A stretch of 64,000 nt of DNA from Xenorhabdus poinarii G6 (GTDB taxonomy: Bacteria; Pseudomonadota; Gammaproteobacteria; Enterobacterales; Enterobacteriaceae), in contig NZ_FO704551.1 of the NCBI RefSeq assembly GCF_000968175.1, positions 868,001-932,000 of the forward strand, given 5' to 3'. Every line of letters begins with the position of its first letter. Position 1 is the first letter of the stretch. The notes under the pieces are model-generated. The model was not told where the DNA came from. It saw only the letters and a program-made list of their open reading frames with translations, and searched no databases. Below are positions 1 to 64,000 of the stretch, one piece after another. The translations under genes and the position numbers were made by a program.

Positions 1-165
1 AAAGGAAGCGAGATATCTTTAGTGACGTTCGAAAAGAGGATAAATATCTCAAGAGATCGCCTGATGAAAAATATGATTAATAATAATTGATTACAGCATA
101 TACCAGTGTTGCAGGGAATACAAAGTCGCATTTAACCGTTGTGAATGCTTCGCTAAAATACGCAG
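1..165. other. Window edge; possible gene tail, otherwise non-coding
   Basis: Two overlapping frames are open from the first base on the plus strand. One ends at 88-90. The other ends at 78-80 and would give a short, charged Lys/Asp/Glu-rich tail. Either could be the C-terminus of a gene outside the window, but about 25 residues are too few to identify it. The rest is AT-rich and holds no feature I can support up to the gyrA terminator. Confidence 0.2.
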
Positions 166-166
166 T

Positions 167-194
167 AAAAAGCAGGCATTAAATGCCTGCTTTG
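167..194 (-). terminator. Rho-independent terminator of gyrA
   Basis: A perfect inverted repeat (GCAGGCAT and its complement, 172-190) is followed on the minus strand by a run of T. It lies about 45 bases beyond the gyrA stop, which suits termination of gyrA. Confidence 0.85.
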
Positions 195-239
195 TGGGAC
201 AGCGATACAGCCGGATTATAATAAGATAAATGAATTTAC

Positions 240-2873
240 TTAATTGATGGGATCATTATTTTCTTCATCAGAAGAAATCGCTGTATTATTCTCCTCATCT
301 TCGTCATCAGGCTCAGCGATGCGTTGTAAGCCGACAACTTTCTCGTCTTCTGCGGTACGGATCAGCGTGACGCCTTGTGTATTACGACCAACAACACTGA
401 CCTCAGACACTCGGGTTCTCACCAGAGTCCCGGCATCCGTGATCATCATGATTTGATCGGTTGGCTCTACCTGGATTGCACCGATCACGTTGCCGTTACG
501 TTCGCTGACTTTAATGGAGATAACCCCCTGAGTCGCACGGGATTTGGTCGGGTATTCGCCTTCGGCTGTGCGTTTACCATAACCATTTTCGGTCACGGTC
601 AGGATTTCACCTTCCCCGCGAGGAATGATCAGTGAAACAACTTTATCCCCTGCACTGAGTTTGATACCACGAACCCCCGTAGCAGTACGACCCATTGCAC
701 GTACACCTTTTACGCGGACAGTGCCATCTTCCAGTGTCTCTTCCTCTTCTTCAAGGAAACGGACAACCTTGCCCTTTGCCGAGAACAGCATGACTTCATT
801 GCTACCGTCTGTCAGGTCAACACCAATTAACTCATCACCTTCATTCAGGTTGACGGCAATGATACCGGCACTGCGTGGACGACTGAATTCGCTGAGTTTG
901 GTTTTCTTAACAACACCACTGGCTGTTGCCATGAAGATATTTAACCCTTCTTCATATTCACGCACCGGTAAGATGGCGGTAATGCGTTCATTCTGATCCA
1001 ATGGCAGCAGGTTAACTATCGGACGGCCGCGAGCACCCCGACTTGCTTCCGGCAATTGATATACTTTCATCCAGTACATTTTGCCTTTATTTGAGAAGCA
1101 GAGAATGGTGTCGTGGGTATTGGCAACCAGCAGACGTTCAATAAAATCTTCTTCTTTGGTACGTGCGGCTGATTTACCCTTGCCACCACGACGCTGGGCT
1201 TCGTAATCGGACAGGGGTTGATATTTGACGTATCCCTGATGGGACAGGGTGACCACAACGTCTTCCTGATTAATCAGATCTTCTAGGTTGATGTCGGCTG
1301 AATTTTCAGTCAGTTCAGTCCGGCGGGCATCATTATATTGCGCTTTGATAGCCAGCAGTTCTTCACGAATGACTTCCATTAAGCGATCTGAATTTTCTAA
1401 AATGAACAGGAGTTCAGCAATCGCTTTCAGCAGATCACGATATTCATCCAGCAGCTTTTCATGTTCAAGACCGGTCAGTTTTTGCAGACGCAGATCTAAA
1501 ATAGCCTGGGCTTGCTGTTCGGTCAGGTAATATTTACCGTCCCGGATGCCGTACTCTGGCTCCAGCCATTCAGGACGAGCTGCATCATCACCGGCCTGTG
1601 CCAGCATCGTGGCAACATTACCCAACTCCCACGCTTGGGAAACCAGGCTGGCTTTTGCTTCAGCCGGCGTGGACGCACGGCGGATCAGTTCGATAACCGG
1701 ATCGATGTTGACGAGCGCAACAGCCAGTGCTTCCAGGATATGAGCACGATCACGCGCTTTACGGAGTTCAAAAATTGTCCGGCGTGTAACGACTTCGCGG
1801 CGATGAGAAACAAAAGCAGAAAGAATATCTTTCAGGTTGAGCAACTTTGGTTGTCCTTGATGCAGGGCAACCATGTTGATACCAAATGAAACTTGTAATT
1901 GAGTCAGTGAATACAGGTTATTCAGAACCACTTCACCCACCGCATCACGTTTTACTTCGATAACGATGCGCATGCCATCTTTATCGGATTCGTCACGCAG
2001 TCCACTGATCCCCTCAATGCGTTTATCTTTGACCAGTTCCGCGATTTTTTCGATCAGTCGGGCTTTATTGACCTGATAAGGAATTTCGTTAACAACAATG
2101 GTTTCACGACCATTTTTCTCATCAGTTTCAATGTTTGCGCGGGCGCGGATATAAATTTTACCACGACCTGTACGGTAGGCTTCCTGAATGCCACGACGAC
2201 CGTTGATAATCGCAGCGGTAGGGAAATCAGGGCCGGGGATATATTCCATCAAGCCTTCAATACTGATGTTTTCATCATCAATATAAGCCAGGCAACCGTT
2301 GATCACCTCAGACAAGTTATGAGGTGGGATGTTAGTTGCCATCCCCACTGCAATCCCGGATGAACCATTGACCAGCAAATTAGGGATACGGGTTGGCATG
2401 ACTTCGGGAATTTGCTCTGTACCATCATAATTGGGTACAAAATCGACCGTTTCTTTTTCTAAATCCGCCAGCAACTCATGGGCAATTTTGGCCATGCGAA
2501 CTTCGGTGTAACGCATCGCTGCCGCAGAATCGCCATCCACCGACCCGAAGTTTCCCTGACCGTCAACCAGCATATAGCGCATGGAGAATGGTTGTGCCAG
2601 ACGAACAATCGTGTCATAAACAGCGCTGTCACCATGTGGATGATATTTACCGATAACATCCCCAACAACGCGGGCTGATTTTTTATAAGGTTTATTCCAA
2701 TCATTTCCCAATACATTCATCGCGAAAAGTACGCGGCGGTGTACTGGCTTCAGTCCGTCGCGAACATCTGGCAGTGCACGTCCAACAATAACGGACATCG
2801 CATAATCCAGATATGAGCTTTTCAGCTCTTCTTCGATATTGACCGGTGTGATTTCTCTCGCAATGTCGCTCAT
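240..2873 (-). CDS. gyrA: DNA gyrase subunit A
   Basis: The 877-residue GyrA is the breakage-reunion subunit of DNA gyrase (A2B2), which introduces negative supercoils with ATP. It follows E. coli GyrA (875 aa) almost residue for residue from [12 protein letters not shown], so I start at 2873 rather than at an upstream in-frame ATG. The catalytic tyrosine is seen in AAAMRYTEV (about residue 122), and the GyrA box QRRGGKG opens the C-terminal DNA-wrapping domain. Ser83 and Asp87 are both wild type ([10 protein letters not shown]), so there is no target-site quinolone resistance at these positions. Compared with E. coli there is a short acidic insert ([12 protein letters not shown], about residue 730) in one blade of the C-terminal propeller, and the acidic tail is shorter. 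It is divergently transcribed from ubiG. Confidence 0.99.
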
Positions 2874-3020
2874 GGAGCCACTGTCCCTCATACTACGAAT
2901 TCAAAGGCTTAGAATTATACCACAAATTGACAGTTTTATAAAAACCTGATGCGGGTAATTCAAGTTTAAGGCATGTATAATTGTTTTCTATCACACATCC
3001 TCATAATACGGTTACATTTT

Positions 3021-3065
3021 CTGTGAATCAGTTTGCTGTGAACCAGTTTGCTGTGAAACAGTTAC
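3021..3065 (+). repeat. Three tandem 15-bp repeats upstream of ubiG
   Basis: Three imperfect copies of CTGTGAAYCAGTTTG stand head to tail at 3021-3035, 3036-3050 and 3051-3065, ending next to the ubiG ribosome-binding site. They are translatable in frame with ubiG from an upstream ATG, but UbiG homology begins only at 3083. They could be a regulatory repeat or replication slippage. Confidence 0.75.
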
Positions 3066-3082
3066 CAGGAGCACTATTACTG

Positions 3083-3817
3083 ATGAACGTCAAAACGCCC
3101 GATTCACACATTCCATCTCATGCCAATGTGGATCAACAGGAAATCGAAAAATTTGAAGCCGTTGCTTCTCGTTGGTGGGATCTTGACGGTGAATTCAAAC
3201 CGTTACACCGTATCAACCCACTGCGCCTGAATTATATTTTACAACGGGCTGATGGCCTTTTTGGGAAAAAGGTACTGGATGTTGGATGTGGCGGTGGCAT
3301 CCTGTCAGAAAGCATGGCGCGTGAAGGTGCGGAAGTGACGGGGCTGGATATGGGGTTTGAACCTCTGCAAGTCGCCCGTTTGCATGCGCTGGAATCCGGT
3401 GTTTCGGTGTCTTATGTTCAGGAAACGGTGGAAAACCACGCAGCGCAGTACCAACGTACTTATGATGTGGTCACTTGCCTGGAAATGCTTGAGCATGTCC
3501 CCGATCCAGAGTCCGTAGTTCGGGCCTGTGCCAAATTAGTCAAACCGGGTGGTCATGTTTTCTTTTCAACCATTAACCGGAACAGAAAAGCCTGGTTGAT
3601 GGCGGTTGTCGGTGCCGAATATATTTTAAAAATGGTGCCAAAAGGCACGCATGATGCAAAAAAATTCATTCGTCCTTCCGAAATGATTAGCTGGATCGAT
3701 AAGACGACGTTGAAAGAGCAGCATATTATTGGTTTACATTACAATCTGTTAACAGATAAGTTTCGCCTTGGGCGTAATGTTGATGTGAATTATATGTTAC
3801 ATACTCAATCCGTCTAA
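3083..3817 (+). CDS. ubiG: Ubiquinone biosynthesis O-methyltransferase UbiG
   Basis: A 244-residue class I SAM-dependent methyltransferase that carries out both O-methylations of the ubiquinone ring. The SAM-binding glycine motif is [13 protein letters not shown] (about residues 58-70), and [11 protein letters not shown] is the post-I region typical of UbiG. Length matches E. coli UbiG (240 aa). An in-frame ATG lies 34 codons upstream, but that extension is made of the 15-bp tandem repeats and looks non-native. The ATG at 3083 has AGGAG upstream and starts the conserved part. It diverges from gyrA, as in other enterobacteria. Confidence 0.97.
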
Positions 3818-3966
3818 TGATGTCAATTATTTGTTAAAAGATTAAGAAAGCGGCAATTAGATCTTATTTTTAAGATTTTATTTTTCCTGTTCCGCCGATA
3901 GCTTTATGAAAGTAACACCAAGTAACTACGCAGGTTATCGGCGCTTTACCAAAATTAATCCTCAAG

Positions 3967-3975
3967 TTATCCACA
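3967..3975 (+). promoter_or_regulatory. DnaA box upstream of nrdA
   Basis: TTATCCACA is a perfect match to the strong DnaA box consensus. A weaker candidate (TTGTACACT, 3989-3997) lies 22 bases on. DnaA binding at the nrdAB promoter is known in E. coli and links dNTP supply to replication. Conservation of that control here is inference from the site and its position about 310 bases before nrdA. Confidence 0.7.
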
Positions 3976-4045
3976 AAACTTCTCGATTTTGTACACTTGA
4001 TAAAACCCGAAATTAACATTATCTTGTTATTACCGTTTTAATCAC

Positions 4046-4061
4046 CCCCTATATATTGTGT
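4046..4061 (+). promoter_or_regulatory. NrdR-box-like operator upstream of nrdA
   Basis: The 16-mer CCCCTATATATTGTGT fits the NrdR box consensus (acaCwAtATaTwGtgt) at 14 of 16 positions. NrdR is the ATP/dATP-sensing repressor of ribonucleotide reductase operons and usually binds paired boxes. The sequence about 30 bp upstream is only a weak match, so the pair is not certain. Confidence 0.6.
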
Positions 4062-4282
4062 TTCTTGTCATCTTGTCGTAGCGACTAATCGCAACGAAGA
4101 GTCACAGCAGCAGTTGCAATGGACGTAGCGAAACAGTAACAAAACAGTAGTGAATTGTCGCTAAACCCCGACTGGCCCTCAGCCATTCTGGGTGCATCGT
4201 GCTGTCAAGAGGTCAAGCAAAACAGTGTCAAGTAAAACAATATAGATAGGTGGGATACGAAAAGAGAGAAGGTGTATTTCCC

Positions 4283-6574
4283 ATGAACCAGAGTCTGCTA
4301 GTTACCAAACGTGATGGACATAAAGAACAAATTGATCTTGATAAAATTCACCGGGTTGTGGCCTGGGCTGCCGAAGGTCTGAAAAATGTCTCAGTGTCAC
4401 AAGTAGAGCTGCGTTCCCAGATCCAATTTTACGATGGCATCAAAACCTCCGATATCCATGAAACCATGATCAAAGCAGCGGCTGACCTCATCTCCGGTGA
4501 TGCGCCTGATTATCAGTATCTGGCGGCCCGTCTGGCGATTTTCCATCTGCGTAAAAAAGCCTATGGTCAGTTTGAGCCACCGGCATTGTATGACCATGTT
4601 GTAAAAATGGTTGAGCTGGGTAAATACGATAAACATTTGCTGGAAGATTATACTCAGGAAGAATTCGAGCAAATGAATGGTTTTATTGATCATTTGCGTG
4701 ATATGGATTTCTCCTATGCTGCGGTCAAACAGTTGGAAGGGAAGTACTTAGTACAAAATCGTGTGACGGGGGAGATTTACGAAAGTGCTCAGTTCCTCTA
4801 CATGCTGGTTGCTGCGTGCTTATTTGCCTCTTATCCAAAAGAAACACGTCTGGACTATATCCGTCGTTTCTATGATGCGATCTCCACCTTTAAAATTTCG
4901 CTGCCAACGCCAATCATGGCGGGGGTTCGTACCCCCACGCGTCAATTCAGCTCCTGTGTACTGATTGAGTGTGGTGATAGCCTGGATTCAATTAATGCAA
5001 CATCCAGTGCCATTGTTAAATATGTGTCTCAGCGTGCCGGTATTGGGGTGAATGCGGGTCGTATCCGTGCATTGGGTAGCCCAATCCGTGGTGGTGAAGC
5101 GTTCCACACCGGGTGTATCCCATTCTACAAACATTTTCAGACGGCGGTGAAATCGTGTTCTCAGGGCGGCGTCCGTGGTGGTGCGGCCACACTGTTCTAC
5201 CCATTGTGGCATCTGGAAGTAGAAAGCCTGCTGGTACTGAAAAACAACCGTGGTGTTGAAGGCAACCGCGTTCGTCACATGGATTACGGTGTACAGGTTA
5301 ACAAACTGATGTATGAGCGTCTGATTAAAGGAGAAGAGATTTCGCTGTTCAGTCCGTCTGATGTTCCTGGGCTGTACGACGCATTCTTTGCGGATCAGGC
5401 GGAATTTGAACGTCTGTATACTCAGTATGAAAATGACAGCAATCTCCGTAAGCAGCGCATTAAAGCGGTGGAGCTGTTCTCTCTGATGATGCAAGAACGT
5501 GCTTCTACTGGCCGTATTTATATTCAGAATGTTGACCACTGCAATACTCACAGCCCGTTTGATCCGGCGGTTGCACCTGTTCGTCAATCGAACTTGTGTC
5601 TGGAAATTGCCTTGCCAACGAAGCCCTTGAACGATATTAACGATGAAAATGGCGAAATTGCACTGTGTACACTGTCCGCCTTTAATTTAGGCGCTATTGA
5701 CAATCTGGCTGAACTGGAAGAGCTGGCGCAGTTGGCCGTTCGCGCCCTGGACGCTTTGCTGGATTATCAAGATTACCCCATTATTGCGGCGAAACAAGGC
5801 TCGATGGGGCGGCGAACGCTGGGCATCGGCGTGATTAACTTCGCTTATTATCTGGCGAAACATGGCGTACGTTATTCTGATGGCAGCGCGAATAACCTGA
5901 CTCACAAAACGTTTGAAGCTATTCAGTATTATCTGTTAAAAGCCTCAAATGCATTGGCAAAAGAGAAAGGTGCTTGCCCGTGGTTTAACGAAACGACGTA
6001 TGCACAAGGGATTTTGCCGATTGATACGTATAAAAAGACACTGGATTCACTGACCAGTGAGCCTTTGCATATGGATTGGGAAGCACTGCGTAGTGATATT
6101 ACGCAATACGGTCTGCGCAACTCAACATTGTCAGCCTTGATGCCATCAGAGACTTCTTCGCAAATCTCCAATGCAACCAACGGCATTGAACCCCCGCGTG
6201 GTTATATCAGTGTGAAAGCCTCCAAGGACGGTATCCTGCGCCAAGTTGTCCCCGATTACGATCTTCTAAAAGGGGCTTACGAACTGTTGTGGCAAATGCC
6301 GAGCAATGATGGCTACTTACAACTGGTTGGCATCATGCAGAAATTTATCGATCAGTCGATTTCTGCCAATACTAACTATGATCCGGCCCGTTTCCCTAAC
6401 GGAAAGGTTCCAATGAACCAATTGCTGAAAGATTTACTGCTTGCTTACAAATATGGTGTGAAAACATTGTATTACCACAATACTCGTGATGGAGCAGAAG
6501 ATGTTCAGGGTGATCTGGAGGAAGTTGTTGAGTCAGCTGATTCAGATTGTGAAGGCGGCGCGTGTAAGATTTAA
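4283..6574 (+). CDS. nrdA: Class Ia ribonucleotide reductase, large subunit
   Basis: The 763-residue alpha subunit reduces NDPs to dNDPs in the cytosol together with NrdB. It begins MNQSLLVTKRDG, as in E. coli NrdA (761 aa). An in-frame ATG 11 codons upstream is less likely because GAGAGAAGG stands well placed before 4283. The N-terminal ATP cone is present. Active-site cysteines are seen in RQFSSCVL (225-equivalent), SNLCLEIAL (439) and IALCTLS (462), the radical-transfer pair in TLYYHNTRDG, and the C-terminal redox cysteines in CEGGACKI. The gene is first in nrdA-nrdB-yfaE and is preceded by DnaA- and NrdR-type sites. Confidence 0.99.
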   Translation: MNQSLLVTKRDGHKEQIDLDKIHRVVAWAAEGLKNVSVSQVELRSQIQFYDGIKTSDIHETMIKAAADLISGDAPDYQYLAARLAIFHLRKKAYGQFEPPALYDHVVKMVELGKYDKHLLEDYTQEEFEQMNGFIDHLRDMDFSYAAVKQLEGKYLVQNRVTGEIYESAQFLYMLVAACLFASYPKETRLDYIRRFYDAISTFKISLPTPIMAGVRTPTRQFSSCVLIECGDSLDSINATSSAIVKYVSQRAGIGVNAGRIRALGSPIRGGEAFHTGCIPFYKHFQTAVKSCSQGGVRGGAATLFYPLWHLEVESLLVLKNNRGVEGNRVRHMDYGVQVNKLMYERLIKGEEISLFSPSDVPGLYDAFFADQAEFERLYTQYENDSNLRKQRIKAVELFSLMMQERASTGRIYIQNVDHCNTHSPFDPAVAPVRQSNLCLEIALPTKPLNDINDENGEIALCTLSAFNLGAIDNLAELEELAQLAVRALDALLDYQDYPIIAAKQGSMGRRTLGIGVINFAYYLAKHGVRYSDGSANNLTHKTFEAIQYYLLKASNALAKEKGACPWFNETTYAQGILPIDTYKKTLDSLTSEPLHMDWEALRSDITQYGLRNSTLSALMPSETSSQISNATNGIEPPRGYISVKASKDGILRQVVPDYDLLKGAYELLWQMPSNDGYLQLVGIMQKFIDQSISANTNYDPARFPNGKVPMNQLLKDLLLAYKYGVKTLYYHNTRDGAEDVQGDLEEVVESADSDCEGGACKI

Positions 6575-6586
6575 TTTGAGGAAGCT

Positions 6587-7717
6587 ATGTCCTATACCAC
6601 TTTTTCACAAGTAAAAAATGATCAGCTACAAGAACCAATGTTTTTCGGTCAGTCTGTTAATGTGGCGCGTTTTGATCAGCAGAAATATCCGATTTTCGAG
6701 AAGTTGATTGAAAAACAACTCTCTTTCTTCTGGCGTCCAGAAGAAGTCGATGTTTCCCGTGATCGGATTGACTATAACGCACTGCCAGATCATGAAAAAC
6801 ATATTTTCATCAGCAACCTGAAATACCAGACGTTGTTGGATTCCATTCAGGGTCGTAGCCCGAATGTGGCTTTTTTGCCGTTGATTTCCATTCCAGAACT
6901 GGAAACCTGGGTTGAAACGTGGTCGTTTTCAGAAACGATTCACTCGCGTTCTTATACGCACATTATCCGCAATATCGTCAACGATCCTGCTATCGTATTT
7001 GATGATATCGTGGAAAACGAACAGATTCTCAAACGCGCCCAAGATATTTCCGCGTATTACGATGATCTGATCAAAATGACCAACTATTATCATATGTTGG
7101 GTGAAGGAACATACCATGTTGCCGATGAAACGATCACCATTAGTCTGCGTGAACTGAAAAAGCAACTGTACTTGTGTTTGATGAGTGTGAATGCTTTGGA
7201 AGCTATCCGTTTTTATGTCAGTTTTGCATGTTCATTTGCGTTTGCTGAACGTGAACTGATGGAAGGCAATGCCAAAATCATCAAATTGATTGCCCGTGAT
7301 GAAGCCCTGCATTTAACAGGCACGCAGCACATGTTGAATTTGTTGCGCTCTGGTCAGGATGATCCTGAAATGGCAGACATTGCCAAAGAGTGTGAACAAG
7401 AGTGCTACGAACTGTTTGTACAGGCTGCAGAACAGGAAAAAGAGTGGGCTGATTATCTGTTTAAAGATGGCTCCATGATCGGCCTGAACAAAGATATTTT
7501 GTGTCAGTATGTCGAATATATCACCAATATTCGTATGCAGGCCGTTGGCTTGAAGTTACCGTTTGAAGCTCGTTCTAATCCGATCCCGTGGATTAATGCG
7601 TGGCTGGTTTCTGACAATGTTCAAGTGGCTCCACAGGAAGTCGAAGTCAGCTCTTACCTGGTTGGTCAGATTGATTCGGAAGTCAATACTGAGGATCTCA
7701 GCGGTTTCGAACTCTGA
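6587..7717 (+). CDS. nrdB: Class Ia ribonucleotide reductase, small subunit
   Basis: The 376-residue beta subunit (E. coli NrdB length) carries the diiron centre and the stable tyrosyl radical that starts ribonucleotide reduction in NrdA. Ferritin-like helices with the expected iron ligands are visible, for example in [14 protein letters not shown] and [13 protein letters not shown]. It lies 12 bases after nrdA with GAGGAAG as ribosome-binding site and is followed directly by yfaE, which maintains its cofactor. Confidence 0.99.
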
Positions 7718-7718
7718 T

Positions 7719-7985
7719 ATGGCTGATTACAAAATCACCCTGCCATCACGGCAGGGGTTATATGTTCATTATTCCTCTGGCTTCCACGGTAATCTGTTGG
7801 AAGCGTTGGAACACGGGAAAGTTCAGCTTGAATACCAATGTCGACAAGGGTATTGCGGCTCTTGCCGTGTGCGTTTGCTGAAAGGGAAAGTCGGGTATCC
7901 TTGTAAACCATTAGCCTTTGTTAATGAAGGGGAAATTTTGCCTTGTAGCTGTTATCCATTGACAGATATTGAAATTGAGCCATAA
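7719..7985 (+). CDS. yfaE: 2Fe-2S ferredoxin-like protein YfaE
   Basis: An 88-residue plant-type [2Fe-2S] ferredoxin that supplies electrons for maintenance of the NrdB diiron-tyrosyl cofactor. The cluster ligands are seen in CRQGYCGSC (CX4CX2C) and in the later PCSCYP. The start is one base after the nrdB stop; a longer in-frame reading begins inside nrdB and is not credible. It is last in the operon and is followed by a strong terminator. Confidence 0.95.
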   Translation: MADYKITLPSRQGLYVHYSSGFHGNLLEALEHGKVQLEYQCRQGYCGSCRVRLLKGKVGYPCKPLAFVNEGEILPCSCYPLTDIEIEP

Positions 7986-8040
7986 TTTTTTTGATTGGGT
8001 GTGTTGTTCTAAAATTTGAATACTTTTCTTCATTAAACTA

Positions 8041-8074
8041 AAAAAAGACACTTGTTTGACAAGCGTCTTTTTTT
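8041..8074 (+). terminator. Rho-independent terminator of nrdA-nrdB-yfaE
   Basis: GACACTTGT and ACAAGCGTC form a 9-bp stem with one G-U pair and a TTG loop (8047-8067), followed by seven T. An A-run precedes the stem, so it may also stop minus-strand transcripts. Confidence 0.9.
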
Positions 8075-8648
8075 ATCTAACCACGATGTATATTACCCAA
8101 ATATACCCACTGATTTATTATTACTATTGTGTCTCAAAATATGCTTGAGGAAGTGGCTTGATATTGGCTGCCCTCTTTTTCGTGGAAAGAGTAATATGAT
8201 GCAGGCTTACATAAAATGCGTTGCTGACAACCGGATAACAACGTCATGTACGTTTGAGAGGAAAGATTTTACAGATTTCATGATGATTTCCTTCGAGGGT
8301 TATAAATTGTGATTTACTTCACGAAAATCTAAATTCTGAAGAGGATTTTATGCTCAAAACAAAAAGAGTCAAGGAATTTATTAAAATATTTTTTTAAAAT
8401 TAAAAAAAATTTGCATTAAAAATTAACTTGTTGAAATTTAATGTTTTTATTAGGTGTGATTTGCGTTGTAGTTTTATTATTCTGTTGCTACTGTCAGTTT
8501 TTATGGTGGTTTTTTCATCTGGCCTTGATCTGTTAGGCGTTTTTTAAACGAAAATGATGTTCATATTCAATCTAATCGTAGAAAAAATGAGCGCAAAAAA
8601 ACGTGGTTGCTTCCCTCCCAACCAGGCGAGGGATGACGGTATTTTTTG
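8075..8648. other. AT-rich intergenic region
   Basis: No convincing gene in 570 bases. Short ORFs on both strands lack ribosome-binding sites and recognisable composition. 8370-8470 is very AT-rich. The stretch separates the conserved core block from the variable region. Confidence 0.5.
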
Positions 8649-8825
8649 CTAAATCTCTGATGGTCCATTTTGCAATACAACACGATAGTCATCGATATTT
8701 TCGAAAATTTTTTCACTCTTATCCCAATAAGGATTATAAGAAGGAACGGAAATAAACCCGGCATCTTGCATTGATTTTATTTGTTTCTGCAATCTTAGCC
8801 AGATTATCTGTTGCTTCATTAAAAG
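8649..8825 (-). pseudogene. VOC/glyoxalase-superfamily C-terminal fragment, frameshifted
   Basis: The minus strand encodes the typical end of a vicinal-oxygen-chelate protein: GFISVPSYNPYWDKSEKIFE, then a DDYRVVLQN segment and a stop at 8649-8651. The preceding residues (EATDNLAKIAETNKI) are in another frame, so there is an indel near 8770, and the N-terminal half is absent. The fragment abuts the AA10 gene stop. It is a remnant of a dioxygenase/glyoxalase-like gene. Confidence 0.65.
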
Positions 8826-8828
8826 AGA

Positions 8829-9422
8829 TTATTCAATATCAGCATCAATAACCTGATAGAAAGCATTATTGGTATCAGCAATTGTCCATATACCGAGAAT
8901 AACATGATATCCTGAGCGCTCAGGAACATCACAGGTTAAACTAACATGTAGGGTTGGCTGTTTTCCGCCATCAGAACGTTCACAGAAGGGGGTGAGATCA
9001 AACTGATCTCGCGTCAGAGGCTTGTTGGCATCCCAGTCCGGTTTAGTGATAAAGAATTGCCATGAATCTGTACTATGACGGGCTGTGAGTGTCCATTTAA
9101 ATTCAGTGCTGCCTTTATTGACGGTAACATGATGCCAGCGGTCTGCACTTTGTTCATTGAGCTGTTTAAATTGACCCACGCCACCACTGGCAATTTGTCC
9201 ATCGGGTGGACCACCCAGAGGGAAACCTTTGGGGCCTTCAACTGATTGTGGTTCATACATAACTGGCCCACAATTCTTATTAGTCCCTTTTTGACATAAA
9301 ATGGCTCTGCTTGGTGGTGTATCTATATATCCGTGCCGTAAAGTGGGTTCTGCAAGGCTAGAAAAGGGGATCGCAATAAGAGCTGTCAATTTCACTAAAA
9401 GTAATGACTTTTTAATGTTCAT
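8829..9422 (-). CDS. AA10 lytic polysaccharide monooxygenase (chitin-binding protein)
   Basis: A 197-residue secreted copper enzyme of CAZy family AA10, the class that oxidatively cleaves chitin and aids entry through insect or crustacean cuticle. The mature-type start HGYIDTPPSRA is present, with the second copper histidine in LTARHSTDSWQFFITK and the axial-region phenylalanine in NNAFYQVIDADI. Four cysteines suit two disulfides. There is no separate carbohydrate-binding module. Oddity: the likely signal peptidase site (SSLA/EP, after residue 24) lies five residues before the histidine that must be N-terminal in the active enzyme. A monocistronic gene is likely. Confidence 0.93.
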   Translation of the reverse strand: MNIKKSLLLVKLTALIAIPFSSLAEPTLRHGYIDTPPSRAILCQKGTNKNCGPVMYEPQSVEGPKGFPLGGPPDGQIASGGVGQFKQLNEQSADRWHHVTVNKGSTEFKWTLTARHSTDSWQFFITKPDWDANKPLTRDQFDLTPFCERSDGGKQPTLHVSLTCDVPERSGYHVILGIWTIADTNNAFYQVIDADIE

Positions 9423-9641
9423 AATAAATTTCCTATTTTTTCTATACTTAACTGAAAAATAAGTGAACGGGATTTTTTTGTGATGTTAATTAAATGAGTA
9501 AATTGACTTCTTATAGAAATGGGTAGAAACATTTATAGCAAAATGGGTTGATTATTAAATGATTAAATTATGATAGAGGTCTGTCAGAAAGATATTATTG
9601 AGAGGTGTGATGGTTGTTTTTATGCGATGAAAGGTAATAAG

Positions 9642-9667
9642 AAAAAACCTCCCAAAATTGAGGGAGG
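9642..9667 (-). terminator. Orphan minus-strand terminator
   Basis: GGGAGG and CCTCCC (9662-9667 and 9648-9653) form a stem whose minus-strand copy is followed by six T (9642-9647). No gene on the minus strand ends here. Either a small RNA is transcribed from the 9,670-10,000 region or the terminator is a relic. Confidence 0.7.
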
Positions 9668-10192
9668 CTAAGAACGAAATAACAAGAAAATGAGGGCGTG
9701 CTAAGAAAATAAAAATTTTAGTGCACATCAATTAAAATAGCCCCAAATGGGAGAATATGCAATCACATCCACTACCGCATGTAGTTAACCGTCACTCGAT
9801 ATTGAGCTACGGGCAGTATGCTGATTTTCCTGTTTCGGTATTCTTTGCATGCTAAGTACAAAAGATGGCAAAAGCCTCTATAGGGGGGTAAAAAAGTACC
9901 TTGCCAGGGAGTGCTTCTTTTCAGCGTAAACAGGTTTATCAGGGCAATTATAGTGCTCGTCCCAGATATTGTTCAGGTATCAGCCGCTAATTTAGCAAGT
10001 CCATTTTGCATGGTTTGTAATAATGAAACGAAGTCATGACTGAAATTTATTTACAAAATACACGATTACGATAGGATTAACTCATTGAGTTCTATCTGAT
10101 TAAACATCATCGAGAACTAAGTGCTGCATTTTAATTGCTGCATATACATTATGCTGTAGATATTACATTGAATCATATTATTAGAGGTAGTC
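9668..10192. other. Non-coding gap, possible sRNA gene
   Basis: No ORF above about 30 codons with a ribosome-binding site. The right part carries the promoter for the gene at 10193. On the minus strand it is the only possible source of transcripts reaching the terminator at 9642-9667, so a small RNA gene of 100-250 nt is possible. Confidence 0.35.
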
Positions 10193-10546
10193 ATGACATC
10201 CAGTTCAAACACTGAACTTCTTTTTTCTTATGGAACACTCCAACTGGAATCAGTACAGCAGGCAAATTTCGGCCGCCTACTGGAGGGACAACCTGCCGCA
10301 ATGGTTGGCTGGCGTAAGGATATGCTCGAAATCACTGACCCAGAAGTCTTGGCAGAAAGTGGAGAACGGTTTCATCCGATTGTTCGCCAGAGTGGGGACA
10401 ATAACGACAGAGTTGAAGGAACGGTGTTTTATGTTTCATCAGATGAACTCCTCAAAGCAGATGCTTATGAAGTGTCAGAGTATCACCGTATTAGCGTGAA
10501 TCTGATATCAGGCGATGTGGCGTGGGTTTATGTCGCAAAAGTGTGA
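10193..10546 (+). CDS. Gamma-glutamylcyclotransferase-like (AIG2/GGCT fold) protein
   Basis: 117 residues. The N-terminal LLFSYGTLQLESVQQANFGR is the YGTL signature of the GGCT/AIG2 superfamily, which converts gamma-glutamyl amino acids or gamma-glutamylamines to 5-oxoproline. The catalytic glutamate is plausibly in the EGTVFYVSSDELLKADAYE segment. AGAGGTAGTC precedes the ATG. Length is usual for bacterial members. The exact substrate cannot be told from sequence. Confidence 0.85.
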   Translation: MTSSSNTELLFSYGTLQLESVQQANFGRLLEGQPAAMVGWRKDMLEITDPEVLAESGERFHPIVRQSGDNNDRVEGTVFYVSSDELLKADAYEVSEYHRISVNLISGDVAWVYVAKV

Positions 10547-10813
10547 AATGTAAAAAGTTCTGGTCGATTTGAGATAACATGGATGATTCAAAAATTTCTT
10601 CATGGTTAAGATCAAACGGTTGTACGTAACGCAAGTCGGTGTTACTTAGAATATCAACTAGATAAGCCTCTTATGCCGGGAAAATATTCTCAACTACCGA
10701 TATCCAGGCAGTTAAAGGCACGGAACCCATCTGGGTCATGACTCCAAAGGGTTGTAATGATGTTTTTCAATATATGCGTCAATGAATCTTTCATGCCCTA
10801 GTTAAAAATACGG
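10547..10813 (+). other. Gap with a probable gene remnant
   Basis: Around 10,685-10,785 one frame reads IFSTTDIQAVKGTEPIWVMT and then NDVFQYMRQ before a stop. It is protein-like but has no start or ribosome-binding site. Probably the end of a decayed gene; family not recognised. Confidence 0.3.
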
Positions 10814-11320
10814 ATGGTAATTGTAATGGAGATAAAGACGTTTCCCTCAAAACTGGCCGTAGTTTACCTGGTCACGCTGAGTCAAAAAAGTCAGACGCCG
10901 AGGCTTTTATTCGCGACGGTTACTTTGTTGGCGCTTGATAGAATGCAACCGCCTGAAATGACGCGCGCCATATCGCAAACCATTAATGATGAGTTCAGGG
11001 TGTATTTCAAACGTGTGGTGATGACAAAAGAGGTCGCAGTCCAGTGGTACTTATCCCTGCGAAAAGGAGAAGCCCTGACGCCTGTACCTGCTAATGCAGC
11101 ATCACAGTCAACTGAAGATAATAAACCCATTGCCCTGTCCCCGTTATTTGATGAAAGAACGTGGCCAAACATCAGTATGCCCGTCGGTGAAGGACTATTT
11201 TCTCATCCCTCCGCCCTGAATCACCCGGCGCCCTTCATGGGAAATCAACGTGGTCGTATCCATCGTAAGTTCACCACCTTTGAGGCACCGGAAATATTTC
11301 TGCTGGACAACGTGCAGTGA
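10814..11320 (+). CDS. Hypothetical protein, possibly a fragment
   Basis: 168 residues, not recognised. The N-terminal half is helical and moderately hydrophobic; the C-terminal half is Pro/Asn-rich (LSPLFDERTWPNISMPVGEG). The ATG at 10826 (MEIKTFPSK) is the better start. The next 290 bases contain protein-like segments in shifting frames, so this may be the front of a broken larger gene. Confidence 0.4.
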   Translation: MVIVMEIKTFPSKLAVVYLVTLSQKSQTPRLLFATVTLLALDRMQPPEMTRAISQTINDEFRVYFKRVVMTKEVAVQWYLSLRKGEALTPVPANAASQSTEDNKPIALSPLFDERTWPNISMPVGEGLFSHPSALNHPAPFMGNQRGRIHRKFTTFEAPEIFLLDNVQ

Positions 11321-11609
11321 AATTTGTTGAGCGGCAAATACACGTGGATTTGCGCGAGTATCAGGAGTACCTCGGGGGTGCCCCGCCTTTGTGAGCCCCG
11401 AGCCTCTGCTCAGGTATATTAACAGCTTCATGGTGCCGGATCAGGATGGTAAAACCGAGCGAGTTGTTTATCGCTTCGTTCCCAGAGCGGGCAGACCGTT
11501 AAGGGTGTTGAGATCACCACGTTTGACATGGACACCAATCTGCTGACCGATTTCCAGACACATGTTTTGAAGGAAGATGGTTTGCTCGATCTGGAAAAAG
11601 GGAAGTAGA
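11321..11609 (+). pseudogene. Decayed coding region, frames shifted
   Basis: Three plausible peptide segments occur in different frames: VKFVERQIHVDLREYQEYLG after 11,320, LLRYINSFMVPDQDGKTERV near 11,410, and ITTFDMDTNLLTDFQTHVLK ending at a TAG near 11,609. The pattern is that of one gene with at least two indels. Family not recognised. Confidence 0.45.
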
Positions 11610-11820
11610 AGGCGCTTTTGATTCGATTTCTGCTCAGATGGAGTCAGAAGCTGAGGACTGGAAATGCATCAAGAAGCTGTGCCTGTCAGGATTGGGGTTA
11701 TTGCACTGGCAGAACCGCCAGGGTTGTGCTTGTGTGGAGAAATTTTAGACGTTTCATCATTATCATGATTAATATACTTAATTTTATGCTTATATTTGGT
11801 GTTTTGAATGGAAATAAAAA

Positions 11821-12786
11821 ATGAAAAATAGAACAAAAAATAAAAAAGTAGTTGATGCAACCGAGTTATCACTTGATGAATGGTTACAATTAATTAAAGA
11901 AAACGATAAAAAACAATGTTATTTAATAAATGACTGTTGTTTTCCAACGGATAAGATGCTAAATGAGTATATGAGTAATATTAGCGAAAAGAATGATGAT
12001 GAGGTTAGATATTTGATTTCAAAGTTTTTGATATCTGGTGGGAGATATTATTCAGATGATTCTATTTTGCAGTTTTTTAATACATTCTCTCAGGAAAGAA
12101 AACAAGAGCTTTTAAGTCGTTTTACTTTTTATCAACGATTAACATCAATTAAAGATTGGCACAACGTATGGCCCTCGATCACTTGGGTGTTAGATTTATT
12201 ACCTCATTTCCCTTATGATGCGCTGAATGCAATCAGGTCCTATTTTCAGGCTCATTGTCAATTTATGACAGATCAACGCCTTGATGGTTGCAGTGATGCC
12301 ATGAGGCTTATTGAAGCAAAATACATCAAACATCAATTGCCCGTCAAGCAGGTTTTATTGGATATCACTTCACGTGATTTCGAGTTATTAACGGCATATC
12401 TTTATAAAAAGAAAGGGTATTCTGTAAAAATAACACCGCGAAGCAGAGATGGTGGCTATGATGTTCTTGCGGAGCAAAAAAATGAACGGCAATATGAAAA
12501 ATTATATATTGAATGTAAACGATATACTGAAAATGTAGGAGTTAAAATTACGCGTAATGTTCTTGGATTATTAAGTATTGAAAATGCAACAAAAGGTGTT
12601 GTTGTTGCAACTTCATATTTTACTAAAAGCGCCAGAAATGAGGCTCAGAAATCTAACCGATTGGAACTAATAAATATAGAAGAATTTGATAAAGATATGA
12701 GAAAACATGTGGGAGTTCATTGGATAAGGAAAATACAAGAGTATGTGTCTGAAGTAAGGAAAGAACTAACTGATAGGGAAAGATGA
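11821..12786 (+). CDS. Mrr-like restriction endonuclease domain protein
   Basis: 321 residues. The C-terminal half carries a PD-(D/E)XK nuclease domain of the Mrr_cat type: FELLTAYLYKKKGY, SRDGGYDVLAEQ, then YIECKRYTENVGV with the E-x-K, followed by the conserved IENATKGVVVATSYFTKSAR. Mrr-type enzymes cut modified or foreign DNA and often act alone as type IV restriction. The N-terminal ~190 residues are helical and unrecognised, perhaps a target-sensing domain. Base composition is much AT-richer than the core genes, a sign of transfer. GGA stands upstream of the ATG. An IS701-family element sits 15 bases after the stop. Confidence 0.8.
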   Translation: MKNRTKNKKVVDATELSLDEWLQLIKENDKKQCYLINDCCFPTDKMLNEYMSNISEKNDDEVRYLISKFLISGGRYYSDDSILQFFNTFSQERKQELLSRFTFYQRLTSIKDWHNVWPSITWVLDLLPHFPYDALNAIRSYFQAHCQFMTDQRLDGCSDAMRLIEAKYIKHQLPVKQVLLDITSRDFELLTAYLYKKKGYSVKITPRSRDGGYDVLAEQKNERQYEKLYIECKRYTENVGVKITRNVLGLLSIENATKGVVVATSYFTKSARNEAQKSNRLELINIEEFDKDMRKHVGVHWIRKIQEYVSEVRKELTDRER

Positions 12787-12801
12787 ATTTTATACTACTA
12801 G

Positions 12802-14191
12802 TACTACAGCCGTAATTGTTCTGTAAGCCGATGATTTCCCCGGCGACGATAATGACATTGTTGTGCCCGGTATTGATGCCGTCGTCGCCAGTCTGACCAA
12901 TGTAAAACCTGTTCGATTGTTTCTCCCGCTTTTTCCATCAGCTTTGACAACAGCTTACGCAATTCCGCTACACTGAGCGGAACCTGGCCTGCCGGTGTTT
13001 TTTTTCTCCTCTACCCGCAGAACCGCCAGGACTGCATGGGCCAGTAACGACAAGGTAATATGCCGGTGCCAACTCTGCCATCGCCGCACTTCGTAGTGAT
13101 CCAGTCCACATTTCCCTTTGATTTCCTTAAAGCCACTTTCGATTTCCCAGCGACAACCCGCCACCTGAACCAGCGTATTAAGATCCGCCTGTTCTCGCAA
13201 GGCATACACCACATAGTAAGCCCGTTCCTGTCTACTATCCCGGCTGCGGCGAACCAACAGATAATGACCATAACGCCGCTCCTCTTCACTGAGCTGTAAA
13301 CGCCATAATGGCACAACAGCCCAGTCATACTCTCGCTCACCTTTTGTTCCCGTTCCCGCTGAGCGTGTTTTCCAGTCAGTGGCAGTCAACGTATCGGCAA
13401 TCCGTTCAGCACGGAGATATTTGGGTCCTTGCCACCATAAAGGGGTATTACAGGGAATGGCTAACACGAAGGGCGGGTGTCGGGACGCCAGCCAGACCCT
13501 CAGACGACGGTCACGGCCATACACTTCATCCGCGGTCACCCAGCGACAGGGCACGCCAGCATCCCATGTCCGTTCCAGCATCTGCCGGGCTAACTGGGGT
13601 TTCGTTGCAAACGTGACACTGGCCGGGATACCCGCAGCTTCACAGCGGGCACGGTCATCGATCCACTGGCGAGGCAGGTATAAGGCCCGGTCAATAAAAG
13701 CATGACCGCCGTGGCCGGCGTAACACAGAAATACGCCTATCTGGCTGTTTTCTACTCGTCCAGCGGTCCCACTATACTGACGCTGTACCCCGGCAGAATG
13801 GGTCCCTTTTTTGATAAAACCGGTTTCATCAAGGATGAGAACCCCCTGTTCATCGCCCAAATGTTCAGTGACATAATCCCGCAGGATATCGCGGGCCATC
13901 TCGACATCCCAATCAGCGCGTTCCAGCAAATATTGAATGCCATCGGGGGAACTTTCCCCTAGCCATTCAGCCAGTTGCCAGCTATTTTTACGTTCAACAT
14001 CACTGAGCAATCCCCGAAGATAGGCGAGGCTGCGTTGTCGTGGGCCGGTAGAGTGAAATAAGGGAGCCAGACGGGCATGTAATGCCTGTAGCGCCTGTTC
14101 CCAGATTTTGGCAGGGGATGGCATGTGACACCACCTTTGATTTAAGGAAGAAGAACCCCATCATGGCACAATATGGATTACGGCTGTAGTA
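12802..14191 (-). mobile_element. IS701-family insertion sequence, complete
   Basis: A 1,390-bp element with terminal inverted repeats TACTACAGCCGTAAT at both ends, flanked by the 4-bp direct repeat CTAG (12798-12801 and 14192-14195). That fits the YTAR target duplication of IS701. One full-length transposase gene lies on the minus strand. It separates the Mrr-like gene from the front of a satellite gene. Confidence 0.92.
12955..14124 (-). CDS. IS701-family DDE transposase
   Basis: 389 residues. The N-terminal LLSDVERKNSWQLAEWLGES is the family hallmark. The catalytic triad is visible as VLILDETGFIKKG, WVTADEVYGRD and WEIESGFKEIKG (YREK-like region). No stops or frameshifts, so it may be active. 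Confidence 0.95.
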   Translation of the reverse strand: MPSPAKIWEQALQALHARLAPLFHSTGPRQRSLAYLRGLLSDVERKNSWQLAEWLGESSPDGIQYLLERADWDVEMARDILRDYVTEHLGDEQGVLILDETGFIKKGTHSAGVQRQYSGTAGRVENSQIGVFLCYAGHGGHAFIDRALYLPRQWIDDRARCEAAGIPASVTFATKPQLARQMLERTWDAGVPCRWVTADEVYGRDRRLRVWLASRHPPFVLAIPCNTPLWWQGPKYLRAERIADTLTATDWKTRSAGTGTKGEREYDWAVVPLWRLQLSEEERRYGHYLLVRRSRDSRQERAYYVVYALREQADLNTLVQVAGCRWEIESGFKEIKGKCGLDHYEVRRWQSWHRHITLSLLAHAVLAVLRVEEKKNTGRPGSAQCSGIA

Positions 14192-14729
14192 CTAGTTGCG
14201 GGCTTTTCAATGGTATTAATTGGCTGACTGTGAAGCATTGAGTAGATTTTCTCTGCTTCGTAGCGAGGCAGAACGGGTTCAGGCATGGGGTAATTAAATA
14301 TTGTTTTTCTCGTTCTCCGCTTTGTTCGTCTTGCCCAGTACCCTCATGAGTAGTAGATGGTGCGGTCAGTCCCTCTTCAACATATAGGGCTGCTGCGGTA
14401 TCAAGTGCATAAACGCTATATGTTGCCATTTCTATATCTTCTAATGTGTCCCACTCTCGATCAGATCTCTTAGAAGCAATTAATGTACAATGTTTAGCTT
14501 CACCGAATCTTTCTTCAAATTCAGCGCGCAACGCTTCTTTACCCCACATTTCGCGTATATCATCAAGCAACGTATAGCGGGCAATAATCCCTTCTTTAAA
14601 CCAAGCAGTAAGATGTTTTGGTTCAACTTTAAAAGGGGGGTCGGTTGCGTTGATTGCCGCTAATCCTGCGGTTATAGAAGGGTTTTCAAACGAGTATATT
14701 AGAGGTTTTGGTTTTGGCTCTTTCATCAC
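14192..14729 (-). pseudogene. Hypothetical satellite gene cut by the IS701 element
   Basis: The frame starts ATG ATG at 14729 after GGCGGACG and encodes an unrecognised, mostly helical protein (SITAGLAAINATDPPFKVEP, FKEGIIARYTLLDDIREMWG). Its last part reads poorly. From about 14,300 another frame looks more natural (MPEPVLPRYEAEKIYSMLHS, ATG at 14286) and runs into the IS at CTAG. So either a frameshift or two overlapping genes, and in both cases the 3' end was lost to the insertion. Confidence 0.5.
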
Positions 14730-14744
14730 GTCCGCCTTATAACG

Positions 14745-14828
14745 TTACGCCTTAACAATGGAGGTGATGAGGCAGGCGGCAAGGCTTACCGCTTTTCTCC
14801 CCGTCGGGATAACCTCATCGATTATCAT
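14745..14828 (-). CDS. 27-residue leader-like small ORF
   Basis: ATG at 14828 encodes a 27-aa peptide (ends ACLITSIVKA), stopping 15 bases before the next gene start at 14729. Position and size suggest a leader peptide for that gene. No family recognised. Confidence 0.3.
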   Translation of the reverse strand: MIIDEVIPTGRKAVSLAACLITSIVKA

Positions 14829-14879
14829 TGTGCTATAGCTGGTGGCTTTTGTCCAAATTCTGATAGTTCTGAAATGGAA

Positions 14880-15600
14880 CAATTAAACATTATCAACAAG
14901 TTAAGGTGGCCAACCCTTTGATAATTTCGTCAACCTCAAATGGGGGAAGCCGGGCAACGGGGTTACAAGCTGTACTGCTCATGCAAGCTGCATATTTACA
15001 GCTTGGTTCAGCGCTGTGCATGAGGTAACTTATTGAATTAACTTAATTCCGTCGAAACGCCGGAATCACGTCAATATCCTTGCAGTGCTCGATATTTAAG
15101 CAATGTGTGAATTCACACACTGAGGCCGTATAACTTATGACTTCAAAGTCTAATCCTTTGATATTCTCAGCAATCCCCAACGGGGGAAGCTGGACGAGAG
15201 CCAAGCTCCTTAAAGAGGAGCAGTTAACTTACTATAACTCCCCGTAGACCAAATCTGGTCTACGGTTAACATGCTGATTTACCTCATGAAGAAAAAAAAC
15301 CGTTCATCTTATGCCCAGACTGCATATTTGCAGTGTGCCTATTAGTCCACCGGCTTGTTTCGATTCCGTACAGCACACGGAATTACACCTAACAAATTGA
15401 TTATTCTTAACTTACCCCATTGGGGTAAGTTGGAAATTCGCACTTATCTAAACTCTGCGTTTCGGGGTATTTGCCCCTGTAGACTAAGTCCTAAAAAGGG
15501 CTTTGTACTGCCCGTAATACCTTGAGTTCGTACCCTGTGGGCTGTGGCTATATGGTTCTGGTCTGATACCTCGCAACGTTACGATATTACAAAAAATGGA
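14880..15600 (+). repeat. Hairpin array A of the P4-like remnant
   Basis: No ORF. Short, near-perfect inverted repeats follow one another: CAAGCTG/CAGCTTG (14984-15005), ATTCCG/CGGAAT (15046-15066), a 16-bp palindrome TGTGTGAATTCACACA (15104-15119), CCCC-AAC-GGGG (15175-15185), CCGTAGACC/GGTCTACGG (15242-15265), ACTGCA/TGCAGT (15319-15334), ACTTACCCCA/TGGGGTAAGT (15410-15430) and GGGG/CCCC (15464-15477). They are arranged in units of about 235-240 bp: the TTTGATAnTnTC..CCCC..GGGG module recurs near 14,920, 15,156 and 15,397. The same units occur inverted in 16,560-17,290. Confidence 0.8.
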
Positions 15601-15603
15601 GAA

Positions 15604-15957
15604 CTACATATTGTCTAAGTCCCTATGATATAGGGCTCGTGTTCTGAACAACTCCAATGCATTGGCGAGCTTTATGGCTTCATTCCCCATGGTAACTATC
15701 CCCCTAACTGTAAGGGTTAGCTGAAAAAAATAATTCTCACGTACTACATAGAATCCATACATTTCTAAGTAATTTTGGTATTCAGTTAACATTGGAGTGG
15801 TAAAACGTTCTCTACCTGTCGAATTACCAATTTCATCGAAACCAATAACAAACCTAGTTTCACAATCAGGCCCAAAATCGCTAACAAATTGAAAAAAAGA
15901 ACTTTTAAATTCAGATATTCGACCATTTAAAAACGCTAAATCATCTTTAGATAACAT
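15604..15957 (-). CDS. Hypothetical protein between the hairpin arrays
   Basis: 117 residues, not recognised. AAGG lies 8 bases before the ATG at 15957; an in-frame GTG three codons upstream is less likely. Segments such as FQFVSDFGPDCETRFVIGFD and YFFQLTLTVRGIVTMGNEAI suggest an alpha/beta fold. There is no signal peptide. It lies with its neighbour between two inverted hairpin arrays, in the position of satellite cargo. Confidence 0.6.
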   Translation of the reverse strand: MLSKDDLAFLNGRISEFKSSFFQFVSDFGPDCETRFVIGFDEIGNSTGRERFTTPMLTEYQNYLEMYGFYVVRENYFFQLTLTVRGIVTMGNEAIKLANALELFRTRALYHRDLDNM

Positions 15958-16129
15958 GTAACGCACCTTTAATGTTTAGTTTAATTACACCTTAGTTAGA
16001 GTATAGCAGGTTTTAATGGTGCTGCAACAGACATCTAGGGATATGCTTAAGAAGTTACAAAAATTGCGAGTTTTGACCCTAAGGCAAGATTCTGCCTTAG
16101 GGTATGGTGAATATATTATTGATTATGTC

Positions 16130-16468
16130 CTATGAGATATAGCGATCGGTTGCTGGTCTTATTTTTTTGCCATCATCCTCAACATAGCTATCGTAAATAT
16201 AAATACGACTATCAGCGAATATAAAGTAAGAATTTTGTTGACCCCTAATTGATACCGCCATTACGAAACCTCGATAATCCTTACGACTCCAAGAGTCACT
16301 TTGCCCCGGTGAAAGCCTATACCAATCAGTGCTTATAGCGTTACCTCTAGTCTGATTTTCTGATGCATTTTCGCCCGGAGGTAGTCTATCTAAAACGATA
16401 TTTTCATCACTTTCCCAAGCATTAATACTAACTGAAACAGTATTACTTGAACGATTCTCTATCCGCAT
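16130..16468 (-). CDS. Hypothetical small beta-rich protein
   Basis: 112 residues, unrecognised. Composition rich in Ser, Asn, Asp, Trp and Tyr with alternating strands (MRIENRSSNTVSVSINAWES, GFVMAVSIRGQQNSYFIFAD) suggests a compact beta-sandwich. No signal peptide. AGGGGATATT gives a good ribosome-binding site. Second cargo gene between the inverted hairpin arrays. Confidence 0.65.
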   Translation of the reverse strand: MRIENRSSNTVSVSINAWESDENIVLDRLPPGENASENQTRGNAISTDWYRLSPGQSDSWSRKDYRGFVMAVSIRGQQNSYFIFADSRIYIYDSYVEDDGKKIRPATDRYIS

Positions 16469-16559
16469 AATATCCCCTATATTTTTAATACATGAAAAAT
16501 AGGCTCAGTGGATTTATTAAAAATACGGCTCTGATTATGGTTGAGTACTCAATACTCAC

Positions 16560-17290
16560 AATAATAATAAAGATAAATGGCGTATCACATTTAACTACCG
16601 ATATTCCGGTAGTTCGCTAAATGCCACCAGCTCACAGGGTACAAACGCAGATATGACGGGCAACAGAAAGCCTTTTTTAGGGTTTAGCTCACATGGTGGC
16701 GTAAAACTTTTACGTGATCTAATAACTCATTGATAAGTATTAAATACGGTAAAATGGCGAGTTTATATAAGCGCAAATTTTCAACCTCCTCAGTTTGAGG
16801 AAGTTAAGATCAATCAATTTGTTGGGTGTAATTCCGTAGACTTCATCCCGATTTGCGCCAATGGCGTTTACCGAGAATATCAAGGGGCTAGGTTTATGTA
16901 CGAAATCAAGCACACAGCAAATATGCAGTCTGGTCATAAGATGACGTAAATTTGCATCATGAGATAAATCAGCATGTTAACTTCATTCCTTTGAGAGTAA
17001 TCATAGTGAACTGTTTGATTCCCCAAAATGGGGGAATCAAAGGATAAATATTGAACGGTTAGCCGTAGCTCAGTTTTGAGTTATGGTGAAGAACAACTGG
17101 TTAAGGGGCTTGGCTCTCGTCCAGCTTCCTCAAATTGAGGTTTCCGACAATATCAATGAGTTAGAGTTAATTCCGATGAATAGATATAACCTGCTGATAA
17201 ATAGCCAGAGTGTGAATTCACATTCTGCTCAATAGCTAACCGATGTGCATATTTGCGCATTGCTTGTTAAACGTTGTAGCTCTTCCCCGG
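16560..17290 (-). repeat. Hairpin array B (inverted relative of array A)
   Basis: Reading the minus strand gives units like those of array A. GCTTGGCTCTCGTCCAGCTT at 17108-17127 belongs to a 21-base exact complement of 15186-15206. The minus-strand copy of 16,780-16,950 follows array A 15,308-15,440 (GGAATTACACC, AACAAATTGATT, CTTAACTT). Hairpins include CTACCG/CGGTAG (~16,600), CCTCAGTTTGAGG (~16,793), GATTCCCC-AAAAT-GGGGAATC-like (~17,020) and CCTCAAATTGAGG (17128-17140). Short ORFs here are shadows. Confidence 0.75.
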
Positions 17291-17545
17291 TCATCTTCGG
17301 CTTTCAAATCCCAACCTCCTTTAGATGCTATTTCAGAAAAAACCTCCCCTAAAATTCATACAACCGCGAAGCAATGTAGGTTTATTGTGGAATTGCTTAA
17401 ATCTCACGGACTGGATGACAGCGACTTTAAGGGAAGTGTCGAAGAGTTAAGGCGAAAAATAGCCAATAAAGTTCCCAAAATTAACGGCCTTGATATCGAT
17501 AATAAAACGCTCATTGACTGGTTAAAGAAAGCCAAGGTGCGATAA
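17243..17545 (+). CDS. Hypothetical protein upstream of alpA
   Basis: 100 residues if read from the ATG at 17243. The first 30 residues run through the hairpin array and look non-native. The rest (CRFIVELLKSHGLDDSDFKG, LDIDNKTLIDWLKKAKVR) is a credible small helical domain and may start at the GTG at 17389. Not recognised. It lies 111 bases upstream of alpA, on the same strand. Confidence 0.45.
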   Translation: MCIFAHCLLNVVALPRSSSAFKSQPPLDAISEKTSPKIHTTAKQCRFIVELLKSHGLDDSDFKGSVEELRRKIANKVPKINGLDIDNKTLIDWLKKAKVR

Positions 17546-17656
17546 CGGAGTTTTTCAAAACTCCACGGAATTTTCCAAAACTCCGCCGAATCTCCTTCGT
17601 AAAATTTTAACCTTCCTCCCGTACTGTCTAACAGCAACCGAGGAAGGCTATTATTT

Positions 17657-17828
17657 ATGCAACACACTTTTATCAAATTACCCGAAATATGGCGCCGTAC
17701 TGGTCTGGGTAAATCGACCATCTACAAATACATTTCAGAAGGGAAGTTCCCCAAGCAGATAAAGACGGGTTCCCGTGCCTCCGCATTCATCGAAAGTGAA
17801 GTTGATGCGTGGATTAACCAGCGTGAAG
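17657..17828 (+). pseudogene. AlpA-family regulator, truncated by IS3 element
   Basis: The first 57 residues of an AlpA/MerR-like winged-helix protein (FIKLPEIWRRTGLGKSTIYK, FPKQIKTGSRASAFIESEVD) break off at the IS left end (17829). The frame then runs into the transposase ORF A without a stop, which could give a fusion. AlpA proteins regulate satellite integrase and excision genes. A good GAGGAAGG precedes the ATG. The C-terminus is not found after the IS. Confidence 0.8.
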
Positions 17829-17869
17829 TGACCCCCAATAGTTGGACAACTAATTACTGGGGGTTTTTT

Positions 17870-18376
17870 ATGTCTAAATATAGTCGTGAACTAAAAATCA
17901 TTATTGCTAAACGATGTCTGGCAGGTAACACATCGGATAAGCTATCAGCGGAATATTCAATCTCTTCTCGACAAATTCGATACTGGGCTCAAGTTGTTGC
18001 CATTCATGGCGATAACGCCTTTTTGCCAACGTCTCACTCTCTTTGTACTGTCACAAAACTCCAAGCTTTAAAATTAATGTGGACACATGATTGGTCCCTC
18101 ACTCACACTAGTGCAGTTCTCAATTTAACGACTCCAGGTACCTTATCAGTCTGGCTTGATAAGTATAATGAAACCGGTATCAAAGGACTCGAAAGTCCTC
18201 AGCGAGGAAGACCCCCAATGAAATCCCGACCTAAAACCCCGCCGAAATCTGGTGACGAAATGACAGTTGAGGAACTTAAAGAAGAATTAGCTTATTTGCA
18301 GGCAGAAAATGCGGTCCTAAAAAAGTTAGCAGAGCTGGAACAGAAGAAACGCCCACGAGCAAAGAAAAAGCGTTAA
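17870..18376 (+). CDS. IS3-family transposase OrfA
   Basis: 168 residues with two helix-turn-helix segments (DKLSAEYSISSRQIRYWAQ; the second near residues 60-95) and a C-terminal leucine-zipper-like coiled coil (VEELKEELAYLQAENAVLKK). It binds the IS ends. An A-rich stretch before the stop (AAAGAAAAAG, ~18360-18370) is a likely -1 frameshift site producing OrfAB. Confidence 0.92.
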   Translation: MSKYSRELKIIIAKRCLAGNTSDKLSAEYSISSRQIRYWAQVVAIHGDNAFLPTSHSLCTVTKLQALKLMWTHDWSLTHTSAVLNLTTPGTLSVWLDKYNETGIKGLESPQRGRPPMKSRPKTPPKSGDEMTVEELKEELAYLQAENAVLKKLAELEQKKRPRAKKKR

Positions 18377-18444
18377 TTGTTTTAGCTCTTAAAAAGAAAT
18401 ATCCATTAAAGCACTTACTTTGTGCCATTAATCTTGCAAGAAGC

Positions 18445-19218
18445 GTGTTTTACTATCAATGCCAAGCGCTTAAAAAAACGCGTGCTTATGAACAAGAAAT
18501 AGAGATGATTAAAACTATCTATCATGAGCATAAAGGTCGTTATGGTTATCGCCGCATTCATTTAGCATTGAGAAAAAATGGCTTTAAAATCAATCATAAA
18601 ACAGTACAACGATTAATGAGGCAATTAAACCTAAAATCCACGGTAAGGCCGAAGAAATATCGTTCTTATCGTGGGGAAGTTGGAAAAACAGCACCGAATT
18701 GGTTGGCAAGAGATTTTCGCGCGACAAAACCTAATGAGAAATGGGTAACGGATGTGACAGAATTTAAAGTGAATGAACAAAAAGTCTATCTGTCACCTAT
18801 TATTGACTTATTTAATCAAGAGGTTATCGCTTACAACGTGGCGAAAAAGGCGAGTCTGCCTTTAGTGACAGAGATGCTAAAAGAGGCATTAGATGGGCTA
18901 GATGCTCACGCTAAGCCACTCATTCACAGTGATCAAGGTTGGCAATATCGGCATAAGGCTTATCAAAAGCAACTTGCTGATAAAGATATTAAACAAAGTA
19001 TGTCGAGGAAAGGGAACTGTTTGGATAATGCGATGGCAGAAAACTTTTTTGCCTTACTCAAAACAGAAATGTATCACCAGCAGCACTTTAAAAGTGCGGA
19101 TGAACTGATCGAAAAAATAGAAGAATACATTGAATATTACAATACAAAACGGATCAAGGTGAAATTAAAAGGCCTAACTCCGATAGCATATCGAAACCAG
19201 GCCTTACACGCCGTTTAA
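18445..19218 (+). CDS. IS3-family transposase OrfB (DDE domain)
   Basis: 257 residues from a GTG. The open frame continues upstream to overlap OrfA (LALKKKYPLKHLLCAINLAR), consistent with translation as an OrfAB fusion by -1 frameshifting. The HTH_21 region (GRYGYRRIHLALRKNG) and the rve integrase core with D, D, E in KWVTDVTEF, LIHSDQGWQY and NCLDNAMAENFFALLKTE are intact. Confidence 0.93.
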   Translation: MFYYQCQALKKTRAYEQEIEMIKTIYHEHKGRYGYRRIHLALRKNGFKINHKTVQRLMRQLNLKSTVRPKKYRSYRGEVGKTAPNWLARDFRATKPNEKWVTDVTEFKVNEQKVYLSPIIDLFNQEVIAYNVAKKASLPLVTEMLKEALDGLDAHAKPLIHSDQGWQYRHKAYQKQLADKDIKQSMSRKGNCLDNAMAENFFALLKTEMYHQQHFKSADELIEKIEEYIEYYNTKRIKVKLKGLTPIAYRNQALHAV

Positions 19219-19280
19219 CTAAAATGTCCAACTTTCTGGGGTCAGTTCACAATCCGGCTTATTTCTTTTTCCTTGCGCTT

Positions 19281-20021
19281 CTATTTGTCGAGTAGGGTTT
19301 TTACCCATCCGTAGATAGTGCGGTATGCCGGTTCTTTCACTCGTTGGCCAGTATTATAATTCATGCGGTGAAATTGCCCGTACACTGGTGTCCCCTGTGG
19401 ATTTTCTTTTATCAAATCGTGATAGCGAGAATCCACAGCAGTAGCCAGCGCTGTTTTAGTTATGTTCTTACTTGTGTCATGGATAATTTCGTGTGCCCAG
19501 CTTAGGCATTGAGCCTTGAGTGGTGCGTAGTACGCCTCATGTTTCGCTTTTGCTGCCTTGCTGCGAACCTCTTTGATTCCCAGATTTTCAAATTCATTCA
19601 TAATATCGCTGTCATATTGCTCTTGCGCCAAGACTGCAAAGACGAGGTTAGACGCGGCTAGATGGCAAGAGGTGTTATCAGACTCCTCGGTCAGCCCCCA
19701 TCCCCATATAGCACATGCACTGACCAGTAAGTCATTCTTACTGCTGTTTGTCAGCATTTCGGCTATAGAATAGTTCCAAACATCGCTGCCGGGCTGACAT
19801 AGTTTTTTTACGGTTATGGCAGGATAATCAATCACATCCCATACACTTAACCCGAACAGTGCCGCTTCGCGTTCAGCATCGGTTAGTTTGGCGACTTGTT
19901 CAACACACCAATAAGCCGGGGAATAGGGATATAAGCCGTTCTCTATCCCATGATTGATAGTGTAATGGTTGAGCGCTGCGTGTACATGCTCAAGGGTAAA
20001 GAGATCATCCGACACAATCAC
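19281..20021 (-). CDS. Hypothetical protein cotranscribed with the P4-type integrase
   Basis: 246 residues, not recognised. Helical, acidic N-terminal half, with a basic C-terminal segment. The start overlaps the integrase stop by 17 bases, so both are on one transcript from 21.3 kb. Its end is 36 bases from the IS3 element, so the IS junction may have removed a downstream gene. Confidence 0.7.
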   Translation of the reverse strand: MIVSDDLFTLEHVHAALNHYTINHGIENGLYPYSPAYWCVEQVAKLTDAEREAALFGLSVWDVIDYPAITVKKLCQPGSDVWNYSIAEMLTNSSKNDLLVSACAIWGWGLTEESDNTSCHLAASNLVFAVLAQEQYDSDIMNEFENLGIKEVRSKAAKAKHEAYYAPLKAQCLSWAHEIIHDTSKNITKTALATAVDSRYHDLIKENPQGTPVYGQFHRMNYNTGQRVKEPAYRTIYGWVKTLLDK

Positions 20022-21285
20022 TTCCCACGATGCGTAATCCTTTAACGCTTCCAGCTACTGTCAAATCACCCATTGCTGCACCTTTTACATATAGCCCCCA
20101 CCAGTCCATCATAACCCTGCGTTGTTCTAAGTAGGTGGCTCTGTTATACGCTGCCCGGACGGAATTCTTTTCTCCGTGAGCCAGTACCGCTTCTATCGCA
20201 TCGGGCATAAAGCCCTGCTCATTTAGTGCTGTACTGATAATTGAGCGGATGCCATGAGCGGTAAGTATATCTTGATACCCCATGCGCTTTAGCGCCATAT
20301 TTGCCGTCTGGCTGCTCATGTGGATATTGGGGGTAGATCTATGAGGAAAGACAAATTCTCTATGCCCACTAATAGGCTTCATAACTGCAAGAATATCTAA
20401 AGCTGGTTGGCATAATGGCACTGTGTGAGGGCGATCCATTTTCATTGTTTCCGCTGGCACATTCCAGACTCTGTTATCAAAGTCTATTTCAGACCAACGG
20501 GCTTTTACCGCTTCCCCTGGGCGCATAGCGGTTAATAATTGCCACTCAATCACTAAACGTGTTTGCCGTTCTACTCTTGCAACGGAAAGTGCTTGCATTA
20601 ATCCGGGGAGTTCTTCGGGGCGAATAGTAGGGTTATGTTTTTTCTTTGGCTTGGGAAATGCTTTGCTGACAGTGGTAAAAGGGTTAGCATCAATAACACC
20701 TAAATTCATGGCATAGTCGATGATCTCTACCGTTCGTTGAGTCAGCCGTTTAATCGTTTCCAGATTGCCCCTTGCTTCGATAGGCTTGAGTACTTCCACC
20801 AGCATAGGCGCTTTAAGACTTGATATCGGCATTTCGCCGAGTTTGGGGAAAATATCTTTCTCCAGTGAGCGCCAGATATCTTTGGCGTAATCCTCGCTGA
20901 CAGTGGTTTTCTTCACTTCGAACCAGCGTGAAGCAATATTCTTTAAGGTGTTGCTGTTCTCTTCCTGTATTGCCGCTGCTTGCTGTTTACGCCAATCGAC
21001 AGGATCAATATCTTTAGCCAGCATTGCCTTTGCTTCGTCTTTGAGTCGGCGAGCATCTGCCAGCTTAACAGAGGGGTATTCACCAAATGCAATCATCGTG
21101 CGCTTGTGGGTGAATGGTTTGTAGTATCGGAAATACCAAAGCTTAATACCTGATGCTTTAACGAGGAGTTCTAAATTATCCCCGTCACGGTAGATCGTAT
21201 CTTTGGGTTTCCCCGTTTTGCTATCAAGTTTGGCTTTAGCATTGGATACCGTTGTAGGGGAAAGCGGCGTTATCTTTTTAGGCAT
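20005..21285 (-). CDS. P4-type tyrosine integrase
   Basis: 426 residues. The N-terminal DUF4102 (Arm-DNA-binding) domain is seen in DTIYRDGDNLELLVKASGIK and IAFGEYPSVKLADARRLKDE. The catalytic core carries Arg (LLTAMRPGEAVKARW), His-x-x-Arg (LTAHGIRSIISTALNE), His (VLAHGEKN) and Tyr (RAAYNRATYLEQRR). It integrates satellites and islands of the P4 class at tRNA or tmRNA ends. Its start faces the tmRNA-end relic 514 bases away, the usual P4 arrangement. Confidence 0.93.
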   Translation of the reverse strand: MPKKITPLSPTTVSNAKAKLDSKTGKPKDTIYRDGDNLELLVKASGIKLWYFRYYKPFTHKRTMIAFGEYPSVKLADARRLKDEAKAMLAKDIDPVDWRKQQAAAIQEENSNTLKNIASRWFEVKKTTVSEDYAKDIWRSLEKDIFPKLGEMPISSLKAPMLVEVLKPIEARGNLETIKRLTQRTVEIIDYAMNLGVIDANPFTTVSKAFPKPKKKHNPTIRPEELPGLMQALSVARVERQTRLVIEWQLLTAMRPGEAVKARWSEIDFDNRVWNVPAETMKMDRPHTVPLCQPALDILAVMKPISGHREFVFPHRSTPNIHMSSQTANMALKRMGYQDILTAHGIRSIISTALNEQGFMPDAIEAVLAHGEKNSVRAAYNRATYLEQRRVMMDWWGLYVKGAAMGDLTVAGSVKGLRIVGSDCVG

Positions 21286-21798
21286 CGGGCACCTCTAACC
21301 GTAGTAGTAAGTGTTCTAGGGAGCTGTAGTAAGCATTTATTGGTGTAGTTGGGCTGTTACTACTAACTTTTTACCTCTTTAACCTTGTGCTGTGTCCCCC
21401 TGTGGTTTAGTGTCCCTGTTGATATTTTTGTTTTAAATCAAGCTATTAATCATAATTTTCAAATTTTGGGACATCTTCCAGATCATGGCTGGGACAGGGG
21501 TGTCCCTATGCTTTTTGTTTATACATCATATAGTTAAGTGTTTTGGGACTGTGGGACATCATTTTTTGCGAAAAACTTAACTATATATATAAGTTTCTCT
21601 TGGACACTCGGACATTTACGTTTTAGTAGTAAGTATTTTTGTAGTGTAGCCGATTTACTACTAAACATACTACTAAAACTATCGAGTTATAACGATACTA
21701 AACGAATACTAACGGGCAATAAAAAAGCCCTAACTCTTTATGATTTAGGGCTTTTTCTTGGGTTTTCGGTGTATTCCGATGATTTCCGAATACAAAAT
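21286..21798. promoter_or_regulatory. Integrase promoter/attachment region with two repeat families
   Basis: No gene. Copies of TAGTAGTAAGT and its complement lie near 21,303, 21,322, 21,358, 21,626 and 21,657-21,680. GTGTCCC/GGGACA motifs lie near 21,400, 21,470, 21,490-21,507 and 21,543-21,560. Clustered short repeats between an integrase start and its att site are typical arm-type integrase or AlpA binding sites. Assignment is inference. Confidence 0.55.
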
Positions 21799-21827
21799 TG
21801 GTGGAGCTGGCGGGAGTTGAACCCGCG
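21799..21827 (-). repeat. tmRNA (ssrA) 3'-end attachment-site relic
   Basis: 29 bases are the complement of the last part of enterobacterial tmRNA: T-arm GGTTCAACTCCCGCC and acceptor end with CCA. Upstream tmRNA sequence (D-arm, tag reading frame) is absent, so this is not a functional gene but the duplicated integration core. It lies between the P4-type and phage integrases and could serve either. Confidence 0.8.
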
Positions 21828-21932
21828 ATATAACTAATATAACTATATGTTTATTAATGTAATGTGTGGCATTATCTGTATTATACGTGCATTTCACGTG
21901 CACTTTGATGTCCCAGTGCTGTCCTACTGAAT

Positions 21933-23114
21933 TCAGCTTCCATTTTGGGAACTGATCTGGCGCTCGGTATTCCCGCTATAAGCTTCCAGGTACGTACCAT
22001 AATGTCGGAACAACATTTCAGGTCCTTTATGTCCCATTTGCGAAGCGAGCCAGAACAAATTTGCACCTTGGCTAATGTGCTTAGTGGCAAATGTGTGTCT
22101 TGTCTGATAGGGATTGCGATAACGAATGCCAGCTTTTTTTAGCGTTGGAACCCAAGCTTTCTTGCGAATAGCATCAGCCCCAGCCCACGGCTCGTTAGTC
22201 TTGGGATCTTCGAATATTTCCCTGTCTTTCAAAAAAGTAAAGGCTTTTTGATTGGCTAAAGCGAGTATCGCTTGATCATTCAATTCAACCTTTCGCTTTC
22301 CTGCTTTGGTTTTCGTTCCTTTAATGACACCAACGACACTGGCAGCGGTAATATGCGCTGTTTTCCCTATGAAATCGATATCTGACCAACGTAATGCGCA
22401 CAATTCAGAACTACGAAGCCCTGTATTAATAGCGAACCGAAAGAGATTTTCCCATTGCTTATTTCCTGCTGAGGAAAGCAAGGCTGTCACTTCATTGGGT
22501 GACAAAGGATCAATAATGTATTCCTTGTCTTCTTCTGTGCGCTCTGTTTGGTACCGAGATGCTGTTACTAAACTTACTGGATTGACACTAACCAACCCGT
22601 CTGTAACGGCTTCATCAACGGCACTACGTAAAAAAGACAGCTGATTTCTAATGGTTTTTAAAACGGTTGTTTGCTTTTGAATCCAATTTTTTAATATTGC
22701 AGGCGTTAGATCTACAATAGGCATTTTATGTAAATCAGATAAAGCATTTTTGCATTTTTTATACCCACCGATTGTTGATGGGGATAAATTTCTATTAACG
22801 CAAATTTTTAAATATTCATCTAAATAATCAACAACTGTTCGAGATTTGTCCGCATTACCAAAAATAGAAAGTTTATTTGAATTCGGGAAATACTTTGCGT
22901 AAGCAAAAATTCCTTTTTCGATATTATTCTGAATTTCCCCTAGTAGCCGATCGGCGTATTTAATATTTTTGTTATTTACCTCCAGTCGCGAGAGGGGTTC
23001 TCGACATAAAACCCCCCTATAAGTAAATGTTATAACCAGAGTACTGCCTGTCTTGTGTTGGCGAATGGTTACCCCCCGAGGGAGGATAAATTCATTTTGT
23101 TTCTTCTGGCCCAT
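21933..23114 (-). CDS. Phage tyrosine integrase
   Basis: 393 residues. N-terminal arm-binding and SAM-like core-binding domains (YLKICVNRNLSPSTIGGYKK), then the catalytic domain with Arg (NTGLRSSELCALRWSD), Lys (KTKAGKRKVEL), Tyr-x-x-Arg in place of His-x-x-Arg (YQTRHTFATKH), His (MGHKGPEMLFRHYGTY) and the nucleophile Tyr. The stop is 106 bases from the tmRNA-end core, the lambda-type arrangement. It starts inside the excisionase-like gene. Confidence 0.95.
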   Translation of the reverse strand: MGQKKQNEFILPRGVTIRQHKTGSTLVITFTYRGVLCREPLSRLEVNNKNIKYADRLLGEIQNNIEKGIFAYAKYFPNSNKLSIFGNADKSRTVVDYLDEYLKICVNRNLSPSTIGGYKKCKNALSDLHKMPIVDLTPAILKNWIQKQTTVLKTIRNQLSFLRSAVDEAVTDGLVSVNPVSLVTASRYQTERTEEDKEYIIDPLSPNEVTALLSSAGNKQWENLFRFAINTGLRSSELCALRWSDIDFIGKTAHITAASVVGVIKGTKTKAGKRKVELNDQAILALANQKAFTFLKDREIFEDPKTNEPWAGADAIRKKAWVPTLKKAGIRYRNPYQTRHTFATKHISQGANLFWLASQMGHKGPEMLFRHYGTYLEAYSGNTERQISSQNGS

Positions 23115-23281
23115 TTAGACACCTCAACTAAATCAATCCAACGTTCTTTTGCTCCATTAACCTTTAGCACATGAACCCCCTCTATCCAAAATTGACGTTG
23201 TAACCGTTTGTTAATGGCCTCTACACTTTCTCCGGTGTATTGGCAGTATGCCGAAATAGGTATGCAATCCAAGTTAATCAT
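23069..23281 (-). CDS. Excisionase-like protein
   Basis: 70 residues starting MINLDCIPISAYCQYTGES, with a winged-helix DNA-binding look (TGESVEAINKRLQRQFWIEG, RWIDLVEVSKWARR). It overlaps the integrase start by 46 bases, the usual place of xis. It would direct integrase towards excision. Confidence 0.75.
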   Translation of the reverse strand: MINLDCIPISAYCQYTGESVEAINKRLQRQFWIEGVHVLKVNGAKERWIDLVEVSKWARRNKMNLSSLGG

Positions 23282-23382
23282 CAATAACCGTTCTCCAAAA
23301 TCACCCTCGCCACCCCCGCAGGTGTTGCCTTTTCATCCCACACTGCATCGAAAATAATGTTATTCAGATCAGTTGTTGCCAT
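23281..23382 (-). CDS. 33-residue phage early protein
   Basis: A small ORF (MATTDLNNIIFDAVWDEKAT) overlaps the stop of the upstream gene by 14 bases, and its TGA overlaps the excisionase ATG. Tight coupling on both sides supports a real gene. Function unknown. Confidence 0.55.
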   Translation of the reverse strand: MATTDLNNIIFDAVWDEKATPAGVARVILENGY

Positions 23383-23746
23383 CGCTTTCGACCTCTCCTT
23401 TTGAGCACCAGTTTAAAGCCTGCTCTACAAAGTGCCTGATATGCTGCCCGTGGTAGTCTTCATCAATATGAAACAGGATTGCTGCAACATACTCACGAAT
23501 ATTTGCGATTGCCTCTTTTAAGGCTTGATTTTCATTCTGTTCTTTTTTTAATGCCTCGGCTGCGTAGAACAAAACATGAAGTGGCAATTTATCCATATCC
23601 TCATCAGACAGAGCCTCATTTAAATCAGCGACAACGGCTTTTCGCATATCAGCCCAATCATTAGAGCCATCGGTAACAGCAACGGTAAGGCTATCTGGAT
23701 TGTCGTGAATATTAACCAGAACAACGGGATTTTTAATTTTGCTCAT
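23369..23746 (-). CDS. Hypothetical phage early protein
   Basis: 125 residues from MSKIKNPVVLV. AGGAG lies before this ATG; a longer in-frame ORF has no such site. N-terminal beta segment (VVLVNIHDNPDSLTVAVTDG), then a helical part (YAAEALKKEQNENQALKEAI). No family recognised. Confidence 0.65.
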   Translation of the reverse strand: MSKIKNPVVLVNIHDNPDSLTVAVTDGSNDWADMRKAVVADLNEALSDEDMDKLPLHVLFYAAEALKKEQNENQALKEAIANIREYVAAILFHIDEDYHGQHIRHFVEQALNWCSKGEVESDGNN

Positions 23747-23762
23747 GACTATTTCTCCTTTG

Positions 23763-23987
23763 CTACGGGGCGGGGATATCATCCATATAGCACCAGTGGG
23801 TAACTTCATTGTTTTCGTGTTCTTCCCATTGCTCTTTATTAGTGTCCCACCAATCGTAACCTGTGCCAGTGACAGGCTGGTTATATCCACCAATATATGT
23901 GTAATAAACCAGGCATAGAGGGGGAAAACCCCCGTCTTTTTCAGGCATTCTGTCCTGAATATTTACCCAAGGTATTTCTTTAGTCAC
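23763..23987 (-). CDS. DUF551-like phage protein
   Basis: 74 residues with the DUF551 pattern: an N-terminal PWVNIQDRMPEKDGGFPPLC followed by VTHWCYMDDIPAP at the end. Small lambdoid early-region proteins of unknown role. It overlaps the upstream gene by 8 bases. Confidence 0.8.
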   Translation of the reverse strand: MTKEIPWVNIQDRMPEKDGGFPPLCLVYYTYIGGYNQPVTGTGYDWWDTNKEQWEEHENNEVTHWCYMDDIPAP

Positions 23988-24204
23988 GATTTACCTCCAC
24001 GCTGATAATTTTATGAGCACGCAGCATGTGATTCGCCTTACCTGTAATCACAGTTCTTCTGAAAAATACACCGGAAGAAGAGGCTCGAACTGGCGTGGCT
24101 AATAGAGTGGCATCAACACAACGGTTATGCTTGCGACGCTCTGTGATGAAGCTGGCAATGATAATGACCGCAGTACTGCCCCTGTTCTGGTATTCTATTT
24201 TCAT
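23980..24204 (-). CDS. Hypothetical phage early protein
   Basis: 74 residues, basic. The start overlaps the upstream stop by 4 bases (ATGA) and the end overlaps the DUF551 gene, so it is translationally coupled on both sides. Not recognised. Confidence 0.55.
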   Translation of the reverse strand: MKIEYQNRGSTAVIIIASFITERRKHNRCVDATLLATPVRASSSGVFFRRTVITGKANHMLRAHKIISVEVNRD

Positions 24205-24803
24205 AACTTTAACTCCCTTAATTTTTGCTCGGCCAGCTCGAAGGCGTCTTTATAAAGAGGCAACGCAATAAAAATAGGGTTGCCGTAAATCCTGTTTGTG
24301 AAAGGACTAAACCGGAATCGACAGGGGGCTTCCATGCCTGAGGGTTCTATAAGTACCGCTCCCTCGCGAAACATCAAATAGGGGTAAGCCAGATACTCAA
24401 GGCGAAAGTGAGGTATCACATTCTGTTTTTCTGTTGGAATGCATTTATCCAAGTCAGGGAAATTCCCATTGATTATTTCCAGGCGAGTGAAGCCAAAAGC
24501 TGTATTGTTACCGTCGATATGAACCGCTCTTGGCTCTCCTTCTAACTGAATTTCTATGAAGTGGGCTTTTTCTGGAATATCACCACAGAACCGAATGATG
24601 ATATCGAGGTCAGCTGCATCGCTGTCATCAAAGAAAGTACCGCTATCCTCGTTAAGCTCCATACGCACCAGTACGTGTCCGTTAGTCGCCTCAATATGCT
24701 TCCGGGTAATATGAACCCCGGATAATTGAGGGCGCGTTTCTGCATTCTTGCCTTTAGCCACGCAAACTAAGGCAGCACGTAACAAATCGGTATCAATAAT
24801 CAT
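24201..24803 (-). CDS. Beta-clamp-like phage protein (tentative)
   Basis: 200 residues from MIIDTDLLRAALVCVAKG; GGAGGTGA precedes this ATG. The N-terminal segment with GVHITRKHIEATNGHVLVRM resembles the first domain of DNA polymerase III beta clamp, a pattern seen in a family of phage early proteins. A role in modulating host replication is possible but unproven. Confidence 0.6.
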   Translation of the reverse strand: MIIDTDLLRAALVCVAKGKNAETRPQLSGVHITRKHIEATNGHVLVRMELNEDSGTFFDDSDAADLDIIIRFCGDIPEKAHFIEIQLEGEPRAVHIDGNNTAFGFTRLEIINGNFPDLDKCIPTEKQNVIPHFRLEYLAYPYLMFREGAVLIEPSGMEAPCRFRFSPFTNRIYGNPIFIALPLYKDAFELAEQKLRELKL

Positions 24804-25042
24804 GACTTCACCTCCGCTTTTGGGCACTTGTCCAAGTTGGCAATCGTGTTTTCATTGAACTCCTCCGGCATAACAGAGAAGAGGGTGTGGTTGGTTGATG
24901 TCAGTCGATCATCCGTGAATGCCGCCTGTGATTTTTCGATAGCATCTATCGCGTCATTTGCGTCCATAGCAATTCGCAGCGTGTGACGATGTCCACACGG
25001 GTAATCACCTAAGTAGGTCACAATGTATTTTGTCTGTTCCAT
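24800..25042 (-). CDS. Hypothetical phage early protein
   Basis: 80 residues from MEQTKYIVTYLGDYPCGHRH; GAGG lies 8 bases upstream of this ATG. It overlaps the next gene by 4 bases. Compact alpha/beta look, with two cysteines and two histidines near the N-terminus. Not recognised. Confidence 0.6.
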   Translation of the reverse strand: MEQTKYIVTYLGDYPCGHRHTLRIAMDANDAIDAIEKSQAAFTDDRLTSTNHTLFSVMPEEFNENTIANLDKCPKAEVKS

Positions 25043-25052
25043 TTTCATTACC

Positions 25053-25835
25053 TCACTTCTTGCCAAATAGTTTTTTGAGATCAACCCCGTGGACAGCAAG
25101 CCATGCTTCAGCAGGCCATGATTTCACATGCCCATATCTGGGATCGGGGACTTCTGCCGGTGCGATGTTGTTTTCACGACACCATTTACGGAGTGGGGCG
25201 TACTGGTATTTTTTTTCTGTGGCGTTCTGTACCGAGGTAATAGTCGAGTGTTTGGTGCTTTCACCTAGACGCTCCTCCAGTTCTCGGCACTTACGGGTGA
25301 CAGCACCGAGCTTGCCGAGTGCCTGAGCTTCACGTTTGCGGCTGATTTGTGATTTGGTGCGACGGGCTTCATCACGTTCTTGAGTAATGACGAGCTTTTC
25401 TTTTTCGGTTGTCAGCAATGCTTCCAGGGCTTCAATATAATTACCGGGTAAGGCGGGGGTTGCTGGCTTTTTCTGGTGAAAGTAAGCGGACTCCATCTTT
25501 TCAAAGAAAGACCATGCCTCGTCGGTATCAACGATTTTCGACATACGAGCAGCGCCTTTTTCAGTCCATAGAATCTGTTGGCTTGTATGTTTACTAACCA
25601 ACCCGATGTTATCGGGTACCTTCTTAAACTGACGTAATTCATTCCCTTCGAGCTTGAAATAATGGACGCCATCAATAAACCGTGACTTGTTGTTCAAAAG
25701 ATTGTCTTGAATATTTTTTGCACTGGCACCATACCCCGCCGCTAATGTTTCTGTAGTAACAACTCGAACACCTTGCCATTCGATCACTGGCAGATTGTTT
25801 GAATCGATAGTGACTAATTCGTTTTTCTTGCTCAT
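25053..25835 (-). CDS. ORF6N-domain phage regulator/antirepressor-like protein
   Basis: 260 residues. The ORF6N domain spans about residues 10-115 (IEWQGVRVVTTETLAAGYGA, FIDGVHYFKLEGNELRQFKK, ILWTEKGAARMSKIVDTDEA), followed by a coiled coil and a C-terminal domain (WCRENNIAPAEVPDPRYGHV). ORF6N proteins are large-DNA-virus and phage regulators related to antirepressors. The upstream stop and this ATG overlap (TAATG). Confidence 0.85.
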   Translation of the reverse strand: MSKKNELVTIDSNNLPVIEWQGVRVVTTETLAAGYGASAKNIQDNLLNNKSRFIDGVHYFKLEGNELRQFKKVPDNIGLVSKHTSQQILWTEKGAARMSKIVDTDEAWSFFEKMESAYFHQKKPATPALPGNYIEALEALLTTEKEKLVITQERDEARRTKSQISRKREAQALGKLGAVTRKCRELEERLGESTKHSTITSVQNATEKKYQYAPLRKWCRENNIAPAEVPDPRYGHVKSWPAEAWLAVHGVDLKKLFGKK

Positions 25836-26023
25836 TACCATCCCTCACGGATTGTTATTTTTGATAACCGAACACAACGCAAGTTGTTCTTAATACATTC
25901 CTGTTCTTGCTTCTTGTCTTGAGATAATGAAAGCGCGTTACCCCATTTTTCAGCAGCACGACGGAATAAACCTTTCAGCTCTAAACTCTGAGCTAATTCT
26001 TTTGCCTGCTCATATGCCGTCAT
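25835..26023 (-). CDS. PerC-family transcriptional regulator
   Basis: 62 residues with the PerC pattern (LELKGLFRRAAEKWGNALSL followed by a basic segment). PerC-type proteins in phages act on host or virulence promoters, possibly by countering H-NS. Coupled to the ORF6N gene. Confidence 0.75.
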   Translation of the reverse strand: MTAYEQAKELAQSLELKGLFRRAAEKWGNALSLSQDKKQEQECIKNNLRCVRLSKITIREGW

Positions 26024-26025
26024 GA

Positions 26026-26352
26026 TTAAATTCCTATTTGCCGGAGCTTTTGTTTAAATTTATTTGTCTCAGTGTGATTTTTGATGTGTTTTTTCAATAC
26101 CTCCGCTGTTCGTTTATTTATTTCATTAATCTGGCGTTTTTCTTTTTGACTCACTATTGCTTTGCTATAGCGATGATGTAATGAATATCTTTTTTGGTTA
26201 TGTTCCTGACGATGTTCCGCCCACAATTGATTTGTGAGATTAGTGGCTACACGCCCGGCTTTTTCCCAATATTCGGCTGCGAGGTCGTACTTTTCTTCTT
26301 TTTCTTTCTGAATGGCTGTATTAGCAAGCTCTGAATAAGTTCTATTTGTCAT
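26026..26352 (-). CDS. ANR-family transcriptional regulator
   Basis: 108 residues. YSELANTAIQKEKEEKYDLA followed by AAEYWEKAGRVATNLTNQLW is the ANR (AggR-activated regulator) signature; such proteins bind and dampen AraC-family activators. A basic helical tail follows. Adjacent to the PerC-like gene, so the phage carries two host-directed regulators side by side. Confidence 0.75.
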   Translation of the reverse strand: MTNRTYSELANTAIQKEKEEKYDLAAEYWEKAGRVATNLTNQLWAEHRQEHNQKRYSLHHRYSKAIVSQKEKRQINEINKRTAEVLKKHIKNHTETNKFKQKLRQIGI

Positions 26353-26423
26353 TTTCTATTTCCTTAATTTATGGTGAGTGAATCCCCAGCGATGGCGCTG
26401 TAATTAAATTTGTTTTGTTGTTT

Positions 26424-26837
26424 TTATTTCTGCAATAATTGAGAAATCTTTCTACCTAGTAATATTAATTCTTCTTGGTCTTTCCTGTGTTTTTCTATTG
26501 CTTTTATATATTCCTTTCGGGTTCTAATTAATTCTTTCTCTCGTTTAACACTGGTGTGTAATTCTTCCAGCACCTGAGCGTGTCGCTCTATAAACTCGGG
26601 GATCATCTCACCAACATGATATATAGTCGAACCATCTTCATGATTAATAACTTTAGTATGATTGGTTTGTTTGCCTTCTTGATTGAATTGTTCTTGCGCA
26701 CGAACATAGGCCAGTTTATTCAGCGCACCTTTCTCGCTCAGATACGCTTTATTAGCACCGTGAACGACATAGACCTCACGTAATTCAATTTTGATATCGC
26801 GGTTGGTGGCGGTCTCGATGGGTTTAAGCTTTGTCAT
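26424..26837 (-). CDS. Hypothetical coiled-coil phage protein
   Basis: 137 residues, Lys/Glu-rich. The second half is a long coiled coil (HAQVLEELHTSVKREKELIR onward). It overlaps the upstream gene by 4 bases. Not recognised. Confidence 0.6.
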   Translation of the reverse strand: MTKLKPIETATNRDIKIELREVYVVHGANKAYLSEKGALNKLAYVRAQEQFNQEGKQTNHTKVINHEDGSTIYHVGEMIPEFIERHAQVLEELHTSVKREKELIRTRKEYIKAIEKHRKDQEELILLGRKISQLLQK

Positions 26838-27154
26838 GATTCTCTCCTTATGGTTTTATTGTTTCTTTCTCTTATTTCACTCACTGCATTTAAATTGTTT
26901 TCGTATTCAGCTTCGATAATAAGAGGCAGCACAGAAAACAATCGGGATAATCTATCAAGGTCAGTCATTGCCTCATCTTGGGAGTATTCTTCACTACTAA
27001 CAGCCGCGCTAGCTAAATTAGCAATAGATTTCATTCCACTTGTTATCGAATAAATGACTTCATGGCTCGATGAGAATAAAAACTGTAAATCGCTATCACT
27101 CATCTTTTCTAATCGTTCATTGTTGACACGGATATGACGGAATATATTATTCAT
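26834..27154 (-). CDS. Hypothetical helical protein, paralogue of the island gene at 52102
   Basis: 106 residues. The layout (MNNIFRHIRVNNERLEKMSD, an S-rich helix, then DLDRLSRLFSVLPLIIEAEY) matches the island protein at 52102-52407: NN-x-x-MS near the start, D-L-x-R, LP-x-I-x-EA near the end. Likely homologous. Function unknown. Coupled to the genes on both sides. Confidence 0.65.
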   Translation of the reverse strand: MNNIFRHIRVNNERLEKMSDSDLQFLFSSSHEVIYSITSGMKSIANLASAAVSSEEYSQDEAMTDLDRLSRLFSVLPLIIEAEYENNLNAVSEIRERNNKTIRRES

Positions 27155-27522
27155 GAGTACTCAACCCCTCGCACTTGTGCTACTTGCTTACCAATTTCAA
27201 ATATTGCGACCAATGCAACACTAAGTAGCTGTGTGCCGGTCAGCGTTTTATCCGTATCAATTAATAAAGAAACATATGTTCTTAGATTTTCTATTTCACT
27301 CGCAACGCCTTCCAGTTTATCGAATGCCTGATTATCTGACATAACATATTCTTCATTTATATCCCTTAATCGCTGAGCTAAATTACATGCCTGACGATGT
27401 ACACCGCGACACATTAAATGGGTATCCGGTTCTGCTTCATTATGAGTTGCAGTTACTACAGGAAATATTGAGGCTTCGATTTCCTCTGCAATTTCGACGG
27501 CTTCTTCTAATTTTCTTAACAT
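27151..27522 (-). CDS. Hypothetical phage early protein
   Basis: 123 residues, acidic and helical. Its first 55 residues (VEIAEEIEASIFPVVTATHN, MCRGVHRQACNLAQRL) resemble the whole of the neighbouring 65-residue protein at 27545, suggesting duplication. Not recognised otherwise. Confidence 0.6.
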   Translation of the reverse strand: MLRKLEEAVEIAEEIEASIFPVVTATHNEAEPDTHLMCRGVHRQACNLAQRLRDINEEYVMSDNQAFDKLEGVASEIENLRTYVSLLIDTDKTLTGTQLLSVALVAIFEIGKQVAQVRGVEYS

Positions 27523-27544
27523 ATTCCACCCTGAAATTTTATTT

Positions 27545-27742
27545 TTAATTTATCTTTAAATCACACAGACTACGGTATTGATATCTGGATAACCGTTGCA
27601 CTGCGCGTAACATTACACGAACGTCTTCATCAATGTCTTCGACAGCAGTTAATAACGGAACCAATATAGCCTGTATTTCTTCGTTAATTTCTAACGCGTC
27701 ATCTAAAAAAAACTCGTCAGTGGTTGGTATTTTTACTTTCAT
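27545..27742 (-). CDS. Hypothetical small protein, partial paralogue of its neighbour
   Basis: 65 residues ([39 protein letters not shown]), similar in order to the first half of the protein at 27151-27522. It starts inside the csrA 3' end (26-base overlap). Confidence 0.6.
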
Positions 27743-27914
27743 ATTGTTTTATTTCCTGCTGGATGCGTTGATATATTTCCTCACGGTGTACAGAAATACC
27801 TTCGGGTGCTTTAACTCCAATTTTAACTTGATTACCGTTGATGCCTAATATAACCACTTCGATATCATCACTTATCATGATTTTTTCTTGTGGTCGGCGA
27901 GTTATAATTAACAT
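27717..27914 (-). CDS. csrA: Prophage CsrA homologue
   Basis: 65 residues from [14 protein letters not shown]. The CsrA hallmarks are present: N-terminal LIxTRR, [29 protein letters not shown], including the RNA-binding Arg near position 44. GGAGGC precedes the ATG. CsrA dimers bind GGA motifs in mRNA leaders and control translation. This is likely a second copy beside the chromosomal gene and could reset host metabolism or phage gene expression. Confidence 0.93.
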
Positions 27915-28017
27915 TTTTGCCTCCTTGATCAAATTATGCTGATTTACTTTTTTATTTTACCTTTCGGATAGTGGTAGTCTTGTAAATTCCTGTAACAAAT
28001 AAATAAGGAATTTATTT

Positions 28018-28458
28018 GTGTCTAACATTTCCGTTCTATACCATGAAACTAAAGATCACATAGAGAAAGTTCGAAGCATCCCAAAAGTTGGCAGTATCGA
28101 TCGTATCAATCTGGATATGACGATTAACCGTACTTGCCTCTTATTGTCTCTGGATGTTGTTTTATCTGAATACCGTAAAAAATTTGGCACTATCTTTAAT
28201 CCTCTGAATGGGCGAGATGCTTTAACGCATCTCATTGTAAATAAATACCACTGGACTATATCCGAGGTTAAAACATTAACTCTTAAAGACGCTTTATTAG
28301 CCATTTCAGAGGAGCTTCGATTTGATAATCTTCCCACTAAACTCCAAGGTTTTTTAGAATCTATTAAATTTCGACAATACCGTTCCTGCTTTGATGATCT
28401 TCTTGATGAAGAGTGGGATCCAGATTTGGGGAAACTATTGTTAATTCAGCTTGATTAA
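28018..28458 (+). CDS. Phage early protein, possibly of the ECs1072 family
   Basis: 146 residues, mainly helical. The middle and end (HLIVNKYHWTISEVKTLTLK, DALLAISEELRFDNLP, LLDEEWDPDLGKLL) recall the ECs1072 family of lambdoid phage proteins. The only plus-strand gene in this leftward region; its 3' end overlaps the gene on the other strand by 95 bases. It starts at a TTG/GTG-type codon region near 28018. Confidence 0.55.
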   Translation: MSNISVLYHETKDHIEKVRSIPKVGSIDRINLDMTINRTCLLLSLDVVLSEYRKKFGTIFNPLNGRDALTHLIVNKYHWTISEVKTLTLKDALLAISEELRFDNLPTKLQGFLESIKFRQYRSCFDDLLDEEWDPDLGKLLLIQLD

Positions 28459-28627
28459 TTGCATCATTTAATTGTTTTTTGATTTTATCGCGCGCCGTGT
28501 CCAGTGTATTAAGTTCATTGTTAAGAGTGTATACAACCCGGCGCGCATCTAATTTCTTTTCCATCCACTGATAAACTTCTTCAACTGTGTTTCCATTTGC
28601 GATAATTACAGGTTCTTTATTTTGCAT
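28364..28627 (-). CDS. Hypothetical phage early protein
   Basis: 87 residues from an ATG with GAGGAAAT upstream. A sensible N-terminus (VIIANGNTVEEVYQWMEKKL) and a coiled-coil centre. The last 30 residues lie antisense to the end of the gene at 28018. Confidence 0.5.
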   Translation of the reverse strand: MQNKEPVIIANGNTVEEVYQWMEKKLDARRVVYTLNNELNTLDTARDKIKKQLNDAINQAELTIVSPNLDPTLHQEDHQSRNGIVEI

Positions 28628-28661
28628 TTTTTATTTCCTCTCAGAATTAATATTGTTTATC

Positions 28662-28820
28662 TCAGTTACGATTAATGATCTGACCAGCCCACGTTGTGAT
28701 ATATTCACCAGCCAGTATTGATTTTGCATGGTGATAATTTTCAGCAACACATTTGATTTTTATCGGGCGTGTTTGTTTCATGTTAGAACGCTCTATTGCC
28801 GCAAAGATAAAGATTTTCAT
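28662..28820 (-). CDS. Icd-like small protein
   Basis: 52 residues from MKIFIFAAIERSNMKQTRPI. The end (AKSILAGEYITTWAGQI) fits the C-terminal motif of host cell division inhibitor Icd-like proteins of phages and P4-like satellites. It starts 4 bases from the end of its upstream neighbour. Similarity is short, so assignment is tentative. Confidence 0.5.
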   Translation of the reverse strand: MKIFIFAAIERSNMKQTRPIKIKCVAENYHHAKSILAGEYITTWAGQIINRN

Positions 28821-28823
28821 GGT

Positions 28824-28997
28824 TCATTTATCCTCAGGTATTAATGACGCTTCTTTAGCTTTGGCACTTAGCAGTTCAATAATTTGTTTAGCTATATCAT
28901 TCGCTTTACTGCTTTCCATATTTTCCAAGACCATTACTGCTTCTAACACAGTGTGTAAGTCGGTGTAGTCTTCCTTGGTTGTTATATTATCAAACAT
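28824..28997 (-). CDS. Hypothetical phage early protein
   Basis: 57 residues from MFDNITTKEDYTD; GGAG lies upstream. Acidic, helical. First gene of the leftward early operon after the promoter/operator region. Confidence 0.55.
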   Translation of the reverse strand: MFDNITTKEDYTDLHTVLEAVMVLENMESSKANDIAKQIIELLSAKAKEASLIPEDK

Positions 28998-29130
28998 TAT
29001 GTACTCCATTCTTAATAACCTGAGCCTGATAGCTCATTAATTTCTTAATTTTAGGTTGCAATTATTGAATAATTTTTTGATAAATATTGACTGCTATGTG
29101 TTGCCCCTTTTCCATGTCGTTTTACCTTAC

Positions 29131-29175
29131 GTACAAGATACATCACGTACCAAATTCAATCAATACGAATTGTAC
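29131..29175. promoter_or_regulatory. Candidate left operator (OL-like) sites
   Basis: ATACGAATTGTAC (29163-29175) and GTACAAGATACAT (29131-29143) resemble the three 13-bp sites between repressor and Cro genes (half-site TACA/TGTA). They lie just upstream of the leftward early operon, where lambda has OL/pL. Confidence 0.5.
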
Positions 29176-29281
29176 CGAAAAATTAATAAGATAATCATTA
29201 ATATATGATTTTAAAGGAAATTAATTTAACTCTTAATCATATATTGTGATTTATGTCACTAAATTACATAGAATTGGATAC

Positions 29282-29306
29282 AAAAAAAGCCCTCAATTGA
29301 GGGCTT
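29282..29306 (-). terminator. Terminator of the repressor gene
   Basis: A perfect 20-bp palindrome (AAGCCCTC-AATT-GAGGGCTT, 29287-29306) is followed by a T-run on the minus strand. It would end repressor transcripts before the early operon. Confidence 0.85.
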
Positions 29307-29372
29307 GGTTAATGAAGTGTTAAGGTGAATGGTTGGTATATTACATTCTGTAATAGTTTACAATAGTTTTTA

Positions 29373-29792
29373 TTATTGTCGGCTTACTTTTATGCCACGT
29401 TTTGCCATCATTTCGGCGAAAATTGCATCAAAGTGCGCAGACCTGACTTTTAATTCGCGTAAGAATTTATCAGCTTCTTCTGATGGCAGGTTGTCAAATA
29501 GGTCTACTACTTCCTTTTGTTTTTTGGTTAGCCTTGGCTCAGATTCGACATCTATAGAGATTGGGAGATGATCGTTGATATTAGATACCGTGCCGTCTGA
29601 ATTCAGAATAACGCGCTTAATTCCTATAAAATCTAGTATTGCCGCTATTTCCTTTAGTGACGGTTCTCGCCTCCCGTTTAGCCAATGACCCACCGCACCT
29701 CGCGTTAGACCGAGATGTTCAGCTAATTTATCGTACGTAATGCCCAAGACCTTCATTTGGTCTTTAGCCATATCAAACCAGTTCATGTTCAT
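29373..29792 (-). CDS. Phage repressor (CI-like, HTH_3)
   Basis: 139 residues from MNMNWFDMAKDQM. An XRE-type helix-turn-helix occupies about residues 6-60 (GITYDKLAEHLGLTRGAVGH), with a C-terminal helical part. There is no S24 autocleavage domain, so induction would not follow the classic RecA route and may need an antirepressor, two candidates for which are present (ORF6N and KilA-N genes). Divergent from a Cro-like gene. Confidence 0.85.
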   Translation of the reverse strand: MNMNWFDMAKDQMKVLGITYDKLAEHLGLTRGAVGHWLNGRREPSLKEIAAILDFIGIKRVILNSDGTVSNINDHLPISIDVESEPRLTKKQKEVVDLFDNLPSEEADKFLRELKVRSAHFDAIFAEMMAKRGIKVSRQ

Positions 29793-29801
29793 ACTTGAAT
29801 T

Positions 29802-29872
29802 ATACAAACTGTATCAGCTTTATCAATAAACATATTGTATCTTTTTGTTGCCTTGCTTGGTACATTATGTAT
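29802..29872. promoter_or_regulatory. Right operator with three repressor sites
   Basis: Three 13-bp pseudo-palindromes share the form nTACAnnnTGTAT: ATACAAACTGTAT (29802-29814), AAACATATTGTAT (29828-29840) and GTACATTATGTAT (29860-29872). Three sites between divergent repressor and Cro genes is the lambdoid OR layout. Confidence 0.8.
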
Positions 29873-29893
29873 TATTTAGAGAGGAGGGACAAA

Positions 29894-30121
29894 ATGAACA
29901 AGATAAAAGAACTCAGATCTGATTTAGGAATTACCCGAAAAATGCTGGCTGAACATGTAGGTTGTACGCCTAGCGCAATAGGGCATTACGAGAATGGAAG
30001 ACGAACCCCTGACATCACTGTATGTAGAACGATCGTTTCAGCTTTTGGCGTGTTAGGTGCTGAATTCACACTTGATGATATTTTTCCGCCTTTTAAAGGG
30101 AAGAAAGGGCGTGTTTCCTGA
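29894..30121 (+). CDS. Cro-like regulator
   Basis: 75 residues from MNKIKELRSDLG; GGAGGGAC precedes the ATG. HTH_3 domain (GITRKMLAEHVGCTPSAIGH). First gene of the rightward operon, divergent from the repressor, so a Cro role is the natural reading. Confidence 0.85.
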   Translation: MNKIKELRSDLGITRKMLAEHVGCTPSAIGHYENGRRTPDITVCRTIVSAFGVLGAEFTLDDIFPPFKGKKGRVS

Positions 30122-30137
30122 TTACACCACGGTGACC

Positions 30138-30392
30138 ATGCCATCGCATTTTTACCCTGACGATGGCAAATGGATACAGGAAACGTTAGCGAAACTGCGG
30201 ACGAGTACCAGAGCGAGGATCACCGCAAAATATTCAGAGGTGTATCAGGCGGTATGGGATAACGAACCCGTGTCATATCGCAAAGACAATGCCGCCCGAC
30301 GCGCAGCCAATATCCGACTCAGGGAATTTGTGACGAAGTATCAGCGAGCGGCGCAGGGGTATACAGAAAAACCAAAAGTGGTCGGTAGTTGA
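30138..30392 (+). CDS. Phage protein of the early right operon
   Basis: 84 residues (SHFYPDDGKWIQETLAKLRT, ARRAANIRLREFVTKY). Such basic proteins precede replication genes in many lambdoid prophages. The start is uncertain: a GTG at 30111 would add nine residues and overlap the Cro gene. Confidence 0.65.
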   Translation: MPSHFYPDDGKWIQETLAKLRTSTRARITAKYSEVYQAVWDNEPVSYRKDNAARRAANIRLREFVTKYQRAAQGYTEKPKVVGS

Positions 30393-30636
30393 TTAAACAT
30401 GAAAACGGGCGTTGTCAGAAGGTTCACCAGTGTATCAGTTTACGAGTACTTCGATAGGGAAGAGAACCAGGGGGGTAAGGGGGGATTGGAGAGTTCAGAA
30501 AGGTAAAGCACAGCCAAGTAAGAACTCATTACTTAAATAGATCTCAGTAGGGAATACATAAGTTAGATAAGTGCACTTAATAGGGAAAATCGCCGTACTA
30601 CCTGAGTGATACAAAATAACCATTGAGGAAATAAAA

Positions 30637-31011
30637 ATGAGTACAGAACTGAAAGAAAAATTAATCACCTTGCTGGAGGAGCAATTCTTTACTGCGTCTG
30701 ACATGCAGAAATTTGAAACGGTACTCACTGCAAAGATCCGCGAGCAAGGGTGGTTTTTGCAAAAGAACTTCGCGGTAACCGGGTTGAGTGATGGACGTAA
30801 TGGGCGAGTGGATTACATGGTGACTACACGAACTGGTGAGAAATGCGCTATCGAGGCTGATAACCGATCACCCCGTAAGCGTTCATTGCTGAAATTGAGT
30901 GAGCTACCGGCTGGCATATCTGGTTTTGTGCTGCTCAAAGATGGCAAGCAGCCCCTGCGATATAGCGTGAACGGGGTCGATGTGATCCGTGCCACTCAAT
31001 TCAGGTACTAG
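30637..31011 (+). CDS. Hypothetical protein, possible nuclease-fold domain
   Basis: 124 residues; GAGGAAAT precedes the ATG. The pattern GRVDYMVTTRTGEKCAIEAD followed by a basic helix resembles the core of PD-(D/E)XK-like folds (D, then E-x-D in place of E-x-K). This is a visual similarity only. Confidence 0.6.
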   Translation: MSTELKEKLITLLEEQFFTASDMQKFETVLTAKIREQGWFLQKNFAVTGLSDGRNGRVDYMVTTRTGEKCAIEADNRSPRKRSLLKLSELPAGISGFVLLKDGKQPLRYSVNGVDVIRATQFRY

Positions 31012-31060
31012 GAAAAGGGCTTGTCCTCTGGCAGAGAAAAATAATCAAGTGAGGGTATCA

Positions 31061-31225
31061 ATGTTAAATCAGAATGGAAATGTAAGAGGGAGCAAGAAAC
31101 CGAACAGCAACACTTTGGTAGGTAGAACTGATTCGGCTCTTGCAATCGGTAATACAGATGCGGTTACCGAGACAAAGTATCGCACGGAAACTCAGGAAAA
31201 TAAACAGGGGGCGGAAAGATGCTAA
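31061..31225 (+). CDS. Small phage protein before the helicase
   Basis: 54 residues from MLNQNGNVRGSKK; GTGAGGG lies upstream. Its stop overlaps the helicase start (ATGCTAA). Low complexity, probably disordered. Not recognised. Confidence 0.5.
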   Translation: MLNQNGNVRGSKKPNSNTLVGRTDSALAIGNTDAVTETKYRTETQENKQGAERC

Positions 31226-32751
31226 CGATCACCCCTAATTTCGCACAGGAACGCGCCCTGAACATGCTGCGTCAGAACTGGAAGCAGCACCGCACTTTCA
31301 TGGTGTACAGCCCAACGGGATCGGGTAAAACCGGGCTGGCGGCGTTCATCACTGACGGTTATGTTTCCCGTGAAATGCGTGTGATGTTCTGCGTACCGTA
31401 TACGATCCTCGTAGACCAGACAGCAGCACGATTTATTGAATATGGCCTGCCCGCCGATGAAATCAGTTACGTCTGGCGTGATCACCCAAATTATGACCCA
31501 ACACGCCTGATTCAAATTGCGTCAGCCGATACCATTATCCGCCGTGAGTTTCCCGACAATATCGATTTATTGATTATCGACGAGGCGCACTTACGCCGTA
31601 AGCGAATACTGGAGATTATCCGTGACAGTGACATTCCGGTGATCGGGTTATCGGGCACACCCTTTGCTCCGTTCCTCGGACACTACTACGAAAAATTGAT
31701 TAAGCCGACCACCATAAAAGAGCTGATTAATCGCGGTGATTTGAGTCGGTATGAATTCTATGCCCCCACCAAGCCTGATTTGTCCGGCGTGAAATCCAGT
31801 AGCAACGCTGAATACGGCAGCGATTACAAAGAAGATGAGATTGCCGAAATCATGTGTGGGGCTGATTTGGTTGGCGATATCGTCAGTAGCTGGCTCAGGC
31901 TGGGCGAAAATCTGCCGACAATCTGTTTCTGTGTCAATGTTAGCCACGCTAATTTTATTACGGTCGAATTTAATCGCGCCGGGGTGAATGCGGAGGTGAT
32001 GACAGCCAGCACTCCACACGATGAGCGCGAGCTGATTATCCATCGCTTTGAGCAGGGCGCAACAAAAATCATTGTCAATGTGGGAGTGTTGGTTGCTGGG
32101 TTCGATAGTGATGTCCGGTGCATCATTTACGCCCGCCCTACCAAATCTGAAATTCGTTGGCTCCAGACAATCGGCCGGGGTTTACGCATTGCCCAAGGCA
32201 AGGATAGGTGCATTATTCTCGATCACTCCGGCACGGTTCACCGCCTCGGCTACCCCGACGATATCGAATATGACGAGCTGCCCCACAAGAATGACGGCAT
32301 GAAAACCCAGTTCAGCTACCGGGAGCAAGAGAAGCGCGAAAAATTACCGAAAGAATGCCCGTCCTGCCACTACATGAAGCCCGCGGGTGTTTACGTCTGC
32401 CCGAAGTGTGGCTTTAAGCCCTTGGCGGGTGAAGATATTGATGTGGATACCAGCCGCAGCATTAAAAAGCTCGACAAGAAAGCCCGTGTCTATACACAGG
32501 CGGAGAAACAAAATTTCTACTCTCAGTTGAAGTATTACCAGAACCAGCGCGCTTCACAAGGGAAAATCCTCAGTGACGGTTGGATCTCGAATACGTTTAA
32601 AGACAAGTTCGGCGTCTGGCCTCGCGGCTTGCATGACACCCCGCAGGAACTGACCCCCGAAGTGAATAACTTTATCAAGCACAAGCAAATTGTCTGGGCG
32701 AAATCCCGCAAGAAAGCAGAGCAATCCCCGCATCAGGGAGACATGCTATGA
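31219..32751 (+). CDS. DEAD/DEAH-box helicase, phage replication
   Basis: 510 residues, superfamily 2. Walker A YSPTGSGKTGLAAF, DEAH box LLIIDEAHLRRK, SAT-like motif GLSGTPF, and motif VI QTIGRGLRIAQGK. After the two RecA-like domains there is a four-cysteine zinc ribbon (CPSCHYMKPAGVYVCPKCGF). With the following primase it forms the replication module used by many lambdoid prophages in place of O/P. Overlaps its neighbours on both sides. Confidence 0.93.
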   Translation: MLTITPNFAQERALNMLRQNWKQHRTFMVYSPTGSGKTGLAAFITDGYVSREMRVMFCVPYTILVDQTAARFIEYGLPADEISYVWRDHPNYDPTRLIQIASADTIIRREFPDNIDLLIIDEAHLRRKRILEIIRDSDIPVIGLSGTPFAPFLGHYYEKLIKPTTIKELINRGDLSRYEFYAPTKPDLSGVKSSSNAEYGSDYKEDEIAEIMCGADLVGDIVSSWLRLGENLPTICFCVNVSHANFITVEFNRAGVNAEVMTASTPHDERELIIHRFEQGATKIIVNVGVLVAGFDSDVRCIIYARPTKSEIRWLQTIGRGLRIAQGKDRCIILDHSGTVHRLGYPDDIEYDELPHKNDGMKTQFSYREQEKREKLPKECPSCHYMKPAGVYVCPKCGFKPLAGEDIDVDTSRSIKKLDKKARVYTQAEKQNFYSQLKYYQNQRASQGKILSDGWISNTFKDKFGVWPRGLHDTPQELTPEVNNFIKHKQIVWAKSRKKAEQSPHQGDML

Positions 32752-33728
32752 ACAGAATAAAAACCGCCGATGCCGTGATAGGCCGCTGGCCTGAAATTTT
32801 TGCCTATTACAAATTACCCCCGGTGACAGGGAAAAATCATTTTAAAGGGAAGTGCCCGATATGCGGACGGAAGGGGAAATTCCGTATTGATGACCGGGAC
32901 GGACGCGGCACATTCATTTGCACCTGCAATGCAGGCGATGGCTGGCGGCTGCTCATGCTGACACAGGGCAAAGATTACAAAACGCTGGCCGATGAGATTG
33001 ATCAGCTGCTCGGTATCCGGTCTGACAAACGCAGTGTGGTGAAAAAAGAGACGAATGTCACCGACTTTAGACACCGGGTCACCGCCTGTTATGCCAATTT
33101 ATCCGGGCTGAGAGGTACGCAAGGGGAGTCCTATCTGCGCAACCGGGGTATTCATGTGCTGCCTGCCGACAACGTGAAGTATTGCACTGATCAGCCAGTC
33201 CGAAACGGGGTGCTGCAAGCGATATGGGCGATTGCCACTGATTCAAAGGGGCAGGCGTGTTACCTGCACCGGACCTATTTAGACGGGGATCGGAAAGCCT
33301 CGTTAGAAGTGGTCAAGAAAATGAATTCACTGCAAGACGATAGCTATCTGACACATGCTCAGTCAGTGGCTATCCGCCTGTTCCCGGTGGATTCCACGCT
33401 GGGTATTGCAGAAGGAATTGAAACAGCACTGTCCTGTAAACAGATTTACGGCGTGAACACATGGTCAACGATGAATGCCGGACACATGGCGAAATTTATC
33501 GCCCCCCGTGGAGTTAAGCATCTAATTATCTTTGCAGATAACGACTGGAGCGCTACAGGTGAAGCGGCTGCATATGTATGTGCCAATAAAAATTTACTGG
33601 CTAACAACGATATTGAAAAGGTGAGCGTCAGACACCCCGACCTGGGGGATTTTAACGACTTGCTCCAGCAGGGTTGTCAGGCCAGAGAAAGATTATTCAT
33701 GAAAAAACAGCGGGAGACAGCGCAATGA
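32748..33728 (+). CDS. DNA primase (zinc ribbon plus Toprim)
   Basis: 326 residues. N-terminal P4-type zinc-binding domain (CPICGRKGKFRIDD...FICTC) and a Toprim domain with the catalytic Glu in LGIAEGIETALSCKQ and DxD-like LIIFADNDWSATG. No helicase domain of its own; the helicase is the preceding gene (4-base overlap). Confidence 0.92.
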   Translation: MNRIKTADAVIGRWPEIFAYYKLPPVTGKNHFKGKCPICGRKGKFRIDDRDGRGTFICTCNAGDGWRLLMLTQGKDYKTLADEIDQLLGIRSDKRSVVKKETNVTDFRHRVTACYANLSGLRGTQGESYLRNRGIHVLPADNVKYCTDQPVRNGVLQAIWAIATDSKGQACYLHRTYLDGDRKASLEVVKKMNSLQDDSYLTHAQSVAIRLFPVDSTLGIAEGIETALSCKQIYGVNTWSTMNAGHMAKFIAPRGVKHLIIFADNDWSATGEAAAYVCANKNLLANNDIEKVSVRHPDLGDFNDLLQQGCQARERLFMKKQRETAQ

Positions 33729-34585
33729 TGGACAACGCAGCACACAAAACCCTTTTTACTATTCCTGAACGCAGTTACAGCACCGCAGTGGCAACAGTAA
33801 AACCGTTACCCGTTCAGCGCAAAATCACCGGTAACAAACAGGTAGATGCGTATTTGTGGGTGCTGGAGGTGATCCGAACCAATGAACCCGCGCACCTTGA
33901 GGCAGCGGAATCTGCCCTGAAGAAACTGAAAATCACCCCGAAAGAGGCGCAGAAAAAATATTCTGACTACCTGATGAAGTCGGGCGCTCATGCGTTTCAG
34001 GTGGCATTTGGCACGATGAGCATGGATAACCCGCAGGGCTATATTAACAGGGCGAAGGCGCAAATCAGTGAGGCGGCGAAAGTCAGGGGGATTTTTGGCA
34101 GCTATGAGCAAGCCCTTGAAGATTGTGAAGCCGAGCGACTGATAAAATCTTCGCACCATTATATCAGCGATCCGTGTTTTGGCTGGACAGAAGAAGAAAA
34201 GCAACGAGGGGCAATCAGTGGTTCACGCGTATTTGAAGTGGATGATTTACGTAGGGAGAGAGGGTGTGGATTTACTGACGTTTTGCCAGAGCCACACACG
34301 CTGTCTGATGTCGTTCGTGAATTGCAATATTGGGATTGGCTCTATCATGTCCGCGATAGCGCAGCGAAGGAACTGGGCTGGAAATATGGCTATCCTCAAC
34401 ATGATGATGCCGTTTACGACAGGGAAAATTACCTCGAAAAACAGTTAACCCTTATTCAAGCTGTCAATCGTCAGGAAGCGATAGATGTCTGCAAGTGGAT
34501 ATTGGACGAGGAGCGATTTGATGACCGTTCAGAACTGACCGACCGAATTATTCTGAATCTGGTGGGAGAGTGTGCGAATGCGTGA
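33725..34585 (+). CDS. Hypothetical phage protein between primase and Q
   Basis: 286 residues from [17 protein letters not shown], overlapping the primase stop (ATGA). Mostly helical, Glu/Arg-rich ([40 protein letters not shown]). I do not recognise the family; position suggests a role in replication or recombination. Confidence 0.7.
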
Positions 34586-34997
34586 TATTCAATTGGTAAT
34601 GGAACGCTGGGGAGCGTGGGCGGCGGATAATCGGGAGGATGTTTATTGGTCATCTATTGCGGCGGGATTCAAGGGACTGATACCCAACAAAATCAAATCA
34701 CGCCCGCAATGTTGTGATGACGATGGCGTTATTATCGCTGGCTGCATGGCAACCCTGAATAAAAAGAACAGTGAGGATCACAATTTGCTATTCGATTATT
34801 ACGTATTCGGTAAAACGTTTATGCAATTGGCACGCGATCACCATTGTTCTGACACTCATATTGGGAAAAGGCTACAAAAAGCGGAGGGGGTTATTGAGGG
34901 CATGTTGATGATGCTAGATGTTCCATTGGAAATGGACAAATATATCCAGCTAGAGCCAGAAAATGTTAGTCCACAGCAATTATGCAGTAATTTCTAA
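34578..34997 (+). CDS. Phage antitermination protein Q
   Basis: 139 residues starting [51 protein letters not shown] and [20 protein letters not shown] with an HTH-like end match the Phage_antitermQ family. It lets RNA polymerase read through terminators downstream of the late promoter. The candidate promoter and terminator lie right after the gene. Confidence 0.92.
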
Positions 34998-35003
34998 AAA
35001 AAC

Positions 35004-35031
35004 TTTACGATCGTAAAAATGCTGCTATTGT
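35004..35031 (+). promoter_or_regulatory. Candidate late promoter (pR'-like)
   Basis: TTTACG (35004-35009) and TATTGT (35026-35031) are spaced 16 bp and lie just after Q and 50 bp before a strong terminator. This is the expected layout for Q-dependent late transcription. Confidence 0.5.
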
Positions 35032-35075
35032 GATAAGAGTGATAGCAATGTCACGGAACTTATCGAATTCTCAGA

Positions 35076-35096
35076 CCTCGCCTCGGCGGGGTTTTT
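35076..35096 (+). terminator. Terminator downstream of the late promoter
   Basis: CCTCGCC-TC-GGCGGGG followed by six T (ending ~35096). The probable Q-suppressible tR'. Confidence 0.85.
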
Positions 35097-35099
35097 TGC

Positions 35100-35368
35100 T
35101 TTCTGGCAGTCACCAATTTTGTATTTAACCATTTCGAGCAACACCTCGAATTGGTATAGAGAGCTATCATGAACGATGAATTCGATGGTTTTATCCAACT
35201 ACCCAATATTTTCAGGTAGTTCAAAATCCCGTCAGAGTCCGGGATGTTTAGACGAATATTCTAGGCTGCGCTCCGGCGTGGCCTTTTTCATATTTGCCAC
35301 CGCAATCACTCTCAGTACCTCCGTATCCACGCATTGCGGCTGGCAACCTATTAACTCATGTGAGGTGA
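35100..35368 (+). other. Late leader region
   Basis: No supported gene. It holds a second terminator-like hairpin near 35,260-35,291 (AGGCTGCGC...GCGTGGCCT then T-run). Likely untranslated leader before the lysis genes. Confidence 0.5.
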
Positions 35369-35518
35369 ATGATGAGAAAAGAGATAAAGGACAAAAATGG
35401 TCACGCAATAGGTGACCATGGGAAAGAGTTCATTAACTCTATGTTGAAAATGAAATCTGGGGTGATTTATGTGAAAGAAACTATCATTCCAAAGTCTTTA
35501 CTTTGTTTAGTATCTTGA
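35369..35518 (+). CDS. Small possible ORF in the late leader
   Basis: 49 residues from ATG ATG with GAGG upstream (RKEIKDKNGHAIGDHGKEFI). The end is antisense to the gene at 35484. Not recognised, may not be expressed. Confidence 0.3.
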   Translation: MMRKEIKDKNGHAIGDHGKEFINSMLKMKSGVIYVKETIIPKSLLCLVS

Positions 35519-35768
35519 TAACGGAAGATTTCTCTAATTCAACAATTTCAGGCATATCATCGAATTGATGACTATTAAAATCTAAACTTTTAACAAAGTT
35601 AATTATCGTATTTTTATCTAATATTCCAGTGGTCAGCATTGCAGAAATCGAAGCTAAAATTAACTCGCTGCGTATTACCATATGCTTTGAATTGTCGTTG
35701 AGTATATGAACAGCAGTCTGAAGATTGGTTATGTCATTTTTAAGGCTATTAATTAACTCTTCGTTCAT
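35484..35768 (-). CDS. Hypothetical protein, moron-like
   Basis: 94 residues, AT-rich, on the strand opposite to the late genes, with AAGGAAA before the ATG. Helical (LINSLKNDITNLQTAVHILN). Opposite strand and skewed composition between Q and lysis genes suggest a lysogeny-expressed moron gene. Function unknown. Confidence 0.5.
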   Translation of the reverse strand: MNEELINSLKNDITNLQTAVHILNDNSKHMVIRSELILASISAMLTTGILDKNTIINFVKSLDFNSHQFDDMPEIVELEKSSVIKILNKVKTLE

Positions 35769-35895
35769 TGCATTTCCTTGATTGAAGTTTGATCGAATTC
35801 ATAACATACCTTAAGTATCAACTCATTACTTTTAACCAACTCACAGGGGCGACTATCTCACCCCACGGACGCCCATTGTTCTGATGGGGTGGAAT

Positions 35896-36231
35896 ATGCG
35901 CATGATTGAAAAAGACACGGAGTTTTGGGCGTATGCCTGGGACTGGCTAATGATAAATGCCCCACTCATTGCTGGAATGCTGCTGGCGGCGGTGACCGCA
36001 TTTACGCGTGAGAAACGAGACGGTGCAGGCTGGATGGCGTCATTGGCAGAGGCGGCGATTTGTTCGTTTATCAGTATCGGGATTATTACCGCGCTGGAAT
36101 ATGCCAATCTGCCGCTCAGTCTGGCGCAGTTTTTTGGTGTGTTTATCGGATTTTTAGGCACCAAAAAAATTGGGGCGATTATCGAATCGGTATTTATTTT
36201 TCTCAAAAACAAATTTGGGGTGAACCGATGA
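35896..36231 (+). CDS. Phage holin
   Basis: 111 residues. Two to three hydrophobic segments (LMINAPLIAGMLLAAVTAFT, LAEAAICSFISIGIITALEY, AQFFGVFIGFLGTKKIGAI) and a basic tail fit lambda-family holins such as HP1 holin. It times lysis by permeabilising the inner membrane. The ATG at 35902 is an equally possible start. Followed with ATGA overlap by the endolysin gene. Confidence 0.85.
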   Translation: MRMIEKDTEFWAYAWDWLMINAPLIAGMLLAAVTAFTREKRDGAGWMASLAEAAICSFISIGIITALEYANLPLSLAQFFGVFIGFLGTKKIGAIIESVFIFLKNKFGVNR

Positions 36232-36623
36232 GCAGAGGTATACGTAATTACAACCCGGGCAACATTCGCCACGGTGATAAATGGCTGGGGTTGAGAGAAA
36301 CCCAAACAGATGAATCATTTTGCCAGTTTGTATCACCAGAATATGGCATACGGGCGATGCTGAAAATTCTGCGTAATTACGAACGCAAATATGGCGATAA
36401 TACTATCCGTCAGTTTATTTCCCGTTGGGCCCCAAAAATAGAAAACGACACTGAGGCATATATTCATTATGTGAGCCAGGCGGTGGGTGTGACCAGTGAT
36501 GCTGTGATAGATGTCAACCATCAACCCACCATGACAGCACTGATTCAGGCCATGATACGGATGGAAAACGGTCAACAGCCGTATTCTGATTATGTTTTCA
36601 CGCGGGCATTTGAGTTGCTATGA
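36228..36623 (+). CDS. Putative phage lytic enzyme/virion-associated protein
   Basis: 131 residues starting MSRGIRNYNPGNIRHGDKWL. The RNxNPGNIR start and FVSPEYGIRAMLKILRNYER are shared by a family annotated as phage structural or lysozyme-like proteins. Between holin and spanins, it is the only candidate endolysin. The longer upstream reading is a shadow of the holin gene. Confidence 0.75.
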   Translation: MSRGIRNYNPGNIRHGDKWLGLRETQTDESFCQFVSPEYGIRAMLKILRNYERKYGDNTIRQFISRWAPKIENDTEAYIHYVSQAVGVTSDAVIDVNHQPTMTALIQAMIRMENGQQPYSDYVFTRAFELL

Positions 36624-37027
36624 AACTGAAATTACTGTCGGCGATTGTTGGTATTGGGCTGATAGGAACGGTCGTCCATTCCATCTACTCAGTGTATGCA
36701 GAGAACGGGCGACTCCTCGGTGATAATGAATCACTAAAACAACAAAGCGCCTCACTGCAACAACAAAACCAGCGCCAGCAACTCATCACCGATAACGCCT
36801 ATCAGTCCATCAGGTTATTCAATGACATCTCACGAATTAATAACGAAAACCGAACTCGGTCAGCCGTGGATTCTGAGCAGAGAAAAACGGCCATCAAAAC
36901 CGTGGTTGCCAATCATGATTGCGCCAATCGCATTGTGCCTGATGGGGCTGTTATCCGCTTGCAGCAGCACGCGAACCGAATACGTTCCGCTGCCACCGAT
37001 ACCCATTCCGGCACCTCTGCTCGCTGA
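36620..37027 (+). CDS. Rz-like inner-membrane spanin
   Basis: 135 residues. An N-terminal membrane anchor (LLSAIVGIGLIGTVVHSIYS), then a periplasmic coiled coil (LKQQSASLQQQNQRQQLITD). Partner of the embedded Rz1 gene; together they fuse inner and outer membranes in the last step of lysis. Confidence 0.85.
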   Translation: MKLKLLSAIVGIGLIGTVVHSIYSVYAENGRLLGDNESLKQQSASLQQQNQRQQLITDNAYQSIRLFNDISRINNENRTRSAVDSEQRKTAIKTVVANHDCANRIVPDGAVIRLQQHANRIRSAATDTHSGTSAR

Positions 37028-37175
37028 CTGCCTGCCTCCAGTCATACCCGATGCCATGACATGGCGTGACAGTTTGTTACTGAATGAACAGTTACTGACG
37101 GTGATTGAACAGTGCAATCTGGATAAACAGGCAATACGGGCAATAGAGGGAAGAAGACTGCCACCGCAGGAATGA
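36822..37175 (+). CDS. Rz1-like outer-membrane spanin lipoprotein
   Basis: Out-of-frame gene embedded in and extending beyond Rz, a typical spanin nesting. The lipobox is GLLSAC and a Pro-rich mature part (YVPLPPIPIPAPLL) follows. AGG lies 7 bases before the ATG at 36822; this gives a long N-region, and an internal ATG at 36915 would give a very short signal, so the start is uncertain. Confidence 0.85.
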   Translation: MTSHELITKTELGQPWILSREKRPSKPWLPIMIAPIALCLMGLLSACSSTRTEYVPLPPIPIPAPLLADCLPPVIPDAMTWRDSLLLNEQLLTVIEQCNLDKQAIRAIEGRRLPPQE

Positions 37176-37231
37176 TTCTGGGGTTGCAGGAGCCATCCTG
37201 TCTCCTGCTTGATTGTTATTATGCACAGAAA

Positions 37232-37408
37232 CTAACTGGATGCACAGAAACTAACTGGTTGATCCGGATTCGCCGCAAAACAGGTAGCTATACACCCTGC
37301 ATATACTATGGGTGACCAAATAAAAGGTAAGCAGAGATTAGCATAAGTCTGCATCGAAGCAAAAAGAGTCGAGCCTGCTACTAGGCAAAGAAGAAGATAT
37401 TTTTTCAT
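37232..37408 (-). CDS. Small secreted Cys-containing peptide
   Basis: 58 residues from MKKYLLLCLVAGSTLFASMQ. A classical signal peptide with cleavage after QTYA, leaving about 35 residues with four Cys (LCLPF, AGCIATCF, SFCASS). GGTGAG precedes the ATG. Opposite to the late genes and downstream of the spanins: a moron-like cargo gene. No family recognised; a secreted peptide such as a bacteriocin or insect-directed factor is speculation. Confidence 0.6.
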   Translation of the reverse strand: MKKYLLLCLVAGSTLFASMQTYANLCLPFIWSPIVYAGCIATCFAANPDQPVSFCASS

Positions 37409-37566
37409 TTTACTCACCATATATCATTAACTACATCAACGAACGATAACCCTAGTAACCCTATCTCTACTCAAAAACAAGCGAATAATTCTTAACAATC
37501 TATTAACATTTGAAACTAAACAGAATATTTCTTTACCCATTCCCCTGAGTGGTTAAAGGAATACCC

Positions 37567-37656
37567 ATGCCATCACCCCGTTCCTGCCGCGTACCCAACG
37601 CACACGGGCTGGTGGCATTTTTATTTTCACCGCGCACTCACCGCGCATATCAATAA
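37567..37656 (+). CDS. 29-residue leader ORF upstream of the antirepressor
   Basis: MPSPRSCRVPNAHGLVAFLF followed by nine residues, with AAAGGA before the ATG. It precedes the C4-like RNA. Probably a translated leader of the antirepressor control region. Short, so uncertain. Confidence 0.35.
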   Translation: MPSPRSCRVPNAHGLVAFLFSPRTHRAYQ

Positions 37657-37676
37657 AAAACGCAGAACCTTACAGA

Positions 37677-37757
37677 AAGTCGAACCTGAGAAATCCGTTA
37701 ATGGGTATTTCTGCGGGCGGCTTTCTACGTGAGCAGGTTCGATTTTCTATAAGGAAA
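37677..37757 (+). ncRNA. C4-like antisense RNA / control hairpin
   Basis: TCGAACCTG (37680-37688) and CAGGTTCGA (37734-37742) enclose a second, smaller structure containing TATTTCTGCGGGCGG and TTTCTACGTGAGC. This layout, right before an antirepressor gene, is that of the C4 antisense RNAs that silence ant genes in P1, P7 and many prophages. Recognised from pattern, not from a covariance search. Confidence 0.6.
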
Positions 37758-37764
37758 ATACCCT

Positions 37765-38616
37765 ATGAGTAACATCATTCCATTTGAGTATGACGGTCAC
37801 CCTATTCGCTTTAATGAAGAGGGGTGGATCAATGCTACAGACGTAGCGGCTAAGTTTGGTAAAGAGCCGACAGCATGGCTTCGTCAAGTTGATGTTCTTG
37901 AATATATGGCGGCTTTAAGTAAGAAGCTGTTTGGTAATTCTGGTTTTCTGACAGAAATTAGTAAAATCAAAAGGTTAGACACATCTTCCGCAGCATCAAG
38001 AACAAAGGTTCTTAAGTTTGTTAAAAAAACAGGCTTAGTGAATACAAAAACAGGCCCACAGGGTGGAACTTGGCTTCACCCAAAATTAGCAGTCCGCTTT
38101 GCCCGTTGGTTGTCTGTTGAATTTGAAATCTGGTGTGATGAGCAGATTGATGCTTTGATTCGAGGTACTCAACCCGCATTCACCGATCAGCGCATTAACG
38201 CCATCTTTCTTCTTGATAAGCCTGTCACATGGGAAAAGCAGTTTCAGCAACCTTTCTATCAGGCGCTCAGTCGTATGTCAGGATTACCCTATTACGGTCA
38301 TGTTGGGGGTACGCCATCCTTGTTTGGCATGATTACATCCAAGTGGGTATATCAGGTTGTGCTGCCTGATTCAGTTTACGCAGAGGCTAAAGAAGCGGCT
38401 AAAGGCAGCGGTGACAAAATTCACCAGTACCTGAAACCAGAAGCCCGGAAACTGGTACAAGAGCAACTGAAAGCGGTCACTATATTGGCTAATGGCTGCG
38501 TGGATTATAAAGACTTTGAAGCACGTTGCGTTCAGTCATTCGGAAAGTCAGGTGAGCAAGGTCTGCTGATATTACCGGTAGAGCGGGAATTCAGTTATTC
38601 CGCCTTAAGGCATTAG
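37765..38616 (+). CDS. KilA-N domain antirepressor
   Basis: 283 residues. The N-terminal KilA-N domain (PIRFNEEGWINATDVAAKFG, then GGTWLHPKLAVRFARWLSVE and FEIWCDEQIDALI) is joined to a C-terminal P63C-type domain (PVTWEKQFQQPFYQALSRMS). Phage antirepressors of this type inactivate repressors. Placed behind a C4-like RNA in the late region. Confidence 0.9.
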   Translation: MSNIIPFEYDGHPIRFNEEGWINATDVAAKFGKEPTAWLRQVDVLEYMAALSKKLFGNSGFLTEISKIKRLDTSSAASRTKVLKFVKKTGLVNTKTGPQGGTWLHPKLAVRFARWLSVEFEIWCDEQIDALIRGTQPAFTDQRINAIFLLDKPVTWEKQFQQPFYQALSRMSGLPYYGHVGGTPSLFGMITSKWVYQVVLPDSVYAEAKEAAKGSGDKIHQYLKPEARKLVQEQLKAVTILANGCVDYKDFEARCVQSFGKSGEQGLLILPVEREFSYSALRH

Positions 38617-38665
38617 TTTTATTCGCGCCGGGTAATCACATAACAGGAATACAGGAGAACCGAAC

Positions 38666-38908
38666 ATGGCACAGCGTACAGAAATAGCCACACACAACAT
38701 CACCATTGGTATCAAATATGACACTGAAACATTGAACCGGCTCGAATCACAACTGGAGCATATAGCAGAGCTAATGGAACGGATTCAGGGTTCGGTGCAG
38801 CCCACTGAGATAAACAACGACAACCCTATCCGCCAGATAGTCCGTGATGAACTACGCCAGTTTGTTGCCCGCGAGAGTGGGCGTGGCGGATTGTTTTCTA
38901 CGTGGTGA
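38666..38908 (+). CDS. Hypothetical late protein
   Basis: 80 residues; GGAG lies before the ATG. Helical with a central coiled coil (LNRLESQLEHIAELMERIQG). It precedes the HNH gene. Not recognised. Confidence 0.6.
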   Translation: MAQRTEIATHNITIGIKYDTETLNRLESQLEHIAELMERIQGSVQPTEINNDNPIRQIVRDELRQFVARESGRGGLFSTW

Positions 38909-38912
38909 TGCC

Positions 38913-39263
38913 ATGCCAGCCCGCATACCGAGAGCCTGCCGCAAGACCGGCTGCCCTAAAACAACCACTGACCGCAGCGGCTACTGCCCTGATCATCTGC
39001 ATACCGGCTGGCAGAACCATCAGCAGGGAAAAAGCCGGTATGCACGCGGCTATGGCAGTCCGTGGGACAAACTACGAACCACCATCAAACACCGAGATAA
39101 ACAACTGTGCCAGCAATGTTTGCGTCAGGGACGAGCGACGACAGGCACGACGGTAGACCACATCATACCCAAGGCGCATGGCGGTACGGATGCGCTATCG
39201 AACTTGGAATTATTGTGCTGGCCTTGCCATAAACGTAAGACGGCGACGGAGCGATTACGATGA
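38913..39263 (+). CDS. HNH endonuclease (packaging module)
   Basis: 116 residues. Cys pairs at the N-terminus (CRKTGCPK...GYCPDH) and the HNH core TTVDHIIPKAHGGTDALSNL followed by LLCWPCHKRKT. In HK97-type phages an HNH protein next to terminase is needed for cos cleavage. The next ~190 bases hold the likely cos site and then TerS. Confidence 0.9.
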   Translation: MPARIPRACRKTGCPKTTTDRSGYCPDHLHTGWQNHQQGKSRYARGYGSPWDKLRTTIKHRDKQLCQQCLRQGRATTGTTVDHIIPKAHGGTDALSNLELLCWPCHKRKTATERLR

Positions 39264-39309
39264 GCAATTGGGGAAGCAGGAAATGCGTAGTGACCGTGAT
39301 AGTCACCTA

Positions 39310-39376
39310 GGGGTAGGGGTGGTCAAATCCCTACCACCCTCGCCCCCAAGGACCGCCGCCTTAAGTCAATTTTTAT
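39310..39376 (+). other. Candidate prophage cos region
   Basis: Gene-free stretch between HNH and TerS with a GGTAGGG...CCCTACC inverted repeat (39313-39337) and GACCGCCGCC (39351-39360) followed by TCAATTTTTA. The core words recur between HNH and TerS of the inserted island (59869-59891). Position is the usual one for cos in HK97-like phages. Confidence 0.5.
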
Positions 39377-39451
39377 CCCCGCGAAAAATGAAATTTAAAT
39401 CGGGCAATATTTCATCATATTTTCATCTTTTTCTGAATGGAGGTTCTGAGT

Positions 39452-39946
39452 ATGGCTGGAACGGCGGGCAAATCAGGTCGTCGCCCCAAGCCGACGGCAC
39501 GAAAAGAACTGGCCGGCAATCCGGGTAAGCGCAAGCTGAATCGCGATGAGCCGAGCTTTACACCACTGACTGGCGTATCCCCACCTGACTGGTTTGTGGA
39601 CAGTGGTATGTCCCTCGCGGTGGTGATGTGGGAGTTAACCAGCAACGAATTGTGTTCACAGGGGTTACTGTGTGTCACTGACCTGGCTGTATTGGAGCGA
39701 TGGTGCGTGGCCTATCAGTTTTGGCGGCAGTTGGTCATCGATATCAAGCGCGATGGCACCCGATTAACCGGCGCAACAGGGGGGCCAGTGAAAAATCCGG
39801 ATCTGACAGCGAAAAAAGAGCAGGAATCTGAGATGGACAGAACGGGCGCCATGTTGGGGTTAGATCCGAGCAGTCGCCAGCGCCTGATAGGGGCAGCAGG
39901 ACAGGCTAAGACGGATAACCCGTTTATGAGGATGATTTCATCATGA
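39452..39946 (+). CDS. Terminase small subunit (P27 family)
   Basis: 164 residues from [25 protein letters not shown] precedes the [43 protein letters not shown] and [13 protein letters not shown] match P27-type TerS. It recognises cos and loads TerL. ATGA overlap with terL. Confidence 0.93.
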
Positions 39947-41673
39947 GCCGTAAATCGTACCTGAATGTCAATGCGGCCAACCAATATGCCCGGGATGTAG
40001 TGAGAGGCAAGATTGAGGCCGGACGCTATGTCAAAGAGGCGTGCCAGCGCCATCTGGATGACTTAGCGAAGGAAAAGGGCAAGGCCTTTAAGTACCGCTT
40101 TGATAAGGACTTGGCAGAACGCGCCGCCAAGTTCATTCAGCTACTGCCCCACACCAAGGGTGAGTGGGCATTTAAGCGCATGCCGATCACACTGGAACCG
40201 TGGCAGTTGTTTATAGTCTGTTCGGCGTTTGGCTGGGTACACAAGGGCAGCCGGTTACGCCGCTTTCGTGAGGTCTACACGGAGATCCCCCGTAAAAATG
40301 GTAAGTCTGCCATTTCGGCGGGGGTGGCGCTGTATTGCTTTACCTGTGATGACGAGTTTGGGGCGGAGGTCTATTCCGGCGCAACCACGGAGAAGCAGGC
40401 GTGGGAAGTGTTCCGACCCGCCCGGCTAATGTGTAAACGCACCCCGATGCTGACCGAGGCGTTTGGCATTGAAGTGAATGCCTCCAACCTGAACCGCCCG
40501 GCAGACGGAGCGCGGTTCGAGCCGTTGATTGGCAGCCCCGGTGATGGACAATCCCCCAGTTGTGCCATTGTCGATGAATATCATGAGCATGATACCGACG
40601 ATCTCTATACGACGATGTTGACGGGCATGGGTGCGCGGCGGCAGCCGCTGATGTGGGCGATCACCACCGCCGGTTACAACATTGAAGGTCCCTGTTATGA
40701 CAAGCGCCGCGAAACCATCGAGATGCTGTCTGGCAACGTGCCCAATGATGAGCTGTTCGGGGTGATCTACACCGTGGATGACGGCGATGACTGGACGTCC
40801 CCGGAGGTGTTACGCAAAGCTAATCCCAATATGGGCGTCTCGGTCTATGCTGATTTTTTGCTGAGCCAACAACAACGCGCCCTGAATAACCCGCGTTTAG
40901 CCAGCGTATTCAAGACCAAACACCTGAATATCTGGGTATCAGCGCGGGAGGCTTATTTCAATATGGTGAGCTGGAAACAGTGCGAAGACACCTCGCTGAC
41001 GCTGGGGCAATTCGAGGGCCAGCCCTGCATTCTGGCCTTTGACCTCGCCCGCAAGCTGGACATGAACAGCATGGCGCGGTTGTTTGTCCGTGAAATTGAC
41101 GGCAAGCGTCATTACTACAGTGTGACACCGCGTTTCTGGGTACCGTATGACACTGTGTACAGTGTCGAGCAAAATGAGAACCGACGCAGTGCCGAACGTT
41201 TTCAGAAATGGGTGGAAATGGGGCTGCTAACGGTCACCGCCGGTGCCGAGGTGGACTATCGTTATATTCTTGAAGAAGCGAAAGCCGCCTGTCACCTGAA
41301 TCCGGTCAGCGAAGCGCCGATTGACCCCTTCGGGGCGACCGGCTTATCGCATGAGCTGGCAGACGAAGGTATCAATCCGATCATTATTACCCAAAACTTC
41401 ACCAACATGAGTGACCCGATGAAGGAATTGGAGGCGGCCATCCAGTCCGGGCGCTTTCATCATGACGGTAACCCGATTATGTCCTGGTGTATCGCCAATG
41501 TGGTGGGGAAAACAATGGGCGGCAATGATGACATTGTACGCCCTATCAAGGAACAAAAGGACAGCAAAATTGACGGTGCGGTCGCGCTGATTATGGCAAT
41601 GGGACGAGCCATTCTGCATGACGAACCGGACTTTCTTTCCAACCTCGACCCGGATGATCTTTTAATGCTATGA
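39943..41673 (+). CDS. Terminase large subunit
   Basis: 576 residues. Packaging ATPase with Walker A-like [14 protein letters not shown], Walker B/DE in [28 protein letters not shown], and C-terminal RNase H-like nuclease segments ([18 protein letters not shown]). Terminase_1 / HK97 type. It drives DNA into the prohead and cuts cos. Confidence 0.96.
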
Positions 41674-41831
41674 GAAATTTACTGATTGATATCACTGCGC
41701 TGACGGGGGTCGGGGCGGTGCTGGCGGGCTGTTACCTGAAATACGGGCTGGCGAATACCCTGATTATCGGCGGGGTGTTGTTGATAGCCTATGCGTTAGC
41801 GGTGACCCGCAGGAGGCCACATGCTGCTTGA
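41670..41831 (+). CDS. Small membrane protein between terL and portal
   Basis: 53 residues starting [20 protein letters not shown], with a second hydrophobic stretch ([20 protein letters not shown]). It overlaps the terL stop (ATGA) and the portal start. Such tiny two-TM proteins are common at this place in HK97-type phages; role unknown. Confidence 0.75.
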
Positions 41832-43050
41832 TGCCTTATTTCGCAGTGAACCACTGGAAAATCCCCATACCCCGCTGACCGCAGAGGCGGCAGAGAACGA
41901 CGGCCTGTTCCGTGGCGATGTCTATGTCAGCCCGGAAACGTCCATGAAACTGGCGGCGGTCTATGCCTGTATTTATGTGCTGGCCTCGTCAGTGGCACAG
42001 ATGCCCCTGCATGTGATGCGCAAGACCGGGCAGACGGTAGAGATGGCACGGGAACATCCGGCGTTTTACCTGACCCATGATGAGCCGAACGACTGGCAAA
42101 CCAGCTACAAATGGCGCGAACTGAAACAGCGCCATATCCTCGGTTGGGGCAATGGCTATACGTGGGTGAAACGCAACCGAAAAGGCGAAGTGATTGCACT
42201 GGACTCCTGCATGCCGTGGGAAACCACCCTGCTAAACACGGGCGGACGCTATACCTACGGGGTCTATAACGACGAGGGTAATTTCGCCATTAGCCCCGAT
42301 GACATGATCCACATCCGCGCGTTAGGTAATAATCAGAAAATGGGTTTAAGTCCTATCCTGCAACACGCGGAAACTATCGGCATGGGGATGAGCGGGCAGA
42401 AATATACCAGCGCTTTTTTTGGTGGCAACGCCCGTCCGGCTGGCATTGTGTCCGTAAAAGGAGAGATTAGTGATAAGGGCTGGGAACGACTCAAACTGAT
42501 GTGGCGAAAAGCCGCCGCTTCCCTGCGCAGCGAAGAAAATAAAACCATGCTGCTGCCCGCTGAATTGGATTACAAAGCGCTGACCGTATCGCCGGTGGAC
42601 GCACAGTTGATTGACATGATGAAACTCAATCGCTCCATGATTGCAGGCATATTTAACGTTCCCGCTCACATGATTAACGATTTGGAAAAAGCGACTTTTT
42701 CCAATATCAGCAATCAGGCTATCCAGTTTGTGCGCCATACCGTCATGCCGTGGGTGGTGAACTGGGAGCAGGAGCTGAACCGTCGCCTGTTCACCCGGCA
42801 GGAACGGCTGGCGGGATTCTATGTCCGTTTCAATCTGGCCGGATTACTGCGTGGTACGCCGCAGGAACGGGCGCAGTTCTACCATTTTGCCATTACCGAT
42901 GGCTGGATGAGCCGCAATGAGGCCCGTGCCTTTGAAGACATGAACCCGGTGGACGGGCTGGACGAGATGCTGGTCAGTGTCAATGCCGCCAATCCTGTTA
43001 ACGGCAATCAACCCAACCAACCTGAACACGAGGATAAACCCGATGAGTAA
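41821..43050 (+). CDS. Portal protein (HK97 family)
   Basis: 409 residues. The phage_portal pattern is clear: MKLAAVYACIYVLASSVAQM, LIDMMKLNRSMIAGIFNVPA, MINDLEKATFSNISNQAIQF. It forms the dodecameric ring at the head vertex. Overlaps the protease gene. Confidence 0.96.
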   Translation: MLLDALFRSEPLENPHTPLTAEAAENDGLFRGDVYVSPETSMKLAAVYACIYVLASSVAQMPLHVMRKTGQTVEMAREHPAFYLTHDEPNDWQTSYKWRELKQRHILGWGNGYTWVKRNRKGEVIALDSCMPWETTLLNTGGRYTYGVYNDEGNFAISPDDMIHIRALGNNQKMGLSPILQHAETIGMGMSGQKYTSAFFGGNARPAGIVSVKGEISDKGWERLKLMWRKAAASLRSEENKTMLLPAELDYKALTVSPVDAQLIDMMKLNRSMIAGIFNVPAHMINDLEKATFSNISNQAIQFVRHTVMPWVVNWEQELNRRLFTRQERLAGFYVRFNLAGLLRGTPQERAQFYHFAITDGWMSRNEARAFEDMNPVDGLDEMLVSVNAANPVNGNQPNQPEHEDKPDE

Positions 43051-43642
43051 CAGAGAAATGCGCTGTTACAGCGGTGAGGTGCGTGCTGAACAACTGGAAA
43101 ACCAGCCGACGCGAATTGTTGGTTACGGTTCGGTGTTCAACAGCCGCTCTGAGCCGCTGTGGGGATTCAGAGAAATTATTAAACCCGGCGCGTTTGACGA
43201 GGTACTGAATGATGATATTCGGGGGCTGTTTAACCATGATCCTAATTTTATTTTAGGACGCAGTACATCAGGAACATTAACGGTCTCGGTGGATGAGCGG
43301 GGCTTGCAGTACGACATCGCCGCGCCTGACACACAGACCATTCGTGATCTGGTGCTGGCCCCCATGCAGCGTGGTGATATTAACCAAAGTTCGTTTGCCT
43401 TTCGGGTCGCCCGTGACGGTGAACGCTGGTACGAGGATGAGGAAGGAATAGTTATCCGTGAAATCCACAAATTGTCACGGCTGTATGATGTCAGTCCGGT
43501 AACGTACCCCGCCTATCAGGAAGCGGATTCGGCGGTTCGATCCCTGAATGCCTGGAAAGAAGCTCGAAGTGGCGGTGAGCTGCAAAAAGCAATCAATCAA
43601 AAATTAGCGCGTGAGCGCATTTTAAATTTACTCAATGCATAA
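43043..43642 (+). CDS. HK97-type prohead protease
   Basis: 199 residues from MSNREMRCYSGEVRAEQLEN. Peptidase U35 motifs: IVGYGSVFNS, GLFNHDPNFILGRSTSGTL (catalytic His), GDINQSSFAFRV (catalytic Ser), SPVTYPAYQEADSAVR. It processes the capsid protein delta domain. Confidence 0.95.
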   Translation: MSNREMRCYSGEVRAEQLENQPTRIVGYGSVFNSRSEPLWGFREIIKPGAFDEVLNDDIRGLFNHDPNFILGRSTSGTLTVSVDERGLQYDIAAPDTQTIRDLVLAPMQRGDINQSSFAFRVARDGERWYEDEEGIVIREIHKLSRLYDVSPVTYPAYQEADSAVRSLNAWKEARSGGELQKAINQKLARERILNLLNA

Positions 43643-43651
43643 GGTAATACT

Positions 43652-44878
43652 ATGGCTATGAAGCTTCATGAATTAAAGCAAAAACGTAACACCATCGCCG
43701 CCCAAATGCGTACCCTGCATGACAAAATCGGGGATAACGCGTGGACAGACGAGCAGCGCACCGAATGGAATAAAGCGAAAACCGAACTGGACAGCATTGA
43801 CGCCCAAATCCAGCGTGAGGAGGAATTACGCCATTTAGACCAGCAACTGGTGGACAATGCAGAACCGGAGCAGCGTCAACAACCGGGCAACCCGGAAGCC
43901 GAGCAAGCAGAGCGCCGCGCCGCCGCATTTGATCGGTTCTTGCGCCACGGTCTGGGGGAAATGACGACGGAAGAGCGTCAGGCACTGCGGGAGCTACGCG
44001 CACAGGGTACTACGCCGGATGAGAAAGGCGGCTATACCGTCCCCACGCAGATGCTCAATAAAGTCGTGGAACAAATGAAAGCCTATGGCGGCATTGCCAG
44101 TGTGGCGCAAATCCTCAGTACCTCCACGGGCCAAACCATCGAATGGGCCACCGCAGACGGCACGGCGGAAGAGGGGGAATTGCTGGGGGAAAACACGGCG
44201 GCCAACGAAGAAGACACCGCATTCGGTACGGAGTTGTTAGGGGCGAAAAAATTGTCGTCCAAAATCATCCGGGTATCCAATGAGCTTCTACAGGATTCCG
44301 GCATTGACATGGAGTCCTATCTGGCTAAACGCATTGCCGAACGCCTCGGGCGCGGTGAGGCTAAGTATTTGGTGAAAGGTACCGGCAAGGGTAGCCCGCA
44401 GCAACCAAAGGGGCTGGAAGCGTCGGTCACGAACACGGTAGATGCGGCGGCCAAGTTTAGCTGGAAAGACATGAATGCCCTGAAACACGCCCTTGACCCG
44501 GCGTACCGCAATATCGGCACTTTCCGCTGGGCATTCAATGACAGCACGCTGAAAATCATCACCGAGATGGAAGACGCCCAAAGCCGTCCGTTGTGGTTGC
44601 CTGAGATTGCGGGAGTGGTACCCTCTACCGTGCTGGGCGTCCCGTATGTCATTGATCAGGCCATTGCCGACATGGGGGCAGGCAACAAATTCATCTATTG
44701 CGGCGACTTTAACCGCTTCATTGTGCGCCGCGTGACCTACATGACACTAAAACGTCTGGTCGAACGTTACGCAGAATACGATCAGGTTGCCTTTCTGGCG
44801 TTCCATCGTTTCGACTGCATTCTGGAAGACACCTCCGCCATCAAGGCACTGGTCGGCAAGGGCGGTAGCGTCGGTTAA
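43652..44878 (+). CDS. Major capsid protein (HK97 fold)
   Basis: 408 residues. An N-terminal coiled-coil delta domain (~110 aa, LDSIDAQIQREEELRHLDQQ) to be removed by the protease, then the HK97 fold (GGYTVPTQMLNKVVEQMKAY, SKIIRVSNELLQDSGIDMES, VLGVPYVIDQAIADMGAGNK). Confidence 0.96.
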   Translation: MAMKLHELKQKRNTIAAQMRTLHDKIGDNAWTDEQRTEWNKAKTELDSIDAQIQREEELRHLDQQLVDNAEPEQRQQPGNPEAEQAERRAAAFDRFLRHGLGEMTTEERQALRELRAQGTTPDEKGGYTVPTQMLNKVVEQMKAYGGIASVAQILSTSTGQTIEWATADGTAEEGELLGENTAANEEDTAFGTELLGAKKLSSKIIRVSNELLQDSGIDMESYLAKRIAERLGRGEAKYLVKGTGKGSPQQPKGLEASVTNTVDAAAKFSWKDMNALKHALDPAYRNIGTFRWAFNDSTLKIITEMEDAQSRPLWLPEIAGVVPSTVLGVPYVIDQAIADMGAGNKFIYCGDFNRFIVRRVTYMTLKRLVERYAEYDQVAFLAFHRFDCILEDTSAIKALVGKGGSVG

Positions 44879-44899
44879 TGTTACCAGAGGGGATACCTG

Positions 44900-44920
44900 C
44901 CGCTTAATTGCGGTTTTTTT
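44900..44920 (+). terminator. Terminator after the capsid gene
   Basis: CCGC-TTAATT-GCGG followed by seven T. It probably lowers transcription into the connector and tail genes relative to capsid. Confidence 0.75.
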
Positions 44921-44962
44921 GTGCCTGCGATCTGAGAGGGGTCGCAGGTGACAGGAGGAGAT

Positions 44963-45265
44963 GTGCCATTTCCCACATCAGAACAACTTAAGCAGCAATG
45001 CCGCATCGACAGTGATAACAATGCTGAAGACGCTTTGTTGGAAACCTACGCCCGTGCCGCCATTCACCGGGCAGAAAACTACCTGAACCGCCGTCTGTAT
45101 GAAGAGGCGGTGCCGGATAATGATCCTGACGGGTTGTTAGTTACCGACGACGTCACGCTGGCGATTATGCTGACGGTCGGCTACTGGTATGAAAACCGGG
45201 AAGCGCAGACCATCCCGGCAGGGTTTAAGGCGCTACTTGAGCCTTATCGTTTTATCCCGCTATAG
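44963..45265 (+). CDS. Head-tail connector (gp6-like)
   Basis: 100 residues from GTG (VPFPTSEQLKQQCRIDSDNN); AGGAGG lies 4 bases upstream. The helical gp6 fold with the typical IMLTVGYWYENREA. Adaptor ring below the portal. Confidence 0.88.
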   Translation: MPFPTSEQLKQQCRIDSDNNAEDALLETYARAAIHRAENYLNRRLYEEAVPDNDPDGLLVTDDVTLAIMLTVGYWYENREAQTIPAGFKALLEPYRFIPL

Positions 45266-45275
45266 GAGAGCACAC

Positions 45276-45596
45276 ATGAAAGCAGGTGCATTACGCCATC
45301 GTATCACGATTCAGGGTATTCGCAGCCAGCGAACCCCCTCTGGCGGCGTCACCAAAGAGCACTACACGGTAGCCACCGTCTGGGCAGAGGCGAAATTTAT
45401 CAGCGGCCGCGAACTGGTCGCCTCTAACGCGGTTTTATCGGAGAGCATTGTGCGCTTCTGGGTACGTTACCGCGCTGATATTGATACCACAATGGGTATC
45501 GTTTTCCGGGGCAAAACCTACACCATTCAGGCGGTGATGCCCGACAATAAACTCACGTTACTGGAGTTATTGTGTCAGGAGGGGGTTAAATCATGA
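45276..45596 (+). CDS. Head closure / head-tail adaptor protein
   Basis: 106 residues starting MKAGALRHRITIQ. Phage head-tail joining family (SPP1 gp16 / HK97 gp7-like): RHRITIQ, TVWAEAKFISGRELVASNAV, GIVFRGKTYTIQAV. Overlaps the next gene. Confidence 0.88.
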   Translation: MKAGALRHRITIQGIRSQRTPSGGVTKEHYTVATVWAEAKFISGRELVASNAVLSESIVRFWVRYRADIDTTMGIVFRGKTYTIQAVMPDNKLTLLELLCQEGVKS

Positions 45597-46036
45597 CGAT
45601 CGTAGATTTTTCGGCACTCAAAGACCTGTCGCGGGATTTAGCGCTGCTCAGCAAGGCCGAAAACAACAAAGTTTTGCGGCGGGGCACTTACGCCGGGGCA
45701 AAAATCCTGCGTGACGAGACTCGCCATCGCGCCCCCAAGCGTACCGGCAAGCTCAAACGGAACATTATGGCCGCTAACCGTAAAAAACAGCGGGACGGCA
45801 CGGTATCCGCGGGGGTATACGTGCGCGGTTCGAACAAATCGGGCACGAACAGCGATACCCGGATGAAGAAAAATGACCCGCGCAATGCCTATTACTGGCG
45901 CTTTCTGGAAAAAGGCACGTCCAAAATGGCGGCGAAACCGTTTATCGACCCCGCATTTGACGCAAAAGCGGATGAAGCGGCCGAGGCAGCCTTTCAGGTG
46001 GCACTGAACGCGATTGATGAGGTACTGGCGAAATGA
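45593..46036 (+). CDS. HK97 gp10-family tail completion protein
   Basis: 147 residues. RRGTYAGAKILRDETRHRAP, RTGKLKRNI and the end AAKPFIDPAFDAKADEA are gp10-family hallmarks. Confidence 0.9.
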   Translation: MTIVDFSALKDLSRDLALLSKAENNKVLRRGTYAGAKILRDETRHRAPKRTGKLKRNIMAANRKKQRDGTVSAGVYVRGSNKSGTNSDTRMKKNDPRNAYYWRFLEKGTSKMAAKPFIDPAFDAKADEAAEAAFQVALNAIDEVLAK

Positions 46037-46371
46037 CCGATGGCGATTTATTCAAATTGTTAGATCCGGTGTTGCCCGGTCAGGTTTTCCCCTATCTCAT
46101 TCCGCAAACTGAACGCAAACGGGTATCCGCGTGGTGTGTGTTCTCGACATACAGTCTTTACACCGATGTACTCAGTGGACAGTCCGTGAAAATGACGCGC
46201 ATTCAGTTTGACGCCTACGCGCCGACGTTAGAGCACGCCGAGACCATTTGCAGCGACGCGTTTAATGCCGTCAAAGCACAACACCAACCATTTGAGGTGG
46301 AGCGTGAAAACAGCTTCGAACATGATACTGAGCTGTATCGCGCCACCGTTGAATTCAAAATTTATTCCTAA
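46033..46371 (+). CDS. DUF3168 tail terminator-type protein
   Basis: 112 residues matching DUF3168 (gpU-like tail terminator): LLDPVLPGQVFPYLIPQ, TRIQFDAYAPTLEHAETICS and the C-terminal TELYRATVEFKIYS. Caps the tail tube. Confidence 0.85.
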   Translation: MTDGDLFKLLDPVLPGQVFPYLIPQTERKRVSAWCVFSTYSLYTDVLSGQSVKMTRIQFDAYAPTLEHAETICSDAFNAVKAQHQPFEVERENSFEHDTELYRATVEFKIYS

Positions 46372-46391
46372 TCCCTGTGGGAGATTATCAC

Positions 46392-46856
46392 ATGCCAAAA
46401 TATGAAAAAACGCTGGGGACATCCCTGTCAGTGTCCGCCGAGTCTACCACCGACGATACCAGTTCGGCCATTAAATGGATCGCCATTGACACCTCCGTGA
46501 AAGAGATTAACTACACCGGGGGGCAGAAATCGGACATCGAGGTCACTACCCTCGGCTCGCGAGAGCAGGAGATGATTAACGGACTGGCCGCCCCGGCTGA
46601 AATTACGATTTCCGGGCACTGGACAGCTGAAGAAGAGGGGCAGGACATTCTGCGACTGGCCTACAGTACGGATAACGCCTATGCGTTCCGTATTCAGTTC
46701 CCGAGCGGCAACGGGTATACGTTTGTGGCAGAGGTCAGGCAGGAATCATGGAGTGCGGCCGCGAATGGCATTGTCAGCGCCTCATTCACCCTGCGCATGA
46801 AAGGTCGTCCAACGCCATTAGCCAAAAAAACCACTTCACTGCAAAAGGGGCAATAA
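46392..46856 (+). CDS. Major tail tube protein
   Basis: 154 residues from MPKYEKTLGTSLSVSAEST. Beta-rich tube protein family (IDVTTLGSREQEMI-like segment, EITISGHWTAEEEGQDILRL, SFTLRMKGRPTPL). GGGAGA precedes the ATG. Confidence 0.88.
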   Translation: MPKYEKTLGTSLSVSAESTTDDTSSAIKWIAIDTSVKEINYTGGQKSDIEVTTLGSREQEMINGLAAPAEITISGHWTAEEEGQDILRLAYSTDNAYAFRIQFPSGNGYTFVAEVRQESWSAAANGIVSASFTLRMKGRPTPLAKKTTSLQKGQ

Positions 46857-47237
46857 ATGAATCTTCGTCAACTGGCACTGAATCCTAAACTGGGATTTCG
46901 AAACAAAACCGTGACGGTAACCGAATGGGATAATGCGACGGCGATATTGCGTGAGCCGTCCGCCGCCGCGTGGATTGCATGGAATGAAATTATTCATCCC
47001 GACGACAAATCCGACACACCCCTGCCCACCGCAGAGAAAACCTTGCGCAATACCCGCGCTGATGTGGTGTTGTTCATTGATGTGCTGTGTGATGAACAGG
47101 GCGAGCCGGTATTTACCGCCGAGGATACTGACGCGGTGATCGCCATTTACGGCCCCGTCCATTCCCGGTTACTGCATCAGGCGCTGAATTTGGTCGTTAC
47201 CGGTGATGAGGCTGAAAAAAAGTACAATCCCCATTGA
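46857..47237 (+). CDS. Tail assembly chaperone G
   Basis: 126 residues, in the place of lambda gpG. Acidic, helical. Its last codons contain A AAA AAG, a standard -1 frameshift heptamer, and the -1 frame leads straight into gene T. So a G-T fusion is expected from a minority of ribosomes, as in lambda G/GT. It coats the tape-measure protein before tube assembly. Confidence 0.88.
   Translation: MNLRQLALNPKLGFRNKTVTVTEWDNATAILREPSAAAWIAWNEIIHPDDKSDTPLPTAEKTLRNTRADVVLFIDVLCDEQGEPVFTAEDTDAVIAIYGPVHSRLLHQALNLVVTGDEAEKKYNPH
47216..47222 (+). other. Programmed -1 frameshift site (G to GT)
   Basis: A AAA AAG stands in the zero frame of G, seven codons from the stop counting the slip codon, followed in -1 frame by an open path into T. 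The heptamer is among the most slippery known in E. coli. Confidence 0.8.
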
Positions 47238-47245
47238 CCGGATTC

Positions 47246-47382
47246 ATGCTGACACTGGCGTTACGGCTCGGTAAAACGCTGTCGGCGTTGCAGCGGGAGT
47301 TATCCGCCAGTGAACTGATGCTATGGATGGCGTATGACCGTGAAAATCCCCTCAGCGACCGGCGCGGGGACATTCAGGCGGC
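47246..47382 (+). pseudogene. Tail assembly gene T, 5' part, split by the island
   Basis: The N-terminal part of a DUF4035 / lambda T-type tail protein (MLTLALRLGKTLSALQRELS, ELMLWMAYDRENPLSDRRGD). The family normally goes on QAAQIASAV...; here the frame passes the CAGGCGGC core and runs into unrelated sequence. The missing end is at 63,372-63,509 in the same orientation and in the right frame. Confidence 0.95.
47375..47382 (+). repeat. Left attachment core of the island
   Basis: CAGGCGGC, codons for Q-A-A within T, repeated at 63372-63379. The context (ATT before it on the left, ATA on the right) allows one mismatch beyond the 8-bp identity. Confidence 0.85.
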
Positions 47383-47510
47383 TTATATAAACTTTATATC
47401 CAACGGGGTGCTATATGTACTTATGTTGTTATTAATAAATTGAAAAACAAAGTAATTTCATTTTTTCATGTTTTGGCGTTTTTTTCCCTGTTTTGGTTGT
47501 TGCAGTACTC

Positions 47511-47533
47511 TGCGTATTGCAATGTGTATTGCA
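47511..47533 (+). repeat. Left arm-type sites of the island
   Basis: TGCGTATTGCA (47511-47521) and TGTGTATTGCA (47523-47533), spaced 12 bp, just before the integrase gene. A matching pair lies at 63275-63297 near the other end. Probable integrase or AlpA binding sites. Confidence 0.7.
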
Positions 47534-47553
47534 AATTGAAGAAGAGATAATGA

Positions 47554-48783
47554 ATGGCAGTTAACAAACTCAACGATAAAAAACTCAAATCATTACAGGG
47601 TAAGCCTGTAGACAAGCAGCAAATCATTGCAGATGGTAACGGCTTGTCTATCAGACTTAGCAAGACAGGTGCGATTAGCTTTGTTTTTTTCTATCGTCTT
47701 CATGGAAGAGAAAGTGCGCCTATATGGCTAACACTGGGTAAGTACCCGGACCTAAGTTTAAAGGCAGCAAGGGAACAAAGGGATAAATGTCGGACATGGT
47801 TAGCCGAAGGGAAAGACCCCCGAATACAAATAAAGATAATAAAAGAAGATACGCTAAAACCAGTAACCGTAAAAGATGCGATAGAATATTGGATTAATAA
47901 CTACGCTATTAATAAAAGAAAAAGAGTAATTCAGTTAAGACAATCCTTTTGTAAACATATTTATCCGGAAATAGGCGACATCCCATTACATGAGTGCTCT
48001 TTGACCATGTGGATTGAATGCTTTGATAAAATTAAAAAGAATGCACCTGTTCTGGCTGGCAAACTTTTGGAGGTATCTCAACAGGCATTGAAATTTTGCC
48101 GAGTCAGAAAATATGCAATCAGTCATGAGATTGATGATTTAACAGTTGAGGATGTCGGTAAGAGACGCAATAAAAGAGATAGGGTGTTAACAAATGATGA
48201 ATTACGTGATTTATGGTTTTGGGTGAATAAAGAATATGATAATCACTTTATTTCGCATGAATATAGAATTATTTTAAGGATTTTAATTGTTTTTGGTTGC
48301 AGGATGTCAGAAATATTATTATCAACATGGGAAGAATGGGACTTAGTTAATAATATCTGGAGAGTACCGCCAGAGCATAGTAAAAATGGCAAGGAAATAA
48401 TTAGACCAATACCAAATGGCTTTAAAAATTGGTTAACTTTATTACACAAATCAACAAAAAATAGAAGTCATGTTATTGGAACTGAAATTAAACAGGTGAG
48501 AGCTAGCTCATGCATTGGAAAAATATGGAAAAGATTAAACCATAAAGAAAACTGGACAGCACACGATATGCGGAGAGTGCTTGCTACAAATCTAAGTGAT
48601 AACGGTTTTGAGCATAATGTGGTTGAACAGTTATTAGGTCACTCATTAAAAGGGGTAGCCGGAATATACAACCGAAGTAAATATATTGAACAAAAAAGAA
48701 ATGCCCTAAATTGGTGGGTGGATTACTTGGATTCATTGATTGAAAAAGAGGAAATAAAAAATGATACACATATTCACCCGTGA
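47554..48783 (+). CDS. Island tyrosine integrase (P4-like)
   Basis: 409 residues. DUF4102 arm-binding domain (IIADGNGLSIRLSKTGAISF, LTLGKYPDLSLKAAREQRDK) and a catalytic core with Arg (IVFGCRMSEILLSTW), His-x-x-Arg (TAHDMRRVLATNLSDNG), His (LLGHSLKG) and Tyr (VAGIYNRSKYIEQ). AT-rich relative to the surrounding tail genes. It starts 170 bp from the left core and overlaps the first alpA-like gene. Its target is a protein-coding phage gene, not a tRNA. Confidence 0.95.
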   Translation: MAVNKLNDKKLKSLQGKPVDKQQIIADGNGLSIRLSKTGAISFVFFYRLHGRESAPIWLTLGKYPDLSLKAAREQRDKCRTWLAEGKDPRIQIKIIKEDTLKPVTVKDAIEYWINNYAINKRKRVIQLRQSFCKHIYPEIGDIPLHECSLTMWIECFDKIKKNAPVLAGKLLEVSQQALKFCRVRKYAISHEIDDLTVEDVGKRRNKRDRVLTNDELRDLWFWVNKEYDNHFISHEYRIILRILIVFGCRMSEILLSTWEEWDLVNNIWRVPPEHSKNGKEIIRPIPNGFKNWLTLLHKSTKNRSHVIGTEIKQVRASSCIGKIWKRLNHKENWTAHDMRRVLATNLSDNGFEHNVVEQLLGHSLKGVAGIYNRSKYIEQKRNALNWWVDYLDSLIEKEEIKNDTHIHP

Positions 48784-48985
48784 AGAGCTGGAAGGTTTAG
48801 ATGGCATCGATCGATTAATCAGAGAAGAAGAATGTGAGTGGTTAACGTCATTGACTCGGCAACATAGAAAACGCCTTGAAAAAAAAGGGATGTTTCCACG
48901 GAAAATCGTTATTGGCCCACAAAAAAAGGTCTATCGATTATCTGAAATTCAGGCATGGATAAAAGGTACTTGGAAGTCTGAATAA
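48761..48985 (+). CDS. AlpA-like regulator/excisionase 1
   Basis: 74 residues with a short winged HTH (CEWLTSLTRQHRKRLEKKGM, IGPQKKVYRLSEIQAWIKG). GAGGAAAT precedes the ATG; overlaps the integrase end. In PICIs AlpA-type proteins activate or direct excision. A terminator follows. Confidence 0.82.
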   Translation: MIHIFTREELEGLDGIDRLIREEECEWLTSLTRQHRKRLEKKGMFPRKIVIGPQKKVYRLSEIQAWIKGTWKSE

Positions 48986-49012
48986 TATTAAGGTCTTATA
49001 ATTAATCCCTTT

Positions 49013-49032
49013 CCCCGCTCGCGGGGTTTTTT
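49013..49032 (+). terminator. Terminator after integrase-alpA
   Basis: CCCCGC-TC-GCGGGG followed by six T, closing the integrase operon. Confidence 0.9.
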
Positions 49033-49052
49033 ATTTTGGAGAATATAAAAAT

Positions 49053-49334
49053 ATGGCAATGAAATTTACTTCACCGACAGCACAAGAACGCCAATCAATT
49101 TTAAATGAATACGGTGAAAAATATGATCGCAGAATCAGGGAAAAAGAATGCGGGCACCTTTCTAGTTTATCGCGTTCTCGTCGCTGGGTATTAGAGGAGG
49201 AAGGCAAATTCCCGAAGCGCGTTCCGTTGGGGCGTAATTCTGTTTCATGGCTTTTAAGCGATGTTCTATGGTGGGTACGCAACCCGCCAACAGTAGAGAA
49301 CGTGAATAACCCATACAGCCGAAAATCAAATTAA
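49053..49334 (+). CDS. AlpA-like regulator 2
   Basis: 93 residues, clearly a paralogue of the protein at 48761: DRRIREKECGHLSSLSRSRR, EEGKFPKRVPLGRNSVSWLL and SDVLWWVRN align with it. An N-terminal extension of ~20 residues. Starts a second transcription unit after the terminator. Confidence 0.8.
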   Translation: MAMKFTSPTAQERQSILNEYGEKYDRRIREKECGHLSSLSRSRRWVLEEEGKFPKRVPLGRNSVSWLLSDVLWWVRNPPTVENVNNPYSRKSN

Positions 49335-49352
49335 TTAAGACAGGGTAAAACT

Positions 49353-50285
49353 ATGACATCGAAAAATATGACCTTAATCGGTCAGGGACTCGCTCACTCT
49401 GAAAATAGAATGAATGATATTTCAATTATCCGTAAAGCGGTTATTTCAGGTGACTGGTCATCGATTAACAAAGGTATTTGTACACTCACCGATCTGGGCT
49501 TACGTCATAACGGTCAGGGGTTAGTTTGGCTAAATTCTGGCGTGTCGGTACATGAGGCAGAGTGTGATACAGGGCTGACAGGAAAGGATAAGCAATCTTA
49601 TGAATATCATTCAGAGGTGCGCACAGTCAACCAATTGAAAAGCAATGATTATTATGGTTTTGTCCAGCTAAAGGATATTGATAGCTACGCCCTGAATATC
49701 ATTGCTTCAATCAGTTCTGAATATCACACCCGTAAAAATGGTGTGCCTTTAGCGACGTTCGCGTTACTGATTGACCAGACTCAGCGGAAACAGGCCGTAG
49801 ATAACTGGGTTTTATACCGCAACCCAAAACAGCCAGACAAGTACACCATTCTCAATAAGCAGCACCATCATGAATTGGCGAAATGCTATCAGGCTAAAGG
49901 CTGGAAATGTGAGCCGTTGGAATATCTGAGCAGGTTAATTCGTAATGATGCTGAGTTCAGCAGGCTTATGCGTCGATTGGGTTATATCAAGGTTCGTACC
50001 CGTCAAATTACAGGGAAAATAAATGATGTCTGGGTTTATAGGAATAATGAAAAAGGCATCAGAGAGGTGCGCACAAAAGAAATAAGTAAAATCAATAGGT
50101 TTACTCCTTTTGTCCAGTATGCAAAACGACCAGTCAGAACATTTGAGCGCATTGCTGTAGATGGTCAGTGGCTCTATGTCTATGCCGATCACATTCGCTT
50201 TCTGACGAAAAAACGCCACCGTGTCGAGGGCACTCGGGTTCAGGGTTATACGGCTCAGGGCATAGAACTGCGAGAGGTGGTGTGA
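49353..50285 (+). CDS. Hypothetical island protein
   Basis: 310 residues, not recognised. Basic C-terminal half with a possible winged-helix part (LEYLSRLIRNDAEFSRLMRR, LGYIKVRTRQITGKINDVWV). It follows the second alpA-like gene by 18 bases and is probably cotranscribed. A DNA-binding role is possible. Confidence 0.65.
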   Translation: MTSKNMTLIGQGLAHSENRMNDISIIRKAVISGDWSSINKGICTLTDLGLRHNGQGLVWLNSGVSVHEAECDTGLTGKDKQSYEYHSEVRTVNQLKSNDYYGFVQLKDIDSYALNIIASISSEYHTRKNGVPLATFALLIDQTQRKQAVDNWVLYRNPKQPDKYTILNKQHHHELAKCYQAKGWKCEPLEYLSRLIRNDAEFSRLMRRLGYIKVRTRQITGKINDVWVYRNNEKGIREVRTKEISKINRFTPFVQYAKRPVRTFERIAVDGQWLYVYADHIRFLTKKRHRVEGTRVQGYTAQGIELREVV

Positions 50286-50952
50286 TGGTTGTTATTAACT
50301 ATAGGGATCCCTTGAGTTTAAGGAGTCCTAAAAATCCCCTTTGCTCAATAAAGGGTATTACCGACCAAGTGAATGATTCCTTACTGGCTGGCTTCGTGGT
50401 CACTGAATCCATGACCTCGACAAAGCATTTTGCTCAGTACCATTCAACCCAATTTATGGCTCAGTCATCGGCGGAAAATTTCGCCGATGGGGATACGAAT
50501 ATTTTCGGACACCTTAGTAACTCATTGATTTCTTCGCTGACCGTCAATCTGATCATCGAAAATATCAGCATGCAAAACCCAATATCCGATTATCGGACTT
50601 TGTGCGTAACTATTAGTTACTCACAAAATTTGCAGTCATCATTTAGTGGAGCGCAAAAAGAAAAGGATAGCACGGCGAATGCTACCCTTTGGCGTAAAGC
50701 ACATTTGCTTTACTTTGAATTACAAGAAATTAAGAGGCTACCCACAAATTGTGGGTTGGTTAGTAACCGAGCTGATTGTAACTCATCTTTTGAAGGTATT
50801 GGGATTTCCTCAATACCCTATATCTTCCCATCCGCGGCAACCATGGAGATTTCCACCACAGTTGATTTGAACTCAGTGAATAACTTTCACTTGGTTGGTT
50901 ACTGCTTAACTCATAACCTAGTTAACAATTTTTACTTGGTTGGTTATTGCTC
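50286..50952 (+). repeat. Hairpin array C of the island
   Basis: No credible gene. Inverted repeats in series: CATCGGCG/CGCCGATG (50466-50489), TCCGA/TCGGA (50585-50597), GTAAC/GTTAC (50606-50620), ACCCACAA/TTGTGGGT (50740-50756), GGTATTG/CAATACC (50795-50817), then two direct copies of ACTTGGTTGGTTAYTGCT (50889-50906, 50934-50951). 50795-50875 reappears inverted at 62034-62112. The long open frame across this region is not a gene. Confidence 0.75.
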
Positions 50953-51255
50953 AGATGATGCTTTGGCTTTGCGCTTCTGGAGTTCTTCCTGCGCGACATT
51001 GATAAGGAGTCTTATTTCTTCATTGGCTTTTGTGCCTATTTCCTCGATACGCACAAGGGCATCAAGGGAGGAAAGTAGAGGATCTTTGCTATTACCCTCA
51101 TTTTGGCGGCGGGCTATTTCTCCACGCATTGCAGTAACAATAAATCCGGCATTACTTTCATTGTCTTGTTTTACTGCGTCCATTCCTTCCATTACATCGT
51201 GGGGCACACGAACGGTAGTCAACTGTGACTTTGCGTTTTTGTTTGGCGTTGGCAT
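50944..51255 (-). CDS. YlcI/YnfO-like ribbon-helix-helix repressor
   Basis: 103 residues: MPTPNKNAKSQLTTVRVPHD, AGFIVTAMRGEIARRQNEGN, then a helical tail. The N-terminal region fits the YlcI/YnfO family, RHH-type DNA binders of phages and satellites. Divergent from the Icd-like operon across a palindromic promoter, so it is the probable island master repressor. Confidence 0.8.
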   Translation of the reverse strand: MPTPNKNAKSQLTTVRVPHDVMEGMDAVKQDNESNAGFIVTAMRGEIARRQNEGNSKDPLLSSLDALVRIEEIGTKANEEIRLLINVAQEELQKRKAKASSEQ

Positions 51256-51276
51256 TAATGAAACTCCTTACAATTG

Positions 51277-51354
51277 GTGTGTTTCATTATACACGAAAAA
51301 GAAATACAAAAAAGTCTTGACGTGTGTTTCTTATGAAAATAAGATGAAACACAC
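51277..51354 (+). promoter_or_regulatory. Island promoter overlapped by a palindromic operator
   Basis: TTGACG (51317-51322), 17 bp, TAAGAT (51340-51345) is a near-consensus sigma-70 promoter pointing right. It lies inside the palindrome GTGTGTTTC (51322-51330) / GAAACACAC (51346-51354). A third GTGTGTTTC stands at 51277-51285 near the divergent repressor start. Repressor occlusion of the promoter is the simple reading. Confidence 0.78.
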
Positions 51355-51445
51355 CTTGAGCATCCAAGGTATACAAACAGTGAAGCCCAGCAGTGCACGA
51401 ACACTAACTGGGCCTCTAACCAACAACGTAAAGGAGTCTTACGCT

Positions 51446-51691
51446 ATGGCTATCCCACAGCATACCCAAACTCGCCTTAAATTTACATTCCTAATTGCAT
51501 CAGGCACTCAGCGGCTGGTGGATATTCACCCCATGCACCTTATCACTGTACTGGCGGATAACGAAGGTGAAGCCCGTCTACTGGCTGGCATTTCCTCACT
51601 GATATTTGTCTCTCGTCAAGCATGGGATATCGGTATCGATACACCTTTCAACGATGGTGGCATGTCTACCGTTCAGGGGGTGGCCTCATGA
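51446..51691 (+). CDS. Icd-like (host cell division inhibitor-like) protein
   Basis: 81 residues. LKFTFLIASGTQRLVDIHPM and the ITVLADNEGEARLLAGI segment match the Icd-like family of P4-like satellites. AAAGGAG precedes the ATG. Activity as a division inhibitor is inferred from the family name only. Confidence 0.75.
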   Translation: MAIPQHTQTRLKFTFLIASGTQRLVDIHPMHLITVLADNEGEARLLAGISSLIFVSRQAWDIGIDTPFNDGGMSTVQGVAS

Positions 51692-51942
51692 GCCAGCCTA
51701 TCACTATTCATCAAGCCGCTGAAAAAGCGCAGCAGCTCGAATTTATTAGTCAGCTTATTGAGTCATACCCTCATCAAATACAGGACAGTGAAATAGCGGT
51801 TATTTCTTCTCTGATGGCGAAGTTATCCGGTGATATTGCTGTATTTCTGATTGAAGTAATTGCGGGTGAGGAAGCTATTGATAACACTTCCAACTATAGA
51901 GATATATCTACCGTTCAGGGGGTGAGCCATGCGCAACCCTGA
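51688..51942 (+). CDS. Hypothetical island protein
   Basis: 84 residues from MSQPITIHQAAEKAQQLEFI, helical. It ends with STVQGVSHAQP, nearly the same as the end of the preceding protein (STVQGVAS), because a short DNA segment (CTACCGTTCAGGGGGTG) is repeated at both gene ends. ATGA overlap with both neighbours. Confidence 0.65.
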   Translation: MSQPITIHQAAEKAQQLEFISQLIESYPHQIQDSEIAVISSLMAKLSGDIAVFLIEVIAGEEAIDNTSNYRDISTVQGVSHAQP

Positions 51943-52099
51943 ACCCCATGATTATTACACCCATAAGAACGGGGAAACTGTCGAAGTACTGTCAGTCGCC
52001 TTTAACCGAGTGACGTTTGTCCGTGAAGGTTATATCACCCCGTGCATCATGCCAGTCAGCCGTTTCACTAAAGAATACACCTACGCAGGGAGAGCTTGA
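51929..52099 (+). CDS. DUF4222-like small protein
   Basis: 56 residues (PHDYYTHKNGETVEVLSVAF, then VTFVREGYITPCIMPVSRFT): the compact beta fold of DUF4222 phage proteins. Overlaps the previous gene by 14 bases. Confidence 0.65.
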   Translation: MRNPEPHDYYTHKNGETVEVLSVAFNRVTFVREGYITPCIMPVSRFTKEYTYAGRA

Positions 52100-52101
52100 T
52101 T

Positions 52102-52407
52102 ATGTCTGATATCTATAACCATTTAGTACGCAACAACTTTAGCGCCATGAGTACAGAAGAACTGAAAGATCTGCGCAAGCATTCAGATGGCGCACATAGC
52201 GCAGTGATGGCGGCCATGTCTGCAATGGGCGAACTGGCTTTCTGGTCTGCCGATAATGAAAACTATGACAATCGTCAGGCAAGGGAGGATTTACGCCGCG
52301 TGGGTGAAGCCCTGATGTACCTGCCCCGAATTGCCGAAGCGCTGAATGACACCGCTCAGCATGCGGATTTTGAAATTCATCACCGCGAGAGGTTCCCCAA
52401 ATGGTAA
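52102..52407 (+). CDS. Hypothetical island protein, paralogue of prophage gene 26834
   Basis: 101 residues from MSDIYNHLVRNNFSAMSTEE. Shares NN...MS, D-L-R-R and LPRIAEALND with the prophage protein at 26834-27154 and ends ADFEIHHRERFPKW. Immediately before the primase, so possibly a replication accessory. Confidence 0.65.
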   Translation: MSDIYNHLVRNNFSAMSTEELKDLRKHSDGAHSAVMAAMSAMGELAFWSADNENYDNRQAREDLRRVGEALMYLPRIAEALNDTAQHADFEIHHRERFPKW

Positions 52408-55109
52408 CGCAGATTGATATCAGGTCGGTGAAAACGGCAGCAAAAGATCAGTGGCATGGTGTGTTATCGGCCTGTGGTGTGAATGTTCCTGAAAAGGGTA
52501 AGCATGGTGCTTGCCCTATCTGCGGCGGTACTGACCGTTTTCACTTTATCGACGACCACGGGAACGGGGACTGGCATTGTCGCCAGTGCGATATTCCGAA
52601 TCATGGCGATGGCTTTGATTTACTGATGAGAGCCAGAGGGATAACGTTAATCGAAACAGTAAAAGCCGTTTCTGATGCGCTGGCGCTACCTCTGCCAGAA
52701 CCCAAGCCGGCCAGAAAGGAGGCTTCTAAATCAAAGGTTCAACCGATCACCGAGAAAGTGAATAAGCTGGTGGCTCAATCCACTGCCGGACAATCCGATT
52801 ATCTGACGAAAAAGGGGCTGCAATGCCCCGATCAGCGATTACTGAAAGACGGTACCTTGTTGCTGGTCATTCAGACACTGGACGGCACAATCACCGGTGC
52901 TCAAATCATCAAGCCGAATGGTGAAAAGCGCCTTGTCTCTGGTACGCAGAAAAAGGGGAGTTTTATCCCCTTATCGGCAATCCCCGAAACGCCGGACACG
53001 ATCATCATTACTGAGGGTTATGCCACCGCTTTAACCGTTAGCCAGTTGCATGAGGGGTTAGTACTGGCCGCGATTGATGAAGGTAATTTATCGACGGTTG
53101 CCGGGCTGGTCAGAGAGCGGTGGCCAGCCGTAAAAATCATTCTTGCAGCGGATAATGACTGGCATGAGAAAGGCGAACGGGACAACAACGGCAAGCCGAA
53201 GAAAAATGTCGGCAAGATAGCCGCAGAGAAGACAGCAAAAGCGATCAACGGTTGGGTAGCTATACCCCCGACAGAGCATAAAGCTGATTGGGACGATTAC
53301 CGACAGCAGCACGGCATTGAGGCAGCAAGGCAGGCATTCAGTGAAGGGGTGTATCCGGTGGGGGTGAAAAATATGTCAGCGTCAGTAGTCATTAATTTAG
53401 ATGAACGCCGGGAGAAAGAGCGTGATCCGTTAAAAGCCTTTATCGATGTGCGTAAGAACGGGATTTATTACGTTACGCCAAAGGTGGATAAAGAGAGTGG
53501 TGAAATTATCAACCATGAGCAATGGCTCAGTGATGCCATGCAAGTGGTCGGGCGCGGTCGTGATGATATCGAGTTTTATCTTATTATTCAGTGGAAAGAA
53601 AACGGTACAACTTATACCGAGGCAGTGAAGACAGGTGATATTGGTGATCGTGAAGGTTGGCGGCAACTGAAAGCGGCAGGGTTGAATATTACGAGCAAGC
53701 CCTCTTTGCGCAATATTTTATCAGACTGGTTGCAGCGTTGTGCTAAGAAGACTGATTGGCATATCACTCACTCAACAGGATGGCAGCATGGGGCTTACAT
53801 CTTCCCAACAGGCGAAGTGATTGGCAATCCAGAAAAGTCAGTTATTTTCTGTGGAAGAACGTCATCAATACGAGGCTATACCGTGGCGGGAACGCCGGAA
53901 AGCTGGCGCGATTCTGTAGCAAAATTAGCCAAAGGCAATCCCTTTATGATGCTGTCCATTGCCTCCGCACTAGCATCACCGGTTATCGGCTTGCTGCGTG
54001 ATGATGGTTTTGGTGTTCACTTCTACGATCAGAGCACCGCAGGGAAAACCACTGCGCAAAGTGTGGGATGTAGTGTTTTCGGTGAACCCTCCGCCATGCG
54101 TTTAACGTGGTTTGCGACCACATTAGGGCTGATTAACGAAGCTGCCGCCCACAATAATAACTTGTTACCCCTTGATGAAGTCGGACAAGGTTCATCGGTT
54201 AAAGATGTGGCGAATGCGTCTTATGCCCTGTTCAATGGCAAGGGAAAGCTACAGGGGGCGAGAAACGGCGGGAACCGTGACATTCTTCAGTTTAAAACGA
54301 TTGCTATCAGTACAGGAGAGATTGATCTTGATACCTTTGTCAGAAGTGAAGGTAAGCGTATGAAAGCAGGACAGCTTGTCCGGTTGCTGAATATTCCATT
54401 CAGTAGCCCAACTGTCTTACATGGTTATCAGGATGCCAGAGAACACGCTAAGGCAATCGAAAAAGCGATTACTGACAATCACGGGGCTATTGGTCGGGTA
54501 TGGTGTGAATATCTGACTCAGAACCAAAAAGCGACCAGAGCGACCATTGAGGAAACCAAAATCCGTTGGAATGGATTGATCCCCAAAGGCGCTGGGGCGC
54601 AACTTCCCCGTGTAGCAGAACGGTTCGCCATCTTAGAGGGTGCGCTCATTGCAGCAACACACCTCACCGGGTGGACGGAACAAGAAAGCCGGGACGCAAT
54701 TCAGCACTGTTTCAATGCGTGGGTGGCTGAATTTGGTACTGCCAATAAAGAACACCAGCAGATACGGGAACAAACAGAGGCATTTTTAGACCGCTTCGGA
54801 TTAAATCGGTATGCGCCAGAGCCGTACACCTATGATCATGCCACGATTTCTAACCTTGCAGGCTACCGAAAAGATACCAGCGATATTCCCAACAATGGCG
54901 GTCTTATCCATTTTTACACTTTCCCGGATGTGTTCGAGACTGAGGTATCAGAAGGCTTTGAACCGAAGATGTTTGCACGAGTTTTAGCAGAATCAGGGAT
55001 GTTGAAAAAGGCCGCCAATGGTGGTTTTAAGGTGCAAGGCATGAAACACAACGGCTCACCCCGTAAGTATTATGTGGTGATGTATTCAGCTGATGAGATG
55101 GAAGAATAA
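52401..55109 (+). CDS. Satellite primase-helicase (zinc finger, Toprim, DUF927)
   Basis: 902 residues. Zinc ribbon CPICGGTDRFHFIDD...WHCRQC (~38-75), Toprim (IIITEGYATALTVSQLHEGL; ILAADNDWHEKGE, ~205-260) and a DUF927 helicase domain (~350-650) with Walker A FYDQSTAGKTTAQSVG and a Walker B-like NNLLPLDEVGQG. A replication initiator of the P4-alpha class; the iteron-rich origin follows at once. Supports autonomous island replication. Confidence 0.95.
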   Translation: MVTQIDIRSVKTAAKDQWHGVLSACGVNVPEKGKHGACPICGGTDRFHFIDDHGNGDWHCRQCDIPNHGDGFDLLMRARGITLIETVKAVSDALALPLPEPKPARKEASKSKVQPITEKVNKLVAQSTAGQSDYLTKKGLQCPDQRLLKDGTLLLVIQTLDGTITGAQIIKPNGEKRLVSGTQKKGSFIPLSAIPETPDTIIITEGYATALTVSQLHEGLVLAAIDEGNLSTVAGLVRERWPAVKIILAADNDWHEKGERDNNGKPKKNVGKIAAEKTAKAINGWVAIPPTEHKADWDDYRQQHGIEAARQAFSEGVYPVGVKNMSASVVINLDERREKERDPLKAFIDVRKNGIYYVTPKVDKESGEIINHEQWLSDAMQVVGRGRDDIEFYLIIQWKENGTTYTEAVKTGDIGDREGWRQLKAAGLNITSKPSLRNILSDWLQRCAKKTDWHITHSTGWQHGAYIFPTGEVIGNPEKSVIFCGRTSSIRGYTVAGTPESWRDSVAKLAKGNPFMMLSIASALASPVIGLLRDDGFGVHFYDQSTAGKTTAQSVGCSVFGEPSAMRLTWFATTLGLINEAAAHNNNLLPLDEVGQGSSVKDVANASYALFNGKGKLQGARNGGNRDILQFKTIAISTGEIDLDTFVRSEGKRMKAGQLVRLLNIPFSSPTVLHGYQDAREHAKAIEKAITDNHGAIGRVWCEYLTQNQKATRATIEETKIRWNGLIPKGAGAQLPRVAERFAILEGALIAATHLTGWTEQESRDAIQHCFNAWVAEFGTANKEHQQIREQTEAFLDRFGLNRYAPEPYTYDHATISNLAGYRKDTSDIPNNGGLIHFYTFPDVFETEVSEGFEPKMFARVLAESGMLKKAANGGFKVQGMKHNGSPRKYYVVMYSADEMEE

Positions 55110-55124
55110 ATTCTCTATACGCGT

Positions 55125-55515
55125 AAAAGTTACCGACAACACCGACAAATCGACAATGGTTATATAAATGTTTTATAAATCAATGTAATAAAATGTTAAA
55201 TGTTTGTCGGTACGTTGTCGGTTTGTCGTTTTCATTGTCGAACTTAAAAACAAAGCTCCTGCCAGAAGAAAAACTTTCTTTTTTTGGCAGGACAAAAAGA
55301 GGCAGGTACACATGAGGGAGCTTATTCGTGGCGTTGTCGAAAACCGACAATGAAAGACAATATATATCTCATTGAAATATAGTAAAAATATTATTATTTA
55401 TGAGATTTTGAAAAACTGAGCGACAATTAACCGACAACGATTTAACATCATATCTAGTTGAATATAAAGAATAATATCTCAAATTGTCGATTTGTCGGTG
55501 TTGTCGGTAACTTTT
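55125..55515. other. Island replication origin (iterons, 33-bp inverted repeat)
   Basis: A perfect 33-bp inverted repeat has arms at 55125-55157 and 55483-55515, each made of TTACCGACAAC, ACCGACAAA and TCGACAAT words. More TTGTCGG/CCGACAA copies lie between (about 55,200-55,235, 55,335-55,355, 55,420-55,440), with an AT-rich core. A hairpin CCTGCCA/TGGCAGG (~55,258-55,294) lies inside. Iterons next to a primase-helicase gene are the P4-type ori layout. Confidence 0.85.
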
Positions 55516-55550
55516 CACTATATATACAAAAAATAGGAGAAGGTGTCATT

Positions 55551-55736
55551 ATGACTATTCTAAAGACAGAACATTTTAAAGCAGTTGATGATATTGAATA
55601 TTTCATGAAGACAGACGGCTTAAGCCGCGATGAGGCTGTGGATCTCTTGAAATTACTTGAATTACGGAAGATAAATAATAACTTGGAATACCTCGCTTCC
55701 TGTGTTGAACGAGCGCCTTGGAACTTTGAAGAGTAA
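55551..55736 (+). CDS. Small hypothetical protein after the origin
   Basis: 61 residues from MTILKTEHFKAVDDIEYFMK; AGGAGAAGG precedes the ATG. Helical, acidic. A terminator follows, so it may be the last gene of the replication unit. Not recognised. Confidence 0.65.
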   Translation: MTILKTEHFKAVDDIEYFMKTDGLSRDEAVDLLKLLELRKINNNLEYLASCVERAPWNFEE

Positions 55737-55775
55737 ATTTTTGTAAATATTCCGTTCTCATGTTTCCGCAAGTTT

Positions 55776-55800
55776 AGACCTCCTATTTTGAGGTCTTTTT
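55776..55800 (+). terminator. Terminator before the capsid module
   Basis: AGACCTC-CTATTTT-GAGGTCT followed by five T; separates replication from morphogenesis genes. Confidence 0.88.
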
Positions 55801-55970
55801 ATTATATTTTTCATGGATATATTAAGAAATGGCACTCAGACGTGAGCCGCCAAAAGGCCGTTTAGTTAAGCTGCGAGAAGTAGCCTGCGAGACGCAGAAA
55901 AAGATTATTCGGCCTGCCCCTTTCAGCGCTGGTTTCACGTCTTAACATTCATTGTTACGGAAACCATGTC

Positions 55971-57122
55971 ATGAAAAAGCTACTCGAATTACGCCAGCAA
56001 AAGGCCACTCTTACCGAACAAATGCGCACCCTGCTCACCAAAGCCGAAGGTGAAAAGCGTTCCCTGACCGAAGATGAAGCGAAACAGTTTGACGAACTGC
56101 GCAGCCAGTCCGACACGCTGAATACGGAAATCGCCCGTTATGAGGCACTGTCTGATGAAGAACGCAGTCAGGTCAAGAATCAGCCTGCCAGTGAAACACT
56201 CAGCAATGACGAACTGCGCCACTATATTCTGACCGGCGAAATCCGTACCCTGTCTACAGCTGTTTCCTCAGAGGGCGGCTATACCGTTATCCCGGAACTG
56301 AATAAACAAATCATGCAGCAATTGACTGATGAGTCGGTCATGCGCCGGATTTGTACCATTAAGACCACCCGCAGCAACGAATATAAGCAGCTTGTTTCGG
56401 TTGGTGGCGCAGCAGTGGCACACGGCGAAGAAGGTAAGGCACGCGGTGAGACTGGCACGCCGAAGATGGAAGAAGTGAGCATCAAGCTATTTCCCATCTA
56501 CGCCTATCCTAAAACCACCCAAGAGATTATCGATTTTAGCGATGTCGATATCTTAGGCTGGCTGACGTCAGAAATTGCCGATACCTTCGTCGATACCGAA
56601 GAAACCGACCTTGTGAGCGGTGACGGCAGCAAAAAAGCGAAAGGCTTTCTGTCTTATCCCCGTGATACCCAAGCCGACAAAGTACGCACATTTGGCACAT
56701 TACAGAAGCTGGACGCTGCCACGCTTTCCGCCGATAGCCTGATTGACCTGAAATTCTTACTCAAAAATAAATACCGTAAAAATGCGGTGTGGGTGATGAA
56801 CTCCACGACCGCCGCTCAGGTGCAAAAGCTGAAAAACGGCAATGGCGATTATATCTGGCGTGAGCGTTTACAGGCGGGTGATCCGGATATGCTGCTGGGC
56901 TTGCCTGTCCACTACCTCGAATTTATGCCAGAAGGTGTGATCGGTCTGGGTGACTTCAAGCGCGGCTATTTCATCGTTGACCATGAGACAGGCACCCGTA
57001 CCCGCCCTGACAATATTACCGAACCGGGCTTCTATAAGGTACATACCGATAAATATCTGGGCGGCGGTCTGGTGGACTCCAACGCCATCAAGGTGCTGGA
57101 AGTGAAAGCAGCCAGTAAATAA
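55971..57122 (+). CDS. Island major capsid protein (HK97 fold)
   Basis: 383 residues. An N-terminal coiled-coil delta-like region (~70 aa) and the HK97 fold (EGGYTVIPELNKQIMQQLTD, LFPIYAYPKTTQEIIDFSDV, VIGLGDFKRGYFIVDHETGT). Belongs to the HK97 class, like the prophage capsid, but shares little visible sequence with it. So it is a second, independent head system rather than a duplicate. Confidence 0.95.
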   Translation: MKKLLELRQQKATLTEQMRTLLTKAEGEKRSLTEDEAKQFDELRSQSDTLNTEIARYEALSDEERSQVKNQPASETLSNDELRHYILTGEIRTLSTAVSSEGGYTVIPELNKQIMQQLTDESVMRRICTIKTTRSNEYKQLVSVGGAAVAHGEEGKARGETGTPKMEEVSIKLFPIYAYPKTTQEIIDFSDVDILGWLTSEIADTFVDTEETDLVSGDGSKKAKGFLSYPRDTQADKVRTFGTLQKLDAATLSADSLIDLKFLLKNKYRKNAVWVMNSTTAAQVQKLKNGNGDYIWRERLQAGDPDMLLGLPVHYLEFMPEGVIGLGDFKRGYFIVDHETGTRTRPDNITEPGFYKVHTDKYLGGGLVDSNAIKVLEVKAASK

Positions 57123-57125
57123 GCG

Positions 57126-57150
57126 AGAGGGGCGAAAAGCCCCTTTTCAG
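57126..57150 (+). terminator. Weak terminator/attenuator between capsid and protease
   Basis: GGGGC-GAAA-AGCCCC followed by four T, in the 44-base gap. It could raise capsid mRNA relative to downstream genes. Confidence 0.5.
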
Positions 57151-57166
57151 TCTTGGAGTCCATAAG

Positions 57167-57715
57167 ATGAATAACGATTTTGAAATCCGCACCGCCTCAC
57201 TGTCTGCCAGTGATCAAAAACTGACCGGCTATGTGATTAAGTGGAACAGCCGATCCCAAATCCTATGGGATGAATTTGTTGAACAATTTGCCCCGAATGC
57301 CTTTCGTGCCAGCTTGACGGCAAAGACTGATGTTCGGGCATTGTATGAACATGATCATATGAACCTGTTAGGCCGCACCACCTCCGGCACATTGCAACTT
57401 AGCGAAGATACTACCGGATTACGCTTCGAACTAACCCCGCCTGATACGCAATTAGGGCGCGATGTGTTAACGCTGGTTGAACGGGGTGATATACAAGGCA
57501 TGTCCTTTGGTTTTCGTGCAATTAAAGATCAATGGGATACAGGGCAAACACCCTATGTCAGAACCGTCTTAGAGGCCGAATTACGGGAAATCACCATCAC
57601 CAGCTTACTCGCCTATCCTGAAAGTGGGGTAGAGATTGCCAGGCGTTCACTGAATGCCGCTAAGCCCCGTGATGCCGATTTGCGTCATTACTGGCTGCAA
57701 CTGTCCGAGGTGTAA
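57167..57715 (+). CDS. Island HK97-type prohead protease
   Basis: 182 residues. LTGYVIKWNSRSQILWDEFV, ALYEHDHMNLLGRTTSGTLQ (His), ERGDIQGMSFGFRAI (Ser), ITITSLLAYPESGVEIARRS. Peptidase U35 family; matures the island capsid protein. Confidence 0.94.
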   Translation: MNNDFEIRTASLSASDQKLTGYVIKWNSRSQILWDEFVEQFAPNAFRASLTAKTDVRALYEHDHMNLLGRTTSGTLQLSEDTTGLRFELTPPDTQLGRDVLTLVERGDIQGMSFGFRAIKDQWDTGQTPYVRTVLEAELREITITSLLAYPESGVEIARRSLNAAKPRDADLRHYWLQLSEV

Positions 57716-57717
57716 CT

Positions 57718-58935
57718 ATGTGGCCGTTTAAGCGTAAAGCCCCTGAAACCCGCAGTATGAGCATTGATGAGTTTCTTTCTCTGGCAGGCATCTCTAACAC
57801 CAAATCGGGTGAACATGTTTCCCCATCTACGGCAGAGGGCTTACCGGCGGTGATGAATGCCGTTACCGTCATTAGCGAAGCGGTGGCCTCTATGCCTTGC
57901 TACCTCTATCGGGTTGCGCACCAGAACGGTAAAGAATCCCGCGAATGGTTGAGCGATCACCCGGTGGATTACTTGCTGAATGAATGCCCGAATGATTGTC
58001 AGACGCCGTATCAATTCAAGCGAACGCTGATGCGTCATTGTCTACTGAATGGCAATGCATATGCGGTGATTGTCTGGGGTCGGGATGGTCAACCGCAATC
58101 CCTGCACCCTTACCCGCCATCGGCAGTTGTCCCGCAGCGGCTATCCGATCACCGGTTCGCCTACACTCTCACTGAGCCTTATAGCGGCAAGGTCAAAACT
58201 TATCTACAGGAAGAAATTCTGCATTTGCGCTATGCCACCGAAGATGGTTTTCTTGGGCGCTCACCGGTCACGGTTTGCCGTGAAACTCTGGGTTTGGGGC
58301 TGGCACAACAACGCCACGGTGCCAGCATCATGAAAGAGGGCATGATGGCGGCAGGGGTGATTAAATCCGCTGAATGGTTAGATGGCATCAAAGGCAATAA
58401 GGCACTGGAAGCCCTCGAACGTTACAAAGGTGCGCGTAATGCCGGGAAAACACCGATCCTTGAAGGTGGGATGGAATACCAGCAGTTAGGCATGAGTAAC
58501 CAAGATGCGGAGTGGCTGGCTTCCCGCCGTTTTACCATTGACGATATCGCCCGTATGTTCAACGTCAGCCCGATCTTTCTGCAAGAGTATTCGAACAGCA
58601 CCTACAGTAACTTTAGCGAAGCGTCCCGCGCCTTTTTGACGATCACGATGCGCCCGTGGCTTGCCAACTTTGAACAACAAATCAAGGCGGCCTTGCTGAT
58701 GGCTTCACCGAAACGAGGTATTCGTTATCAGGTGGAATTTGACACTGCCGATTTGTTGCGAGCTAACCCGAAAGAACGTTTCCAGAGCTACGAGACGGCG
58801 ATTAAATCCGGCGTCATGTCCCCGAATGAAGCCCGTGAACGCGAGGGATTATCGCCCCGTGAGGGCGGTGATGAATTTAGTCAGGCATGGAAGCAAGAGG
58901 TCAGTATTAAAAAAACTGAGGTGAAAGATGATTAA
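57718..58935 (+). CDS. Island portal protein (HK97 family)
   Basis: 405 residues. AVMNAVTVISEAVASMPCYL, FTIDDIARMFNVSPIFLQEY, NSTYSNFSEASRAFLTITMR. Two bases after the protease stop and overlapping the connector gene: compact morphogenesis operon. Confidence 0.95.
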   Translation: MWPFKRKAPETRSMSIDEFLSLAGISNTKSGEHVSPSTAEGLPAVMNAVTVISEAVASMPCYLYRVAHQNGKESREWLSDHPVDYLLNECPNDCQTPYQFKRTLMRHCLLNGNAYAVIVWGRDGQPQSLHPYPPSAVVPQRLSDHRFAYTLTEPYSGKVKTYLQEEILHLRYATEDGFLGRSPVTVCRETLGLGLAQQRHGASIMKEGMMAAGVIKSAEWLDGIKGNKALEALERYKGARNAGKTPILEGGMEYQQLGMSNQDAEWLASRRFTIDDIARMFNVSPIFLQEYSNSTYSNFSEASRAFLTITMRPWLANFEQQIKAALLMASPKRGIRYQVEFDTADLLRANPKERFQSYETAIKSGVMSPNEAREREGLSPREGGDEFSQAWKQEVSIKKTEVKDD

Positions 58936-59230
58936 CCCTCTCATAACATTGGATGAAATCAAGCAGCATTGCCGGATAGATGAAAACGATACGCTTGAGG
59001 ATGCACTCCTTAAGGGCTATGCCGACGCTGCGTTAGAAGTCTGCCAGCAACATATTGGCAAACGCTTCGATAAGGGTCTGGCCTTTACCCCGGCAATGAA
59101 AGTCGGCTGCTTACTTTATATCGGTTTACTGTATGAGAACCGGGCAATGGCGGCAGATAAGGAACTGAAAGAAATCCCGTTCACCATTAAATCATTGTGG
59201 TCTGTCTATCGTGATGTAGGAGTGTACTAA
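58928..59230 (+). CDS. Island head-tail connector (gp6-like)
   Basis: 100 residues: LITLDEIKQHCRIDENDTLE, KVGCLLYIGLLYENRAMAAD. The gp6 family adaptor beneath the portal, the interface where a helper tail would dock. Confidence 0.9.
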   Translation: MINPLITLDEIKQHCRIDENDTLEDALLKGYADAALEVCQQHIGKRFDKGLAFTPAMKVGCLLYIGLLYENRAMAADKELKEIPFTIKSLWSVYRDVGVY

Positions 59231-59667
59231 TGCCGTGGCAACCGTTGAAACGTTGTACCTATCCGGGATGCAAACAGCGGGTCAAGTCGGGTCGGTGTGA
59301 TGAGCACAGACGAGAGATCAGCCGACAACAGGATAAGCAACGAGGCTCACGCCGTGAACGTGGCTATACCCCTGCATGGGATAAATACCGTTTGCAATTC
59401 CTTAAGGCTAACCCGTTATGTGTGCATTGCTTAAAGCAGAACAGCTACACACCCGCAACTATTGTTGATCACATTATCCCGATTAATGGCGGTAGTGATG
59501 TGCTGTTCTGGCCTGCCTCCAATCATCAAGCCCTATGCCATCGCTGCCATAACACGAAGACGTTTACTCAAGACCCGATAACCAAGCAGAAGCGCAAGCG
59601 CGGTGAGTATCGTGAGCAGGAAGCAGAAGCAACAAGGCGCAATGACTGGATGTACCAGCATGAATAA
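59230..59667 (+). CDS. Island HNH endonuclease
   Basis: 145 residues. Zinc-binding Cys pairs (CTYPGCKQRVKSGRCDEH), GYTPAWDKYRLQFLKANPLC and the HNH core IVDHIIPINGGSDVLF followed by ALCHRCHNTKT. Helps terminase cut cos. Confidence 0.93.
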   Translation: MPWQPLKRCTYPGCKQRVKSGRCDEHRREISRQQDKQRGSRRERGYTPAWDKYRLQFLKANPLCVHCLKQNSYTPATIVDHIIPINGGSDVLFWPASNHQALCHRCHNTKTFTQDPITKQKRKRGEYREQEAEATRRNDWMYQHE

Positions 59668-59848
59668 AACAGAGACCGAACAACTCGTTAAAGGGCTATT
59701 GAAGCACAGTGAACCCTATCGACCAGAGAAGCAGATTGCGCCTGAGAAGCCCACAGTGAAGCGTAAGACACAACGTGATAAGGAGCTAAGGGTATGTTTC
59801 AGGGGTCGGCAGAGAGGCTTACAAGGAGGGTGGGGGCATCAAAAATGA
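59660..59848 (+). CDS. Small possible ORF between HNH and TerS
   Basis: 62 residues from MNKTETEQLVKGLLKHSEPY, overlapping the HNH stop; no clear ribosome-binding site. Its last part runs into the cos-like stretch, so it may not be real. Confidence 0.35.
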   Translation: MNKTETEQLVKGLLKHSEPYRPEKQIAPEKPTVKRKTQRDKELRVCFRGRQRGLQGGWGHQK

Positions 59849-59892
59849 CAAATGCCCTGCCTCATGGCACCGCCGCCCCCTCAAATTTTTAC
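59830..59892 (+). other. Candidate island cos region
   Basis: Between HNH and TerS: GGGTGGGGGCAT and ACCGCCGCC (59869-59877), then TCAAATTTTTA. The prophage has ACCGCCGCC...TCAATTTTTA at the same place (39,352-39,375). Confidence 0.45.
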
Positions 59893-59940
59893 GCACGGCA
59901 CTTTTTTCAATAGCAGTAACTTCATAGGAATCAGAATATT

Positions 59941-60300
59941 ATGGCAAGAGCACCCAAACCCCCGGTTTATTTGAACGACATCGCCGCCGAGCAATGGAAA
60001 TCAAAAGCCAAAATTCTCAATGAACGGGAAGATCTCAGCCCGGCGGACTGGAATAACTTAGAACTGTATTGCGTCAACTATGCGATTTACCGTAAAGCCG
60101 TTGAAGACATTGAAGTGCGCGGGTTCGCGGTGGAAGGTTCACGCGGCGCAGCGACCAGCAATCCGTCACTGAAAGCGAAAGCGGATGCCGAAAAAATCAT
60201 GATAAAAATGTCGTCGTTGCTCGGTTTTGATCCCGTATCCCGGCGCCGGAATCCGATAGAAAGTGACGAACCTGATGATTTAGACGTACTGATAGCCTGA
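59941..60300 (+). CDS. Island terminase small subunit (P27 family)
   Basis: 119 residues. NDIAAEQWKSKAKILNERED, LELYCVNYAIYRKAVEDIEV, SSLLGFDPVSRRR. P27-type TerS, different in sequence from the prophage TerS, so the island recognises its own DNA. Confidence 0.93.
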   Translation: MARAPKPPVYLNDIAAEQWKSKAKILNEREDLSPADWNNLELYCVNYAIYRKAVEDIEVRGFAVEGSRGAATSNPSLKAKADAEKIMIKMSSLLGFDPVSRRRNPIESDEPDDLDVLIA

Positions 60301-60311
60301 GTCATACCACG

Positions 60312-61973
60312 ATGAACGCATGGGAACAGTACGCTTTTGCTATCGAAAACGGCACCATTCCGGCCTGTCAGCGGGTAAAACAGGCCGTGAAACGCTATTA
60401 TAGCGACCTGCATAACCCGCTTTATACGTTCGATAGCGAAGTTGTCGAGCGTTTTATCGGCTTTTCCCGTCTCTGCCCGCACGTCAAAGGCCACTTACGT
60501 GGTCAACCCATCATGCTTGAACCGTGGCAGCAGTTTGCCTTTGCTAACCTGTTCGGCTTCAAAGTCAAAGCGACCGGACGCCGAAAATACCGCAGCGCGT
60601 ATATTCAGGTGCCGCGAAAAAATGCCAAATCCACGGTAGCAGCAATACTGGCGAACTGGTTCTTGGTGATGGAACAAGGCCAGCAGGATATTTACACCGC
60701 TGCCGTGAGCCGGGATCAGGCGCGGATTGTCTTTGATGATGCCCGCCAGATGTGCCTGTTATCCAAGCCCCTGAAAAAACGGGTCGCTATCCAGCAACAT
60801 AAAGTTACCTACCCAAAGAGCAACAGCCTGTTAAAGCCACTGGCTGCCAAAGCCGCCACGATTGAGGGTACAAATCCTAGTCTGGCCATTGTCGATGAGT
60901 ACCATTTACACCCTGATAACGCCGTGTACTCTGCGCTTGAATTGGGGATGGGTGCCCGTCCCGAAGGACTCCTGTTCGCCATTACCACCGCAGGCAGTAA
61001 CGTGATATCGGCCTGTAAACAGCACTATGATTATTGTTGTCAGATACTGGATGGCGAAGAACAGAACGAATCGTTATTCGCCCTGATTTACGAACTGGAC
61101 GATGAGAGCGAGATTGATGATGAAGCACTTTGGATCAAGGCCAATCCCAATCTGGATGTCTCGGTAGACAGTGCCGCCCTGCATGACACTCTCCAGAAAG
61201 CGCGCGGCATTCCCTCACAATGGACAGAGATGTTAACCAAACGCTTTAATATCTGGTGCCAGGGCGAAACCCCGTGGATGGGTGAAGGCGCATGGAAAGC
61301 CTGCCAGCAAGATTATGATGAAAATGACCTCAAAGGACTGGAGTGCTACGCCGGACTGGATTTGTCTTCAACAGGCGATATCACCAGTATCTGTTACACC
61401 TTCCCGGTGGATAACGAACTGTTATTACTGACTCGCCATTATCTACCCGAAGCGCAGTTACAAAACCCCGCTAATAAAAATCGGGCGGTGTATCGCCAAT
61501 GGGTACAATCGGGCTGGATACGCACTACCGCAGGCGACTGCATCGATTACGACCGTATCCGCGATGATATTCTTAAAGACAGCCAGCAGTTTGATATCAA
61601 GCTGGTCGGTTTTGATACATGGAACGCCACGCATCTACGCACTCAGCTACAGGGCGCAGGGCTGGATGTGGAGCCGTTCCCGCAAACTTATATGCGCTTT
61701 AGCCCGGTTGCCAAGTCTGCCGAAGTGTTCGTGAATCGCAAGGTCATTCGACACAACGGCGATCCGGTACTCGCATGGGCAATGTCCAATGTGGTGATGG
61801 AAACGGACGCGAATGCCAATATCAAACCGAATAAGAAGAAATCCGCGAATAAAATCGACCCGGCAATTGCGTTTCTGATGAGTTTTGGCACATGGCAAGC
61901 AGAACATGAAGACTTTGCATTCAGTCTCAGTGATGAACAGAGGCAACGACTGGCTGGCTTTGACGGGATTTAG
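60312..61973 (+). CDS. Island terminase large subunit
   Basis: 553 residues. Walker A-like IQVPRKNAKSTVAAILANWF, Walker B/DE SLAIVDEYHLHPDN, motif III ITTAGSN, nuclease domain (CYAGLDLSSTGDITSICYTF; KIDPAIAFLMSFGTWQAEHE). Terminase_1 family, diverged from the prophage enzyme. Last gene of the packaging operon. Confidence 0.96.
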   Translation: MNAWEQYAFAIENGTIPACQRVKQAVKRYYSDLHNPLYTFDSEVVERFIGFSRLCPHVKGHLRGQPIMLEPWQQFAFANLFGFKVKATGRRKYRSAYIQVPRKNAKSTVAAILANWFLVMEQGQQDIYTAAVSRDQARIVFDDARQMCLLSKPLKKRVAIQQHKVTYPKSNSLLKPLAAKAATIEGTNPSLAIVDEYHLHPDNAVYSALELGMGARPEGLLFAITTAGSNVISACKQHYDYCCQILDGEEQNESLFALIYELDDESEIDDEALWIKANPNLDVSVDSAALHDTLQKARGIPSQWTEMLTKRFNIWCQGETPWMGEGAWKACQQDYDENDLKGLECYAGLDLSSTGDITSICYTFPVDNELLLLTRHYLPEAQLQNPANKNRAVYRQWVQSGWIRTTAGDCIDYDRIRDDILKDSQQFDIKLVGFDTWNATHLRTQLQGAGLDVEPFPQTYMRFSPVAKSAEVFVNRKVIRHNGDPVLAWAMSNVVMETDANANIKPNKKKSANKIDPAIAFLMSFGTWQAEHEDFAFSLSDEQRQRLAGFDGI

Positions 61974-62408
61974 CTAAGTCATTGATTTTAGTTATTTCTG
62001 TCACTGTGCAGGAGATTAATGAAATCAAGGGGTTAGCTAACTATGGTGGAAATCACCATGGTTGCCGCAAGGTGTGATATCCCATCTTGGGTATAGAGGA
62101 AATCTCAATACCTTTTGCTTTTGTACATGCGGGATTTTCCCGTATGTCACTTAGGTGATAACTAATTGATATTTAATCAGAAGAAAATCTGGCGTTTGGT
62201 CATAATGTAACTAACCCTCTTAAAGAGGGTTAGTTTGTGCCGACGAAATGCGTCGAGACCTCTTTATAGGATTGGGACGTTAAACTTACTGACCTCTTTT
62301 TGTTATCAGCAAACATATCTATGTGACAAAAGTCTCTTTAATCAAGATCAATAATAACGAACAAGGTAATGCGTATGTACAATAACCTATTATTTCATTA
62401 TATAGGTT
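61974..62408 (-). repeat. Hairpin array D of the island (inverted relative of C)
   Basis: No gene. The minus strand of 62034-62112 repeats array C 50795-50875 (GGTATTG, GATTTCCTC, GCGGCAACCATGG, GATTTCCACCA). Hairpins: ATGGTG/CACCAT (62043-62059), GGTAT/ATACC (62090-62112), GCGGGA-TTT-TCCCG (~62,129-62,142), ACTAACCCTCTT/AAGAGGGTTAGT (62210-62234), CGACG/CGTCG (~62,241-62,255). The right side must also carry the exonuclease promoter. Confidence 0.75.
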
Positions 62409-62414
62409 ATGGGT

Positions 62415-63185
62415 ATGAGAAATCGTCAACAAGCGCAGTTAATTGCAGAGCAGCTACTAAAAGAAGATATTATTATATTAGATACAGAGACAACAGGATT
62501 AAAGAACGATGATGAAATTATTGAAATAAGTATTATAAACGCTGAGGGTGATATTTTACTGAATACACTTATTAAGCCACAAAAAAAGATCCCCCTTGAT
62601 GCAATCAAAATACACGGAATCACGAATGAAGATGTTCAACATGAACCTATGTGGAGTGATATCTATAAAAAATACAGAGAAATAGTTAAAGGAAAAACAG
62701 TCATTATTTATAACAAATCCTATGACACAAAAATAATTAGACAAACATGCAAAAAATACGAATTACCTACACCAAGAATAAAGTCAGAATGTGCAATGTT
62801 GTTATATGCAGAATATTATGGGGAAATAAATAAAAGAACAGGTGATTACAAATGGCATAAACTCACCGACGCAATTCATGATAACAAATTAGAAGTTTCT
62901 GGTGAGGCACATAGAGCACTTACAGATGCTCGAATGACATTGGAATTAATGAAACGCATGGCCTATGGAGATCGCGATACCCCCATCCCTTTATTACGCT
63001 CAATATACCCACCTATTAATCCTTATTATGAAAAATATAAACGTGAAAAAAAGGAGGAAGAACGACGCTTACATGAACGTAAAGAACAATTGAAAAAAGA
63101 AGAAGAAGCTAGAGAGTTTTCAAAGTACGTTAGTGTAGTACTTATTTTTTTATTTTTACTGTTTGTAATTTGGCTTTTTGCTTGA
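62415..63185 (+). CDS. Membrane-anchored DnaQ-like 3'-5' exonuclease
   Basis: 256 residues from the second ATG (AGG 8 bases upstream). DEDDh exonuclease motifs: IIILDTETTGLKNDDEIIEI (Exo I), IIYNKSYDTKIIRQT (Exo II), HRALTDARMTLELM (Exo III). Then a charged coiled coil (~195-230) and a C-terminal transmembrane segment (VSVVLIFLFLLFVIWLF). A tail-anchored exonuclease is unusual. AT-rich, at the island's right end, the place of variable cargo; a superinfection-exclusion or defence role is possible. Confidence 0.88.
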   Translation: MRNRQQAQLIAEQLLKEDIIILDTETTGLKNDDEIIEISIINAEGDILLNTLIKPQKKIPLDAIKIHGITNEDVQHEPMWSDIYKKYREIVKGKTVIIYNKSYDTKIIRQTCKKYELPTPRIKSECAMLLYAEYYGEINKRTGDYKWHKLTDAIHDNKLEVSGEAHRALTDARMTLELMKRMAYGDRDTPIPLLRSIYPPINPYYEKYKREKKEEERRLHERKEQLKKEEEAREFSKYVSVVLIFLFLLFVIWLFA

Positions 63186-63274
63186 AATCACATAAGGTCA
63201 GAGCTGCTATCGTACTGACCTGTCCACTTCCGACAAATGACATCATTTCACTAAGTTCCTCCTCATAAAGCTAT

Positions 63275-63297
63275 TGTGTATTGCACTGTGTATTGCT
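63275..63297 (+). repeat. Right arm-type sites of the island
   Basis: TGTGTATTGCA (63275-63285) and TGTGTATTGCT (63287-63297), the same 12-bp spacing and orientation as the pair at the left end. Confidence 0.7.
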
Positions 63298-63371
63298 TCA
63301 AGCAAATAAATCACAAGAAAAATTCATTAAAATCATTATAAATCAGTGAAGTATATAAAACTTGCAATATA

Positions 63372-63379
63372 CAGGCGGC
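63372..63379 (+). repeat. Right attachment core of the island
   Basis: CAGGCGGC, identical to 47375-47382; prophage coding sequence of T resumes here in the correct frame. Confidence 0.85.
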
Positions 63380-63509
63380 ACAAATCGCGTCAGCGGTTTA
63401 TCAGTCGCAGGGGGCGAAAATCGGCCTGAACGACGCGCTGCTTAAATGGGGCAACACCAACGAAGAAACGGCGGACGACCTCGAAAATTTCTTTACCAAT
63501 CTTGCATAG
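63372..63509 (+). pseudogene. Tail assembly gene T, 3' part
   Basis: Reads QAAQIASAVYQSQGAKIGLN and on to a TAG at 63507-63509, the normal end of DUF4035 / T-type tail proteins. Joined at the core to 47246-47374 it gives a 92-codon reading counted from 47234, without a stop. Confidence 0.95.
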
Positions 63510-63517
63510 GTGGCACT

Positions 63518-64000
63518 GTGGCAAAACTGCGTGAATTAATCATTAAAATTTCGGCCAATTCCAGCTCGTATCAGGCGGAAATTGCCCGCGCCGCCCGTTT
63601 GGGTGAAAACTACCATCGGGTGATGGAAAACGGCAACCGGAGCGCGGCCGCAGCCGCACGGGGCAGTAGCGCCGCCCTGCGTGACCTGAATAACCAGCTG
63701 GCTTCGGTTAAAGCCTCGGCGGTAGGGCTGACAGGGGCATTCGCCGGCATTTTTGCGACCAGCAAGTTAGTGGAAACGGCCGATAAATGGACGAACCTAA
63801 ATTCCCGATTAAAACTGGCGACGGCATCCAGCATCGACCTCGCCAATAGTCAGCGATTGCTGATGGAGATGAGCCAGAAAACCGGTACGTTATTCGAAGC
63901 CAACTCCACCGTCTTTGCCCGTGCAGCGGCCCCGATGCGGGCACTGAAATACGCCTCGCAAGATATCGTTAATATGACTGAAACACTGGCAACAGGGCTA
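63518..64000 (+). CDS. Tape-measure protein (start only)
   Basis: 161 codons open to the window edge from GTG (AGGTGG upstream). AKLRELIIKISANSSSYQAE, AAALRDLNNQL-like segments and LVETADKWTNLNSRLKLATA are the lambda H-type tape-measure start. It sets tail length and follows T in the prophage tail operon. Confidence 0.92.
   Translation, partial: MAKLRELIIKISANSSSYQAEIARAARLGENYHRVMENGNRSAAAAARGSSAALRDLNNQLASVKASAVGLTGAFAGIFATSKLVETADKWTNLNSRLKLATASSIDLANSQRLLMEMSQKTGTLFEANSTVFARAAAPMRALKYASQDIVNMTETLATGL

Follow-up and report, generated by a model that had tools for sequence, protein, structure and literature searches.

A probable helper-embedded satellite with capsid and packaging genes interrupts tail gene T in a lambda-like Xenorhabdus prophage

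In the window analyzed here (a stretch of 64,000 nucleotides of Xenorhabdus poinarii G6; contig NZ_FO704551.1, positions 868,001 to 932,000), gene T (PF06223) of a lambda-like prophage is interrupted by a 15,997-bp island. The island is probably a satellite of the helper-embedded PICI (HE-PICI) kind with capsid and packaging genes of its own, from whose late excision T would be restored and whose heads would be completed with the closure protein and tails of the helper. Embedding in a prophage late gene is itself an already published idea, of which the island is the tail-gene version: 491 HE-PICIs in prophage late genes have been described, and the effect of such embedding has been named "regulated gene integrity" (Tommasini, Mageeney and Williams, 2023; PMC10111431). 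The original prediction correctly identified a satellite that bears head genes and has its attachment site in a late gene of its likely helper prophage, here T; it had supposed, not correctly, that a switch of this kind was undescribed. The present analysis adds the occurrence in a tail gene of an HE-type satellite bearing a capsid-forming head module, together with a second example, and the absence of a head-closure gene from the embedded elements. The prophage and the two junctions comprise the following features.

21798–21827: left boundary of the composite prophage, formed by a 30-bp ssrA 3′-end repeat (partner at G000:C1:945989-946018, outside the window)
21933–23114 (−): integrase of the enclosing prophage (phrog_1)
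39437–44878 (+): helper TerS, TerL, portal, protease, and capsid
45273–45596 (+): helper head-closure protein, Hc1 (phrog_25)
46377–46856 (+): helper tail tube protein (PF16460/PF08813)
46857–47237 (+): helper gene G, tail assembly chaperone (PF06222)
47216–47222 (+): −1 slippery heptamer A AAA AAG, opening the T frame
47246–47382 (+): 5′ part of helper gene T (PF06223, phrog_337)
47375–47382 (+): attL core, CAGGCGGC
63372–63379 (+): attR core, CAGGCGGC
63372–63509 (+): 3′ part of helper gene T including its stop (reading frame, T-gene comparison)
63518–64000 (+): start of the helper tape measure gene, running on past the window (PF20155)

The composite of prophage and island is about 56 kb long and has this 30-bp ssrA (tmRNA) repeat at both of its ends; judging by its position, the enclosing prophage is likely the helper of the island. 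G and T are frameshift partners, and the 5′ part of T (47246–47380) matches positions 1–26 of 73 of Phage_tail_T (PF06223). The left T frame closes at a stop at 47441–47443, about 60 bp beyond the core, and resumes at the right copy of CAGGCGGC to terminate at 63507–63509, in agreement with the predicted split at this octamer and in-frame resumption some 16 kb later. These 8 bp are common to the two island ends, and attP carries no replacement sequence for T; as in HE-PICIs, a prophage late gene is disrupted without a substitute. By itself, the octamer is weak evidence, because it occurs five times in the window against an expectation of 1.82. The junction is nevertheless real, since the T frame opens again at the right copy, T is uninterrupted in relatives, and a second species has the same arrangement; a chance octamer is ruled out on these grounds. 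A tRNA gene was also considered as the island target and rejected, with ARAGORN finding 0 tRNA genes in the window and the tmRNA gene being the target of the whole composite. No Rfam match at gathering score was found between positions 20000 and 64000.

Among 30 Xenorhabdus genomes, 15 T starts were found, of which 12 run uninterrupted through the site (residues ...GDIQAA|QIAS...), two are split, and one diverges before the site, so that the intact T expected in relatives of the prophage does exist. The two split genes, those of the window and of X. kozodoii, are interrupted at the same codon, with the same octamer at both X. kozodoii junctions. The X. kozodoii island has matching cargo as far as it is assembled, including the exonuclease beside attR, and lies in a prophage whose head genes differ but whose closure-and-tail cassette is similar. 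In G014, a close relative, the left ends of four copies follow the apparent right end of another copy rather than a phage gene, showing that element ends do get joined there.

All genes of the island are on the + strand, in the same direction as G, T, and the tape measure gene:

47554–48783 (+): tyrosine integrase, HE-PICI clade (PF00589, PF13356; tree)
48761–48985 (+): AlpA-like gene 1 (PF05930)
49053–49334 (+): AlpA-like gene 2 (PF05930)
49353–50285 (+): gene without family match, at the place of the Bro zone
52401–55109 (+): primase (DUF927, Toprim, Zn-ribbon)
55971–57122 (+): major capsid protein, HK97 type (PF05065, TIGR01554)
57167–57715 (+): prohead protease, S78 (PF04586)
57718–58935 (+): portal (PF04860)
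58928–59230 (+): connector (head-tail adaptor, Ad1; phrog_40, PF05135, TIGR01560)
59230–59667 (+): HNH endonuclease (PF01844)
59941–60300 (+): TerS (PF05119)
60312–61973 (+): TerL (PF03354, PF20441)
62409–63185 (+): DnaQ-like exonuclease adjoining attR (PF00929, phrog_192)
47511–47532 (+): doubled arm motif, left, starting 132 bp from the core centre
63275–63296 (+): right-hand doubled arm motif, with the end of its 23-bp form 79 bp from the core centre

Family matches bear out the predicted gene content, namely an integrase, AlpA-like genes, a primase, HK97 head genes, HNH, TerS, and TerL. The predicted lack of tail and lysis genes also holds among the island open reading frames and their family matches, some small frames being without a family. 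In HE-PICIs, Bro-zone proteins or an immunity RNA lie between alpA and the primase; the island gene at this place (49353–50285) has no match in Pfam, PHROGs, or NCBIfam, and Rfam gave none there at gathering score.

The doubled TGTATTGC arm motif flanks the core on both sides, with two matches against none in 100 shuffles. Its distances from the core centre to the motif edge, 132 bp (left) and 79 bp (right), compare with published HE-PICI values of 132±2 bp (downstream) and 81±2 bp (upstream) from the attP centre, for which the measuring edge is unstated (PMC10111431). In our own midpoint-rooted, 28-row tree, built apart from the published tree and its reference sequences, the island integrase falls inside the HE-type group and apart from the fis-type integrases (branch 100/99). 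It is 52% identical to that of a capsid-E-site element found in this analysis. A single clade for both T-site integrases was rejected in a test of 14 of the 28 rows made once the first tree was known (p-AU 0.0013); one origin of both islands with later integrase exchange could still apply, since the exonuclease beside attR is common to them. T is a rare target, with no T half among 125 IMG/VR loci. Two further fragments could be likened only by eye: the target fragment of X. hominickii (60 aa), without a Pfam or PHROGs match, to a portal start, and a fragment in L266, without a PHROGs match, to a tail tube start.

Alqurainy et al., in 2023, reportedly described capsid-forming PICIs (cf-PICIs) having an HK97 capsid, protease, portal, adaptor, HNH, TerS, and TerL and no tail genes. 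The island has this same set, with tail genes not found, but differs from cf-PICIs, as far as their descriptions go, in lying inside a helper late gene rather than at a chromosomal site. It also differs in lacking a head-closure protein of its own, a cf-PICI trait that is usual here, though not universal, and the gene for which is present in the cf-PICI-type element described in PMC13230959. Between the portal and connector genes of the island, which overlap by 8 bp, there is no closure gene. Such a gene was absent from all three embedded elements (six copies), whereas it was present in 30 of the 33 head modules with no arm motif in the region viewed and absent from three, both counts being uncorrected for relatedness. 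Some of the counted data had already suggested the pattern, and the 40 regions that were fetched later contributed modules lacking the arm motif only. BG5, with an HE-type integrase and no phage gene recognised at its site, has kept the closure gene. Lacking this gene, the island is classed here among the HE-PICIs, with a head module of the capsid-forming type, rather than as a standard cf-PICI. It differs from the earlier picture of a satellite needing only tails in that the closure gene is absent too.

vB_KppS-Ant (LR881103; 16.5 kb; recorded source, an induced prophage) has the same head and packaging genes in circularly the same order and a 49.5% identical integrase, yet this integrase groups with the fis-type ones, the arm motif is absent, head closure is present, and one gene is annotated as a tape measure. 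Alignment with the vB_KppS-Ant ends gave no clear cos site for the island. As described in PMC10111431, HE-PICIs share with the island a prophage late-gene site, the same direction, a short core, the doubled arm motif at the same spacing, the gene order int–alpA–primase–late genes, and a related integrase, and they are reported to have captured late genes in clusters of as many as 17. The sites named in the main text are for the most part A, B, C, and E (97%), with V in addition; T could be one of the 14 published sites, as the Figure 3 legend of that paper comments on it. Its main text mentions neither capsid-forming HE-PICIs nor loss of head closure. Among the matches listed, the open-licence literature describes no embedded capsid-forming satellite in a tail gene.

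Starting from an interrupted T and an island co-oriented with the late genes, the following course may be proposed. On induction, the 56-kb composite would leave ssrA and replicate with the island carried passively, by analogy with E. coli 11capE (PMC10111431). Late transcription would pass attL into int and alpA, and excision would then make T uninterrupted, as it is in relatives; promoter matches were no commoner than in shuffles, and neither promoters nor terminators speak for or against read-through into int. As gpGT would be made only once T is restored, tails would form late; in phage TP901-1, loss of gpT results in capsids without tails (PMC4493119). Satellite heads would be filled by the satellite TerS and TerL and, because the satellite has an adaptor and no closure gene, would receive closure and tail from the helper. 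At about 1.4 times the length of the helper, the composite would be too long for the helper head, so that helper virions would also depend on excision. For an HE-PICI in a capsid gene, excision after mitomycin C has been shown, while particles could not be isolated (PMC10111431). Should excision fail, a capsid-forming satellite pays for having broken the tail gene on which it depends.

The same element could also lie in T without the break having a regulatory role, the gain being a ride in a replicating, late-transcribed prophage and T being one among several conserved late sequences open to its integrase lineage. Related integrases are located in TerL, portal, ClpP-type protease, and capsid E genes, and the sites within the island's own integrase group comprise TerL, T, and (by eye only) portal. 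The identified sites are, however, late genes interrupted without replacement sequence, so that integrity of the target gene depends on excision whatever the reason, and we regard this account as unlikely. Still less probable is that prophage and satellite are both defective and the split of T permanent. The enclosing prophage could be dead, the sequence of the X. poinarii strain gives no sign of excision, and L215, another capsid-type element of the same genome, has its protease adjoining HNH, with portal and connector not detected. Yet the frames for the satellite integrase, primase, head, and terminase and for the helper integrase, primase, Q-like protein, holin, head, and tail are all open, and cores and arm motifs are kept at both ends. 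An assembly artefact or chance match, to which the five octamers in the window might point, is exceedingly improbable given a single-contig genome, the published arm motif at both ends, and the same junctions in a second species.

Returning to excision that restores T, a more tentative extension is that the satellite is tail-locked: the T site and the absent closure gene would bind the island to the enclosing prophage, excision would switch tail production on, and the heads would be closable only by that prophage's closure-and-tail cassette. Were this true, the restriction on closure would make satellite and helper tail type move and evolve together, irrespective of the helper head genes. Capsid-forming satellites are known for taking phage tails in trans. 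An embedded satellite that holds a tail gene of its helper and has no closure gene would represent the opposite strategy, with one fixed tail donor under satellite control. The contrast between embedded elements without closure and others mostly with it makes testable what a satellite brings and what it borrows at the head-tail joint, and Xenorhabdus, with a related capsid gene in 24 of 30 genomes, is a genus for such tests.

Gene T of the enclosing lambda-like prophage is split by the island, as the original prediction held. The T start codon is an ATG at 47246, but the T frame is already open from 47216, a position that coincides with the heptamer A AAA AAG close to the end of G (46857-47237); T is thus probably produced as gpGT, a −1 frameshift product as in lambda (precedent in the accessible text of PMC4493119). 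The left half runs for 46 codons from the ATG, to ...GDIQAA, with a match to PF06223 covering positions 1-26 of 73, and then passes into foreign sequence with a stop at 47441-47443; the T frame restarts at CAGGCGGC (63372-63379) and reaches its stop codon at 63507-63509, the island measuring 15,997 bp from core to core. T-like genes both with and without the insertion, as the prediction implied, were found among 30 Xenorhabdus genomes: T starts occur at 15 places in 10 genomes, and 12 read on through the insertion site, two are split there (the window and X. kozodoii, G018), and one diverges ahead of it. At the same threshold, T starts were found at 10 places in 9 of 394 genomes of the wider order, the open frame being short in the window only (75 aa; 100-132 aa in the others).

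The predicted gene content was also recovered, including HK97-type head genes, and no tail or lysis genes were seen in the island.

Features of the island and closure gene of the putative helper (window positions)
45273-45596, helper closure gene (phrog_25, Hc1)
47554-48783, integrase (int)
48761-48985 and 49053-49334, two alpA genes
52401-55109, DUF927/Toprim primase
55971-57122, island capsid
57167-57715, island protease
57718-58935, island portal
58928-59230, island adaptor (Ad1)
59230-59667, HNH
59941-60300, island TerS
60312-61973, island TerL
62409-63185, DnaQ-like exonuclease, adjoining attR (G+C 0.33)

The stretch 49353-50285 received no family name from Pfam, PHROGs, or NCBIfam. Between the head and packaging proteins of the island and their counterparts in the enclosing prophage, identity is 24-38%, so the island set is not a recent copy of the prophage set. 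A capsid protein related to that of the island (E <= 1e-100) occurs in 24 of the 30 Xenorhabdus genomes, and the island-type head module is thus very common in this genus. The same genome contains two further modules of the capsid-forming type, one (L214, G000:C1:1083000-1102999) that has head closure alongside an integrase of fis type, and the other (L215, G000:C1:1930000-1949999) with portal and connector not detected between protease and HNH. Two public phage records resemble or contain capsid-forming satellites: the 16.5-kb vB_KppS-Ant (LR881103.1, L079) and a 106-kb Klebsiella phage record (PQ569648.1, L080), part of which carries a related integrase and capsid gene.

The prophage lies between 30-bp repeats of the ssrA 3′ end (21798-21827 and, outside the window, G000:C1:945989-946018). 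Between these are found an integrase, repressor-like gene, primase, Q-like antiterminator, holin, and endolysin-like gene; terminase, HK97 head, closure, and tail genes, tape measure, and DNA invertase; and, by eye, a KilA-N-like regulator and HNH. The invertase gene (phrog_125; L009:13801-14376) is close to the right end, and a further tyrosine integrase (20005-21285, minus strand), perhaps of another island beside ssrA, lies immediately outside the left end. The composite of prophage and island spans 56,191 bp, leaving 40,194 bp by subtraction for the prophage.

The sequence marks of helper-embedded PICIs (HE-PICIs) are defined in the accessible part of PMC10111431. The doubled arm motif has two matches in the window versus none in 100 shuffles. 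These lie 132 and 79 bp away from the centre of the core; the distances published there are 132±2 and 81±2. In a midpoint-rooted integrase tree of 28 rows, the 22 from arm-motif elements separate from the six of fis type (100/99), and the window integrase shares a group of 11 rows (100/99) with those of TerL-site elements and of X. kozodoii.

In X. kozodoii, the left and right junctions lie on contigs C79 and C81, presumably parts of one island, with the same core as the window and, on the right, the same arm positions. The left side holds int, two alpA genes, and the primase start, and the right side the portal end, adaptor, HNH, TerS, TerL, and the same exonuclease as in the window, with capsid and protease outside the assembled view. 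The head genes of its prophage are 29-34% identical to those of the window helper or satellite (connector, 50%), and the two prophages are alike from closure on (closure and gp10-like, 86%; tail terminator-like, 82%; tail tube, 87%; G, 70%; first half of T, 87%; tape measure start, 92%). The window integrase pairs with that of X. hominickii (96/99), the two T-site integrases not being sisters in the 28-row tree; a single clade for both was rejected (p-AU 0.0013) in a test on 14 rows that was made once the first tree was known. The exonuclease (L211:4989-5756 in X. kozodoii) was detected in just two of 58 sequences, both of them T-site islands, the island end being in view in part of the 58; this speaks against two separate origins, so integrases may have been exchanged.

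Head closure was surveyed in the 58 sequences, of which 41 have portal and connector both in view; 17, with one of the two out of view, were dropped, including L217 and L237, which have closure next to the portal. Between portal and connector, the gene is absent from the embedded elements (0 of 3: window, X. kozodoii, and the G014 element, with four copies, one at a TerL gene) versus present in 30 of 33 modules without the arm motif in view (absent in L241, L243, and L246; hypergeometric p 0.0028, ignoring relatedness, for a pattern first noticed on part of the counted data). It is present in vB_KppS-Ant and in BG5, an element that has an HE-type integrase and for which no phage gene was recognised at the insertion site. 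Forty regions added later, part of the capsid-survey places, held no further embedded element. Embedded elements are predicted to use the closure gene of their helper.

The close relative G014 carries several near-identical capsid-forming HE-PICI copies on contigs C1, C2, C4, and C5 (L068-L072), one at a TerL gene and some damaged. In four copies (a pair in L069 and single ones in L071 and L072) the left end is preceded by the apparent right end of another copy, not a phage gene; this arrangement reads as tandem copies or circles and points indirectly to recombination at the predicted core in relatives.

In IMG/VR, the exact motif occurred in 82 stretches (80 listed) and a looser motif in at least 120 (80 listed, partly overlapping); the matches listed gave 125 loci, several sharing one contig, with no T half found. 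Among these, 73 have an integrase match at E <= 1e-30, six being short of upstream sequence. The target genes of the remaining 67, assigned by pattern or eye with family search on sample fragments only, are ClpP-type protease (18), portal (17), TerL (16), and capsid E (9), with one X. hominickii fragment, six unresolved, and none in T among the matches listed. Head genes were sought with the window's capsid, protease, and portal, a search that other kinds would escape: no match was seen in eight portal- or protease-site loci with at least 8 kb downstream (L097, L102, L106, L142, L148, L150, L124, L141) or in four unresolved-site loci (L136, L138, L140, L157). TerL-site loci L095, L120, and L151 have a capsid gene 64-77% identical to that of the window, and L143, a further TerL-site locus whose reach is similar to theirs, shows no such gene. 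HE-PICIs with the window-type head module thus extend beyond Xenorhabdus, and those at TerL sites may well already be in the 2023 data set.

The tail-gene switch had been proposed as undescribed; the switch idea is already published for other late genes, and what was not found in the searchable literature is a satellite that unites a capsid-forming module with a tail-gene site and lacks closure. According to the accessible parts of the sources, E. coli 11capE excises late, after composite replication, and its particles could not be isolated (PMC10111431), and loss of gpT in TP901-1 leads to capsids without tails (PMC4493119). With the interruption, direction, cores, arms, and gene content established here, the proposed mechanism would involve the timing of island excision and a packaging limit; the enclosing prophage would be the helper, T would be restored in the cell, and the satellite would use the closure and tails of the helper.
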